Positions 1 to 46,382 of a stretch of DNA of 46,382 nt are shown here, piece after piece; position 1 is the stretch's first letter; each line of letters begins with the position of its first letter. A model generated the notes under the pieces. That model made no database searches and was not told the DNA's origin. It saw only the letters and a list, made by a program, of their open reading frames with translations. The position numbers and the translations under genes were made by a program. The stretch covers positions 1 through 46,382 of the forward strand of contig NZ_VHLG01000021.1 of NCBI RefSeq assembly GCF_006516955.1. The letters are read 5' to 3'. Source of the DNA: Martelella alba (lineage in GTDB: Bacteria; Pseudomonadota; Alphaproteobacteria; Rhizobiales; Rhizobiaceae).

Positions 1-81
1 ACGTTGCGCGCGAAATTCGAGCACTGGTATCCGGGTATGAAGCCCGGCAAAGAAAACAGAATGACAGCGTAGTTGCCCCAC
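1..81 (+). CDS. 3' end of an unidentified gene (partial)
   Basis: The first forward frame is open from the window edge to a TAG at 79-81. It would encode a 26-residue tail rich in charged and aromatic residues (AKFEHWYPGMKPGKENR). The composition looks protein-like, but the piece is too short to name and a second frame is also open here. It is best read as a possible C-terminus of a gene lying mostly outside the window. Confidence 0.25.
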
Positions 82-343
82 ACTTTGCGGTGCTCTCTCA
101 AGCTGGCCGAGATGCTCATCAACACCCCGGCGAATTGACCGGAGCAAACAACTCGTGTTTCCTGTCATAGTCGCCGGCTTCTGGCATGCCCGTCCAGACC
201 GCTTGTCCGTTGGCTGTTCGAGATGTACTCATTTTGCAGATAGGCTGCCTGGGTCTTGCTCCCGGCAATGACCTTGAGCTGCCTGCCAAATCGCCAAAGA
301 CACGACGCCTCCATTTCTGCCGTCACCCGTCGAGGAAGAAAAA
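82..343. other. intergenic region upstream of the first AraC gene
   Basis: No convincing gene is seen. Overlapping open frames here are shadows that run into the AraC gene in other frames. The only clear signal is a ribosome binding site (GAGGAAG) just before the ATG at 344. Confidence 0.4.
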
Positions 344-1252
344 ATGCCCCAGAATGTGGTTTCAGGCATTGCGCCGCAGAAGGACAAGGCCATTGATGCT
401 TTCGGCTGCCCGTTCAGCAAACTCTCCACAAGCCAGAGCCTTCATGGTGGCAATATCAGCTTCTTCCGCAAGAGCGCCGAAGATGAGCACCTCAGCCAGG
501 TCGCGACCGATGCGAGCAACCGCGGTTTTGCCATCGGGGTATCCATGGCCGGCGGTCACAGGCGGCGGATCTTTCATGCCCATCACGCTGCCAGCTTCGT
601 CTTTCCGCAAGATGCATTCTACATCCGCAATCTGGCCGATCCCTACAAGGCGGATCTCGCCGGCCCGTTTGATTTCCTGCTTCTGGAGATCTCGCCCGCC
701 GCACTGCAAAATATCGCTGAGGAGAGCGATCTCGCCACCGTGAGCGAGCTTCAGCTCAAGACAGCGGAAACCGATACCGTCCTTGCCAGCCTGGTCAAGG
801 CCATGGCGCCAGCCATCGAGAATCCAGGCGAGAGCAGCAGGCTGTTTGTCGATCAGCTGGCCACAACCATCGGCACGCATATCGTCCAGCGTTACGGCGG
901 CGCGGCGCGCAAAGCAGCCCCCGACAGAAAACTGTCCCGGGCACACGAGGTCCTGGCAAAGAACCTTCTGAGCGAGAATCTGCATGGCGACATTTCGGTT
1001 CTCGAAGTCGCGCGCGCCTGCAATCTGTCGCGCGGCTACTTCATCCATGCCTTCCGCGAGACAACCGGCATGACACCCTATCAGTGGCTGCTGAACGCGC
1101 GCGTCTCGCGGGCCCGCGAACTCTTGCGCTCATCGTCACTTTCACTTTCCGAAATCGCCATAGCCTGCGGCTTTTCCGATCAAAGCCACTTCACACGCGT
1201 CTTTACCAGAGCAATTGGCGCCACACCGGGCCTGTGGCGGCGCAACAACTGA
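344..1252 (+). CDS. AraC-family transcriptional regulator
   Basis: This 302-residue protein is a DNA-binding transcription regulator. The C-terminal third carries the double helix-turn-helix of the AraC/XylS family: a first helix pair around residues 220-245 (DISVLEVARACNLSRGYF) and a second around 268-295 with the family signature LSEIAIACGFSDQSHFTRVF, ending in TPGLWRR. The first two thirds form a sensing or dimerisation region with no ligand motif I can name. A GAGGAAG ribosome binding site stands five bases before the ATG, which fixes the start. The gene is alone on its strand; the next gene lies about 220 bp downstream. The ligand and targets cannot be read from the sequence. Confidence 0.88.
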   Translation: MPQNVVSGIAPQKDKAIDAFGCPFSKLSTSQSLHGGNISFFRKSAEDEHLSQVATDASNRGFAIGVSMAGGHRRRIFHAHHAASFVFPQDAFYIRNLADPYKADLAGPFDFLLLEISPAALQNIAEESDLATVSELQLKTAETDTVLASLVKAMAPAIENPGESSRLFVDQLATTIGTHIVQRYGGAARKAAPDRKLSRAHEVLAKNLLSENLHGDISVLEVARACNLSRGYFIHAFRETTGMTPYQWLLNARVSRARELLRSSSLSLSEIAIACGFSDQSHFTRVFTRAIGATPGLWRRNN

Positions 1253-1471
1253 ACCGAAAAGCTGGTTCGATCTGCCATTGTGCCTGCACCCGGGCGAAAC
1301 GTCGGCAGCAGGGCATAAAGGCCCCGGCTCAGTCCGGTCACCCTTGTCCTAGAGCGGGATGCGGGGACCGCACAATCGGTTTCGACAAGACATCAGCGGG
1401 CCTGTCGGGCTGCAATGTCCGGCATGAATGCGATGCGGAGAAACCCGCGCGCAAGCAACAAGGAGATGCTG

Positions 1472-1720
1472 ATGTCCGTTATCTATCATGTCGGCCTGCA
1501 TAATGACGGCTACGCCTATCGGCTGGAGGATGCCTGGTCCGAGACATTTCCAACCCATAAGGCCGCACTTGCCGCAGCACGCCAGGCCGCGGCAAGGCAA
1601 CGCGCTGGCGGCAGGGACGCGCATATTCTCTATGAGACGGAAGACGGTACCTGGCACCGTGAATATGCCGAGGGCGGTGATCGCCCCGAAACCATTGTCA
1701 TCGATGACACCGGGAAATGA
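1472..1720 (+). CDS. small DUF2188-like protein
   Basis: This is an 82-residue soluble protein. The layout (VIYHVGLHNDGYAYRLEDAW, then an alanine-rich helix, then HILYETEDGTWHREY) matches the DUF2188 pattern, in which a short beta-sheet protein carries a helix implied in repeat handling of a query sequence; its biochemical role is unknown. AAGGAG at 1460-1465 is six bases before the ATG at 1472 and abuts an alternative ATG at 1466, so 1472 is preferred over upstream starts. No signal peptide or membrane segment is visible. It lies between two AraC-type genes with no evident operon partner. Confidence 0.65.
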   Translation: MSVIYHVGLHNDGYAYRLEDAWSETFPTHKAALAAARQAAARQRAGGRDAHILYETEDGTWHREYAEGGDRPETIVIDDTGK

Positions 1721-1820
1721 GCCGGTCCGGCGCGATCGCACAGAAAGGCTGTTCCAGATCAACGACAGGCCGCTGGCCGCCCGGAGACCATCATTCTCCG
1801 TGGCGACCCGCCTTTTCAAA

Positions 1821-2003
1821 TCACTTCAACTGTTCCTTCCCGCTCCCCGTGAAAAGAACGGTTCCCAAAGGCGCGGGGATTGTCAGTTTTATCTTCTTTG
1901 GCCGTTCAAACAGGTCAGCGGGAAGGATGCGCTGCAGGTCGAGCGGCTCGGGCAGGCTTTCCAGGCCATCCCGCAACGGAAACGTCTTGTCATTCTTTGC
2001 CAT
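1821..2003 (-). CDS. small hypothetical protein downstream of AraC gene
   Basis: This is a 60-residue protein that I do not recognise. It is proline- and lysine-rich, with segments such as LPEPLDLQRILPADLFERPKK, and has no membrane segment or signal peptide. The start is taken at the ATG at 2003 because AAGGA precedes it by nine bases. An in-frame GTG at 2033 that overlaps the TGA of the upstream AraC gene would add ten residues. Its position directly after the AraC gene on the same strand suggests co-transcription. It could be spurious, but it has better ribosome-binding context than the overlapping frames. Confidence 0.45.
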   Translation of the reverse strand: MAKNDKTFPLRDGLESLPEPLDLQRILPADLFERPKKIKLTIPAPLGTVLFTGSGKEQLK

Positions 2004-2029
2004 CGGACAGGATCCTTGAAAGCGCGCCG

Positions 2030-2632
2030 TCACATACCGGCGCTCATCTGGAACAGGCGGCCCGCCCCCTTGCCAGCGGATGCGCGCCGCCAGGCTGTCG
2101 GCGTGACACCGGTGTGGCGCCGGAAAATCCGGGACAGATGGGCCTGATCGGAAAGCCCGCAGTCAAGCGCGATTTCAGAGAGCGGCGCGTCTGTCAGGGC
2201 GATGCTCTTTTTCGCCTTTTCGACCCGGCGGGCAATAATGAAGGCATGCGGTGAAACGCCAAAGCTAACCTTGAAGACGGCCGAGAAATAGCTGACGCTC
2301 AAGCCCAGCAGGCTGGCCAGATTCACGAGCGTAATCGTTTCGTCGATATTTTCCTCGATATGACGCCTGACCTTGGAGACCTGCCACGGCGCGAGGCCGC
2401 CCCTTGCAGCAACAGCCACCGATGGCTCAGCTGGCTTTGTGTCAGCCTCCTCATCCGGGCTTTTCGCCATGATTTGCTGCGCCTGGTTCAGGCAGGTCAG
2501 AGCCTTGCCGCGATCGTTTCCGTTCAGCAGCAGCGCCTGATCGACAAGCTTGGCAACGCCTGTGGAAGCGGGATCGGCAAAGATTGCCTCACCTGTAACA
2601 AGCGGCGTCAGCAGGGTATCGGGATAAGTCAT
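2030..2632 (-). CDS. AraC-family transcriptional regulator (short form)
   Basis: This 200-residue regulator has an N-terminal stretch of about 90 residues without recognisable sensor features, then an AraC-type double helix-turn-helix. Visible signatures are the first HTH (ITLVNLASLLGLSVSYFSAVF), then LSEIALDCGLSDQAHLSRIF and TGVTPTAWRR at the C-terminus. The open frame extends 65 codons upstream, but a GAGGAA ribosome binding site precedes the ATG at 2632, so the short form is chosen. A 15-bp box shared with five other promoters in this window lies 121-135 bp upstream within a perfect 7-bp inverted repeat. This suggests that the gene is under the same control as the FixJ-associated genes. 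Its target is unknown. Confidence 0.85.
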   Translation of the reverse strand: MTYPDTLLTPLVTGEAIFADPASTGVAKLVDQALLLNGNDRGKALTCLNQAQQIMAKSPDEEADTKPAEPSVAVAARGGLAPWQVSKVRRHIEENIDETITLVNLASLLGLSVSYFSAVFKVSFGVSPHAFIIARRVEKAKKSIALTDAPLSEIALDCGLSDQAHLSRIFRRHTGVTPTAWRRASAGKGAGRLFQMSAGM

Positions 2633-2747
2633 GGTCAATTCCTCGGAGATGGTTGATCGGCAAATTCGATGCTCCGATGGTGGCCGAGAGTAGCGGCCGG
2701 CTGAATTGCACTCGTGTTCGTCAGTGTCAGACATTCGTCTGTCCGAT

Positions 2748-2767
2748 CCTATACCCGCGTATAGGTC
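2748..2767. promoter_or_regulatory. putative regulator box with inverted repeat (site a)
   Basis: CCTATAC and GTATAGG form a perfect 7-bp inverted repeat around CCGC at 2748-2765. Read forward, 2753-2767 gives ACCCGCGTATAGGTC, the best match to a box found before five other genes here. It lies upstream of the minus-strand AraC gene. Function as an operator is an inference from this recurrence. Confidence 0.45.
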
Positions 2768-2779
2768 TACGGGCGCCAC

Positions 2780-2807
2780 GGAGAAAAGCCGTGGTTCGCA
2801 CCACGGC
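2780..2807 (-). terminator. rho-independent terminator after the flavoprotein gene
   Basis: On the minus strand an 8-bp perfect stem (GCCGTGGT / ACCACGGC) with a four-base loop is followed by TTTTCTCC. It lies about 50 bp beyond the stop codon of the cyclic-nucleotide-binding flavoprotein gene and probably ends that transcript. Confidence 0.6.
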
Positions 2808-2853
2808 CAGCAAAGCGAGCACTGCAATGGAAAGGCCGAACCGGGACTGAAGC

Positions 2854-4503
2854 TCAGGCCTTGGCCAGATATTGATGAACCGAACTGACAACCACCGACC
2901 CCTCGCCAACGGCCGAGGCGACGCGCTTGATCGAGCCGCTTCTGACATCGCCGATGGCGAAAATACCCGAACGTGACGCCGCAAAGGGAAGTGCCGGCAG
3001 GCCGTCTGCCGGTGTCTCCCCAGTTTTAACGAAGCCACGCTCGTCGAGATCAATGCAGCCCTGAAGCCAGTCCGTATTCGGCCGGGCACCGATCATCACG
3101 AAGATATTGCCGGTTGACAGATGGATCTGACGGCGGCTCAGCCCGCCGCGCCAGCTCACGCCCTGAAGGACATCGCGGCCGCGCAGCGCTTCGATCTCGC
3201 TTTTCTCATAGGTCGAGATGCGCGGCGAGCTCTCAATACGCTGCACGAGATAGTCAGACATGGTACGCGACAGGCCACTACGCAGGAGCATATGGACATG
3301 CCTTGCCGTCGATGAAAGATAGATGGCCGCCTGCCCGGCAGAATTTCCGCCGCCCACGACGACGACGTCCTGTTCCCGGCAGATCTGCGCTTCCATGGCC
3401 GTGGCCGCATAGTGAATGCCCTGCCCTTCGAACCGGTCATAGTCCGGTACATCCAGCCTGCGATAGCGCGCGCCCGTCGCGATGACAACCGCGCGGGCCT
3501 GCACGGCCTGACCGTCCTCCAGCGTGAGGCGAAAAGGGCTCGCCTCGCAGTCAAGCGCGACGACGCTGCGTGATACGCAGAGCAGGGCGCCGAACTTCTG
3601 CGCTTGAATATGGGCGCGGCCTGCAAGTGCCATGCCGGAGACGCCGGTTGGAAAACCGAGATAATTCTCGATCTTTGACGACGTTCCCGCCTGCCCGCCC
3701 GGCGCCAGTGTCTCCAGAACCACGGTCCGCAAACCTTCTGACGTCGCATAGACGGCAGTCGCCAGGCCTGATGGCCCGGCGCCAACCACCGCGACATCAT
3801 AGACGGTCTCGACAGCCGGTGCCTCGGCAATGCCGAGCTGATCGGCCAGTGTCATGATATCCGGGCGGACCAGAACATTGCCGCCGGGCTCGACAATAGC
3901 CGGCAGTTGATCCTCATCCAGGCCAAGGGTCGCCATCAACGGCCTGGCTGCGGCGCCCGTCTGCGTGTCGATCACCTCGACCGGATAGGCATTGCGCGTC
4001 AGAAAACGCTGCATCTCAAGCAATTTTCCACTGTTTGACGGACCGAGCAGAACAACACCACCCCGTTTGTGGCGGATGAAGCCGACGCGACGGAGAATGA
4101 AGGCACGCATGATGATTTCGGCAATATCCGGCTCCCCGGCAAGGAAGGCGCGAAAATCCGCGTTTTTGATGCGTAGCACGCACGTCTTCTCAGCCGCCGC
4201 CGCGCTCAGCAGGATTTTGCGACCGTTAAAGAGGTTCTGTTCTCCGGTGAACTGCCCGCGCTGGTAGCTGTAAAGCAGGTCCGGCCCCTTGGTCGCGTCG
4301 TCATAGGTGATGTTGATCTGTCCCTCGAGAACGACAAAGAAGTCAATCGAGCGGTCGCCGCGTCTGAACAGCATCGTCTCGCTGTCGAACCGCTCCTCAC
4401 GGCCGTAATTGTAAAGCCGGTCGATCATCGCTTCCGGGAGCTTGGGAAAAGTCTGGCCTTCGCGGTTCCACGGATCGCTCAACTCTTCATTCGACATCAA
4501 CAT
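2854..4503 (-). CDS. cyclic nucleotide-binding / thioredoxin reductase-like flavoprotein
   Basis: This 549-residue fusion has a cyclic-nucleotide-binding (CRP-type) fold at about 25-140, a thioredoxin/glutaredoxin-like segment at about 148-225, and a thioredoxin-reductase-like FAD/NAD(P)H oxidoreductase at about 233-549. Clear sites are the FAD loop GAGPSG (241-246), the NAD(P)H loop GGGNSAG (384-390), and the distal FAD motif GIFAIGDV (513-520). The redox CxxC that thioredoxin reductases carry is absent; HYAATAMEA stands there (364-372). It therefore probably moves electrons from NAD(P)H to an unknown acceptor without a disulfide relay, perhaps gated by a bound nucleotide. AAGGA seven bases before the ATG at 4503 fixes the start over a 22-codon longer frame. 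It is the last gene of a minus-strand run with dps. Confidence 0.85.
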   Translation of the reverse strand: MLMSNEELSDPWNREGQTFPKLPEAMIDRLYNYGREERFDSETMLFRRGDRSIDFFVVLEGQINITYDDATKGPDLLYSYQRGQFTGEQNLFNGRKILLSAAAAEKTCVLRIKNADFRAFLAGEPDIAEIIMRAFILRRVGFIRHKRGGVVLLGPSNSGKLLEMQRFLTRNAYPVEVIDTQTGAAARPLMATLGLDEDQLPAIVEPGGNVLVRPDIMTLADQLGIAEAPAVETVYDVAVVGAGPSGLATAVYATSEGLRTVVLETLAPGGQAGTSSKIENYLGFPTGVSGMALAGRAHIQAQKFGALLCVSRSVVALDCEASPFRLTLEDGQAVQARAVVIATGARYRRLDVPDYDRFEGQGIHYAATAMEAQICREQDVVVVGGGNSAGQAAIYLSSTARHVHMLLRSGLSRTMSDYLVQRIESSPRISTYEKSEIEALRGRDVLQGVSWRGGLSRRQIHLSTGNIFVMIGARPNTDWLQGCIDLDERGFVKTGETPADGLPALPFAASRSGIFAIGDVRSGSIKRVASAVGEGSVVVSSVHQYLAKA

Positions 4504-4590
4504 CAAGACATCCTTTCCGCAAATCCCCGCCAGAGCAAAAAAGCCGGACAGATGCGGAGGGGCACGCATCCATCCGGCAATGAGGCCGTG

Positions 4591-5109
4591 TCACGCGTTG
4601 GTGGAACGCAGGATTTCGAACAGGAACCAAACACGTTTTTCGGTCTCGTCGAGCCAATTTTCCAGAAGGCTCGCCGTGGCGACATCACCATGTTCGTCGC
4701 AAACGCCATGAAGCGCGCGCATGCGGGCGGCCAGATCGGCGTTGTCAGAACGCAGCTCCGCCAGCATTTCATGCGGATGGACGAATTCGGCATCATTGTC
4801 GGCGATCCGCTGCTTTGCGGCGATATCGCCGATCGAGGTCAGCGTCAGGCCGCCAAGCTTGCGCACCCGCTCGGCAAGCGGATCGGTCATGGTCAGCAGT
4901 TCATCGGCGTGGTCATCGAGCATCAGATGCCAGTCGCGGAAACTGGCGCCGGACATGTGCCAGTGAAAATTCTTGGTTTTGAGAAACACGGCAAAAATAT
5001 CGGCCAGCAGCGTGTTTGCGCCGGCAGTGATATCCTTTGCAGCCTCGCCACCAAGCCCCGACGGCGTGTGAAGCGATGCGCTGCGGCGTGCGGCGGTATT
5101 GCTATCCAT
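4591..5109 (-). CDS. dps: Dps-family DNA-binding ferritin-like protein
   Basis: This 172-residue member of the Dps family uses hydrogen peroxide to oxidise Fe(II), stores the iron in a 12-subunit shell, and shields DNA. All ferroxidase ligands are present with the spacing of E. coli Dps: His49, His61 and Asp65 (FHWHMSGASFRDWHLMLDD), then Asp76 and Glu80. The N-terminal tail contains lysine and arginine but is short, so DNA binding is less certain than ferroxidase activity. AAGGAGACAGAAAG precedes the chosen ATG; an open frame extends 48 codons upstream into the preceding gene. It sits 22 bp after the DUF1275 gene and 87 bp before the flavoprotein gene, in line with a peroxide-defence operon. 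Confidence 0.93.
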   Translation of the reverse strand: MDSNTAARRSASLHTPSGLGGEAAKDITAGANTLLADIFAVFLKTKNFHWHMSGASFRDWHLMLDDHADELLTMTDPLAERVRKLGGLTLTSIGDIAAKQRIADNDAEFVHPHEMLAELRSDNADLAARMRALHGVCDEHGDVATASLLENWLDETEKRVWFLFEILRSTNA

Positions 5110-5131
5110 CTTTCTGTCTCCTTGTTGAGAT

Positions 5132-5908
5132 TTATTCAAAATGCCCGCTTGCGGGCGGATCACTGGCGGGAAAGCTCTCCCGCAGAGCCTCATCGACCAA
5201 GTCATCGGCTTCGGCGGCCGGGAGGGCCTTTTGCGCAACGGGCCTCTTTTCACGCCGGCTGAGCATCAAGGCTGCGGCAATGGTGAGCGGCGGAATGAAG
5301 AAGCAGAACCGGTGCGACACCCGGAATGCCAGCGCGGCAACCGCACATCCGGCGCCGAACAGCACGAGCGCCCGGATCAGCGGCAGCACATGCGGATAGG
5401 CGGATCGGCCCTTCGTTCTGTCGCCGAAGAGGACGTCGGAAAAATCCAGCATGATCTGCGTGGTTGTTCCGGTCAGAAGCGTCGTCGGCGGCTGGTCGGA
5501 AAGATGCGTGCGATGTAGTGCATTCTGGATCGCCATCGCCACCACCAGAACCATGCCCAGCGGCACGGATGCGTCGCCCGCGCGATCATGCAATGGCAGG
5601 GTGACTGCAAGGATCGCAGCGATCATGAACAATCCGAATTTGCACCACAGAAACACCGGAATGGCCTGATATTTCCGAAGGCTCAGCCAGCCGCCGAAAG
5701 CCCGCGCCGCCAGCACGGTGACACAGAAGACGGGCAACGCCAAAAGCTTGTCCAGCACGCCACCGGTTCCGTTTGCGAGCGTGGCGCCCAACGTCACGAA
5801 ATTGCCGGTGACATGGGCGGTGAAAAGCCCGTTCAGGGCGACAAAGCCCATCGTGTCGACATAGCCGCCATTGAAGCTCAGTACCGATGCGATTGAAGAC
5901 CGGGACAT
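5132..5908 (-). CDS. DUF1275 (YoaK-type) membrane protein with an acidic C-terminal tail
   Basis: This 258-residue inner-membrane protein has about six hydrophobic helices. The N-terminus carries the DUF1275 signature GYVDTMGFVALNGLFTAHVTGN, and a second family motif, TTTQIMLDFSD, follows in the middle. The substrate of this family is unknown. The last 24 residues (VDEALRESFPASDPPASG) resemble a short motif otherwise seen in small stand-alone bacterial proteins, so the protein looks like a membrane domain with this tail attached. The gene is 84 bp downstream of the hydrolase and 22 bp upstream of dps on the same strand, which indicates a shared transcript. Confidence 0.85.
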   Translation of the reverse strand: MSRSSIASVLSFNGGYVDTMGFVALNGLFTAHVTGNFVTLGATLANGTGGVLDKLLALPVFCVTVLAARAFGGWLSLRKYQAIPVFLWCKFGLFMIAAILAVTLPLHDRAGDASVPLGMVLVVAMAIQNALHRTHLSDQPPTTLLTGTTTQIMLDFSDVLFGDRTKGRSAYPHVLPLIRALVLFGAGCAVAALAFRVSHRFCFFIPPLTIAAALMLSRREKRPVAQKALPAAEADDLVDEALRESFPASDPPASGHFE

Positions 5909-5992
5909 GGAATAACTCCGTCAGAAGCGGTTGGGGCGTTGGGCCCCTCTTCCATGACGGGAATGCCTCGCCATGGAAGAAGGTCTGCACGC

Positions 5993-6985
5993 TCAGCCCT
6001 GAATGAAGGCCAGAATGTCAGGATTGAGCACCTCGGCATGGGTTGTCAGCATGCCGTGCGGGAAGCCCGGATAGATCTTCAGTGTCGAGCCCGGCACCAG
6101 CTTTGCCTGGAGCTCGGAGGCATCCTTGTAGGGCACGATCTGGTCGTCATCGCCCTGCAGGATCAGCGTTGGCACGGTGATGGCCTTCAGATCGGCTGTC
6201 TGGTCGGTCTCCGAAAAGGCCTTGATGCCCTCGTAATGGGCCTTGATGCTGCCATTCATGCCCTGACGCCACCAATTGTTGATCACGCCCGGATAGACCT
6301 TCGCATCGGGCCGGTTGAAGCCATAAAACGGGCCGGAAGCGACATCGAGGAAGAACTGCGCCCGGTTCGCCGCCAACTGCTTGCGAAAGTCATCGAAGAC
6401 TTCGATCGGCGTGCCGCCGGGATTGCTTTCAGTCTTGACCATGATCGGCGGCACGGCCGCCACCATGACGAGGCCGGCAACGCGGCCCTGCGGCTGACCG
6501 TAGCGAGCCACATAGGCAAGCGCTTCGCCGCCGCCCGTCGAATGGCCGATATGAACGGCATTCTTCAGATCAAGCGCTTCCGTGACGGCTGCGGCATCGG
6601 CGGCATAATGCGCCATATCGTGACCGTCACTCACCTGTGCCGAGCGACCATGGCCACGGCGGTCATGAGCGACAACGCGGAAGCCCTTGTTGACGAAGAA
6701 CATCATCTGCGCATCCCAGTCATCGCTTGAAAGCGGCCAGCCATGGTGGAACATGATCGGCTGGGCATCCTTCGACCCCCAATCCTTGTAGAAAATCTCA
6801 ACGCCGTCTTTGGTCGTAATAAAGCTCTGGGCCATCTGGCTCGCTCCTTCGGGTTTGTTCTGGGCTGTTTGGGTCTGAGGCGCCTGCGCCATCGCAAATG
6901 TCGGCAAAGCCGCAACGGCCGAAGCAGATGCACTGGCAATCAGCACCTGCCGGCGTGAGAGGAAAAACTGCGTTGCGTTGTTCAC
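5993..6985 (-). CDS. Tat-exported alpha/beta hydrolase (non-heme chloroperoxidase type)
   Basis: This is a 330-residue alpha/beta hydrolase. Residues 10-35 form a twin-arginine signal (SRRQVLIASASASAVAAL with an AMA|QA cleavage site), so the mature enzyme should be periplasmic. From residue 51 the protein matches the cofactor-free haloperoxidase/esterase group: FITTKDGVEIFYKDWG, the oxyanion segment HHGWPL, the nucleophile elbow GHSTGGGE with Ser149, an acid within GDDD (279-281), and His310 in FPHGM. Related cytoplasmic proteins start at the residue equivalent to Met51. The start is a GTG at 6985 with AAGGAG before it. The real substrate could be an ester or a peracid; halogenation is a side activity in this family. 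Confidence 0.85.
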   Translation of the reverse strand: MNNATQFFLSRRQVLIASASASAVAALPTFAMAQAPQTQTAQNKPEGASQMAQSFITTKDGVEIFYKDWGSKDAQPIMFHHGWPLSSDDWDAQMMFFVNKGFRVVAHDRRGHGRSAQVSDGHDMAHYAADAAAVTEALDLKNAVHIGHSTGGGEALAYVARYGQPQGRVAGLVMVAAVPPIMVKTESNPGGTPIEVFDDFRKQLAANRAQFFLDVASGPFYGFNRPDAKVYPGVINNWWRQGMNGSIKAHYEGIKAFSETDQTADLKAITVPTLILQGDDDQIVPYKDASELQAKLVPGSTLKIYPGFPHGMLTTHAEVLNPDILAFIQG

Positions 6986-7040
6986 CTGCGTCTCCTTTGA
7001 ATGGCGGCGGGCCCACCGGGGGTGGACTGACAGGTGGAAA

Positions 7041-7096
7041 GCTAGCCCGGAGCGCGAACTGGCGATTGTCAAAAAGGCGCGTGGTTTGGACAATCG
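7041..7096. promoter_or_regulatory. divergent promoter region with 8-bp inverted repeat
   Basis: CGATTGTC (7063-7070) and GACAATCG (7089-7096) form a perfect inverted repeat 18 bp apart between the divergent hydrolase and phosphotransferase genes. The left arm overlaps a TTGACA hexamer on the minus strand (7072-7067), with a poor -10 about 17-19 bp further on. It may be an operator; the regulator is unknown. Confidence 0.35.
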
Positions 7097-7182
7097 TAAT
7101 GTTTTGTGGCAATCGCCGAATTCTCGGGCTGAAGCGCTGATCGGGTCATATTGCAGCAATACTGATCTGCTTTAAGGTCGGC

Positions 7183-8070
7183 ATGATGCATGAGGATGAC
7201 CTTGCCGTAACCGATGCACTGATTCATGACCTGCTTGGCAGGCATACGCCGCTATGGGCGGGTAGACCGGTGCAGCGGATCAACACAACCGGGACTGACA
7301 ACGCTCTTTACCGTATCGGCCAAACCCTTGTTCTGCGCATTCCGCGCCGGGCGGCGGCCATCCCGCTGATCGCCAAGGAACTCGACTGGCTTCCACATCT
7401 CGGCGACCTGCCCCTTGCGACACCGACATTGCGATACCGGGGGCATGCGGATCTGGGCATGGACTGCCCCTTCGGGATATTCGACTGGATTGACGGCACA
7501 CCTGCCACGCCGGAAAACATTGCGGATGCCGATGCGGCAGCGGTGGTGCTGGCAGCTTTTCTGAACTCGCTGCATCAAAAGGCAACCACCGGTGCACCGA
7601 GGTCCGGCACAGCCAACATGTCGCGCGGTGTCCCACTGGCCGAAATATCAGAGCGCACGCTTGCCGCAATCGCCATCCTTGCCGATGAAATCGATACAGG
7701 CGCGGCGCGGCGTCTCTGGGACACGGCACTGGCGGAACCCCATCGCGGTCGGCCCGTCTGGCTGCACGGAGATCTGAAGGCCGATAACCTTCTCGCCCTT
7801 GATGGCAGGCTTTCCGCCGTGATCGACTGGGGGCTTTCCGCCGTCGGCGACCCTGCAGCCGACTATGCGGCGGCATGGTCCTGGGTCAGCCCATCAGCCC
7901 GGCATCAATTCAGAGACTGCCTGGAAGCAGGTGACGGAGACTGGTTGCGCGGCAAGGCCTGGGCGCTCTACGGCGCTGTCATCGCCCTGAGTTATTATCG
8001 CGGCGGCAGGAACGAACCGCTTTGCCGGCAGTGCAGGCTCACATTGTCGAGACTTGATCTCCTCGTTTAG
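7183..8070 (+). CDS. aminoglycoside phosphotransferase-family protein
   Basis: This 295-residue protein has the APH/choline-kinase fold and would transfer a phosphate from ATP to a small hydroxylated molecule. The catalytic loop is WLHGDLKADNLL (His195, Asp197, Asn202), and the metal-binding motif is VIDWGLSAVGDPAADYA (Asp215). An N-terminal nucleotide-binding lobe is seen at about 34-70. Many members modify antibiotics, and many others phosphorylate metabolites or sugars; nothing here shows which. The start ATG at 7183 has AAGG eight bases upstream. The gene is divergent from the hydrolase operon and stands alone. Confidence 0.82.
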   Translation: MMHEDDLAVTDALIHDLLGRHTPLWAGRPVQRINTTGTDNALYRIGQTLVLRIPRRAAAIPLIAKELDWLPHLGDLPLATPTLRYRGHADLGMDCPFGIFDWIDGTPATPENIADADAAAVVLAAFLNSLHQKATTGAPRSGTANMSRGVPLAEISERTLAAIAILADEIDTGAARRLWDTALAEPHRGRPVWLHGDLKADNLLALDGRLSAVIDWGLSAVGDPAADYAAAWSWVSPSARHQFRDCLEAGDGDWLRGKAWALYGAVIALSYYRGGRNEPLCRQCRLTLSRLDLLV

Positions 8071-8123
8071 CGCCGGGCAGCCCGCAACCGCACCCGGCCA
8101 AGACCCATGTCCAGCGTGCCTAA

Positions 8124-8153
8124 ACCCACGTATAGGGCGCATCTTGCCGGAAA
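8124..8153 (+). promoter_or_regulatory. putative regulator box upstream of the kinase (site b)
   Basis: ACCCACGTATAGGGC at 8124-8138 is followed by TGCCGGAAA at 8145-8153 and a -10-like TGTAGT at 8157. The same arrangement recurs about 245 bp downstream (site c). It is inferred to be a regulator-binding promoter element. Confidence 0.4.
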
Positions 8154-8268
8154 ATCTGTAGTCTTGTCGCTGTTGCCCCGATCGTGCCGCCGACGGGGTG
8201 ATCGCGGGAAACGTTGCCCTGATCCGGGTTCCCCTCCCTCTGGATCAGGACGGATCCGCAATTTGCGC

Positions 8269-8307
8269 GAAGGCCGCCTTTCTTTTCCCCTCGGAAAGGC
8301 GGCCTTC
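8269..8307. terminator. strong hairpin without a T tract
   Basis: A perfect 14-bp stem (GAAGGCCGCCTTTC / GAAAGGCGGCCTTC) has an 11-base loop. No run of T follows on either strand, so it is not a standard intrinsic terminator. It may stabilise or attenuate a transcript starting at site b, or end the phosphotransferase mRNA. Confidence 0.4.
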
Positions 8308-8367
8308 CTGCACAAATGCAAAACGGCTGAGTGATACCCTTCAGCGCAGCGTGAGGCGTGTGACTAG

Positions 8368-8408
8368 ACCATTGTATAGGTCCGCCAGCCTGCCGGAAAC
8401 GATACGCT
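8368..8408 (+). promoter_or_regulatory. putative regulator box and promoter of the kinase operon (site c)
   Basis: ACCATTGTATAGGTC at 8368-8382 is followed by TGCCGGAAA (8391-8399) and a -10-like GATACG/TACGCT around 8401-8408, 25 bp before the kinase start codon. Placement of the box over the -35 position suggests an activator site. Confidence 0.45.
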
Positions 8409-8432
8409 TGAACCGGAAAGGCGAAATCATTG

Positions 8433-10016
8433 ATGATGCAGCGATTGGAGTGGACATTGGCACAGCAACAGGCAAGTCGCCACGCACGCCTGTTTGCCAC
8501 CTCAACGGTGCTGGTCGCAGCGGTAATTTTCACCGTCGACACCTTCACTGATATCGAGGGCGCGATCGCCGTTCTTTATGCCATTGCGCTTCTTCTCGCC
8601 TCCCAGGCCGTCAGCCGCACTGGCCTTATCCGCTTTGCTGTCATCTTTCTGGTTCTCTCGCTCGTCTCTTTCTTTCTCACCCATGCCAGCGATCCGAGCT
8701 TGCAGACATTTCTGCGCCTCGGGGTCGCATTGGTGGCCCTCGGGCTGACGACCACACTGCTGCTGCGCAATGACCGCGCCAGATCCGCACTGCTCGAAAC
8801 GAATGCCGCCCTCAGACTGAGCGAGGGGCGCTATCGTTCCATCTTCGAACGCACCCGCGTGGCGCTGTGGGAACGCGACTATTCGAAACTCCGCAGCTAT
8901 CTGATGGACCTGAAAGCCCGAGGTTTCGGCGATGTCCGCACCGTTGCCAGACAGGATCCCCAATTCGTCGATCGCTGCATCGGCATGATCAAGATCGTCG
9001 CCGCCAATGAAGCGGCGATCGACCTTCTTGGCTCGTCGGCCACCCGTGCCTCAAATGCCACCATGCGGGATTTCATTCCGCTCAACAGCGAAACCTTTGT
9101 GTCGCTGCTGCAGGCAATCATGAATGGCGCCAGCTATTTCGAAGACAATGCAGAAGTCCTGAATGATGCCGGGGAGCCGAAGATCGTTCTTCTGAGCATC
9201 AGCTTTCCCGAAGAACAGGTCACCTATGACCGGGTAATCGTCAGCATGGTCGATATCACCCAGCGCGAACAGGCCAGACACGCGCTGGCCAAGGCCCAGG
9301 AAGAACTGGCCCGTGCCTCGCGTGCGGCAACAGTCGGCGCGCTCTCCGCCTCGCTCGCCCATGAACTCAACCAGCCGCTCGGCGCCATTGCCGTCAATTC
9401 CCAGACCTTGCTGCGCTGGCTCGATCGCGACCCGCCGGACATGGAAGCGGCCCGACGCTCCGCCGAGCGGATTGCACGGGACAGCCAGCGCACAAGCAAT
9501 ATTCTCAGGAACACGCGGTCGATGCTGTTTTCGCAACCCGGCGAAACCCAGGCTCTCGACCTGACCAGGCTTATCGATGATACGCTGACATTGATGAAAT
9601 ATGATCTCCAGCGGGAAGCGATCACGGTGGAATTCACACATGATACGGCCATACCGGTCATCAGCAGCGGCCGCCTGGAAATCCAGCAGGTGCTGATCAA
9701 TCTGATTTCCAATGCCATCCAGGCCATCAAGGCTGCATCACCGGATCGCCGGGCTCTGGCGATATCGCTCCATGCAGATGCCGGGCGCGACACCATCTCG
9801 ATTACGCTGCACGATACAGGGCACGGACTGAGCGCAGACGCGCTACAGAACCTGTTTACGCCTTTCTTCACGACCAGACAGGATGGCATGGGGATAGGTC
9901 TTTCGATCTGCCGGAGCACGATCGAAGCAAGGGGGGGCACCATCACCGGACACAATCATCCGGACGGCGGCGCTCTGTTCGAAATCACGTTGCCGAAGGA
10001 GACAGCCAGTGCGTGA
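8433..10016 (+). CDS. membrane PAS sensor histidine kinase
   Basis: This is a 527-residue sensor kinase of the inner membrane. Four hydrophobic helices span about residues 20-112, followed by a PAS domain (about 125-280; SEGRYRSIFERTRVALWERD), a dimerisation helix with the phosphorylated histidine in LAHELNQPLGAI (His310), and a catalytic ATPase domain with the N box (LINLISNAIQA) and G boxes (DTGHG, GMGIGLSICRS). Kinases with HELNQPL H-boxes normally pair with FixJ/NarL-type regulators, and one such gene overlaps its 3' end by 8 bp. TTG, ATG and ATG occur in tandem at 8430; the ATG at 8433 is chosen after GGAAAGG at 8415-8421. The stimulus is unknown; the neighbourhood suggests redox or oxidative stress. 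Confidence 0.9.
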   Translation: MMQRLEWTLAQQQASRHARLFATSTVLVAAVIFTVDTFTDIEGAIAVLYAIALLLASQAVSRTGLIRFAVIFLVLSLVSFFLTHASDPSLQTFLRLGVALVALGLTTTLLLRNDRARSALLETNAALRLSEGRYRSIFERTRVALWERDYSKLRSYLMDLKARGFGDVRTVARQDPQFVDRCIGMIKIVAANEAAIDLLGSSATRASNATMRDFIPLNSETFVSLLQAIMNGASYFEDNAEVLNDAGEPKIVLLSISFPEEQVTYDRVIVSMVDITQREQARHALAKAQEELARASRAATVGALSASLAHELNQPLGAIAVNSQTLLRWLDRDPPDMEAARRSAERIARDSQRTSNILRNTRSMLFSQPGETQALDLTRLIDDTLTLMKYDLQREAITVEFTHDTAIPVISSGRLEIQQVLINLISNAIQAIKAASPDRRALAISLHADAGRDTISITLHDTGHGLSADALQNLFTPFFTTRQDGMGIGLSICRSTIEARGGTITGHNHPDGGALFEITLPKETASA

Positions 10017-10689
10017 ACGAAAGAATGCGCAGCCGAAAACCGGGGGCCCCGTCGTCTATATTGTCGATGATGACCTTTCCATGCGTGAATCACTGGTCGA
10101 CCTTTTCCAATCCGTCCAGATTGCCGCGCAGGCCTTTGCCAGTCCGGATGCCTTTCTCGCCGAGGCTGATCTGTCACAGCCGGGCTGTATCGTTCTTGAT
10201 GTCAGGCTCCCCGGCGTCAGCGGTCTGGACTTCCAGTCGCAGCTGGCGCAGGAAGGCAGTACTCATCCGATTATTTTCATGACGGGCTATGGCGATATTT
10301 CCATGAGTGTGCGGGCGATGAAGGCCGGCGCGGTCGACTTTCTGGCAAAACCGTTCCGTGATCAGGATATTCTGGATGCTGCCCTGGCCGCGGTAGAACG
10401 CGACGCTGCCAGCCGCCGCGAACGGGACCGCCATCAGGCGGTCAACAGCCGTTTCGAAACGCTGACACCACGCGAACGCGAGGTCATGGAACGGGTCGTA
10501 CAGGGCCTGATGAACAAGCAGATCGCCTTTGAACTTGGAATCAGTGAAATCACGGTCAAGCTGCACCGCGGCAATGTCATGCGGAAAATGCAGGTCAAAT
10601 CCGTCGCCGAGCTGGTCCGCAACGCCGAACAGACAAATCACGGGGTCTATCCCCAAACGTCAAAACCAACAGCAATACGCGCCGTATGA
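10009..10689 (+). CDS. FixJ-type two-component response regulator
   Basis: This 226-residue regulator has an N-terminal receiver with acidic residues Asp20-22, the phosphorylated Asp64 (IVLDVRLPG), Thr92 and Lys114, and a C-terminal LuxR-type helix-turn-helix (LTPREREVMERVVQGLMNKQIAFELGISEITVKLHRGNVMRKM). The GTG start overlaps the end of the kinase gene, which indicates translational coupling and a cognate pair. The C-terminal 15 residues beyond the HTH look unstructured. It is a close paralogue of the regulator at 16863-17501: the HTH recognition region (EIxVKLHRGNVMRKM) is nearly identical, so the two may read the same DNA box. Confidence 0.92.
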   Translation: MRERKNAQPKTGGPVVYIVDDDLSMRESLVDLFQSVQIAAQAFASPDAFLAEADLSQPGCIVLDVRLPGVSGLDFQSQLAQEGSTHPIIFMTGYGDISMSVRAMKAGAVDFLAKPFRDQDILDAALAAVERDAASRRERDRHQAVNSRFETLTPREREVMERVVQGLMNKQIAFELGISEITVKLHRGNVMRKMQVKSVAELVRNAEQTNHGVYPQTSKPTAIRAV

Positions 10690-10722
10690 TCCCGGCGCGC
10701 ACGGCATGAAAGTCGCACTATC

Positions 10723-11091
10723 GTGACCCAGTCTGCGCTCATCGCAATCGTCGATGATGATCTGGCCATCCGGGAAGCTCTGGATGATCTGGTGAAATCA
10801 CTCGGCTATGAAAGCTGCCTCTTCGCATCGGCAGAAGCCTTTCTCGGCTTCCAGCCACGCGCTGCGGTCGATTGCATGGTGGTTGACGTCAAGATGCCCG
10901 GTCTGAGCGGGCTTGAACTGCAAAGCCGCCTCAATCAGGAGCGCGATCGTCCGCCGATGATCTTCATGACCTCCTACCACGATGATCGCACGCGAACCGC
11001 AGCGCTCGAGGGCGGCGCGCTCGCCTTTCTTGGCAAGCCCGTCGATCTGGCGGTTCTGATCAACTGTATTGAAAAGGCTATCGAAGCCTAG
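10723..11091 (+). CDS. single-domain receiver protein
   Basis: This 122-residue protein consists only of a response-regulator receiver domain: Asp11-13, phosphorylated Asp55 (VVDVKMPG), Thr83 and Lys105 are all present. It has no output domain, so it probably acts by protein contact or as a phosphate sink for the upstream kinase. The GTG start lies 33 bp after the FixJ-type gene and all three genes run in one direction, so they likely form an operon. The receiver resembles those of the FixJ group (FASAEAF, GLSGLELQSRL) more than CheY. Confidence 0.88.
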   Translation: MTQSALIAIVDDDLAIREALDDLVKSLGYESCLFASAEAFLGFQPRAAVDCMVVDVKMPGLSGLELQSRLNQERDRPPMIFMTSYHDDRTRTAALEGGALAFLGKPVDLAVLINCIEKAIEA

Positions 11092-11215
11092 AGCACGGCT
11101 GACCGGATTTTAGCCCGTGAGCCGCCAATGGCGTGATCACGGCCTTTGGCGCGCGCGCGTTCATCCCCTTTTTCGATGTCTTCCCGGCGGTGGCTTTCAC
11201 CTCAGCGCATCCCAA

Positions 11216-11249
11216 ACCAAAGCATAGGTCTGGATGCTTCAGGTATGAT
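11216..11249 (+). promoter_or_regulatory. putative regulator box and promoter (site f)
   Basis: ACCAAAGCATAGGTC at 11216-11230 is followed 13 bp later by TATGAT (11244-11249), a good -10. It precedes the SRPBCC-like/quinone oxidoreductase/antiporter operon by about 140-170 bp. Its last GTC and its ATAGG match the box seen at the other sites; it has GCATAG instead of GTATAG. Confidence 0.4.
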
Positions 11250-11389
11250 TGAGACCACTCCTTTCCGGTGTCAGTCTCAGCACAGCCCGAACAACAGAGC
11301 GGGCGCCACCAATCAAAGGCAAGCGAGATGAGATGTCGCCGGAACCAACCGGCATGCCGCTCGGCCATCCCCCAGGAAAGGACAAAACC

Positions 11390-11941
11390 ATGAAAGCTCT
11401 CACCGACAAGCAGCTGTCATTTTCAGCCTATTCGCACGACCTCGACATTCCCCTCGATCAGATCGATATCGCCGACTGGCTCTTCAACCTGCCGGAAGCG
11501 GAATATCAGCGCTGCTGCCCGCCCGATCACATCTCCTGCGGCGCAACCTTCACCGATGACGGGCGCCGGATGTCGATCAATGTCGAGAAAATCGGAACCG
11601 GACTGGTGATCCAGCATTATGTTGCCGAAGAGGCCACACCCTCCTATTGCCGGATGAATTCCATCTCCGACGTGTTCACCCCCACCGGCGAACGCACGCA
11701 GGTCAATGTGGTTTGGGAACTGATCGCCGAGGCCATTGACGGCAACCGCACGCGCTACACCAATCGCGTCACCAGCCATCCGACCGATGTTTTCATGACC
11801 TTCATCGAAGCCCATGGCCAGACCTTCGAAGAGGCGGCGGCTGCCCGTCAGGCCGCCAGCGGCGACCATAACCATCGCGAAACACCGCTCTTTGCCGAAA
11901 GCATCGCCCGCAAGGCCCGGGCAAAGGCATCAGCAAAGTGA
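11390..11941 (+). CDS. SRPBCC-like hypothetical protein
   Basis: This is a 183-residue cytoplasmic protein. The mixed strand and helix pattern, with a central run (TGERTQVNVVWELIAEAIDGNRTRYTNRV) and a C-terminal helix (FMTFIEAHGQTFEEAAAARQ), fits a START/SRPBCC ligand-binding fold, although I assign this from general shape rather than a diagnostic motif. No catalytic residues are evident. AGGAAAGGACAAAACC precedes the ATG at 11390; the open frame extends 47 codons upstream, but that part is not protein-like. The TGA overlaps the GTG start of the quinone oxidoreductase gene, so the two are translated together and the protein may act with that enzyme. Confidence 0.6.
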   Translation: MKALTDKQLSFSAYSHDLDIPLDQIDIADWLFNLPEAEYQRCCPPDHISCGATFTDDGRRMSINVEKIGTGLVIQHYVAEEATPSYCRMNSISDVFTPTGERTQVNVVWELIAEAIDGNRTRYTNRVTSHPTDVFMTFIEAHGQTFEEAAAARQAASGDHNHRETPLFAESIARKARAKASAK

Positions 11942-12939
11942 AGGCGATCACGTTCGATCAGTTTGGCGGGGCGGATGTTCTCCGCCTTGCTGACGTCCCC
12001 GAACCGGAAATCCGTCCGGATGACCTGCTGGTGAAGGTGAAAGCGCTTGGCGTCAACCGGGCCGATCTGCTTCAGCGTCAGGGCTATTACGGCGGACAGA
12101 CCTATGGCGAAAGCCCGCTGATGGGGCTGGAAGTTGCAGGAGAGGTTTTGATGACCGGAAATAACGTGACGGATATGATGCCGGGCGCCCGGATCATGGC
12201 GATCGTCGGCGGCGGTGCCTATGCCCAGTATGCACGGGTCGATCGTGGCATGGCGGTCGCGATCCCTGACGGTTTCGGCTTCATTGAAGCCGCAGCCGTG
12301 ATGGAATCCTTCGTCACCGCCTGGGAGGCGCTCGTCCATCTGGGCGAACTTAGCCCCGGCTGTTCGGTCCTCATTCATGCCGCCGCCGGCGGTATTGGCT
12401 CGGCGGCCGTCCAGATCGCCCATGCGCTCGGCACGCGGGTGTTCGCTACGGCGTCGCAGGACCGGCGACAGCAGGTGATGGCACTCGGCGCAGAGGCGGT
12501 CTTCGATTACCGGACCGAGGATTTCGTGGCAGGCCTTCATGCGCTGACGGGTGGTCTGGGCGTCGATGTGATCATCGATTTCGTCGGTGGCGACTATCTC
12601 AGTCGCAATCTTCGCAGTCTTCGCCCCGGCGGACGGCTGGTTCAGGTCGGGCTGCTCAGTGGTGAGGACACGGCCGAAATTCCGCTGGCCCTGCTGCTCC
12701 ACAATCACCTGCGCATTATCGGCACGGTGATGAAATCGAGAAGCATGGAGGAAAAGCGCGCAATGGTACGCCGCTTTGCCGAAAACGGCCTGCCGATGTT
12801 TGCCGATGGGCGTCTCAAACCCGTCATCTGGCAGAGCTTCCCGCTCGATCAGGCCGCCAGAGCCCATCAGGCGATGGAGACCGGACACGGTTTCGGCAAG
12901 ATCGTCCTGACGATCGACCATGAGGCCTGCGGCCCCTGA
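11938..12939 (+). CDS. NAD(P)H:quinone oxidoreductase (zinc-independent MDR family)
   Basis: This is a 333-residue medium-chain reductase of the quinone oxidoreductase/PIG3 type. An N-terminal GroES-like domain carries VNRADLLQRQGYY and the PLMGLEVAGEV motif, and a Rossmann domain carries the nucleotide loop HAAAGGIGSAAVQIA. The zinc-binding cysteines of alcohol dehydrogenases are absent, as expected. The enzyme would reduce quinones or other electrophilic carbonyls with NADPH in the cytoplasm, a role in redox defence. The GTG start overlaps the preceding stop codon. The antiporter gene follows closely; its long open frame even overlaps this gene's end. Confidence 0.9.
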   Translation: MKAITFDQFGGADVLRLADVPEPEIRPDDLLVKVKALGVNRADLLQRQGYYGGQTYGESPLMGLEVAGEVLMTGNNVTDMMPGARIMAIVGGGAYAQYARVDRGMAVAIPDGFGFIEAAAVMESFVTAWEALVHLGELSPGCSVLIHAAAGGIGSAAVQIAHALGTRVFATASQDRRQQVMALGAEAVFDYRTEDFVAGLHALTGGLGVDVIIDFVGGDYLSRNLRSLRPGGRLVQVGLLSGEDTAEIPLALLLHNHLRIIGTVMKSRSMEEKRAMVRRFAENGLPMFADGRLKPVIWQSFPLDQAARAHQAMETGHGFGKIVLTIDHEACGP

Positions 12940-12985
12940 AAGGCCGCCCGCCCCTTCCTCCTCCGTCGACAGCAAGGCCCGTTTC

Positions 12986-14521
12986 ATGTCCATCGAACAG
13001 GATTACGAGGTTCTGGTTGTCCTGTTGATGGCCGTCCTCGCTCTGGTGCTGGTTGCCCGCTATTTCCGCCTGCCTGCAGCCGCCGCGCTGATCCTCGGCG
13101 GCCTGGCGCTGGCCTTCATTCCGACGCTGCCCGTCGTGACCTTTGATCCCGATCTGGTGATGGTGGTTTTTCTGCCGCCGCTCCTTCTCAGCAGCGCCTA
13201 TCAGACGGTCTGGCTGGATTTCAAACAGTATTTCGCCGCCATTACCTCGCTTGCCGTCGGCGCCGTCGTCTTCACAACGCTGTCGACGGCCTGCGTCGTT
13301 CACTGGATAAGGCCGGATCTGCCCTGGTCCACGGCCTTCACCCTGGGTGCCGTCGTTTCGCCGCCCGATGCCGTCGCCGTCAAGGCCGTGCTGGATCGGC
13401 TCAATCTTCCCAACCGGGTCTCAACCGTCCTGACCGGCGAGAGCCTGATCAATGATGCCAGCGGTCTGGTCCTGTTTCACTTCGCCCTCACCTCAGCCAT
13501 CAGTGGAACCTTCAGCCTGCCCGAGGCGATTGGCTCCTTTCTCCATATCGCGATTGGCGGCATCGCCTTCGGCTTTGGTTTCGGCTGGATCGCGCTGAAC
13601 CTGCTCCGGCGTTTCGGCAATAGCGAGCTTATTGTCACCGGCACACTGCTTCTGGCGACCGTCTCCTACATGCTGTCGGACCGGCTGGGTTTTTCGGGCG
13701 TTCTGGCAACGGTCACCACCGGATTGATGCTGGGCTGGCAGCAGCACGAAATCTATTCGGCTCCAACCCGCATGCGCGCCGAGGCCTTCTGGCGGGTGCT
13801 CGTCTTTCTGCTGGAATCGCTGCTCTTCGTGCTGATCGGTCTGGCACTTCGGCAGGCGCTGACCGGTTTTGCCAGCGTCGCTGACGGGCTTCACCGCCTG
13901 GCCCTGCCGGTCGCCGGCGTGGTGCTGAGCGTTATAGGGGCCCGTTTTGTCTGGCTTGTCGGGTCAGACCTCTGCCTTTCCGTTCTCCAGCGGTTCGGCG
14001 TTTCTTCGAAAGAGCGCCCTTCGCTGCCGATGACCATCATTGTCAGCTGGGCCGGCATGCGCGGCGTGGTGACGCTCACCGCAGCGCTGTCCCTGCCGCT
14101 GACCTTTCCCGGCCGAAATCTCGTTCTGGCATCGGCTTTCGGCGTGATCCTGGTGACGGTGCTGGTGCAGGCAACAACACTGCCGCTGCTGATCAGCCTG
14201 TTTCCTTCCATCTCCCGGCAAAGCAAATCCGAACTCGGCAGAGAAGAAGCGCTGGTGCGCCGGAAGATTGCCGCGAAACAGCGCAAGGCCTTCGCCGCTT
14301 ATGCCGCAAAGCTGTCTGCAGCCAGAACCGCCGCTCCCGGCGACGGACAAGTCCAGGCCCGGCTTGCGGCGATCAGCGCGGGGCGCAGGGAAATGCTGAG
14401 ACTGTATCGCCGTGGTCAGATCTCCGACAGTATCATGGAGCATATTGAAGAGGATCTCGATCTGCAGGAAATCGCCGTCCGGCGGCAGCTCGACGATGCC
14501 GCATCGAAGGGTGGCCCCTGA
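12986..14521 (+). CDS. CPA1-family Na+/H+ antiporter
   Basis: This 511-residue inner-membrane antiporter has about 12 hydrophobic helices in the first 410 residues and a charged cytoplasmic tail of about 100 residues. Family signatures are FLPPLLLSSAYQT, VVSPPDAVAVKAVL, the ion-binding GESLINDASGLVLF, and WAGMRGVVTLTAALSLP. It would exchange cytoplasmic Na+ or K+ for protons and so control pH or salt. An in-frame ATG at 12920 overlapping the quinone oxidoreductase gene would add 22 polar residues; the ATG at 12986 begins the membrane-like sequence and is preferred, although its ribosome binding site is weak. It is the last gene of a three-gene operon that ends in a good terminator. Confidence 0.9.
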   Translation: MSIEQDYEVLVVLLMAVLALVLVARYFRLPAAAALILGGLALAFIPTLPVVTFDPDLVMVVFLPPLLLSSAYQTVWLDFKQYFAAITSLAVGAVVFTTLSTACVVHWIRPDLPWSTAFTLGAVVSPPDAVAVKAVLDRLNLPNRVSTVLTGESLINDASGLVLFHFALTSAISGTFSLPEAIGSFLHIAIGGIAFGFGFGWIALNLLRRFGNSELIVTGTLLLATVSYMLSDRLGFSGVLATVTTGLMLGWQQHEIYSAPTRMRAEAFWRVLVFLLESLLFVLIGLALRQALTGFASVADGLHRLALPVAGVVLSVIGARFVWLVGSDLCLSVLQRFGVSSKERPSLPMTIIVSWAGMRGVVTLTAALSLPLTFPGRNLVLASAFGVILVTVLVQATTLPLLISLFPSISRQSKSELGREEALVRRKIAAKQRKAFAAYAAKLSAARTAAPGDGQVQARLAAISAGRREMLRLYRRGQISDSIMEHIEEDLDLQEIAVRRQLDDAASKGGP

Positions 14522-14572
14522 ACAATAGCCAGCGCGACCAGTCATTCCGCCCAGCTTTCCGGGCGCAACAAG

Positions 14573-14608
14573 AGGCTGCCCGAAATGACATTTCGGGCAG
14601 CCTTTATC
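14573..14608 (+). terminator. rho-independent terminator after the antiporter gene
   Basis: A perfect 14-bp stem (AGGCTGCCCGAAAT / ATTTCGGGCAGCCT) with a GAC loop is followed by TTATCTCC. It lies between convergent genes and may also serve the minus-strand monooxygenase transcript. Confidence 0.75.
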
Positions 14609-14630
14609 TCCCGTTCCAGCCGGGAAGCGC

Positions 14631-15680
14631 CTATGCTGATTGCGGAAAATGCTCAGCAAGCGTGCTGATCGTGAATTCGCGATTGGGCGCGCGCCGCACG
14701 TCCTGATCAGCAAAGGCCGCGGCCACGGGATTGATCATGATCTCGGAGACGTCGAGCGCCTGCGCCAGGCGGGCAATGCCGTCAGCAACGCGATCCGGTG
14801 AGCCGATGATCCACGAGCGCTTGAACATGCGCACCAGTTCTGAATAGCGGTCCGGGAATGCGCGCCGATCGGCATCTTCCGCCAGCATTTGCGGCTGAAC
14901 CGGCTCTCCGGATCGGAATGCGGACATGAAAAAGAGCTGCGGCCTTGCCAGACGCTCAGCCTCCGCGTCACTGCTGCCGACCACCACGATCACGGAAACA
15001 AGGACCTTCGGCGCCGCCAGATAGGGACTCGGCCTGAAGCGTTCCCGATAGAGCCCGATCGCCTCTTTGGCGCCTTCCGCGCGGATATGATAGCCGAAGG
15101 CGTAGGGCAATCCCAGTTCTGCGGCCACGGCGGCCGAATAGGATGATGTTCCCAGGATCCAGACATCCGCAGCGCTGCTGGCCGAGACGACAGCTTTGAA
15201 GGACAGTTCACGGCCGCCCTCCATCACCTTCAGACCGTCCGGCCTGTTCATTGCGATCAGGCTGGCAAGATCGCCGAGATAGGCCTCTTCGGATTTCATT
15301 TCAGTGCCACCGCGCAACAGCGACCCTGTCGCCCAGTCCGTGCCGGTTGACCGTCCGATGCCGAGATCGACCCGGCCGGGAAAGCAGGCTTCGACGAGCC
15401 CCATCTGTTCGGCAACCAGAAAGGGCGGATAATGCGCCAGCAATACGCAGCCTCCGATCCGGATCCGCTGCGTCGATGCCCCGACAACCGGCGCGAAGCT
15501 TGCCGTCTGGCTGGCAGCAACCGCAGCGACATTGTGGTGCTCGGCCAGCCAGTAGCGATGATAGCCGAGGGCGTCGCCGAGCCTGGCCAGTTCGAGCATG
15601 GAACTGAAGCAGTCGGAGGCGGACTGGTTGGAACGGATCGGGCCAATGTCGAGAATGGAAAGTGTGAGTGTCTTGTTCAT
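14631..15680 (-). CDS. luciferase-like (LLM class) flavin-dependent monooxygenase 1
   Basis: This 349-residue TIM-barrel flavoenzyme belongs to the bacterial luciferase-like family. It would use reduced FMN or F420-type cofactor and oxygen on an unknown organic substrate. Seen motifs are the N-terminal strand LTLSILDIGPI, YHRYWLAEHHNVAAVAASQT (the conserved AEHH), GGCVLLAHYPPFLVAEQ, and FPGRVDLGIGRSTGTD. It starts three bases after the stop of a homologous gene, so the two are probably translated together and may form a heterodimer, as luciferase subunits do, or act on related substrates. Confidence 0.88.
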   Translation of the reverse strand: MNKTLTLSILDIGPIRSNQSASDCFSSMLELARLGDALGYHRYWLAEHHNVAAVAASQTASFAPVVGASTQRIRIGGCVLLAHYPPFLVAEQMGLVEACFPGRVDLGIGRSTGTDWATGSLLRGGTEMKSEEAYLGDLASLIAMNRPDGLKVMEGGRELSFKAVVSASSAADVWILGTSSYSAAVAAELGLPYAFGYHIRAEGAKEAIGLYRERFRPSPYLAAPKVLVSVIVVVGSSDAEAERLARPQLFFMSAFRSGEPVQPQMLAEDADRRAFPDRYSELVRMFKRSWIIGSPDRVADGIARLAQALDVSEIMINPVAAAFADQDVRRAPNREFTISTLAEHFPQSA

Positions 15681-15683
15681 GGT

Positions 15684-16664
15684 CTACGCCACAAGCCGAT
15701 CGGCAATCTGGTGAAAGGCGCGGACCTTGTCCTCGATATCAAAGGTCATCATGGTGATCATGACCTCATCGGCGTCATAGGCCGCCGCGCGCGCACGGAT
15801 CCCGGCAGCAACGTCATCGATCAGCCCTGTCACCTCGCGATTGGCGATCATGCCGAGATAGGCGGCCTGTCGATCCGAAAACGCAAGCGCCCTCAGGCCA
15901 TCGGGGGCCGGAACCACCTTCGGATAGCTACCGCTGTCGCGCATGAGCCTAAAGTAATCCGACGCCTTCTTCATGTCGGCAAGCTTTTCTGTCGTATCGG
16001 CGGTGACACAATTCAGCGCGATGAGCACGCGCGGCTCGGGAAATTCCGGCGAGGGGCGGAAAGTCTCGCGATAGCGTCGGACCGCCGCTTCTGTCGCTGC
16101 CGGATTGATGAACAGCGCGATCGCCAACCCCATTCCTCTTTCGGCGGCCAGCCGGCCGCTGTCAGGATGGCCGCCGGCGGAGAGAAGCCAGAGAGGCGGC
16201 GCGCCGGTGACATCCGGCATGGCGGTGGTTTGGGGATAGCCGCCGTGGAAGAACCGCTCCAGCTGCGCGACCTGATCTGGAAAATCGATCCCCTTTGGCG
16301 GATTGAGGAAGAGCGTTGCCTGAGGATCACCGCCGCTCGCCCGGCCGACACCGCAATCGACCCGCCCGGGAAACAGGGCTTCAAGAACGCGGAAGTTTTC
16401 AGCAACCTTGTAGGCGCTGTAATTGGGCAGCATCACACCGCCCGAGCCAAGACGGATCCGATCCGTCTTTGCGCCGACCGCCGCGAGCAGAACCTCAGGC
16501 GATGACCCCTGAAGGATGCTCATATTGTGGTGTTCGGAAAGCCAGAACCGCTCATAGCCGAGATAATCCGCTTCGCGGGCGAGCCAGACGGTATTCTGGA
16601 TGGCATCTGCAGCCGTACTGTTTTCTGACAGGGCTGATTGTTCAAGTATCGAGATTTTCACCAC
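15684..16664 (-). CDS. luciferase-like (LLM class) flavin-dependent monooxygenase 2
   Basis: This 326-residue enzyme is a paralogue of its downstream neighbour. The same family hallmarks are present: ISILEQSAL, YERFWLSEHHNMSILQGSSP, GSGGVMLPNYSAYKVAENF and FPGRVDCGVGRASGGD. It is the first gene of the pair. A copy of the shared regulator box lies 139-153 bp upstream with a -10-like CTAAAC about 22 bp after it, which suggests control by a FixJ-type regulator. Substrate unknown; no flavin reductase gene is adjacent, so reduced flavin would come from elsewhere. Confidence 0.88.
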   Translation of the reverse strand: MVKISILEQSALSENSTAADAIQNTVWLAREADYLGYERFWLSEHHNMSILQGSSPEVLLAAVGAKTDRIRLGSGGVMLPNYSAYKVAENFRVLEALFPGRVDCGVGRASGGDPQATLFLNPPKGIDFPDQVAQLERFFHGGYPQTTAMPDVTGAPPLWLLSAGGHPDSGRLAAERGMGLAIALFINPAATEAAVRRYRETFRPSPEFPEPRVLIALNCVTADTTEKLADMKKASDYFRLMRDSGSYPKVVPAPDGLRALAFSDRQAAYLGMIANREVTGLIDDVAAGIRARAAAYDADEVMITMMTFDIEDKVRAFHQIADRLVA

Positions 16665-16777
16665 ATATCCTTTCAGGAAGGTGGCGACTGCCGGTCTGCA
16701 ACCGGCAGAACGTGGCCGGTTTCAGCAGGGGATGGTCGCCAGGACAGCCCGGATGGGCCGGGAAACACTGTGGTGAA

Positions 16778-16817
16778 GTTTAGGCGCGCCAGCGGCCCGT
16801 CATAACTATACGAGGGT
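16778..16817 (-). promoter_or_regulatory. putative regulator box and promoter of the monooxygenase pair (site d)
   Basis: On the minus strand 16817-16803 reads ACCCTCGTATAGTTA, and CTAAAC (16783-16778) stands about 22 bp after the GTATAG. The first 12 bases fit the shared box well. Confidence 0.45.
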
Positions 16818-16862
16818 TTAGCCGATCTGCACCAATGGTTGCTCCAGGCGTGTACAGCCTGC

Positions 16863-17501
16863 CTATTTGCCGAGCGCCAGACCTTCGGCGATCCGCACCA
16901 GATCCGCCAGCGAGCGGACATCCATCTTGCGCATGACATTGCCGCGATGCAGCTTGACCGTGACTTCGGAAATCCCGAGTTCATAGGCGATCTGCTTGTT
17001 CATCAGGCCTTGCACCACCAGCCGCATGACCTCCTGCTCCCGTGGCGTCAGATGGCGATAGCGTTCGTGATGGGCCTCGCTTTGTGCGACCGCCGCACGC
17101 AGTTCGGCATCCCGGGCAAATGCGACACGGACCGCCTCCAGCAGATCCTTGTCGCTGAAGGGCTTGGTCAGAAAATCCGACGCGCCGGCCTTCATCGCCT
17201 GAACGGTCATCGGGATATCGCCGAAGCCGGTCATGAAGATGATCGGCATTTTCCGGCCCCGTTCGTTCAGATGCGCCTGCAGCTCAAGTCCGTTCAATCC
17301 CGGCAGGCGGATATCGAGCAGAATGCAGCCTGCCTCAGGCGTCGCTGCGGCAAGAAAGGATGCAGTGTTTGCAAATGCAACAGCCGGCATATCCAGCGCG
17401 GCAAAGAAATCGACCAGCGACTCGCGCAGCGACGCATCGTCATCAATGATATGGACGACCGGTTCCGGGGGGCGTTTGCTGGACTGAGAAGAACGAACCA
17501 T
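16863..17501 (-). CDS. FixJ-type two-component response regulator (second copy)
   Basis: This is a 212-residue regulator with a receiver domain (Asp20-22, phosphorylated Asp63 in LLDIRLPG, Thr91, Lys113) and a LuxR-type HTH (LTPREQEVMRLVVQGLMNKQIAYELGISEVTVKLHRGNVMRKM). No kinase is adjacent. Likely partners are the membrane kinase at 8433 or the AAA-type kinase at 21323, which carries the same class of H-box. The ATG at 17501 is chosen because the 47 upstream codons of the open frame are not protein-like and GGAAAG lies before it. The gene starts 53 bp after the molybdopterin oxidoreductase gene on the same strand, so it may be co-transcribed with it. Confidence 0.9.
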   Translation of the reverse strand: MVRSSQSSKRPPEPVVHIIDDDASLRESLVDFFAALDMPAVAFANTASFLAAATPEAGCILLDIRLPGLNGLELQAHLNERGRKMPIIFMTGFGDIPMTVQAMKAGASDFLTKPFSDKDLLEAVRVAFARDAELRAAVAQSEAHHERYRHLTPREQEVMRLVVQGLMNKQIAYELGISEVTVKLHRGNVMRKMDVRSLADLVRIAEGLALGK

Positions 17502-17553
17502 CACGCCGGACTTTCCAACGTCCTGCCATATGCCGTCAATGCCATCGGCACGA

Positions 17554-19848
17554 TTACACGGTTTCTGAGCGAATGATTTGAACAGGCACGCCCTTATAGG
17601 CCGGTGTGCCTGACCGGCGGTCAAAATGGCTGAGCGGCACAATCGCGTTCATTTCGGGATAATAGCCGCCAACCGAACCCTGCGGCAGATCATAGGCAAC
17701 GGCGGTATAGCCGCGCACCGCCCGCGCTGGCCCGCCATCAGCAATGGCAACGACGTCGATCAGATCGCCATCGGCAAGACCGCGCGCCTTCAGATCGGCC
17801 TCACTGATGAAGATGACATCACGCCGGCCAAAGACACCGCGATAGCGATCATCCATCCCATAGACCGTCGTATTGTACTGATCGTGGCTGCGCATCGTCG
17901 CCAGAACCAGCGTTTCGGGATCATTCAGACGCGGATCCTCATCGAGACCGGAGGCGACAAGGAAATTGGCCTTGCCGGTCTCGGTGCGCCACTCACGCCT
18001 AGAGGCCGGAACATGGAGGCGGAAGCCGCCCGGCACGCGGATCTTGCGGTTGAAATCCCGAAAATCAGGAAAGACGATCTCGATCTTGTCGCGAATGCGG
18101 TCGTAATCGGCAACCAGCCCGGCCCAGTCGATCCCGTATTTCCCCCCCAACGTCGCCGCGGCGATGCCGGAAAGGATGGCCGGTTCGGATTTCAGCCGCG
18201 GGCCAGGCGGATTGAGGAAACCGCGCGAGGCGTGGACCATCGACATGGAATCTTCCACGGTCACCGCCTGCGGCCCGCTGGCCTGGGTATCGAGATCGGT
18301 GCGGCCGAGACATGGCAGGACGATATTGGTCTTGGCCGTCAGCAGATGCGAGCGATTGAGTTTGGTGGCGATGTGGACCGCAAGATCGAGCCTGCGCATG
18401 CCCGCAAAGGTCAAAGCGGGATCGGACATGGCCACGGCAAGATTGCCGCCGAGACAGACCAGCGCTTTTGAGCGGCCATCGACAATCGCCTCAACCGCCT
18501 CAATGGCATTATGCCCCTTCTCCGCCGTCGGCCGAAAACCAAAGGCACGCTCCATGCCATCGAGCAGGCTGCCATTGGGAATTTCGGTGATGCCGACCGT
18601 GCGATCACCCTGCACATTGGAGTGACCGCGCACCGGGCAAATTCCAGCGCCGGGCCGGCCGATATTGCCGCGCAGCATCAGCAGATTGGCCGCCTGCTGA
18701 ACGTTGCAGGTGCCATGCGCGTGCTGGGTGAGGCCCATGCCATAGCACAGGATCACGTTTTTGGCGTTGAGATAGACATCAACCGCGCAACTGATCGCGT
18801 GATGGGTGAGGCCGGAATAGCTGAGAATATCCTCCCAGCTGGTCCGCCCGATATCATCGCGCAGCACATCAATGCCGGTCGTGTGGCCAGCGATGAAATC
18901 ATGGTCGAGAACGCCCGGCCCGCCCTTGGCGCAATCCGCATCATCGCGCTCGAAGATCAGCTTCATCATGCCCTTGAGCGCGGCGAGATCGCCACCCGTT
19001 TTCACCTGATGATAGGAGGACGCGATTGCGGTCGAGGAGAAGGTCGCCATCTCGACCGGGTTCTGCGGCGCGGCAAATTTCTCCAGCGCCCTCTCCCGGA
19101 ACGGGTTGAAGACCACGATCGGCACGCCCCGTCGGGAGGCCTCATGCAGCGTCGTCATCATGCGGGGATGATTGGTACCGGGATTATGGCCGAAGCTGAA
19201 GATCGCATCCGCCTGGTCGAAATCCTCAAGCGTCACGGTTCCCTTGCCAACACCGATGGATTGCGGCAGGCCGACGCTTGTCGCCTCATGGCACATATTG
19301 GAACAGTCGGGGAAATTATTGGTGCCGAAGGCACGCACGAAGGTCTGAAACAGAAAGGCCGCCTCGTTGGACGCGCGCCCGGATGTGTAGAACTCCGCCT
19401 GATGCGGGCTTTCCAGCGCATTCAGTTCCTTGCCAATCAGGGCGAAGGCATCGTCCCATTCGATCGGCTCATAGCGATCGCTTTCGGCATCGTAAATCAT
19501 CGGATGCGTCAGGCGGCCCTGATTTTCGAGCTCATGGTCGCTCCATTCCCAGAGCTCTGCGACCTTGTGGGTGGCGAAGAAATCCGCCGTTACACGCTTT
19601 GCCGTCGATTCCCAGGTAATCGCCTTGGCGCCATTTTCGCAGAACTCGAAGGACGAGGTGTGTTTCGGGTCCGGCCAGGCGCATCCCGGACAATCAAAAC
19701 CTTCCGGCTGGTTCGCCTTCAGAAGGGTTGCGGTTCCCTGCACTTCCACCTGCTGGCGTGCAAGCGTCGCGGCAACCGCCTTCAGCGCCCCCCAGCCCCC
19801 TGCGGGTTCGTGATAGGCCTTGATACCGTCCGGGCGCTTCTTCGTCAT
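17554..19848 (-). CDS. FdhF/YdeP-family molybdopterin oxidoreductase
   Basis: This is a 764-residue relative of the formate dehydrogenase alpha subunit, of the YdeP type. Near the N-terminus, GFDCPGCAWPDP with Cys53, Cys56 and Cys70 suggests an iron-sulfur site. The molybdenum-ligand position is a cysteine (Cys186 in SNMCHEATS) rather than selenocysteine. Later segments such as FGHNPGTNHPRMM and MRSHDQYNTTVYGMDDRYRG bind the bis-molybdopterin guanine dinucleotide cofactor. No Tat signal is seen, so it is cytoplasmic. Proteins of this group are linked to acid or stress resistance, and the true substrate is not established. GGAGAG before the ATG at 19848 sets the start. A shared regulator box lies about 55 bp upstream; a FixJ-type gene follows. 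Confidence 0.88.
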   Translation of the reverse strand: MTKKRPDGIKAYHEPAGGWGALKAVAATLARQQVEVQGTATLLKANQPEGFDCPGCAWPDPKHTSSFEFCENGAKAITWESTAKRVTADFFATHKVAELWEWSDHELENQGRLTHPMIYDAESDRYEPIEWDDAFALIGKELNALESPHQAEFYTSGRASNEAAFLFQTFVRAFGTNNFPDCSNMCHEATSVGLPQSIGVGKGTVTLEDFDQADAIFSFGHNPGTNHPRMMTTLHEASRRGVPIVVFNPFRERALEKFAAPQNPVEMATFSSTAIASSYHQVKTGGDLAALKGMMKLIFERDDADCAKGGPGVLDHDFIAGHTTGIDVLRDDIGRTSWEDILSYSGLTHHAISCAVDVYLNAKNVILCYGMGLTQHAHGTCNVQQAANLLMLRGNIGRPGAGICPVRGHSNVQGDRTVGITEIPNGSLLDGMERAFGFRPTAEKGHNAIEAVEAIVDGRSKALVCLGGNLAVAMSDPALTFAGMRRLDLAVHIATKLNRSHLLTAKTNIVLPCLGRTDLDTQASGPQAVTVEDSMSMVHASRGFLNPPGPRLKSEPAILSGIAAATLGGKYGIDWAGLVADYDRIRDKIEIVFPDFRDFNRKIRVPGGFRLHVPASRREWRTETGKANFLVASGLDEDPRLNDPETLVLATMRSHDQYNTTVYGMDDRYRGVFGRRDVIFISEADLKARGLADGDLIDVVAIADGGPARAVRGYTAVAYDLPQGSVGGYYPEMNAIVPLSHFDRRSGTPAYKGVPVQIIRSETV

Positions 19849-19876
19849 GATACTCTCCACACTTGGGTGAAGCCCG

Positions 19877-19917
19877 AGCCTAGCAGGCGACGGCACATGG
19901 CAAAGCTATACAAAGAT
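19877..19917 (-). promoter_or_regulatory. putative regulator box and promoter of the molybdopterin enzyme (site e)
   Basis: On the minus strand 19917-19903 reads ATCTTTGTATAGCTT and is followed by TAGGCT (19882-19877) about 22 bp after GTATAG. This is the weakest copy of the shared box, but spacing and position match the others. Confidence 0.35.
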
Positions 19918-20137
19918 GTAGGTCATAAGCGACCGGGCTGACGCCGGCCACCGCTCCGGCTTGATGCCTGAACCGGATGTACCGGCACAGACCAAGGTCC
20001 AGGTCGCGATCCACATCCGTATGATATTCGAACGTCGCCGCGGAACGTATTTTTCCCCTGCCGCACAACAGGCGGCCAGTGTTGAGGCCGTCCGGCAGAA
20101 CGGGGCGGCAAACCCGATCGACCCACAGGAGAATATC

Positions 20138-20491
20138 ATGAACCGCATCTCGAAAATCCTTATTGCCTCGGCCTTTGCAACCATGTCCTTTGCCGGCGCA
20201 TCCTACGCCGCCGATGGCGTCGCCATGAACTGGCCAGCCCATCTCGATGAGACGCTGGCGACCTTCGATCAGAGCTTCAACGTCAAGAGCCTGTCCGATA
20301 CCAATAATGACGATGACTTTGCCGATGTTGACGGCTTTCCGCTCTCTTCCGGGGCTGTCCAGCAGGTCCAGGCCGCCATTCGCGCCAACGAACCGCTGAT
20401 GCTGCGCATGGACGAACGTGGCATCGACGTCAATGACGTCGTCAATGCGCAACGGGCCGCCGATGGCAGCATGACCTTCTGGCTGCGCTGA
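20138..20491 (+). CDS. small exported hypothetical protein
   Basis: This 117-residue protein has a clear Sec signal peptide (MNRISKILIASAFATMSFAG, cleavage near SYA|ADG), leaving a mature acidic protein of about 94 residues in the periplasm. I do not recognise the mature part. It contains an acidic stretch (SDTNNDDDFADVDG) that could bind a metal ion, and an alpha-helical region near the C-terminus. CAGGAGAATATC precedes the ATG at 20138; the open frame continues upstream with implausible sequence. The carboxymuconolactone decarboxylase-like gene follows 130 bp downstream. Confidence 0.75.
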   Translation: MNRISKILIASAFATMSFAGASYAADGVAMNWPAHLDETLATFDQSFNVKSLSDTNNDDDFADVDGFPLSSGAVQQVQAAIRANEPLMLRMDERGIDVNDVVNAQRAADGSMTFWLR

Positions 20492-20621
20492 ACAGACGCA
20501 AGCCCCGACGCGTGCGGCGTGCCGCAGATCCGAACCAACGCAAAAGGCGCGGAAGACCGCTGCTGCCGGTCATCCGCGCCTGACCGTACTTTTGCACTGC
20601 ACCAAAGACAGGAGCATTGTT

Positions 20622-20948
20622 ATGACAGAACCGATCCGTCCCCGCGACATGGCGCGCGGCTTCACGCCGGCACTGGCCGATTTCGTTGATGACCCGTTGT
20701 TCAGCAAGGTCTGGGAGCGCGAAGGGCTCTCGAAACACGATCGCAGCCTGATCACTGTCGCGGCGCTGATTGTGCTGAACCGACCGGAGGAACTTGCCGC
20801 CCATCTTCGGCGCGCCGTCGAAAACGGTGCGTCAAAACAGGAACTGAGCGAAGTCATCACCCATCTCGCCTTCTATGGCGGCTTTCCGGCCGCAATCAGC
20901 GCCTCGGCTGTCGCAAGACAGACGCTGGGCATGGTTGATGCTGTGTGA
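20622..20948 (+). CDS. carboxymuconolactone decarboxylase-family protein
   Basis: This is a 108-residue all-helical protein of the CMD/AhpD-like superfamily. Seen features are FTPALADFVDDPLFSKVWEREGLSKHDRSLITVAAL and the C-terminal HLRRAVENGASKQELSEVITHLAFYGGFPAA. The redox CxxC of AhpD is absent, so it resembles the CMD branch (including the gamma-carboxymuconolactone decarboxylases and many uncharacterised homologues) rather than alkylhydroperoxidases. GGAGCATTGTT precedes the ATG. Its role is unknown; catechol degradation genes are not nearby. Confidence 0.85.
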   Translation: MTEPIRPRDMARGFTPALADFVDDPLFSKVWEREGLSKHDRSLITVAALIVLNRPEELAAHLRRAVENGASKQELSEVITHLAFYGGFPAAISASAVARQTLGMVDAV

Positions 20949-21322
20949 GGTCATGCCCGGTCGGAGCGATCCGTTTTTCGTAAGAAGCGACGGACGCTAT
21001 TTTTGAAGAAGATGTCAGACTGTTGACAAAGCTTTCCCCCCACTGGTGTCATATCTGTGCTTGACACAGATATCCATCCGCCGCGCATCTGCACGGCAAA
21101 AGACTCTTATAATCCAATGCCATGAAGAGCCTGGATCCCCGTGACGAGCACGGAGATGACGACGGAGGGGCAGCTGTTCCGCCCCGCGCAAATGAGTTTG
21201 TCGGCAATCTGGCACTTTTTGAAGAAAATGTTTGTCTTTTGTACAATAGGCATCAAGAGTTTCAGCCGCGGCAGGGATTTGGTTGACGCGGTGCAACACC
21301 GGGTGTCTGTTCAGGTCTATTC
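20949..21322. other. 374-bp region before the AAA-type kinase
   Basis: No gene is seen. A perfect 9-bp inverted repeat (ATATCTGTG, 21051-21059, and CACAGATAT, 21065-21073, five-base loop) is the notable element. TTGACA hexamers occur at 21023 and 21061, but no good -10 is placed after them. Confidence 0.4.
21051..21073. promoter_or_regulatory. 23-bp palindrome, possible operator
   Basis: ATATCTGTG-cttga-CACAGATAT is a perfect inverted repeat and includes a TTGACA hexamer. It lies 250 bp before the AAA-type kinase gene. A repressor or activator site is plausible; a terminator is unlikely because no T run follows. Confidence 0.4.
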
Positions 21323-24300
21323 ATGCAACCAGACCGGAATGGGATGACCTACTTCTTTGGAGACCGGCAGATTTTCGGGCGCGAAGCCGAACTTGCCATG
21401 CTGCAGGAGGCTTTCGAACGTGTAAGCCAGACCGGCGACGGCGAGGTTGTGCTGGTCCGTGGTCCAGCGGGTATCGGCAAAACGGCACTGGTAAAGGCCT
21501 TTGCCGGCGCCGGTGTGACGACCCGTTTTGCCGCCGCCAGGGCTGAGGACATGTCCAGCCATGTTCCCTACGGCCCGGTCTTCAGGGTTCTGGAGAGCAT
21601 CTGCCTGCCAGGGGAAATGGAGGGATTGGCTCTTTCGTCCGATGCGAGCCTGTCGGATTCGCCGGCGCAACTCAACGCCCGCCTGACCGAGGCCATTCAT
21701 GCAAAGGCCTCTGCCGCTACTCCGCTTGTGATTTTCATTGACGATCTTCAGTGGCTTGATGCCGCATCGGCAACGTTTTTGCGCGCATTTGCTGCAGACG
21801 GGATGAAGAATATCCTGTTGATCAGCGCCATTCGCACGGATGACGGACAGGGCATCTCTAGCAGCCAGCCCGGTTCCATGCTGGAACATGCAACCAGTCG
21901 CGTCACCCGGCTGGACCTATTGAGCCTGGCGCCCAATGCGGTGGAAGACATGATGCCATCGCAGCGCTTTGGCGATGGGCTGAAGCCGGTGGCGCGCCTT
22001 GTTCAGTCGGTGGCCAGTGGCAATCCCTTTCACATTCGCCTCATCCTTCAGGATCTCGCCCTACAGGAAAGACGGAGCGATCTCACCAGCCTTCTTTCCG
22101 CGCAGAAGGACTGGGGCATTCAGACCCTCATTTCCAGGCATTCTGCTCAACTGCCGGACGAGACCCGACAGATCCTGCAGATGGCCGCCTGTATCGGCGC
22201 CTCGAGCGATCAAGGCCTGCTGGCAGCCGCAAGCCAGATCTCGGATCAGAAACTTAACGACCTGCTTCTCCCGGCCATCCAGAACGGCTTTGTCCGAATG
22301 GAGGGTGGAACCGTCCAGTTTCAGCACCACGGGCTACGCGAACATATCCTAAGCGAGCTTGGGCCCGATCAGCGCGCCAGGCTTCATGCCATGATCGCCT
22401 GCAGCATGATCGTGGCAGAACCCCTGTCCGTCGCGCAGCAGCTTGCAGCGGCAGACCATATCGTCAAGGCCGCCGACGGTCCTGCATTGCGCGATCATGC
22501 CGATGCCATGCTTGCCGTCCTGCTCAAGGCCGCGCAGGTGGTCAAGGTGGCCGGTTCCCTGGATACGGCACTTTGCTATGCCGAGAAGGGGCTTTCGCTT
22601 CTCGGTAAGGGTGAACCGCAAGGGCCTTTGCAATGGACTTTCGAACTGCTGCGCTGTGCCATATTGGTGGAAATCAGGGGCGCGGCCATCCATGATGACG
22701 CACTCGAAAGACTTGCAGCCCTCGCCCGCTCGCCCCTCGATCAGGCGCGCGCCCTGCGGCTGAAAGCCGGGGTGCTGATCCTGAGAGGCGCCTATGAACG
22801 GGCCATCAGACTTGCCCTTGATGGCCTTGCTTGCCTCGATATCCACCTGTCGCGCAAGCCCGGGGAACCGGAGATTTCTGCAGCGTTCAGCGCCGCCATT
22901 GCCGCCTATGACGCACTCGTGGCGGATGGCTTTGAAAATGCCCCCCTTCTGACCGACGAAACGATCATCGTTGCGATGGATCTGCTGGCGACCCTGCAGT
23001 CCTCGTTCTTTTCCGATGATGGCCTGAAATGCCTGCATGTCGCAAAGATCGTGGAACTTTCCGCGCGCTATGGCGTCTGCGAAGCCAGTTGCTACGGCCT
23101 CGCCTGGTGCGGTGTCTGCGTTGCAGGCGAATATGCGGCCTATGAAACGGCGCTCGGCCTGGCTGAAGCCGCCGTTGCGCTTTCCAAGGCGCGTTCATTT
23201 CAGGCCTATCGCACATCGGCTCTGGTAGCGCTGGATCAGGTCAGTGTCTGGCTGAAACCGCTTTCCTATGCGCTGATGCGCGCCAGGGAGGCTTATGATC
23301 ACGGCAAGCGCAGCGGCGATGTCAGCATGGCCTGCTATGCCGCCAACCATGTGGTTTCCGACCTTCTGGCCATGGGCGCGCCGCTCAGGACAGTCAGCAG
23401 CGAAATCGAGCGTGGACTGGAACTGGCGCGTGGCGTGGGTTTTGACGATGTCATCAAGATCCTTGAATTGCAGCAGCGTTTCGTCGAAAAGCTCTCAGGC
23501 ACCGACATCGCAACAGAAGTCGCCAGCGACGCCGCGATAATCGGGACTGGATCGGAAATGTCTCCGCTCAGCTTCTGGGGGCCTCTTTTCGAAGGACTTG
23601 CCGCCTTTCATCATGGCCAGCTGGAACCGGCGTCACATTTCCTGGCGCAAGCCCGCAAATGGACCTGGACCACTCCGGCCCATATTCACATTGCCGATCT
23701 CCTTTTCCATGCCGCACTCTGCCAGATTATGCTGGGCTGCGATCCTGGCGAAGACCGTGCGGAGATCGCAGAGCTTGCGCGCTGCAATCCACTGACCTTT
23801 GCCAGCAAACAGGCCCTTCTGAATGCGGAAACCCACCGCGCCAATGGCGAGATGATCGATGCACTGCGCTGCTATGAGCAGGCAATTCAAGCCGCCAGCA
23901 ATGCCGGATTTCTGCATGAAATCGCGTTTTCGCATGAGCGCGCCGGGCGTCTGTCCTTTGAGGCCGGCCTTTTTTCGGCCGCGCGCCTGCACCTGCGTCA
24001 GGCGCAGCACCATTACAGGCAATGGGGTGCACAACCGAAATCCGAGCAGATCCAGCAGGAATTTTCCGCGCTTTTCGCTACGGGGTCCGATGACAGGCGC
24101 AAACCGGACACGCAGGCGCAGCAAAGGGCAGCACAGATGCATGCGCGCGCCGACCTGATCAGTAACGCGCATGTCACCGTTCTCGGCAGCATGGCGGCCG
24201 CGATCGTTCATGAGGTCAACCAGCCGCTGTCGGCTATTGTAACCTATGCGAATTCAGGGACGCGCTGGCTGCAGCACCAGCCACCGCAGCTTGAAAAGGC

Positions 24301-24880
24301 CGCCAGCAATTTCGCCAGGATCGAACAGGCCGGCATGCGCGCAAGTGGCATTATTATGGCCCTGCGCTCACTGGCGAAGCAATCGCCCGCCAATCTCGAA
24401 TTTGTCGATCTGAGTGCGATCGTCAATCATGTCCTGCCACTTGTCGAACGCGATGAAAGGGCAGAAGGGGTCACGATCACATGCACGCTTGCCGCTGATG
24501 GCGGGCTTTTGGCCGATTCCATCCAGATCCAGCAGATTGTCCTCAATCTGATGACGAATGCGCTGGACGCGATGCGGGCAAGGTCCGGGCGCCGGGTTCT
24601 GGCAATTTCGTCGGAAATTCACGGATCCGACATCAGGCTCCTGGTCACAGACAGTGGAACCGGCATTTCCGAGACGGTGCGGGACAGGATTTTCGATCCG
24701 TTCTTTTCCACCAAGGATAACGGTCTCGGCATGGGGCTTTCGATCTGCAAGACAATCGCCGAGATTCATGGCGGCAGCCTTGGCATCGGCCAAAGCAGTG
24801 CGGCCGGGACGACCATGGTTCTCAGCCTGCCGCTGACAGCCATGCCGCAAAGTGCTGACGAGGACCCTCCGGCAGCGTGA
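21323..24880 (+). CDS. cytoplasmic AAA ATPase / TPR / sensor histidine kinase
   Basis: This is a 1185-residue signalling protein without membrane helices. Residues 15-300 are an AAA_16/STAND-like ATPase (IFGREAEL; Walker A GPAGIGKT at 47-54; Walker B FIDDLQWLD at 138-146). A long helical, TPR-like region covers about 370-920. The C-terminus is a histidine kinase with His963 in IVHEVNQPLSAI, the N box (IVLNLMTNALDAM), and G boxes DSGTG and GLGMGLSICK. Related giant proteins usually begin with a Ser/Thr protein kinase domain, which is missing here. The H-box class points to a FixJ-type partner; the regulators at 10009 and 16863 are candidates. An alternative start is the ATG at 21344, which has GGAATGGG just before it. 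Confidence 0.88.
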   Translation: MQPDRNGMTYFFGDRQIFGREAELAMLQEAFERVSQTGDGEVVLVRGPAGIGKTALVKAFAGAGVTTRFAAARAEDMSSHVPYGPVFRVLESICLPGEMEGLALSSDASLSDSPAQLNARLTEAIHAKASAATPLVIFIDDLQWLDAASATFLRAFAADGMKNILLISAIRTDDGQGISSSQPGSMLEHATSRVTRLDLLSLAPNAVEDMMPSQRFGDGLKPVARLVQSVASGNPFHIRLILQDLALQERRSDLTSLLSAQKDWGIQTLISRHSAQLPDETRQILQMAACIGASSDQGLLAAASQISDQKLNDLLLPAIQNGFVRMEGGTVQFQHHGLREHILSELGPDQRARLHAMIACSMIVAEPLSVAQQLAAADHIVKAADGPALRDHADAMLAVLLKAAQVVKVAGSLDTALCYAEKGLSLLGKGEPQGPLQWTFELLRCAILVEIRGAAIHDDALERLAALARSPLDQARALRLKAGVLILRGAYERAIRLALDGLACLDIHLSRKPGEPEISAAFSAAIAAYDALVADGFENAPLLTDETIIVAMDLLATLQSSFFSDDGLKCLHVAKIVELSARYGVCEASCYGLAWCGVCVAGEYAAYETALGLAEAAVALSKARSFQAYRTSALVALDQVSVWLKPLSYALMRAREAYDHGKRSGDVSMACYAANHVVSDLLAMGAPLRTVSSEIERGLELARGVGFDDVIKILELQQRFVEKLSGTDIATEVASDAAIIGTGSEMSPLSFWGPLFEGLAAFHHGQLEPASHFLAQARKWTWTTPAHIHIADLLFHAALCQIMLGCDPGEDRAEIAELARCNPLTFASKQALLNAETHRANGEMIDALRCYEQAIQAASNAGFLHEIAFSHERAGRLSFEAGLFSAARLHLRQAQHHYRQWGAQPKSEQIQQEFSALFATGSDDRRKPDTQAQQRAAQMHARADLISNAHVTVLGSMAAAIVHEVNQPLSAIVTYANSGTRWLQHQPPQLEKAASNFARIEQAGMRASGIIMALRSLAKQSPANLEFVDLSAIVNHVLPLVERDERAEGVTITCTLAADGGLLADSIQIQQIVLNLMTNALDAMRARSGRRVLAISSEIHGSDIRLLVTDSGTGISETVRDRIFDPFFSTKDNGLGMGLSICKTIAEIHGGSLGIGQSSAAGTTMVLSLPLTAMPQSADEDPPAA

Positions 24881-25054
24881 CATCTCCGATCCGGCGGCCG
24901 GGTGGCCCGGCAGGTCTGGACGGCCTCTAGTCTGGCTTTTCGCCAAACGCACAGAAGTTTCGACAAAACCGTCCATTTTCCAGATATCCTGACAAGACCA
25001 TTTTCCTGGCAGTCGTCAAATATTGGTCACGCCACGCAGAAAATGGAGTTCACG

Positions 25055-26290
25055 ATGACCTATCTTTCGATTGATCCGCCTGTCCGGCGGCGGTTTCAGT
25101 TATCCAACCGTGTGATGACAATCTATAGTAGCGTGACGGCGGCAACATTCCTTGCAAGCGCTGCAGCACCGACACCGCTTTACCTGCATTATCAGACCGC
25201 TTTCCAGCTTGGCCCGGGGGCATTGACGCTGATTTTCGCCGCCTATGCGCTGAGCCTGCTTGCGGCGTTGCTGACGGTCGGCGCTCTCTCGGATTTCGTC
25301 GGGCGTCGCCCTGTCATCTTCGCAGCGGCAGCAACCAATGTCCTGGCCATGCTTCTCTTCATCACGGCGCATTCGGCGCTGGAACTCGGCGTGGCCCGCA
25401 CGGTTCAGGGCTTTGGAACAGGCATGGCAACGACAGCGCTCGGGGCGGCGATCCTTGACACGGATCGCCGTTTCGGACCGATCATCAACAGTGTCACCGC
25501 CTTTGTCGGCCTGTTCTTCGGCGCCATCGGCTCAGGCCTTCTCGTGCGCTTCGCGCCAGCGCCGACAGAACTTGTCTATCTCATTTTGCTGGCCCTTTCC
25601 GCTGTTCAGGCGATTGCGATTTTCTGGATGCCCGAGACCACCGAACGCCGCCCCGGCGCGCTTCACTCGCTCCTGCCCGAACTCAAGCTTCCCAAACCGG
25701 CGCAACGCAGCTTTCTCCATGTCTCCCCGGTCAATATTGCCGGCTGGGCACTTGGCGGTCTGAACTTCTCGCTGATGCCTGCCCTTGTGGAACTTGCCGA
25801 AAGACGGCATGCCCCTCTGACAGGAACGCTCGTCGTCGCCACGCTGATGGCCGGTGCGGCAATCGCCGTTGGAGCGCTCGGCAGGATTACCGCAGAACGT
25901 GCCCTGATTGCCGGCGCCAGCGCGCTGGCCATCGGCATGGCACTCGCCCTTGGCGCCATGGCACTGCCCTCTGTCCCGCTCATGTTTGCCGGTGTCGCGC
26001 TTGCCGGTGTCGGCTTCGGGGCCTCCTTTTCCGGCGCGTTCCGTGAGTTGCTGCCGCGCGCCGAGGCCGATGACAGGGCCGGTCTGCTCTCGACCTTCTA
26101 CATTGAAAGCTATCTCGCCTTTTCCGTTCCCGTTATCGCTGCAGGGCTTGCCGTCCCGCATTTCGGTCTCGAAAGGACCGCCATGATCTATGGCGGTATT
26201 GTCATTGCACTGGCACTGGTCTCCGCCGTGATCTTCTGGATCCGCATGCAGCAGCGTCTGGCATCAGACAGCGCCCTTGACCAGAGATGA
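25055..26290 (+). CDS. MFS transporter
   Basis: This 411-residue inner-membrane transporter of the major facilitator superfamily has about 12 helices. The loop between helices 2 and 3 carries GALSDFVGRRPVIF, the conserved A-like motif, and helix 4 begins VARTVQGFGTG. The general form is that of a drug or metabolite efflux pump; the substrate cannot be inferred. GGAG six bases before the ATG at 25055 sets the start over a much longer open frame. The gene lies 174 bp after the AAA-type kinase. A short hairpin (AAAGCGC/GCGCTTT, 26358-26385) follows about 70 bp after its stop. Confidence 0.88.
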   Translation: MTYLSIDPPVRRRFQLSNRVMTIYSSVTAATFLASAAAPTPLYLHYQTAFQLGPGALTLIFAAYALSLLAALLTVGALSDFVGRRPVIFAAAATNVLAMLLFITAHSALELGVARTVQGFGTGMATTALGAAILDTDRRFGPIINSVTAFVGLFFGAIGSGLLVRFAPAPTELVYLILLALSAVQAIAIFWMPETTERRPGALHSLLPELKLPKPAQRSFLHVSPVNIAGWALGGLNFSLMPALVELAERRHAPLTGTLVVATLMAGAAIAVGALGRITAERALIAGASALAIGMALALGAMALPSVPLMFAGVALAGVGFGASFSGAFRELLPRAEADDRAGLLSTFYIESYLAFSVPVIAAGLAVPHFGLERTAMIYGGIVIALALVSAVIFWIRMQQRLASDSALDQR

Positions 26291-26821
26291 ACCTTGCGGG
26301 TTCAGACCAGCGTTCCTCACCGCATGTTCCGACATACAGCGCCCGCACCGACACTGAAAAGCGCAAGGGCCCTCCCCCGCGCTTTCAATTTTCATGCAAG
26401 CTCCGTTCGGAGCCACAAAGGTCTCAGCGATCGAGGAGCGAGGCCGCATCCTGATTGAGGCAAAGCGTTGCCTGCGGCGGCGTCTTCAGCAGTGAAGCCG
26501 GGCATATGAAGGTACGGAATCAGAACGAGAGGGGCAAATATTGGCGCTTCGAAAAACGCCTACGGAACTGAAGCCGTGGAAATCAACGAGCCAAGAGGCG
26601 GCTTTGCTTCTCCACCTGAGCAATTAGGCACGTAGCCCGATTGGCTAGATGTGAGCTTTCAGGAGGTTGTCCATTCGGAGCGGATCGAGGAGACTGGAGT
26701 TACCTGACCTCAATTTTCTGGCGGGCTATTGCTCTGGAAATCCGGCATCGGCAACGCCACCTATGTGCAGAATGGTCGAGAACCAGCGACCGAGCGGTAC
26801 GACGGAAGCGATGCGAAAAAG
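26291..26821. other. 531-bp junction region with a solo IS end
   Basis: No intact gene is seen. The right part (26645-26722) is homologous to the end of the IS481-like remnant at 30222-30303. This marks the left boundary of the accessory stretch that carries selO. The rest shows nothing I can name. Confidence 0.45.
26645..26722 (+). repeat. solo end of an IS481-type element
   Basis: The segment with GCTTTCAGGAGGTTGTCC and the following CATTCGGAGCGGAT, GGAGACTGGA and ACCTCA blocks matches, in reverse orientation, the transposase-proximal end of the IS remnant at 30222-30303 (about 70 bp, few mismatches). Homology stops at about 26722, just before selO, with no transposase attached. Confidence 0.65.
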
Positions 26822-28297
26822 ATGACGGTAGATTTCGACTTCGACAACAGCTACGCGCGTCTCGGTGCCACCTTCCACCGGCCTGCCGTGCCGTCGCCCG
26901 TCGCCGCGCCGCATCTCCTGAAGCTGAACCGGCTGCTCGCCGAGGAACTCGGGCTCGATGCGGATCAGTTGGACAATGCTGAAGGGGTTGAAATCTTCGC
27001 CGGTAACAGGCTCCCGACAGGCGCCGAGCCGATCGCGGCCGCTTACGCCGGACATCAATTCGGAAACTTCGTACCGCAACTCGGCGATGGGCGCGCCGTC
27101 CTCCTCGGCGAGGTGATCGACCGAGAGGGCCGGCGTCGCGACCTTCAACTGAAGGGGGCCGGCCCCACCCTCTTCTCGCGCAGCGGCGACGGACGGGCAG
27201 CACTCGGCCCGGTCCTGCGTGAGTATCTCGTCAGCGAGGCCATGGCCGCGCTCGGCATTCCAACCACGCGGGCGCTGGCCGCGGTCGCGACGGGAGAACC
27301 AGTCTACCGGGAAACGGTCCTGCCGGGCGCGGTTCTTACGCGTGTCGCCTCCAGCCATATTCGCGTCGGCACCTTCCAGTTCTTCGCGGCACGGGGCGAC
27401 GGCGCCGCGGTTCGAAAACTCGCCGACCATGTGATCGACAGGCATTACCCCGAGGCCGCAGGCGCTGCCAATCCCTACCGCGCGCTTCTCCAGGGCGTCG
27501 GTGCCCGTCAGGCGGAACTTGTCGCACGCTGGATGCAAGTCGGCTTCGTGCACGGTGTCATGAACACCGACAACATGTCGATCGCCGGGGAAACGATCGA
27601 CTACGGCCCGTGTGCCTTCCTCGACGTTTACGATCCCGCGACCGTCTTCTCCTCGATCGACCGGAACGGGCGTTACGCTTACGCCAACCAGCCCCGCATC
27701 GCGCACTGGAACCTCGCACGTCTGGCAGAATGTCTGCTGCCTCATCTCGATCCAGACGAAAACAAAGCCATTGAAGCCGCGCAAGGCATCCTCTCCGGCT
27801 TTGCAGACGCGTTCAACACCGCCTATGTCGACGGCTTTCGCGCAAAGATCGGGTTGCAGACACCACAGACGGAAGATGCCACGTTGATCGAGGAACTTCT
27901 CGGGCACATGGCACGGCAGAATGCGGACTTCACCCTGACCTTCCGCGGTCTTGGCAAAGCGGCGGAAAGCGGTGAGGCCGATGGGGTGCTGCGCGGTCTC
28001 TTTGCCGATCCAACCGCCTATGACGGCTGGGCGGTTCGCTGGCGTCAGCGCCTCGCGGCCGAACCGAGAGAGCCGGGGGAGCGTCGCGTTGCGATGGATG
28101 CGGTGAACCCGGTAATCATTCCGCGCAACCACCTCGTCGAGGAAGCGCTTGCCGCTGCAATGGCCGGCGACCTGGCACCCTTCGAACGCTTGAACGAAGC
28201 ACTGGCCACACCCTTCGAGGAGCGGGCGGCGTTCACCGATTATGCCAGCCTTCCGCCGGTGCCCGAGACCGCCTACCGGACTTTCTGCGGCACGTAA
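26822..28297 (+). CDS. selO: SelO/YdiU protein adenylyltransferase
   Basis: This 491-residue SelO pseudokinase transfers AMP from ATP to Ser, Thr or Tyr of other proteins in the cytoplasm, a response linked to oxidative stress and glutaredoxin. Conserved blocks are [17 protein letters not shown] (76-92), [32 protein letters not shown] (nucleotide lobe, Lys111), HGVMNTDNM with Asp250 and Asn251, and the metal-binding [10 protein letters not shown] (Asp260). The C-terminus ends CGT, in place of the selenocysteine-containing end of animal SelO. The length is typical and complete. The ATG at 26822 fits the family's N-terminus; the ribosome binding site is weak. The open frame extends 31 codons upstream into IS-derived sequence. 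Flanking IS ends suggest acquisition by transfer. Confidence 0.93.
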
Positions 28298-28360
28298 ACG
28301 CGCGGCACGCGCGCGATGTAATCCCTTCGGCGGGCCGAGGCGCGGCTCTTTCAGTGGCGG

Positions 28361-28495
28361 ATGAACATCCCGTTCGACGTGGAGGTGACGGGAAAGGTCG
28401 CGGTTGTCACTGGCTGCTGCGTCTTCGGCGCTGTCTTTGCAGAAGCACTCCGCCCTATCGCGCAGTGGAAGGCCGCGCCTGGCGCGGTATCGTGA
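28361..28495 (+). pseudogene. fragment of a short-chain dehydrogenase gene
   Basis: An ATG at 28361 opens 44 codons reading PFDVEVTGKVAVVTGCCVFGAVFAEAL before a TGA. The run TGKVAVVTG followed by a glycine-containing turn and FAxAL is the N-terminal nucleotide-binding start of short-chain dehydrogenases (usually TGGxGxLG). Two of the loop glycines are replaced and the rest of the about 250-residue protein is missing. It is read as a decayed leftover downstream of selO. Confidence 0.5.
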
Positions 28496-28599
28496 GTCTA
28501 GCTGAATGCGCTTCGTCCGGCTCTGATGATGGTGGCGGCATAATCGAGGCGGGAATCCACTTAGAAAAACGCCCGGAACTGTTCAGACAAACCGAGCCA

Positions 28600-28637
28600 C
28601 CTCTTTTGGTGCTGACGCGGGCATAGTCGATTTTCAT
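28600..28637 (-). pseudogene. 5' fragment of a serine resolvase gene
   Basis: The minus strand starts MKIDYARVSTK at 28637, the hallmark N-terminus of serine recombinases of the resolvase family (MxIGYARVSTxDQ, with the catalytic serine in the VST motif). Homology stops after about 11 codons, and the rest of the open frame is unlike a resolvase. It is a scar of a Tn3-type or similar element. Confidence 0.5.
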
Positions 28638-28951
28638 TGGTCTGAGCCACGCATTATGGTGTCGTAGTCTCGGCCACCATGAAAGACATTCACAATCTCT
28701 ATGGTGCTATCCGTGACGCGGTACAGAATGACGGCACTGCTTTCAAAGGGAACCATGCGGATGCCTTCATGCAGGTCATCGCGCGCAACGCCGCCATATG
28801 GCGCGTTGCCGATCTTCATGCATCGACGCTCGATGCGGTCGGTAAAATCAAGGGCGACTTCCAGCGAACTGCTGACGCGCGCAACATATTCTGCAATCTC
28901 GTCAATATCATTCAACGCCGATTCGAGAAGGTAAACGGGCAGCTGCCTCAT
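28634..28951 (-). CDS. RelE/ParE-family toxin
   Basis: This is a 105-residue toxin of the type II RelE/ParE superfamily. Seen features are LPVYLLESALNDIDEIAEYVA, a long helix pair, MKIGNAPYGGVARDDLHEGIRMVPFESSAVILYRV and the C-terminal strand IEIVNVFHGGRDY. The fold and order match ParE-type gyrase poisons rather than mRNA-cutting RelE, but this cannot be decided from sequence. The gene overlaps the upstream antitoxin by four bases, the usual order for parDE. It appears complete, so the pair may stabilise the replicon. Confidence 0.88.
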   Translation of the reverse strand: MRQLPVYLLESALNDIDEIAEYVARVSSSLEVALDFTDRIERRCMKIGNAPYGGVARDDLHEGIRMVPFESSAVILYRVTDSTIEIVNVFHGGRDYDTIMRGSDQ

Positions 28952-29223
28952 TGATCGGAATGCCGTTCCATCAGGTTCTTACGGATACGGCCAAAGGCTT
29001 CCTTGGCTGGAACGGATGGGCGAGGATCATCGACCGATTGCGCGACACGTGCCCGAATGGCCTTAAGACGCTCTTCGCGCTCTTCCTCGGTCTTGAGCCA
29101 CAGGCGCATGGCCTCTCGCAAGACTTCGCTGGTGGACGAAAAATGACCAGCCGCCACCTGCGCCTTGATGGCGTCCAACATATTTGGGGGGAGGGTAATG
29201 CTAATTTTCTCGACCATTTCCAC
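28948..29223 (-). CDS. ParD-type ribbon-helix-helix antitoxin
   Basis: This 91-residue antitoxin has an N-terminal ribbon-helix-helix (EKISITLPPNMLDAIKAQVAAGHFSSTSEVLREAMRLW), the CopG/ParD DNA-binding fold, and a charged C-terminal tail that would wrap around the toxin. It should neutralise the downstream ParE-like toxin and repress the operon. An internal ATG two codons later (MVEKIS) is an equally good start. An AT-rich stretch upstream (29224-29300) is the probable promoter. Confidence 0.88.
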   Translation of the reverse strand: MEMVEKISITLPPNMLDAIKAQVAAGHFSSTSEVLREAMRLWLKTEEEREERLKAIRARVAQSVDDPRPSVPAKEAFGRIRKNLMERHSDQ

Positions 29224-29338
29224 TAATCCGTACTTTCTTTGTTCTTATGAAGAGTAGGATAAAATCCTACCTGACACAAGAAAAACCATACGGAATTCTG
29301 TAACGGACTTTTGCAACTTGCTCAGACATGTCTGAATT

Positions 29339-29686
29339 GTGATCAGTTTCGAGAGCCGTTTTGTCGGCAGGCGGCTTGAAACCCCCGAACGGGAGAGTGC
29401 CGCGCCAGCGCTTATGCTCAGTATCGGCTACGCGACCAGGGGGCCGACGGACGAGTTGCGTCTGGCGCAGGGCAAATCCACGTGCATTGTCGAGATCGAC
29501 ATTTCAGGCAAGGAAAAGGTGATCAATGCGGCAGACGTGACCATCGAAGAGCCGGATGTCAGTATTCGCGCCTATCGTCTTGAGGAGATCATTGCCGAGA
29601 AATTGCGAGCCATCGTGCAACAGGTCAAGCGCAACAGAGACCGTCGGCAGGACATATTCGACATCCGCTGGCTGATTGACCGCTAG
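29339..29686 (+). pseudogene. AbiEii-like nucleotidyltransferase toxin fragment
   Basis: The 115-codon open frame encodes IRAYRLEEIIAEKLRAIVQQVKRNRDRRQDIFDIRWLI, the central helix pattern of AbiEii/AbiGii-type nucleotidyltransferase toxins (type IV toxin-antitoxin and phage-exclusion systems). These proteins are near 300 residues, and the N-terminal nucleotidyltransferase motif (GGT...R..D) is absent here, so both ends are lost. The stop TAG at 29684-29686 belongs to the end of the adjoining IS element, so the IS probably cut the gene. It starts with a GTG or TTG and has no ribosome binding site; it is unlikely to be active. Confidence 0.55.
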
Positions 29687-30303
29687 ATGTGGAGCCTCAA
29701 TAGGTTGTCCCGGTTAAGAACGAGGCGACTGATTGGTGTTTTTGAACTTATACCGCCATGCGGGCGATGCCAATTATACATGTGCGTCCATTCGGGAAGA
29801 TGTGCTTTGCGATTTTCTGATGTTGGATAGGCCCGCGCATAGGTCTATCGGCTGGCGCAATGTCCTTCATCCGCGACAGCCCAACCTGCTTGAGAACACG
29901 GCTGACGGTGGCCGGTCACAGGCCTGTTTCCATGGCGATGTGCTTGCCGGTCAGACGCTGGCGGCGAAGCGCGGCAATGCGCTCGCATAAAGAGGTATTG
30001 GTCTGCCGGGGGCTGTTTCTGGGGTGCAACGAGCGGCCGGCCATGACGGCGCATCCACCCTGCTTGAAGCGAGCGACCCAACGCGACACGATCTTGTGCG
30101 AAACGGCATAGATGCAGGCAGCCTGCACCTTTGTGAGCGCGCCGGAGAGAATGGCAACCGGCATCTCCTCTCGACGCAGAGGCGTCAGTCGGGCATTCTT
30201 GTGAATGTTCATTCGGGACGCTCCCGGAAAACTGAGGTGTGGGAATTCCAGTCTCCTAAATCCGCTCCGAATGGACAACCTCCCGAAAGCAGGATGCCTA
30301 GGA
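29685..30303 (-). mobile_element. decayed IS481-type insertion sequence
   Basis: Both ends contain AGGTTGTCC in inverted orientation (29702-29710 and 30281-30273), and each lies next to a CTAG...GC(C/T)T context shared with the solo end at 26645. About 600 bp remain of an element usually over 1 kb long, so the C-terminal half of the transposase and its catalytic DDE core are deleted. The transposase remnant inside is described separately. Confidence 0.6.
29820..30213 (-). pseudogene. IS481-family transposase N-terminal remnant with in-frame stop
   Basis: From the ATG at about 30213 (NIHKNARLTPLRREEMPVAILSG) the minus strand encodes the winged-helix N-terminus typical of IS481 transposases (AACIYAVSHKIVSRWVARFKQGG, then RIAALRRQRLTGKHIAMETGL). 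A TGA follows TGL near 29916, then the same frame goes on with PATVSRVLKQVGLSRMKDIAPADRPMR, as in intact family members. After that the homology is lost. The stop and the deletion make it inactive. Confidence 0.65.
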
Positions 30304-30964
30304 GCCCGATGCTGCTACCCGGGCGTCGATCCTCCAGACACTGCTTGTGAAATCGGAGATGCGCCGCATTAAGCCGACGCCGGATTCCTTTGACAGCGAA
30401 GAGGTCAGGAAACGCCTGGCACGGGAATGGGATATGATGAAACTCGAAACCGGCGACCGGATTTCGAGAGCTCTTTCGCAATCATCCGCGATTTTTATCG
30501 CGCACTGCCCTGGCAACAGGGGCGGAAAAGAGAGCGACTGCGCATTGGCAGAATCCGGTATCTCAAATCAGGCGGACGGCTGCGAGCCGATCGGCGCATG
30601 CGGGCTATTGTCTGCGCCGGACAGGAGCCCTTGCCCTCCCCCGCTTTGTCCTGAACTGGTTGGTCACATCGAAGGAACTGCCGTCCTATTGTCCTGCAAA
30701 TACAATCGTGCTCGAGCAGATGGCTGGAAGTATCACGCCCGTTGTTCCCCGCAACGTCCGTGCTGGTTTATAGTCCGGAGCGGAGCGCAAGGCGAATCGG
30801 AGAGCGCAGTTTCGGCCCACAGTGTGTGCGAGTTGTCAGCTGACAACTGTTCTGCGGACCACCGAAAGCGTGGTTTTTGCGGTGGCCTTGCCAACCACAC
30901 CCGAATCGGGAACAATAGATCTGCGCATTTTTGGATATTTACCGTATATAAACGCTGATGGTGG
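30304..30964. other. 661-bp leader of the repABC operon
   Basis: No intact gene is seen. A short forward stretch near 30347-30480 (VKSEMRRIKPTPDSFDSEEV) looks protein-like but runs into unconvincing sequence and may be a decayed gene. A perfect parS palindrome lies at 30832. The repA promoter should be in the last 120 bp. Confidence 0.4.
30832..30847. other. parS: parS partition site 1
   Basis: GTTGTCAGCTGACAAC is a perfect 16-bp palindrome of the repABC centromere type (GTTNNCNGCNGNNAAC). It lies 118 bp before repA and should bind RepB to segregate the replicon. An identical copy lies inside repB. Confidence 0.85.
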
Positions 30965-32182
30965 ATGATTTCGACCATGAACAAGGACATGCTTCTGGAG
31001 AAAAAGGACCTGCCCGTCCGTGAACACCTGCCGACGATGCTGGGTGCGGATGCGGAGGAGCTCGCCCATCAGCTGCAGCAGCACCAGAGACGGATTTTTC
31101 CGCCTTCCTCCCAGAAATCAATCCGCCAGTTTGCCTCTTCGGAAGCCGCCGCGCTGATCGGTATCACCGACGGCTATCTGCGCCAGATCGCAGCAGAAGG
31201 CCAGGGACCGGAGCCGCAGGCCAATGGTCGGCGGATGTATTCCCCCGAGGATATGGATCAGATCCGGCATTTTCTTGATAGCAAGAATGGTGTGCCGAAA
31301 TATGTGCCGCATCGCACAGGTTCGGAAGAGCTGCAGGTTATGGCGGTGATGAACTTCAAGGGCGGTTCGGGCAAGACCACGACGGCGGCGCATCTGGCGC
31401 AGTATCTCGCTTTGCGCGGCTACCGGGTCCTGGCGATCGATCTTGATCCTCAGGCCTCACTTTCCGCCCTGTTCGGTCACCAGCCGGAGCTTGACGTCGG
31501 CGATGGCGAGACGATCTACGGCGCAATCCGCTACGAGGATCCGGTCCCGATTTCCGAGATCGTGCGTGAGACCTATACGCCCGGCCTTCATATCATTCCC
31601 GGCAATCTCGAATTGATGGAATTCGAGCATGAAACGCCCAAGGCCATTGTCAGCGGGCTGGCGGACCAGATGTTCTTTGCCCGGATCGGCCAGGTCCTGT
31701 CGACGATCGAGAGCTTCTACGATGTCGTCGTGATCGATTGCCCGCCGCAGCTGGGCTTTCTCACCATGTCGGCGCTTTGCGCGGCAACCTCGGTTCTGAT
31801 CACGGTCCATCCGGAAATGCTCGACGTCATGTCGATGTCGCAGTTCCTCTCGATGACGGCGGACCTCATGGCTGTCGTCGAGGGCGCAGGTGCACGCACG
31901 AATTATGACTGGATGCGCTATCTGGTGACACGGTTTGAACCCAATGACGGGCCGCAAAGCCAGATGACCGGCTTCATGCGGGCGATTTTCGGCAATCGCA
32001 TGCTGCAGAACCCGATGCTGAAATCGACGGCGATCTCGGATGCCGGGGTTACCAAGCAGACTCTTTACGAGGTCGAGCGCGCCCAGTTCACCCGCGGCAC
32101 CTATGACCGTGCCATCACATCTCTCAATGCCGTCAATGACGAAATCGAGAGCCTTCTTCTTTCCACATGGGGACGCAGGTAG
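30965..32182 (+). CDS. repA: RepA plasmid partition ATPase (ParA family)
   Basis: This 405-residue Walker-type ATPase moves replicon copies apart together with RepB and represses the repABC operon. Residues about 50-100 form an N-terminal helix-turn-helix (SSEAAALIGITDGYLRQIAAEGQGP with RRMYSPEDM). The ATPase part begins LQVMAVMNFKGGSGKTTTAAHLAQYLALRGYRVLAIDLDPQASL, the deviant Walker A of ParA proteins, and contains VVVIDCPPQLGFLT. The length is typical of RepA. The ATG at 30965 is used; the ATG at 30977 is an alternative, and neither has a strong ribosome binding site. repB starts five bases after the stop. Confidence 0.95.
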   Translation: MISTMNKDMLLEKKDLPVREHLPTMLGADAEELAHQLQQHQRRIFPPSSQKSIRQFASSEAAALIGITDGYLRQIAAEGQGPEPQANGRRMYSPEDMDQIRHFLDSKNGVPKYVPHRTGSEELQVMAVMNFKGGSGKTTTAAHLAQYLALRGYRVLAIDLDPQASLSALFGHQPELDVGDGETIYGAIRYEDPVPISEIVRETYTPGLHIIPGNLELMEFEHETPKAIVSGLADQMFFARIGQVLSTIESFYDVVVIDCPPQLGFLTMSALCAATSVLITVHPEMLDVMSMSQFLSMTADLMAVVEGAGARTNYDWMRYLVTRFEPNDGPQSQMTGFMRAIFGNRMLQNPMLKSTAISDAGVTKQTLYEVERAQFTRGTYDRAITSLNAVNDEIESLLLSTWGRR

Positions 32183-32187
32183 AAACC

Positions 32188-33186
32188 ATGGCACGCAAGA
32201 ACCTGATCGGCGTATCGAACGAGAACGAGGCGGAAGCCGAAAACATTAAGCGGAAATCGCGCCCTCTGGCGGGTCTGGTGCCGAAGTCCCTACCCGCCCG
32301 GCCGATTGGCGGCATGACCGGCGCCATCGGCAATATTGCCAGCCAGATGGAAGAGCTGGAAAGGCTGAAGGAGAAGCTGGCATCCGCCCAGTCGATCCTG
32401 TCGCTGGATCCGGCGCAGATCGACAGTTCGTTCATTTCCGACCGTCTTGGCTTCGACGAAGCGGAGCTCGCCAGCCTGGTAGCGCAGATCGGCGAGCACG
32501 GTCAGCAGGTTCCGATTCTGGTGCGTCCGCATCCCGACACCACCGATCGCTATCAGGTCGCCTATGGTCACCGCCGGCTTGAAGCGTGCCGCCGGCTCGG
32601 CATCCCGGTCAAGGCTGTGGTTCACGCGCTGAGCGACGAGCAACTGGTCGTCAGCCAGGGCCAGGAAAATAACGCCAGAACCAACCTTTCCTATATCGAA
32701 CGCTCCGTTTTCGCAGCGCGTCTCGAAGATCGCAATTTCACCCGCGACATCATCATGGCCTCGCTCGGTGTCGACAAGGCGGCACTGTCGAAGATGATCG
32801 GCGTCGTACGGCGGTTGCCTGAGCCTGTGATCGCCGCCATTGGTGCGGCGCCAGAGATCGGCCGCGGGCGCTGGATGGACCTTTCGGACGGCTTCAAAGC
32901 GGAGATGGGGGAGGGCGTTCTCACCCTGTTGTCAGCTGACAACATCGCCGCATTGCCGAGTGATGAGCGCTTCAAGCGCGCCTATCGCTTTGTTCATGAT
33001 TTTGGCAAGGCAGAAAAACCCAGGCGCAAACCGGCGCCTCAGGGCGATCTGCCCGTCACGATCAAGCCTACGAAATCCGGGTGCACCTTCGCCTTCGATG
33101 GCAAACGCGCGCCCGGATTTGATGATTTCGTCAGGGACCGGCTTGCTGGTCTTTATGAAGAATTCAAGCAGGAAAAAGGAGCGTAG
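32188..33186 (+). CDS. repB: RepB plasmid partition protein (ParB family)
   Basis: This 332-residue centromere-binding protein recognises parS and stimulates RepA. The N-terminus MARKNLIGVS is the conserved RepB start, so the ATG at 32188 is preferred over 32167, which lies within repA. The ParB core contains VPILVRPHPDTTDRYQVAYGHRRLEACRRLGIPVKAVV and the SQGQENNARTNLSYIERS box, followed by an HTH region (ITRDII..LGVDKAALSKMIGVVRRLP). The C-terminus (GKRAPGFDDFVRDRLAGLYEEF) is the RepB dimer end. A perfect parS copy is embedded in codons for LLSADN (32928-32943). Confidence 0.95.
   Translation: MARKNLIGVSNENEAEAENIKRKSRPLAGLVPKSLPARPIGGMTGAIGNIASQMEELERLKEKLASAQSILSLDPAQIDSSFISDRLGFDEAELASLVAQIGEHGQQVPILVRPHPDTTDRYQVAYGHRRLEACRRLGIPVKAVVHALSDEQLVVSQGQENNARTNLSYIERSVFAARLEDRNFTRDIIMASLGVDKAALSKMIGVVRRLPEPVIAAIGAAPEIGRGRWMDLSDGFKAEMGEGVLTLLSADNIAALPSDERFKRAYRFVHDFGKAEKPRRKPAPQGDLPVTIKPTKSGCTFAFDGKRAPGFDDFVRDRLAGLYEEFKQEKGA
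32928..32943. other. parS: parS partition site 2 (inside repB)
   Basis: This is the same 16-bp palindrome as site 1, GTTGTCAGCTGACAAC, located within the repB reading frame. Perfect identity to site 1, despite the coding constraint, argues that it is functional. Confidence 0.8.
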
Positions 33187-33195
33187 AGCGCAAAA

Positions 33196-33245
33196 GAAAA
33201 AGGCCCCCGAACGGCAATCCGGAAGCCTCTCTCTATCTGTTTGCA
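33196..33245 (-). ncRNA. antisense ctRNA between repB and repC
   Basis: The 156-bp repB-repC gap is where repABC replicons encode a counter-transcribed RNA that limits RepC. On the minus strand a -35 TTGACC (33279-33274) and a weak -10 GACTCT (33256-33251) with a 17-bp spacer predict a start near 33245. A hairpin (33227-33202, with several G-U pairs) followed by TTTTTCTTTTG (33201-33191) is an intrinsic terminator. The RNA would be about 50 nt. It would pair with the repC leader and lower RepC, and so set copy number and incompatibility. Confidence 0.75.
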
Positions 33246-33342
33246 CCCTGAGAGTCGCATTTCCGTTCGATATGGTCAAGTGTTCTGAACGTTTTTTGGC
33301 GTTCGGAAAGCGGATTTCTTTTGCCTAGCGGTAGGTGAAACC

Positions 33343-34644
33343 ATGGAATATGCGATAGGAACGACGCCTTTCGGGCGGCGGGCGATGACGCTTGGCCAAA
33401 TGGCAGCGCAGGTGCGGGCACGGCGTGTGCCCGATGGCGCATCGGTCGATAAATGGAAGGTCTTTCATCTCATTCGGGAGGCGCGGGCAGCACTCGGTGC
33501 CACGGATCGTGCGCTTTCAATCCTGAATGCGCTTTTATCCTTTCACCCCGAAACCACCCTGGCCGCCGGCGAGGGGCTGATTGTCTGGCCTTCGAACGAG
33601 CAGCTCTCGGCGCGGGCCAATGGCATGCCGGCAACGACATTGCGCCGGCATCTGGCCGTGCTGGTTGATTGCGGGCTGATCCTCCGTCGCGACAGCCCCA
33701 ATGGCAAGCGCTATGCCCGCAAGGGCAGGGCAGGGGCGGTGGAGCAGGCTTTCGGCTTCGATCTGACGCCGCTGGTGGCGCGGGCTGACGAGTTTGAAGC
33801 GCTGGTCGAGACCGTGCGGGCGGAAAAGCGCGCGCTGAAAGCGTCCCGTGAACGGCTGACACTGCTGCGTCGTGACATCGTCAAGATGATCGAGACAGGC
33901 ATGAGCGAGGGGGTTCCCGGCAACTGGGCGCAGATCACGGACGCCTATCAAGCGATCATGACCCGTCTGCCGCGCTCGGCGCCACGCAATATCATTGACG
34001 GGCTTGTCGCAGAGCTGGAGGATCTCTGGGTCGATCTGCATGACCATCTGAATTCATTCATAAAAGACGAAAATATGGACGCCAATGCACACCATAATGG
34101 CGCTCACATACAGAATTCAAAACCAGACTCTCTTTCTGATTCTGAAAACGGCTTTGGAAAAAATCAGGAAGCAGACGGCAGGACCGAGCCAAAGCCGCAA
34201 GAACCGAACCTGCCGAAGCGCGAACTCACCCTTGGCCTGTTGCTGAAGGCCTGCCCGGATCTCCTCGATCACGCTGCGGGCGGAAAAATTGCCAGCTGGC
34301 GCGATTTTCTCGAGGCCGCCGAGATCGCCCGGCCGATGCTCGGCATTTCCCCAAGCGCCTGGCAGAAGGCCTGCCGCGTCATGGGCGATATCTCCGCCGC
34401 GGTGACGCTGGCGGCGATCCTGCAACGCGCCGACCAGATCGGCAGTCCCGGCGGTTATCTGCGCAATCTCACCCAGCGCGCCGAAGACGGCAAATTCTCC
34501 ACCTTCCCGATGGTCATGGCGCTGCTCAACCACGAAAGGGCAGGGGGAGCTGCTGCCCGGCCGGACCCAAAAGCGCAGATGGCCGCACTCGGCATATCCC
34601 CGGCCCTGGCAAAACGCGTCCAGGGGGAGAGCTGGAATGGGTGA
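33343..34644 (+). CDS. repC: RepC replication initiator
   Basis: This 433-residue initiator is found in alphaproteobacterial repABC replicons. The N-terminal domain (MTLGQMAAQVRARR, DKWKVFHLIREAR, LNALLSFHPETTL, LIVWPSNEQLSARANGMPATTLRRHLAVLVDCGLILRRDSPNGKRYARK) binds DNA. The C-terminal domain (ASWRDFLEAAEIARPMLGISPSAWQKAC, GSPGGYLRNLTQRA) completes the protein. GGTAGGTG lies before the ATG. Expression is expected to be limited by the ctRNA. The linker region of the gene is AT-rich and is the likely origin of replication. Confidence 0.95.
   Translation: MEYAIGTTPFGRRAMTLGQMAAQVRARRVPDGASVDKWKVFHLIREARAALGATDRALSILNALLSFHPETTLAAGEGLIVWPSNEQLSARANGMPATTLRRHLAVLVDCGLILRRDSPNGKRYARKGRAGAVEQAFGFDLTPLVARADEFEALVETVRAEKRALKASRERLTLLRRDIVKMIETGMSEGVPGNWAQITDAYQAIMTRLPRSAPRNIIDGLVAELEDLWVDLHDHLNSFIKDENMDANAHHNGAHIQNSKPDSLSDSENGFGKNQEADGRTEPKPQEPNLPKRELTLGLLLKACPDLLDHAAGGKIASWRDFLEAAEIARPMLGISPSAWQKACRVMGDISAAVTLAAILQRADQIGSPGGYLRNLTQRAEDGKFSTFPMVMALLNHERAGGAAARPDPKAQMAALGISPALAKRVQGESWNG
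34050..34170. other. probable replication origin within repC
   Basis: The segment coding for the RepC linker (NSFIKDENMDANAHHNGAHIQNSKPDSLSDSENG) is clearly richer in A and T than the rest of repC. In studied repABC replicons the origin lies in such an AT-rich stretch inside repC. The assignment rests on composition and family knowledge. Confidence 0.5.
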
Positions 34645-34773
34645 GGTGTATCACGGCTTGTTTAGCGATAATCAACGCGGCTTCCCGGTGCCAAGGTTTA
34701 AACGTCATCGCTGGATAGGGAAGAATGCTAACGGATGTTCAGCTGGGTGGTGCATCAATCGATGAGCGACTTG

Positions 34774-34804
34774 ATATGCAGAAAAATGTGCATATATTGT
34801 GCAT
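34774..34804. promoter_or_regulatory. operator-like repeats before the Xre-type antitoxin
   Basis: ATATGCA (34774-34780) and TGCATAT (34789-34795) form a perfect inverted repeat. TGTGCAT occurs twice, at 34787 and 34798, one helical turn apart. They lie 22-52 bp before the antitoxin start in an AT-rich stretch and probably mediate autoregulation. Confidence 0.5.
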
Positions 34805-34825
34805 GAAGTAGTGCGGAGATTGGTT

Positions 34826-35215
34826 ATGTCACACGCCCATGTAGAGCCAGCAAATGTCGTTATATCCAGGTTTGTGGATAGCCTCCAGGAACCTCGGACG
34901 CCCTTTATCTCGCCTTCGCGCTTTTCTGAGGTGCTTGGTGTCAAGGTCATCGCTTTGGCTGAGCTGACCGGTGTTCACCGCAATACGCTACGCAATCCAT
35001 CTTCTGAACGTTTACAACAGAAAATGCGGGAGATGATAAAAGTGATTTCGGCTGTTGCTGAACTCACTGGCGATCTTCAGAAGGCGATCTATTGGTATCG
35101 AAACGAGCCAATCGCTGATTACGACCACCGTACGGCCGCCGAACTCGTTGCTGCTGGTCATGTTGATGCAGTTCTGGCCTATATCCGTGATCTCGAAAAC
35201 GGCGCGCGCGGGTGA
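34826..35215 (+). CDS. Xre/MbcA/ParS-family antitoxin (DUF2384)
   Basis: This 129-residue antitoxin has an N-terminal Xre-like helix-turn-helix (SPSRFSEVLGVKVIALAELTGVHRNTLRNPSSERLQ) and a C-terminal toxin-binding domain (LQKAIYWYRNEPIADYDHRTAAELVAAGHVDAVLAYIRDLENGARG) characteristic of partners of RES toxins. GGAGATTGGTT precedes the ATG at 34826. The stop overlaps the GTG of the RES gene, but that gene is disrupted, so the antitoxin is probably an orphan now. It could still repress its own promoter or protect against related toxins. Confidence 0.85.
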   Translation: MSHAHVEPANVVISRFVDSLQEPRTPFISPSRFSEVLGVKVIALAELTGVHRNTLRNPSSERLQQKMREMIKVISAVAELTGDLQKAIYWYRNEPIADYDHRTAAELVAAGHVDAVLAYIRDLENGARG

Positions 35216-35325
35216 AGGTCATCCGTATTGGTCCAGATGCTGTCTTCTATCGATATCTTACGCCGCGTTGGGCCTTCCTTCCAACAAGCGGTGCAGGTGC
35301 TGCAACCGACGGCGGGCAAGTCTGA
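35212..35325 (+). pseudogene. broken RES-domain toxin gene
   Basis: The GTG at 35212 overlaps the antitoxin stop. The reading frame begins VIRIGPDAVFYRYLTPRWAFLPTSGAGAATDGGQ, the N-terminus of a RES-type toxin (NAD+-degrading or ADP-ribosylating family, with RWA..P.SG.GA...GGR). A TGA stops it after 37 codons. A weak continuation (SLNTTAVRLTTQK) is in another frame, so a frameshift after the GG motif is likely, with further decay. RES proteins are about 150-230 residues, so no active toxin can be made. Confidence 0.65.
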
Positions 35326-35743
35326 ATACCACTGCAGTGCGCCTGACCACTCAGAAGATCGGAACGCGAAATTTTTCGCCCCTCATAAATGGCCATACAG
35401 TGGTCTTCGGTGGCAAGGATGACCCAAGGGATGAAAAAATGCCGTAACGCGCCCTGAGGCATCCATATCCGAAGGCGAGCCGGTCGCATTTTTTTTTGCT
35501 GGGGCGGAGGCGTGGGGGAAGGACGCCAAAATGTATGGCTGCTCTATTTGGCCGTCTTTGATGCTGCTTGGGTACGGAATTGGTGAGACTAGCTGCGTGC
35601 GAGACGGAAATCGTGAGACTACGTAACAAAACGCTTCTCGGCACTATTGCGTCGAAGACGTGAATGAGATCAGCAGCATAGCACAGATGGCGGCGTTTAC
35701 AGCGAATGGCGTCTCATAAAGCCGCAGAAGAATCTCATCAATT

Positions 35744-35759
35744 CCGGTCAGCTGACAAC
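35744..35759. other. parS-like half site (degenerate)
   Basis: CCGGTCAGCTGACAAC matches 13 of 16 bases of the parS palindrome. The right half is perfect; the outermost three bases of the left half differ. It may be a decayed or weak RepB site. Confidence 0.5.
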
Positions 35760-35800
35760 AAAGCGTGCGACAGGACCTCTTTCGTCCGGTTTTGTAAATG

Positions 35801-35827
35801 TGTCCGATAATGCAAAATTATCGGACA
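35801..35827. other. resolvase binding site-like palindrome
   Basis: TGTCCGATAAT-gcaaa-ATTATCGGACA is a perfect 11-bp inverted repeat. The half-site matches the TGTCYGATAAT binding motif of gamma-delta/Tn3 resolvases, so the element resembles one res subsite. The sequence to its right (ATG at 35830, KVCGYVDYYDHN) does not encode a resolvase. Confidence 0.45.
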
Positions 35828-36322
35828 TAAATGAGGGAAGATAAGGTGTGCGGTTATGTCGACTATTATGATCATAACGGCACGTATGGATTAGCCTCAC
35901 CGCCAAACGATCCAGTTTTCAGGGGGCAGAGCCGTTCACCGCATCATGAGGAGACTGGCAGGTTCTGGCGTGACTCGAGGGAATAGCTGCCCTTGGCGGA
36001 CGTGTCGGCCACTCTGATTGGGTTCTACCCCGCTTTAGTTTTTCATGATCGAGCAGCATAAGTGGTGCCGAAAACCACTTGAGAGCGAATGCCGGCTTGC
36101 TCAAGCAGACCGAGCCACTTCAATTTATGTCTTATCGCAAAGCAGAATTGACCTTTGTCGTGAAATGGCAGGGCAAGTTCGCATTTTTCCAATAGAGACA
36201 AAAGTAAGCGGGGTCTTGCGACGCTTTTTAGTCAATCGCGTCCTCTGTTTGTGACCGAGAGTCTGTTTTGCATTGGTGCGAAGCATATGCGTGTCACTGG
36301 GAAAAGCAGCCAAGGTAATTGT

Positions 36323-39300
36323 ATGACGAAACCTATTTCGCCATGTGCGTTCAGCCCTTCGAAAAATCGACTCGAACCATTTTCGCAACCCGGAACAGGT
36401 TGGCTGCACCGTAACACCGGAACTCTCAGGCAAACCGTATCGGCGACAACGCTTGTCTTCTGTCTTCTCAATGCACCCCAAATCGCGCGGGCGGATGATG
36501 TGTCGGATGCCAGCACTAATCTTACTGACGCCATCGACACCTATGCAGCTGTCCCGACGACCGCGAATAAAGACGCCGTCAACACGGCATTTGGAAATTA
36601 CAATGATGCCGTAGAAACCAACGCCACGACGACCTATTCAACAAACACAACCATAAATAGCAGGTCGATTATTTCTGGAGAATCCGTTCTCTATGTCGAG
36701 GATGGTGCGACGCTGACCTACAGCAATATTTCTACAACCAATGGAGGTGCCGCACTTATCATTGGCTCCGACGACAGCTTATATTTGGGCAGTGCAAATG
36801 CAGAGCTGGATGATAATGGCACCAATTCATCCATCGTTTTTTACAACAATGAAAGTGGAGGAAATGGCGGCGCGATCCAGAATTCCGGCACGCTGACGGT
36901 CGCCGACGCCAAGTTCGATACAAATTCTGCGGATATTTCTGGCGGCGCAATCTATAATTTGCAAAGTGGTGCACTCACGATTGCCGACAGCAGTTTTTCA
37001 GGCAACACGGCTGATGCCTTCTATGGCGGAGCGATCTACACTTATGGCGGCACGGCTACGATCACCGACAGCAGCTTTACAGGCAATAGCGCCAGCTATG
37101 GCGGAGCGATCTACAATTTTAGCGGTACGGTTACGATCGCCGACAGCAGCTTTTCCGGAAATAGCTCTAGTGCCGGCAGTGCTATCTACAATAGCGGCAC
37201 GCTGACAATCACAGGCAGTGGCTTTTCTGGCAATGCGGCCACTGATTATGGCGGAGCGATCTATAGTTCCGGCAGGCTGACAATCACAGACAGCAGCTTT
37301 AGCGGCAATACCGCCGATTATGGCGGCGCAATTTTCGCGGGCGGATCAGGCAACATCACCATTGAAGACAGTGACTTCACCTCAAACAAGGCGACCAATA
37401 ACACCGGCGGCGCAATCTATTTTAACGGCCCCGGCAGGCTGACGATCACCAACAGCACTTTTGCAGCCAATACCGCGGGGAGTTCCGGCGGCGCGCTTTA
37501 TTTAGGCGGCGGTGGCTATGTTGAAATCACCGGTACTGATTTTACGTCAAACGAGGCAACCGATAACATCGGCGGGGCGATCTATTACGTTGGCTCCGAC
37601 ATGCTGGCGATCACCAACAGCACGTTTGAATCCAATACGGCGGGCAGTTCCGGCGGCGCGATTTATTTAAGCGGCATTGGCGATGCTGAAATCACCGCTA
37701 CTGATTTCACGTCCAACCAAGCGACCAACGATATCGGCGGCGCGATCTATTACGGCAGCTCCGGCATGCTAACGATCAGGCGCAGCACTTTTGAAACCAA
37801 TACGGCAGGCAGTTCCGGCGGGGCAATCTACGCAGCCGGATCAGGCGATATCACCATTGAAGACAGTGACTTCACCTCAAACAAGGCAACAGACGATATC
37901 GGCGGGGCGATCTATTATGGCGGATCCGGCGCACTGACGATCACTCGCGGCAGTTTTGACCAAAACTCTGCCGGATCCGGTGGCGCGCTTTATTTAAGTG
38001 GCTCTGGCGCTATTGAAATCACCGATGTTACATTTACCTCCAACGAAGCCACCGATGATATCGGCGGCGCAATCCAGAACAGCAACTCTGGATTACTGAC
38101 GATCACCGCAAGCACCTTCAAAGGAAATACGGCGGCGACTTACGGCGGTGCGATCTACAATACGGGCACGGTAGAGATCATCGACAGCGAATTTTCCGCA
38201 AACACTGCCAAAGGCAGAGGCGGTGCTATTCATAACGCTTTTGGTGAAATCAAAATCACAAACAGCTCTTTTTCGAAGAATCAAACAGACACCCAAGGAG
38301 GAGCGATTCACAACGCTCGTGGCACGGTTTCCATAACAGCCACGCGCTTTTCTGAAAATTCAGCGGATGACAACGGCGGAGCAATCGACAGCTATAACGG
38401 GACGTTGGAAATCATCGACAGCAGATTCTCCAAGAATTCATCAGGCTCTGCTGGCGGCGCAATCTACACGTCTGCAGGTACGATTAATCTGAATACGACC
38501 AGCGGCAACGTCACGCTGTTTTCCGGCAATACCGCCAATGGCCAAGCCAACTCAATTTCGTTTAATGCAGGTTCGGGTGATTCCAGCACACTCAACGTTT
38601 CGGTCGAAGACGGCGGCCTGCTGGATATGCGCGACCCGATGAGCGTCGACAGCAATGAAGGGTCGATTGCGATCACCCAGACGGGATCCGGCACCTGGGC
38701 GCTGGGCGGAGACAATGGCTTTACCCAGTCCGGTTCTGGCTATACGACGTTCGACGTCAATGAAGGCACGCTCTACCTCTATGCCGATAGCGAGGTCAGC
38801 AATGCCACCAGTACCGATGCCGCTGCGACCGTCGCTGCTGGTACGATCGAACTGGATGGCGAAGATTCCAGCTTCACGCTTGGCAGCAGTGCCACCATTG
38901 TTGCCGCTGGCGACAATGCCATCACCACGGATGGCACGATCATGCTTGCCGATGGCGCCACACTCAGGGGCGGCACGGCGGATGATGCCAGCAATGTTGA
39001 CGGTGATGCCGCGCTGATTTCCACCGGTGGCGAAACCGCGCTGACGCTTTCAGCCGATGGTGGCGTGGCGCTCGAAGGCAATCTCAATGTTGAAGCCGTT
39101 GCCAGCGAAGACAGATTTACCCTCAATGCCGATCTAACCGATGGCAGCGGTGTTTCCGCCAGCCTGACCAAGACCGGCAGTGGAACCGTGGTGCTTTCCG
39201 GCACCAGCAGCTATTCCGGCGGGACGGCGCTGATCTCCGGCACGCTTGCCGTCACCACCGATAGCGCCCTTGGCACCGGCACGCTTGCCATGAGCGAGGG

Positions 39301-41614
39301 AACGGCCCTTACCCTTGATGGCGACGGGCTTAACATCGCCAATGCCATCACCGTTTCCGGCGACCCGACCTTTACCGTCGCCTCCGGCAATATCGCGAGC
39401 CTCAGCGGCGTGATCAGCGAGGGAAGCGAAGCCGGCGATCTCGTCAAGGAAGGCGACGGCACACTGGTCCTGACGGCGGACAACAGCTATACCGGTGGCA
39501 CAACGATTTCGGCCGGGACATTGGCGCTGTCAGGCTCCGGCAGTATCGCGGCCTCCAGCAGTGTCGATATCGAAGCCGATGGTACGTTTGATATCTCGGC
39601 AACCGATAGCGGAACCTCCGTTACCACATTGTCCGGCTCCGGTGCGGTGACACTGGGCAGTCAGACGCTGACGCTCACCGATGCGGAAGACAGTTTCTCC
39701 GGCGCCATCTCCGGGACGGGCGGTCTCGCCATCAGCACGGATACGACCTATACGCTTTCCGGCACCAGCAGCTATTCCGGCGGGGCGGCGCTGATCTCCG
39801 GCACGCTTGCCGTCACCACCGATAGCGCCCTTGGCACCGGCACGCTTGCCATGAGCGAGGGAACCGCCCTGACCCTTGGCGGCGACGGGCTTAACATCGC
39901 CAATGCCATCACCCTTTCCGGCGACCCGACCTTTACCGTCGCCTCCGGCAATACCGCGACCCTCAGCGGCGTGATCAGCGACGGAACCGAAGCTGGCGAT
40001 CTCGTCAAGGAAGGCGATGGCACGCTGATCCTGACGGCGGACAATACCTATACCGGCCCGACCGAAATTGCCGCTGGCACGCTGGAAATCGATGGCTCGA
40101 TTGCCGCCAGCATCTTGACGACAGTCGATGATGGCGCAACGCTTTCCGGCACGGGCACGCTCGGCACGACGATTGTCGGAAGCGGCGGAACCCTGTCGCC
40201 CGGCAATGCCTCCAGTTCCATTGCAACGCTCGCCGTTGATGGCAACCTCACCTTTGAGGCTGGTTCGACCTATGCTGTCGATATTGGCGGCGATGGCAGC
40301 AGCGATCTGGTCTCGGCAACCGGCAGTGTCAGCCTTAATGGCGGCACGGTATCCATCACCTCGCTTGACGCGCAAACCAGCTATCAGAATGGTGAGACCT
40401 ATACGCTGCTTTCTGCTGATGGAGGCGTATCCGGGACGTTCGATGCAACCACCACGACGTCTGCCTTTCTCGCTGTCTCGACCGTCTATGATGCCAATAA
40501 TGCCTATCTGACCATCGCTCTGGTCGATGACGATGTGTTTGAGACTGCGGCGCAGACGCCAAACCAGATGGCCACGGCATCGGCACTGGATTCGCTGGAC
40601 CAGTCAGGTTCGTCACTGGCGCTTTATAACTCAGTCCTCGTGCTGGATGCAGCATCCGCGCAAACGGCCTTCAATGCGCTTTCCGGCGAGATTTATGCCA
40701 GCACCAAGAGCGCTCTGATCGATGAAAGCCATTATGCTCGCGATGCTATCGGCAACCGTCTGCGCTCCGCTGCAGACGGCCAGCCCGGTTTCTGGATCAG
40801 CGGTTATGGCGGCTGGGGCAATTATGACGGCACGGATAGTTACGGCAGCCTTTCAACGGCAGCGGGCGGCTTGTTTGCAGGCGCCGATACGGCAGTCGGC
40901 AACTGGCGGCTCGGCCTGATGGCAGGCTATGGCAATGCCTCTTTCGATGATGATGACCGTGCCTCCAGCGCCGATATCGATGCCTATATGCTCGGCGCTT
41001 ATGCCGGCACCAGCATCGCCCATGCAGGCCCGGGTAAGATCGGCCTCAGTTTCGGCGCAGCGCAGTCCTGGTACAGCATCGACACCACCCGCAATGTGAT
41101 CTACCCCGGTTTTTCCGAGACGGACGCGTCATCCTATAAAGCCAATGCCACACAGATCTTCGGCGAAGCGGCCTACACATTCGAGACAGGCGCGGCCTCA
41201 ACCATCGAACCATTTGCCAATCTGGCCTGGGTCCATCTTCACACGGGAAGTTATAGCGAAAACGGCACGGCCGGGCTTTATGGCGGCAGCGACAATTCCG
41301 ACGTCACCTATACCACGCTCGGCATCAGGGCGGGTCACAGCTTCCGTTTCAGTCAGGTCGAGGCGAAGCTCCATGGCATGCTGGGCTGGCAACATGCATT
41401 CGGTGACACGACCTCATCGGCAACCCATGCCTTTGCCACATCCAATGCCTTTACCGTCACCGGCGTACCGATTGCCGAAGATGCTGCCATGGTAAAAGCC
41501 GGGATCGATTTCGGCGTGACCAAAAGCACGACATTCGGCTTCGCCTATCAGGGACGGTTTGGCAGCAGTGCGAAAGAAAACATCGTGAGTGCAAATCTGA
41601 ACGTAGCGTTCTAG
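36323..41614 (+). CDS. large autotransporter with Pmp-like beta-helix passenger
   Basis: This is a 1763-residue type V secreted surface protein. Residues 1-57 form an extended signal sequence (TLRQTVSATTLVFCLLNAP, cleavage near ARA|DD). From about 110 to 740, some 21 imperfect repeats of about 25-35 residues carry GGAIY and FxxN motifs, the hallmark of chlamydial Pmp-type beta helices. From about 800 to 1320 come passenger-associated repeats (GTVVLSGTSSYSGGT, DLVKEGDGTLVLTADNSYTGGT). Residues 1480-1763 are the outer-membrane beta-barrel, ending in NLNVAF with a terminal phenylalanine. The ATG at 36323 follows AAGG; the open frame begins 24 codons earlier. It probably mediates adhesion or interaction with cells; partner unknown. 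Confidence 0.9.
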   Translation: MTKPISPCAFSPSKNRLEPFSQPGTGWLHRNTGTLRQTVSATTLVFCLLNAPQIARADDVSDASTNLTDAIDTYAAVPTTANKDAVNTAFGNYNDAVETNATTTYSTNTTINSRSIISGESVLYVEDGATLTYSNISTTNGGAALIIGSDDSLYLGSANAELDDNGTNSSIVFYNNESGGNGGAIQNSGTLTVADAKFDTNSADISGGAIYNLQSGALTIADSSFSGNTADAFYGGAIYTYGGTATITDSSFTGNSASYGGAIYNFSGTVTIADSSFSGNSSSAGSAIYNSGTLTITGSGFSGNAATDYGGAIYSSGRLTITDSSFSGNTADYGGAIFAGGSGNITIEDSDFTSNKATNNTGGAIYFNGPGRLTITNSTFAANTAGSSGGALYLGGGGYVEITGTDFTSNEATDNIGGAIYYVGSDMLAITNSTFESNTAGSSGGAIYLSGIGDAEITATDFTSNQATNDIGGAIYYGSSGMLTIRRSTFETNTAGSSGGAIYAAGSGDITIEDSDFTSNKATDDIGGAIYYGGSGALTITRGSFDQNSAGSGGALYLSGSGAIEITDVTFTSNEATDDIGGAIQNSNSGLLTITASTFKGNTAATYGGAIYNTGTVEIIDSEFSANTAKGRGGAIHNAFGEIKITNSSFSKNQTDTQGGAIHNARGTVSITATRFSENSADDNGGAIDSYNGTLEIIDSRFSKNSSGSAGGAIYTSAGTINLNTTSGNVTLFSGNTANGQANSISFNAGSGDSSTLNVSVEDGGLLDMRDPMSVDSNEGSIAITQTGSGTWALGGDNGFTQSGSGYTTFDVNEGTLYLYADSEVSNATSTDAAATVAAGTIELDGEDSSFTLGSSATIVAAGDNAITTDGTIMLADGATLRGGTADDASNVDGDAALISTGGETALTLSADGGVALEGNLNVEAVASEDRFTLNADLTDGSGVSASLTKTGSGTVVLSGTSSYSGGTALISGTLAVTTDSALGTGTLAMSEGTALTLDGDGLNIANAITVSGDPTFTVASGNIASLSGVISEGSEAGDLVKEGDGTLVLTADNSYTGGTTISAGTLALSGSGSIAASSSVDIEADGTFDISATDSGTSVTTLSGSGAVTLGSQTLTLTDAEDSFSGAISGTGGLAISTDTTYTLSGTSSYSGGAALISGTLAVTTDSALGTGTLAMSEGTALTLGGDGLNIANAITLSGDPTFTVASGNTATLSGVISDGTEAGDLVKEGDGTLILTADNTYTGPTEIAAGTLEIDGSIAASILTTVDDGATLSGTGTLGTTIVGSGGTLSPGNASSSIATLAVDGNLTFEAGSTYAVDIGGDGSSDLVSATGSVSLNGGTVSITSLDAQTSYQNGETYTLLSADGGVSGTFDATTTTSAFLAVSTVYDANNAYLTIALVDDDVFETAAQTPNQMATASALDSLDQSGSSLALYNSVLVLDAASAQTAFNALSGEIYASTKSALIDESHYARDAIGNRLRSAADGQPGFWISGYGGWGNYDGTDSYGSLSTAAGGLFAGADTAVGNWRLGLMAGYGNASFDDDDRASSADIDAYMLGAYAGTSIAHAGPGKIGLSFGAAQSWYSIDTTRNVIYPGFSETDASSYKANATQIFGEAAYTFETGAASTIEPFANLAWVHLHTGSYSENGTAGLYGGSDNSDVTYTTLGIRAGHSFRFSQVEAKLHGMLGWQHAFGDTTSSATHAFATSNAFTVTGVPIAEDAAMVKAGIDFGVTKSTTFGFAYQGRFGSSAKENIVSANLNVAF
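39194..39493 (+). repeat. 300-bp direct repeat in the autotransporter gene (copy 1)
   Basis: This segment and 39755-40054 are nearly identical, offset by 561 bp, which is exactly 187 codons. It encodes LSGTSSYSGG...ALISGTLAVTTDSALGTGTLAM through LTADNSYT. In-frame duplication of a passenger-associated repeat unit is the simplest explanation. Confidence 0.9.
39755..40054 (+). repeat. 300-bp direct repeat in the autotransporter gene (copy 2)
   Basis: This is the second copy, with scattered synonymous and non-synonymous differences from 39194-39493. The high identity suggests a recent event or continuing gene conversion, and makes length changes by recombination likely. Confidence 0.9.
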
Positions 41615-41805
41615 GAGCTCCAGTCGAAAGCGAACTGATCGGATTGTCCGTCGGAACCACCCATCTCAGGATGACAGGTCTTTTTGCGCGGAATGTCCAG
41701 CCCTTGACCGTCTCAAAGCGTTGCGCTTCAATTACGTAATACTGATATCAACCCGCCATATCATGACAAAGACCCATCTTGGCCCGATCAAATACATCAA
41801 TCGCG

Positions 41806-42807
41806 ATGACCTCGGTGCGTGGCATCGGCCCGCTTCCCGCGCTTCTTGACCGGATGGAAGGACCACATGCTGCCGCGCAGCTTTTTGCCGAGGCGGGGTT
41901 GCCGATTGATGTTACCAGCGAAGCTGAACGCATGGTGCCGCTCAATAACCTGATTACGCTCTACGAAGCGGCTGCCCGTATGACTGGCGATCCGCTTCTG
42001 GGGCTGAAGACAGGGCGGGCGATGATCGATGCCTATGGCACTTGGGTCGCCTATTCACGCGCTGCGCCGACACTGCGTGGCTGTCTTCAGCGGGCAGCCA
42101 GAGCGATTGCCTATCACCAGACTGGCACTGCGCTGAGATTGTCGACCAGCGGATCGCGTGCCCAATTCACCTATCACATATTTGGCCTCCGTCCTGCTGA
42201 ACGTCTTCAGCATCTGCAGCATACGATACCTGCCCTGCTCGGCTCGTTTCGCTGCTATGCCGGCCAGCATTGGAAACCGGACTGGATCGAGCTGGACATT
42301 GCTTATGACCAGCGCATCGAAGCGATGGCAAGAGCATTGTCCGTACCGATCCGCAGCGGAAGCCAGGCCATGGCGTTTGCTTTCCCGTCCAGGCTTCTAG
42401 AAAACCGGCGAAATGTGCGAAGCGAGCCTTTATCGCAGCCAGGATGGCGTGACTTGAAAACGATGGTGCAGGGCCGGCCGCCGAATGCCTTCTCCGCGCT
42501 CGTTCGCGAAACAATTCATCTGGATCTTCTCAGCGGGACAGCGCAGATCAACGATGTGGCGGACCGTCTGGGGCTCGGACCAAGAACCATTCAGCGACGG
42601 CTGAAGGCGGAATCCAGTTCGTTCCGGCAGCTCGTGTCCGATGTGCGGATGGAGCGTGCCAGGACCTTGCTCGCGGGCTCTGAAATGTCCGTGACCGAGA
42701 TCGCCTTTCGTCTTGGATATAGCGATTCAACGCATTTGACGCGTGCCTTTGCCCAAAGCCAGGGAATGTCGCCCATTGCGTTTCGCAGAGCAAACAAAGG
42801 TCTTTGA
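41806..42807 (+). CDS. AraC-family regulator with an arabinose-binding-like N-terminal domain
   Basis: This is a 333-residue regulator. The N-terminal 200 residues match the PF12625-type effector-binding region (LLDRMEGPHAAAQLFAEAGLP, MVPLNNLITLYEAAARMTGDPLLGL) found in AraC members such as OruR/ArgR-like regulators. The C-terminal 100 residues form the double HTH (INDVADRLGLGPRTIQRRLKAESSSFRQL; MSVTEIAFRLGYSDSTHLTRAFAQSQGMSPIAFRR). The ATG at 41806 is chosen; an in-frame TTG at 41779 would add nine residues, and neither has a clear ribosome binding site. It stands alone, 190 bp after the autotransporter gene, and might regulate it, but nothing shows this directly. Confidence 0.88.
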   Translation: MTSVRGIGPLPALLDRMEGPHAAAQLFAEAGLPIDVTSEAERMVPLNNLITLYEAAARMTGDPLLGLKTGRAMIDAYGTWVAYSRAAPTLRGCLQRAARAIAYHQTGTALRLSTSGSRAQFTYHIFGLRPAERLQHLQHTIPALLGSFRCYAGQHWKPDWIELDIAYDQRIEAMARALSVPIRSGSQAMAFAFPSRLLENRRNVRSEPLSQPGWRDLKTMVQGRPPNAFSALVRETIHLDLLSGTAQINDVADRLGLGPRTIQRRLKAESSSFRQLVSDVRMERARTLLAGSEMSVTEIAFRLGYSDSTHLTRAFAQSQGMSPIAFRRANKGL

Positions 42808-43153
42808 TTTGAACCGATCCGATATTCGCTGAATGTCTGCTTGCAGGCGACGGCGTCAATGACTCCTGAGGCCGAAATGGCGACGCCTATCAGTCATTCA
42901 TGCTGCGCATGTCTGCGTCGACTGTCGAAGGCCTCTGCTGCGCTATCGGCCAATGCTCTTGAAACTCTTCTCCCCCTGAGTGTGAAACCGACTTTGATAT
43001 CGCGGGCTGTCGACCAAAGCTGTGCGGCGACCGCGCTAGCCAGACCAGCAACGCCGCGTATGCCCGATCGCAGTGGCCGCTATTGCTATTTCGAATAGGT
43101 ATATTATATAGCTATTTATTGTCCGTATTGCCCGAGGCGAAAGGAGTTCCCTC
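42808..43153. other. 346-bp region before the isochorismatase gene
   Basis: No convincing gene is seen. The right end (43090-43125) is strongly AT-rich and contains the palindromic operator listed below. Confidence 0.4.
43096..43117. promoter_or_regulatory. putative MarR operator 1
   Basis: ATAGGTATATTATATAGCTAT (43096-43116) is a 21-bp palindrome with one mismatched pair. Bases 43100-43117 match the reverse strand of 45326-45343, just before marR, at 15 of 18 positions. It lies about 40-60 bp before the hydrolase gene. Confidence 0.55.
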
Positions 43154-43729
43154 ATGCCGTTGACCACCCTCGACAAAGCACCAGCCCTTATCATCGTCGA
43201 TCTTCAGAAAGGGCTCGCCGGCCTCTCGACGGCTCATCCGTTCGACGATGTTGTCGCCAATTCACGACGCCTTGCGGAGGCGTTCCGCCAAAAGAGGCTG
43301 CCGGTCGTCCTGGTGAACGTGGCTGGCGGCGCTCCTGGCCGGGCCGACATCCATCAGAATAGGCCCGCTGACGCGCCGGCGGCACGGCCGGTCGATTGGG
43401 CCGAACTTCTGGAAGAACTCGGCCAGCAGCCCGACGATATCCTCGTTACCAAGAACACCTGGGGTGCCTTCCATGGGACAGGCCTCGCGGAGACACTGAC
43501 CGCGCGCCATGTCAGCCAGGTCGTCATCACCGGCGTCGCCACAAGCATTGGTGTCGAATCAACTGCCCGCTCGGCGCACGAGCACGGCTTCCACGTCGTT
43601 CTCGCCACGGACGCCATGACCGACATCGATCTCGCTGCCCACGGACACAGCACCAGCCGGATTTTCCCGCGCCTCGGTGAGACTGCCACCACCGACGAGA
43701 TCCTTGCCAAACTCGATGCACGCTCCTGA
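43154..43729 (+). CDS. isochorismatase-family hydrolase
   Basis: This is a 191-residue protein of the isochorismatase/cysteine hydrolase superfamily. The catalytic Asp16 (IIVDLQKG) and Lys100 (VTKNTWGAF) are present. The nucleophile position in GVATSIGVESTARSA is glycine (Gly133), not cysteine, as in true isochorismatases and unlike nicotinamidases and other amidohydrolases of the family. It may therefore hydrolyse a vinyl ether such as isochorismate, or an unknown compound. AAAGGAG precedes the ATG. The gene opens a cluster with an MFS efflux pump and a MarR regulator, which suggests detoxification of a chemical signal. Confidence 0.85.
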   Translation: MPLTTLDKAPALIIVDLQKGLAGLSTAHPFDDVVANSRRLAEAFRQKRLPVVLVNVAGGAPGRADIHQNRPADAPAARPVDWAELLEELGQQPDDILVTKNTWGAFHGTGLAETLTARHVSQVVITGVATSIGVESTARSAHEHGFHVVLATDAMTDIDLAAHGHSTSRIFPRLGETATTDEILAKLDARS

Positions 43730-43888
43730 CGAAGCGCCATTCCACGCAGCGAGGCGATGACCGCCAGCGCAGACGGCACAGCGGCGGCCCGGAAGGTCAT
43801 CGAGCGAAACATGCTGGAGTTGCCGCGTGTCGCCTGACCGCGGCACACCAACACCAGGAAGCAACAGAGCGCACGAGCCCGCATTTCC

Positions 43889-45295
43889 ATGATCACGAAT
43901 TCGCAACAAACAGCAGCGCGCGGCCGGTTCCCGTTCAAGTTGCTCGTGCCCCTGATGCTGGGGGCGATCCTCAATCCTATCAATTCTTCCATCATAGCGG
44001 TCGCACTCGTGCCCATCGGGGTGGCCTTCGGCGCATCCGCGGCCCAAACCGCCTGGCTCGTCTCGGCGCTTTATATGGCCACCGCGATTGGCCAACCGCT
44101 CGTCGGCCGGTTCGTTGACGTTTTCGGCCCCAAGCGCCTCTTCCTGCTGGGCGCCGCCCTGACCGCTGTGGCAGGCATCCTCGGAACTGTGGCGCCCAAT
44201 CTGTGGGTGCTCGTCCTCGCGCGCGTCATCCTCGGGCTTGGAACTTGCGCCGGCTATCCCGCAGCCATGTCGCTCATCCGTAATGTGGCGGATCACGACC
44301 ATCTCGACAGCCCGGCTGGCGTCCTGACCGCCCTGTCAGTCACCGTACAGACGATCGCGGCCATCGGTCCGACCCTGGGCGGGCTCCTGATCGACCTTGG
44401 CGGATGGCGGCTCACCATGGTCATCAACATCCCTCTCGGCGCGTTCGCGCTCGTGCTGGGCTGGATGACGCTTCCCTCCTATGGTGGCGGCACACGGCAA
44501 GAAGAACGCGAAGCCCTCCGCGGCTTCGACTGGGCCGGTACCGCATTGTTCGCAGTCGCGCTGCTGGGCCTGCTGCTGTTCCTCATGGCGCCCGGCGCAT
44601 CTACCTTGTGGGGACTAGCCGTGGCTGTAGCCACCGGCGCTGCCTTCGCCTTCCGTGAACGCCGCACGAAGGCCCCCTTCATCGATCTAAGGCTCTTGCG
44701 CGGCAACCTGCCGCTGCTTGCGACGTTTGCCCGCGCCCTTTCCGCTTCGACCTCGTCCTATGCCTTCATCTACGGCTTCAGCCAGTGGATGGAGGATGGT
44801 CGCGGCCTGACCGCATCGAATGCCGGGCTTCTGCTGCTGCCGACGTTCGGCGTTGGCATCATTGTTTCCGCCCTATGGGGACGTACACCACAGGTGCGGA
44901 CCAAACTCATCGTTGGTGGGATCTTGCAGATCGTGGTCGGCGCCATCTTGCTGGTGACCTCGCCCGGCTCGCCGATCTGGTTCCTTGCCGCCGCCACCGC
45001 CCTGCTGGGCATTCCGCAGGGGCTGCTAAGCCTGTGCAACCAGAATGCGCTCTACCACCAGGCGCAACCCGCCAGCCTCGGCGCCTCATCAGGCCTGTTG
45101 CGTACCTTTCAGTATTTCGGTGCGATCATCGCATCGGCGGCAACCGGCATGGCTTTCGGACAGCGCGCCGACTCCGCCGGCATGCATGAACTCGCATTGT
45201 TCATGATCGCCGTCTCGACACTTGCCTTGCTCATCACCCTGATCGACCGCTCGCTGTCCCGGGTCGGCGCCCCGCCCAGTGACGGGAATAGCTGA
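43889..45295 (+). CDS. MFS multidrug efflux transporter (DHA2-like)
   Basis: This 468-residue transporter has about 14 hydrophobic helices, in line with the EmrB/QacA (DHA2) group. Visible motifs are NSSIIAVALVPIGVAFGASAAQTAWLVSALYMATAIGQPLVGRFVDVFGPKRLFL (helix 1 to loop 2-3) and LGLGTCAGYPAAMSLIRNV in helix 4-5. It would use the proton gradient to pump out drugs or other small molecules across the inner membrane. It starts 159 bp after the hydrolase gene and stops about 50 bp before marR, all on one strand. The substrate is probably also the MarR ligand. Confidence 0.88.
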   Translation: MITNSQQTAARGRFPFKLLVPLMLGAILNPINSSIIAVALVPIGVAFGASAAQTAWLVSALYMATAIGQPLVGRFVDVFGPKRLFLLGAALTAVAGILGTVAPNLWVLVLARVILGLGTCAGYPAAMSLIRNVADHDHLDSPAGVLTALSVTVQTIAAIGPTLGGLLIDLGGWRLTMVINIPLGAFALVLGWMTLPSYGGGTRQEEREALRGFDWAGTALFAVALLGLLLFLMAPGASTLWGLAVAVATGAAFAFRERRTKAPFIDLRLLRGNLPLLATFARALSASTSSYAFIYGFSQWMEDGRGLTASNAGLLLLPTFGVGIIVSALWGRTPQVRTKLIVGGILQIVVGAILLVTSPGSPIWFLAAATALLGIPQGLLSLCNQNALYHQAQPASLGASSGLLRTFQYFGAIIASAATGMAFGQRADSAGMHELALFMIAVSTLALLITLIDRSLSRVGAPPSDGNS

Positions 45296-45325
45296 GCAAT
45301 GCGTTGCCCCGGATTGCCTTCGGCA

Positions 45326-45343
45326 ACATAGTTATATAAAATA
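45326..45343. promoter_or_regulatory. putative MarR operator 2
   Basis: ACATAGTTATATAAAATA lies 6-24 bp before the marR start codon. Its reverse strand matches operator 1 at 15 of 18 bases. Its position over the start region fits autorepression. Confidence 0.55.
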
Positions 45344-45349
45344 GATAAA

Positions 45350-45814
45350 ATGAAGGATGAAGATTTGCATCGACTGCTCGGACAGTTGCGCGCCCTGCAA
45401 CGCCGGCAGCGCCGTGAACGCCCCCCGGTCGAAGGGCTGTCGCAGTCCGCTGTGCGCGTGCTGGGTGTGGTGGCGCGAAGCGAGAGTGCAATTCAGCCAA
45501 CCAAGATCGGCCGTGAACTGATCATGACCTCATCCAATGTGGCCAGCGCGCTCTCCGCGTTGACCAAGCGGGGCCTTGTGGAGCGAATTGCCGATAAGGT
45601 GGACACGCGCCGTGTCAACATCACGCTCACCCCAGCCGGCAAGCGACTGGTTGCCGAGGATCGCGCCTCGCGTGACGATTGGCTCACCCACGCGATTCAC
45701 GACCTGCTTACGCAAGAGGAGGAATCCGTGCTCATCGCCGGCGGATTCATACTCGAACGCCTCGCCGACTATCATCCGGAACCGCCTCATACGCGTGCCA
45801 TGGGCTATAAGTGA
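45350..45814 (+). CDS. MarR-family transcriptional regulator
   Basis: This 154-residue regulator is of the MarR type. The winged helix is seen at about 30-100: LSQSAVRVLGVVARSESAIQPTKIGRELIMTSSNVASALSALTKRGLVERIADKVDTRRVNITLTPAGKRLV, including the conserved D-x-R-R wing. Flanking helices give the dimer interface. It should repress the hydrolase-efflux cluster and be released by a small aromatic-type ligand. The ATG at 45350 directly follows an AT-rich operator and has no ribosome binding site, so initiation may be leaderless. The C-terminal few residues may have been altered by the nearby Tn3-type scar. Confidence 0.9.
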   Translation: MKDEDLHRLLGQLRALQRRQRRERPPVEGLSQSAVRVLGVVARSESAIQPTKIGRELIMTSSNVASALSALTKRGLVERIADKVDTRRVNITLTPAGKRLVAEDRASRDDWLTHAIHDLLTQEEESVLIAGGFILERLADYHPEPPHTRAMGYK

Positions 45815-45829
45815 CGGTGCTGCGGAAAG

Positions 45830-46207
45830 AGATGCCGTTGCCGATATTGGCGATGGCCCGATCTGGCGGACGCGCTGGCGTCGTCCCAATGTTTCATGAT
45901 CAGTGCGGTGTTGATCGGGGCGCCGATATGATTTGCCAGTGACGGATAGCTGTCGGCTTTCTCGAAGGTGTGGAATTTTCGATCCTTGATGTCGCGAAGG
46001 CGCGGCGCGAAGCGCTTGCCGATCAGGCAGAACAGCGCAAAGACATGGTCGCTGGCACCGCCGGTATCCGTGAGCTGTCAGTCCCAGGTGCTCGATCGTA
46101 TTGATTACCGGTACCAGAACTCGACGCTCCCGAAAGGAGCCGACGATTGCCTTCGCGATCGTCACTTGGGACTTCAAAAGGTTAACAAAGCGTGAAAATG
46201 CCACCAT
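45830..46207 (-). pseudogene. decayed Tn3-family transposase
   Basis: The minus strand contains LTDTGGASDHVFALFCLIGKRFAPRLRDIKDRKFHTFEKADSYPSLANHIGAPINTALIMKHWDD (about 46080-45885), a conserved internal block of Tn3-family transposases. Upstream, in another frame, VGSFRERRVLVPVINTIEHLG (about 46150-46085) resembles the N-terminal part. The junction indicates an internal deletion with a frameshift, and homology shifts frame again near 45880. The rest of the about 980-residue protein is missing. It is inactive. Confidence 0.7.
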
Positions 46208-46362
46208 GCGCTGGGTAGTCTCAGCTTTCTCAGAGGTTTGCTACAAGCCCCCGGAAAATCTGACACTGCAGTTACAGCTCCGACCCGAAAACTTAACGTG
46301 ATGTAGTGGATGGCGCCCTCCGACGGCATCGAATGTGCCAAAATAGGTTTTGCTGAACCTTG

Positions 46363-46382
46363 AGAGGAGCCACTCACCATGG
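46363..46382 (+). CDS. possible gene start at the window edge
   Basis: AGAGGAG at 46363-46369 lies nine bases before an ATG at 46379. This is a good start context, but no coding sequence is available to test it. Confidence 0.25.

Follow-up and report, generated by a model that had tools for sequence, protein, structure and literature searches.

A palindromic promoter box of Martelella alba, very probably read by neighbouring StyR-like regulators, and a candidate small RNA that follows one of its copies

Genes of the block and six copies of an inverted repeat

The window analysed here is the whole 46,382-nt stretch of Martelella alba contig NZ_VHLG01000021.1 (assembly GCF_006516955.1, positions 1-46,382, forward strand), part of a genome of 5.0 Mb. 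According to translations and Pfam matches, its plus strand encodes a PAS histidine kinase (8430-10016; PAS_4, HisKA and HATPase_c; the start may be the ATG at 8433 or 8436), the StyR-like response regulator RR1 (10009-10689), a single-domain receiver protein (10723-11091; Response_reg) and an operon (11249-14521) for a 230-aa protein, a zinc-type quinone/alcohol reductase and a member of the Na+/H+ exchanger family; the 230-aa protein, previously read as SRPBCC, had no Pfam match. The minus strand carries two luciferase-like monooxygenase genes (14631-16664; Bac_luciferase) and a YdeP/FdhF-like molybdopterin oxidoreductase gene (17554-19848; Molybdopterin and Molydop_binding; relatives are named FdhF/YdeP where annotated), followed downstream on the same strand by RR2, a second StyR-like response regulator (16863-17507). 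RR1 and RR2 both join a REC domain to a LuxR-type (GerE) output domain, are 57% identical, and have the nearly identical recognition helices previously attributed to two FixJ-type regulators, with an I/V difference between them.

All six sites of a shared promoter box lie where the original prediction had placed them. The 15-mer it described, ACCNNNGTATAGGTC, is real but covers only the right-hand part of the full element, a 16-bp inverted repeat CTAWAC-N4-GTATAG with the consensus CTAWACCNNNGTATAG, so that the palindrome had been missed. Box 1 (2749-2764, plus), the near-perfect inverted repeat CTATACCCGCGTATAG, separates an AraC-type gene (from 2030, minus) from the 3' end of a CNMP/thioredoxin-reductase gene, and a box occurs between the same two genes in one other genome. 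Box 2 (8120-8135, plus) matches the composite of box and -10 without mismatch and has the -10 TAGTCT at 8159-8164. It had been assigned to the PAS kinase/FixJ pair, but it precedes a candidate small RNA and is for this reason probably not a second kinase promoter; that role fits box 3 (8364-8379, plus), which has TACGCT in register at 8403-8408 and gives the kinase-regulator-receiver operon an autoregulatory layout. Box 4 (11212-11227, plus), before the 11249-14521 operon, is the weakest site, with two mismatches and uncertain membership, and in Martelella sp. HB161492 it shows one more change within the 16-mer, in a stretch that is 90% identical. On the minus strand, box 5 (16806-16821) precedes the luciferase-like pair with TAAACT in register, as an in-register box also precedes a luciferase homologue on pAt-B441 of A. 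tumefaciens, and box 6 (19906-19921) precedes YdeP-RR2 with TAGGCT in register.

Promoter register and distribution of the box

Allowing up to three mismatches, CTAWACCNNNGTATAG matched 16 times in the window against 2.96 expected and a maximum of 7 in 100 shuffles, in a count that took both strands and therefore scored palindromic sites twice; the three exact copies in the 5.0-Mb genome all fall within the window. Across this genome the degenerate pattern was rarer than its reversed control (54 against 134 places at up to two mismatches), and a longer pattern was found in 22 of 394 genomes compared with 42 for the reversed control, as counted by hand from the table. Genome-wide pattern counting was rejected as proof of the box because the reversed pattern is commoner. 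The signal is carried by position rather than number. Of the 14 genomic places that match the composite of box and -10, three window sites rank highest, and the fourth is level with one other place at two mismatches.

Among 44 oriented sites (gene-facing and dereplicated), 22 have a -10 of the form TANNNT that begins precisely 24 nt past the box; on the opposite face none of 44 has one there, and any other offset gives at most three. Such spacing corresponds to the geometry predicted for a class II activator, with the dyad near -43.5. The -10-like hexamers had been described as lying 17-22 bp past GTATAG in five of the six window sites; where they are in register the distance is instead a fixed 23 nt, and this holds for four sites (8120, 8364, 16806 and 19906). 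Sites 2749 and 11212 have no in-register -10, and at 2749 there is none on either face. The idea of a single regulon is supported, and the sites before the AraC gene and the supposed SRPBCC operon are less certain members.

The box was also sought around RR1 homologues, in a set of 78 foreign loci. A matrix built from the six window sites gave, at a score of 14, a noncoding density 10.9 times the coding one (82 against 24 matches), and at a score of 9 found 150 noncoding and 89 coding matches, with both the noncoding count and the ratio above all 40 column-permuted matrices. A noncoding box is present in 47 of the 78 loci, and the other 31 have none at a score of at least 12. Boxes near regulator homologues were found in several genera, and neither outcome named beforehand as contrary to the regulon (as many matches inside genes as upstream of them, or no conservation in relatives) was observed. 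Where the respective homologue is present, a box lies within 500 nt upstream of the histidine kinase in 30 of 74 loci and of YdeP in 8 of 18, and it precedes the receiver in 13 of 62; homologues of the AraC-type gene at 2030 had one in only 2 of 23.

Enumeration of all half-sites in the same 78 loci placed TCATAC-N4-GTATGA at rank 4, ACCTAT-N2-ATAGGT at rank 5 and CATACC-N2-GGTATG at rank 12. The TCATAC-N4-GTATGA palindromes come mostly from Bradyrhizobium and have the -10 in register in 1 of 14, and therefore the mode may differ there. The list was topped by TCGTCG-N-CGACGA (15 distinct), which is also denser in noncoding DNA (30 noncoding against 18 coding sites); TCG-rich palindromes were set aside as presumed low-complexity sequence.

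The candidate small RNA and its relatives

The copy of the box at 8120 appears to switch on a previously unrecognised small RNA rather than a protein gene. The candidate (8171-8315, plus, both ends predicted) consists of stem-loops whose C-rich loops resemble anti-Shine-Dalgarno sequences, with a strong hairpin on the 3' side, and the fold z-score is -5.1 for 8171-8330. Compared with Martelella sp. HB161492, positions 8165-8315 differ by four substitutions and one 1-nt gap, and the next 48 columns by 15 substitutions and one gap. The covariance model R1, built from nine training copies and without the window or any promoter sequence, has its sole match in the window at 8220-8314, at a modest 27.5 bits. 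In the nine training cores 90.2% of cells are paired, and slid controls were far lower; 16 cells hold double changes, a value reached in none of 500 shuffles, the structure having been drawn on these same sequences, while the six pairs with double changes (124 of 500 shuffles) and the 12 pair types (474 of 500) are not above shuffles.

Searching 394 genomes of the family with R1, all 15 held-out matches that are not ar14 had an upstream box. Among further RNA copies elsewhere, 3 of 12 were without one; within 700 nt of copies L065 (47 bits) and L074 (65 bits) and of that in R. brockwellii (L196), no box is present. A StyR-like regulator is encoded in 13 of 13 genomes with a box-preceded RNA against 17 of 110 sampled, a statistic weakened by relatedness and by the fewer candidates scored per genome in the 110-genome family sample. 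In an order-wide sample of 397 genomes, R1 matched only two family members that had already been found. Large searches of this kind apply stricter filters, which also passed over the RNA of the window itself, and absence in them is for this reason weak evidence. BLASTN with the window RNA gave no match among plasmids. Some R1 matches were not counted as members: those in 13 Bradyrhizobium loci (24-29 bits), which are without box, those at L071 and L075 (28 bits; box score 16.2 in L075, none above 6.6 in L071), and those at L101, L129 and L141 (19.6-24 bits).

The rival to be considered most seriously, although we regard it as unlikely, is that the RNA belongs to the known ar14 (NfeR1) family and has diverged within it. 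Its short stem-loops with C-rich loops are shared with ar14/NfeR1 and with sX13, an RNA of C-rich loop chemistry, and one copy (L063) scores 28.9 bits with the ar14 model and 30.8 with sX13, both below the gathering thresholds (58.8 for ar14, RF02344, and 50 for sX13). No Rfam model matched at gathering in the window, where the weak matches to mir-3158 and BjrC80 (22.8 bits) fell below it and were discarded; ar14 in particular gave no gathering match in the window, in seven RNA-bearing loci or in eight plasmid regions. True ar14 is recognised where it occurs: among 17 genome matches, L169 alone passes gathering, at 95.5 and 120.7 bits, and it is also the only one without the box, whereas the other 16 do not pass. 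Besides, PMC10746234 describes an LsrB/NtrC-type promoter for NfeR1, with activation by LsrB at -72 to -57, a promoter control that differs from the window box.

Less probable still is that the structure is only part of the kinase mRNA, as its 5' leader or attenuator, and not an independent small RNA. In favour of this, it shares the strand of the kinase and precedes it, and no U-run follows the 3' hairpin of the Martelella copy, where neither terminator nor sigma-70 promoter was called. Against it, an in-register box promoter for the kinase itself lies farther downstream, at 8364; in relatives the RNA stands before YdeP or aldehyde dehydrogenase genes, or has no kinase homologue within about 10 kb, and a T-rich run follows the last hairpin in most of the nine training copies.

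StyR-like regulators as the probable readers of the box

With RR1 as query, the closest solved structure is StyR (1yio, E 5.1e-55), followed by FixJ (2.9e-43). The window shares with StyS/StyR and TodS/TodT of Pseudomonas the response-regulator architecture, an inverted repeat with N4 spacer and the AC-N4-GT core. StyR/TodT-type regulators are described as reading ATAAACN4GTTTAT (PMC5874301), from which the outer letters of CTAWAC/GTATAG differ, and PMC2442086 puts the high-affinity StyR site some 40 bp before the start. Of the recognition residues named for StyR (K175, V176 and H179; PMC5874301), the lysine is kept in RR1 and RR2, V176 is replaced by L and H179 by G in both. The window regulators may work like StyR/TodT with altered specificity. 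StyR and TodT serve styrene and toluene catabolism, and the regulon here would instead comprise stress/redox genes plus an RNA. FixL/FixJ also shares the response-regulator family with RR1, yet the site TAAGTAATTTCCCTTA and target fixK reported in PMC4999443 are unlike the window box, compared by eye, and its targets.

Two further systems offer partial parallels. In E. coli, EvgA, a NarL/FixJ-type regulator, reportedly controls the ydeP gene; the regulator subfamily and the box are different, and equivalence of function would be hypothetical. GacA is a response regulator that turns on the small RNA genes RsmY/Z, whereas the candidate RNA here has C-rich loops.

It is rather improbable, and slightly more so than the leader, that another LuxR/NarL-type or unrelated regulator travelling with the genes reads the box instead of RR1/RR2. 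On R. etli CFN42 p42f, as on R. bangladeshense p1, the RNA gene adjoins another gene of the LuxR C-terminal type; on R. leguminosarum pR132502 the two are separated by about 6 kb, and 6 of 15 neighbourhoods of non-ar14 RNAs have no RR1/RR2 homologue within about 10 kb. Against this, an RR1 homologue of 67% identity is likewise present on p42f, each of the 13 genomes with a box-preceded RNA has a StyR-like regulator, the box precedes the kinase-regulator operon itself in 30 of 74 loci, and its spacing is that of published StyR/TodT sites. Chance similarity of AT-rich promoter DNA, to which the raw counts below the reversed control could point, can practically be dismissed, since the exact -10 register speaks strongly against it, as do noncoding enrichment, conservation and the held-out RNA matches.

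A regulon of FixJ-type, more precisely StyR-like, regulators is the best-supported explanation of the boxes, because of the StyR/TodT spacing, the boxes near regulator homologues and before the kinase-regulator operon, the fixed promoter register and the co-occurrence of box-preceded RNA and regulator. On these sequence comparisons, the box is very probably the docking site of the neighbouring StyR-like regulators, and with high likelihood the operator of the two-component system encoded in the window (kinase at 8430, RR1 at 10009, receiver at 10723 and, as second regulator, RR2 at 16863). The candidates named in the original prediction remain the best ones because they are StyR-like and StyR/TodT sites share the box spacing. 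In the proposed mechanism, a phosphorylated regulator dimer would bind CTAWAC-N4-GTATAG, the dyad of which, at about -43.5, precedes the first T of the -10 by 31.5 bp and adjoins the -35 region. The dimer would act there as a class II activator, bringing RNA polymerase to the system's own kinase-regulator operon, to YdeP-RR2 and the luciferase-like genes, and to the small RNA gene at about 8171-8315. The C-rich loops of the RNA could then pair with Shine-Dalgarno sequences and silence mRNAs as a post-transcriptional arm. In relatives, neighbouring genes related to formate/oxalate and redox hint at a possible signal, acid stress or stress by electrophiles.

Rhizobia and agrobacteria commonly encode regulators of the FixJ/StyR type, with 485 plasmid records matching RR1 at E 1e-40, and to our knowledge few of these regulators have known operators. 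In the open-access literature, searched by titles and the beginnings of abstracts among the matches listed, with subscription journals largely outside this scope, the box, the regulon and an RNA under such a regulator were not named. Here, a StyR-like operator, its promoter geometry and a target list would all be readable from sequence. We consider it probable, at a somewhat lower level than the operator assignment, that a StyR-like subfamily with altered DNA specificity governs a Rhizobiaceae-wide regulon that drives its own operon, YdeP, a formate/nitrite transporter, efflux genes and an anti-Shine-Dalgarno-type small RNA family recognised by no Rfam model, and hence a two-component system with a translational silencing arm. 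If true, an alphaproteobacterial two-component system would act on translation by means of an anti-Shine-Dalgarno-type RNA, and several genera would share this RNA along with its promoter.

A palindromic box with a fixed promoter register

The original prediction placed six copies of a box upstream of genes in a stress/redox block, and all six are present in the window at the stated positions. Aligned together with their left flanks, they form the inverted repeat CTAWACCNNNGTATAG (CTAWAC-N4-GTATAG), found at 2749, 8120, 8364 and 11212 on the forward strand and at 16806 and 19906 on the minus strand. Allowing up to three mismatches, the window holds 16 matches, counted on both strands with palindromic sites scored on each, against 2.96 expected, and none of 100 shuffles reached 16. 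The three exact matches in the 4.99-Mb genome all fall inside the window. At up to two mismatches, however, the box pattern occurs at 54 places in the genome and its reversed control at 134; site number alone is therefore no proof of the box. The composite of box and -10 element occurs at 14 places at up to three mismatches, against 28 for the reversed control; the top three are 8120, 16806 and 8364, and 19906, at two mismatches, is tied with one place on another contig.

A position weight matrix built from the six window sites alone, the check proposed with the original prediction, was applied to loci around homologues of the StyR-like response regulator RR1 (10009..10689, forward strand). 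These were 79 loci from the best 80 of 577, or 78 once the Martelella locus was excluded, comprising by our own gene calling 365,340 noncoding bases (first 150 nt of genes included) and 1,161,861 coding bases. The matches favored noncoding DNA, with 82 noncoding against 24 coding at score 14 (density ratio 10.9) and 150 against 89 at score 9. The latter ratio, 1.69, exceeded that of the best of 40 column-permuted palindromic matrices (78 to 52), whose noncoding maximum at that score was 145, below 150 and accompanied by 535 coding matches. A noncoding box of score at least 12 was found in 47 of the 78 loci. Enumeration of half-sites over the same loci (all 6-mers, spacers 0-12) returned TCATAC-N4-GTATGA, ACCTAT-N2-ATAGGT and CATACC-N2-GGTATG at ranks 4, 5 and 12, with TCG-rich palindromes above them; the TCATAC form is mostly from Bradyrhizobium, and of its 14 copies only 1 shows an in-register -10, both faces considered. 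The top enumerated palindrome was the intergenic TCGTCG-N-CGACGA (loci L062-L139; 15 distinct, 30 noncoding against 18 coding sites).

The matrix carried no -10 information. After dereplication, 44 sites of score at least 12 are flanked by a gene start on just one side. In 22 of these, TANNNT starts at exactly 24 nt past the 16-mer; every other offset reaches at most 3, and the opposite face shows none (0/44) at 24. At this offset, 38 ambiguous sites gave 11 instances over their 76 faces, where the runner-up offset, 46, had 7, and 24 coding sites (48 faces) gave 3. Taking the first T of the -10 as -12, the dyad would lie at -43.5, the position of a class II activator. Within the window, 8120, 8364, 16806 and 19906 are in register, and no -10 in register was found in either direction for 2749, next to an AraC-type gene, or 11212, ahead of the SRPBCC operon (11249..14521); these two are the least certain members of the regulon.

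In Martelella sp. HB161492, whose RR1 is 95% identical, the counterparts of 2749, 8120, 16806, 8364 and 19906 show 1, 0, 0, 1 and 2 mismatches to the palindrome, respectively, and at that of 11212 one additional position has changed, within sequence that is in any case 90% identical. A palindromic box likewise lies between a CNMP/thioredoxin-reductase gene and an AraC-type gene in a further genome (G006; flanking proteins 59% and 74% identical), with no -10 in register towards AraC. In the window, 2854-4569 (minus) encodes a cyclic-nucleotide-binding domain fused to a thioredoxin-reductase-like enzyme. Boxes near the oxidoreductase gene YdeP and other genes also occur in named relatives, and the 22 places of a 19-base pattern outside the own genome include three by YdeP, three by response regulator-type genes and one by an AraC/reductase pair. 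At Pararhizobium qamdonense p4 (L025, 3809-10773), YdeP is adjoined by genes including one annotated GTPase-associated system protein GASH. The operator shape, its exact promoter register and its evolutionary conservation, as established by sequence comparison, support and extend the proposal of a single regulon.

A candidate small RNA family behind the box

The composite promoter at 8120 is perfect, and between it and the promoter of the kinase itself lies no convincing gene. The fold of 8171-8330 has an energy of -76.4 kcal/mol (z -5.1, 200 shuffles). Compared with HB161492, 8165-8315 shows 4 substitutions and a single 1-nt gap that would disrupt a reading frame, against 15 substitutions and a gap in the next 48 columns. 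Eight foreign loci (L062, L063, L064, L066, L068, L069, L070 and L079) show an in-register box followed by a putative RNA of about 110-150 nt, and L067 is a ninth member. Their stem-loops carry C-rich loops such as CCUCCCCUCC, CCCCUC and CCUCCC, and a T-rich run follows the last hairpin in most; no U-run follows the Martelella RNA, the termination of which is among the least certain points. In the nine 3' cores, 90.2% of drawn-structure cells are paired and 16 cells hold double changes (0/500 shuffles as high), but covarying-pair and pair-type counts were not above shuffles, and covariation is thus suggestive only.

Since these nine RNAs were discovered via boxes, their own boxes are no proof of a link. 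A covariance model of the nine cores, R1, built with the window, HB161492 and promoter sequence all left out, gave a single match in the window (8220-8314, 27.5 bits, E 7.7e-4). A search of 394 family genomes with R1 at E 1e-4, with filters strict enough to miss the window's own copy, yielded 17 matches from 14 of them. One (L157) is an identical duplicate of training locus L062, and another (L169) is a true ar14 by Rfam, without the box; that locus holds two tandem ar14 copies, 1159-1283 and 1461-1584 (95.5 and 120.7 bits). All 15 remaining matches, from 12 genomes, have a box within 200 nt upstream (lowest score 8.8, with 14 at 11.4 or more), against 75 of 1920 random 200-nt windows from the same neighborhoods reaching 8.8 and 44 reaching 11, real boxes included. 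The predicted start lies 37-53 nt from the core in 14 of the 15 and 132 nt in one, and exactly at offset 24 there is TA in 13 and TANNNT in 9.

Four further held-out copies exceed 45 bits. Two are in register, L140 with a box of 14.4 and L142 with one of 7.5; the other two, L065 (6937-7037) and L074 (7974-8076), lack any box over a range of 700 nt. Searching with the L063 RNA retrieved 17 similar plasmid records, which are not fully independent because the query contained the box. Eight were examined, R. etli CFN42 p42f and S. medicae WSM419 pSMED02 among them, and each scores at least 62 bits with R1. In six, a -10 stands in register behind the best box (scores 6.7 to 16.1); in a seventh, a strong box is out of register, and the eighth (L196, 6000-6094) again lacks a box over 700 nt. 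Summed without dereplication, the box accompanies 24 of the 27 held-out non-ar14 copies; as the three exceptions indicate, the RNA can come under other control. No Rfam family reaches gathering on these RNAs, and the plasmid gene tables list no RNA genes at all, so their silence is uninformative. On these comparisons the candidate RNA family is conserved and mostly box-linked, and its members would be expressed and have an anti-Shine-Dalgarno action.

The StyR-like candidate regulators and their co-occurrence with the RNA

RR1 and RR2 (16863..17507, minus) are REC-GerE proteins, 57% identical to each other, with recognition helices that differ by one I/V. The closest solved structure to RR1 is StyR; compared with the StyR recognition residues, both retain the lysine, but the remaining two positions are occupied by L and G, substitutions that would fit the changed outer half-site. 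The shared traits point to a StyR/TodT-like way of working, whereas the recognition residues and the outer half-site of the operator differ from those of StyR/TodT. The predicted system is autoregulatory in layout, with 8364 preceding the kinase (8430..10016), RR1 and receiver (10723..11091) genes, and 19906 preceding YdeP (17554..19848, minus) and RR2; the regulators would bind and activate at the box. A large AAA-ATPase/histidine-kinase fusion protein (21323-24880) adjoins the block and is preceded by none of the six boxes.

An RR1/RR2 homologue lies within about 10 kb of the RNA in 9 of 16 neighborhoods (one a training duplicate) and is absent from that range in the ar14 neighborhood and six others. 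A StyR-like regulator at E 1e-50 is encoded by each of the 13 genomes holding a box-linked RNA, training duplicate included, but not by the genome with ar14 only. An even family sample gave 18 of 111, or 17 of 110 once the shared genome G111 is removed, the window's own genome being one of the 17 (Fisher's p 1e-9, with relatedness ignored and fewer candidates per genome scored in the sample search). R1 found no match outside the family in an order-wide sample of 397 genomes, under filters strict enough to miss the window's own copy. Thirteen Bradyrhizobium loci (L083-L089, L091, L092, L096, L099, L102 and L113) have weak R1 matches (24-29 bits) downstream of the regulator, with CCUCCUCCC-like stretches and no box upstream, possibly another anti-Shine-Dalgarno-type RNA near these regulators.

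Predicted targets of the regulon

Among the foreign loci with the respective homologue, a noncoding box of score at least 12 lies at most 500 nt upstream of the kinase in 30 of 74 and of YdeP in 8 of 18; the figure is 13 of 62 for the receiver gene, 2 of 13 for the abhydrolase and only 2 of 23 for the AraC-type gene. Across the collected loci, with HB161492 among them, sites of score at least 11 in register number 74. By Pfam names they face a kinase (17), YdeP (15; for two of the 8 detailed, an RNA is flagged in between), a receiver or response regulator (7), a formate/nitrite transporter (6), an efflux adaptor of the HlyD type (5), an unknown protein that looks exported (3) or luciferase-like genes (2, one in HB161492). 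Another 8 face no gene within 260 nt, and each remaining target occurs once. On A. tumefaciens pAt-B441 (L140, 21065-37542), genes for oxalate decarboxylase, a formate/nitrite transporter, FdhD and MoaA surround the kinase-regulator operon, YdeP adjoins, and the neighborhood also carries HdeD. This gene company suggests formate/oxalate metabolism, and our guess is that the regulon may be tied to formate/oxalate and to acid or electrophile stress.
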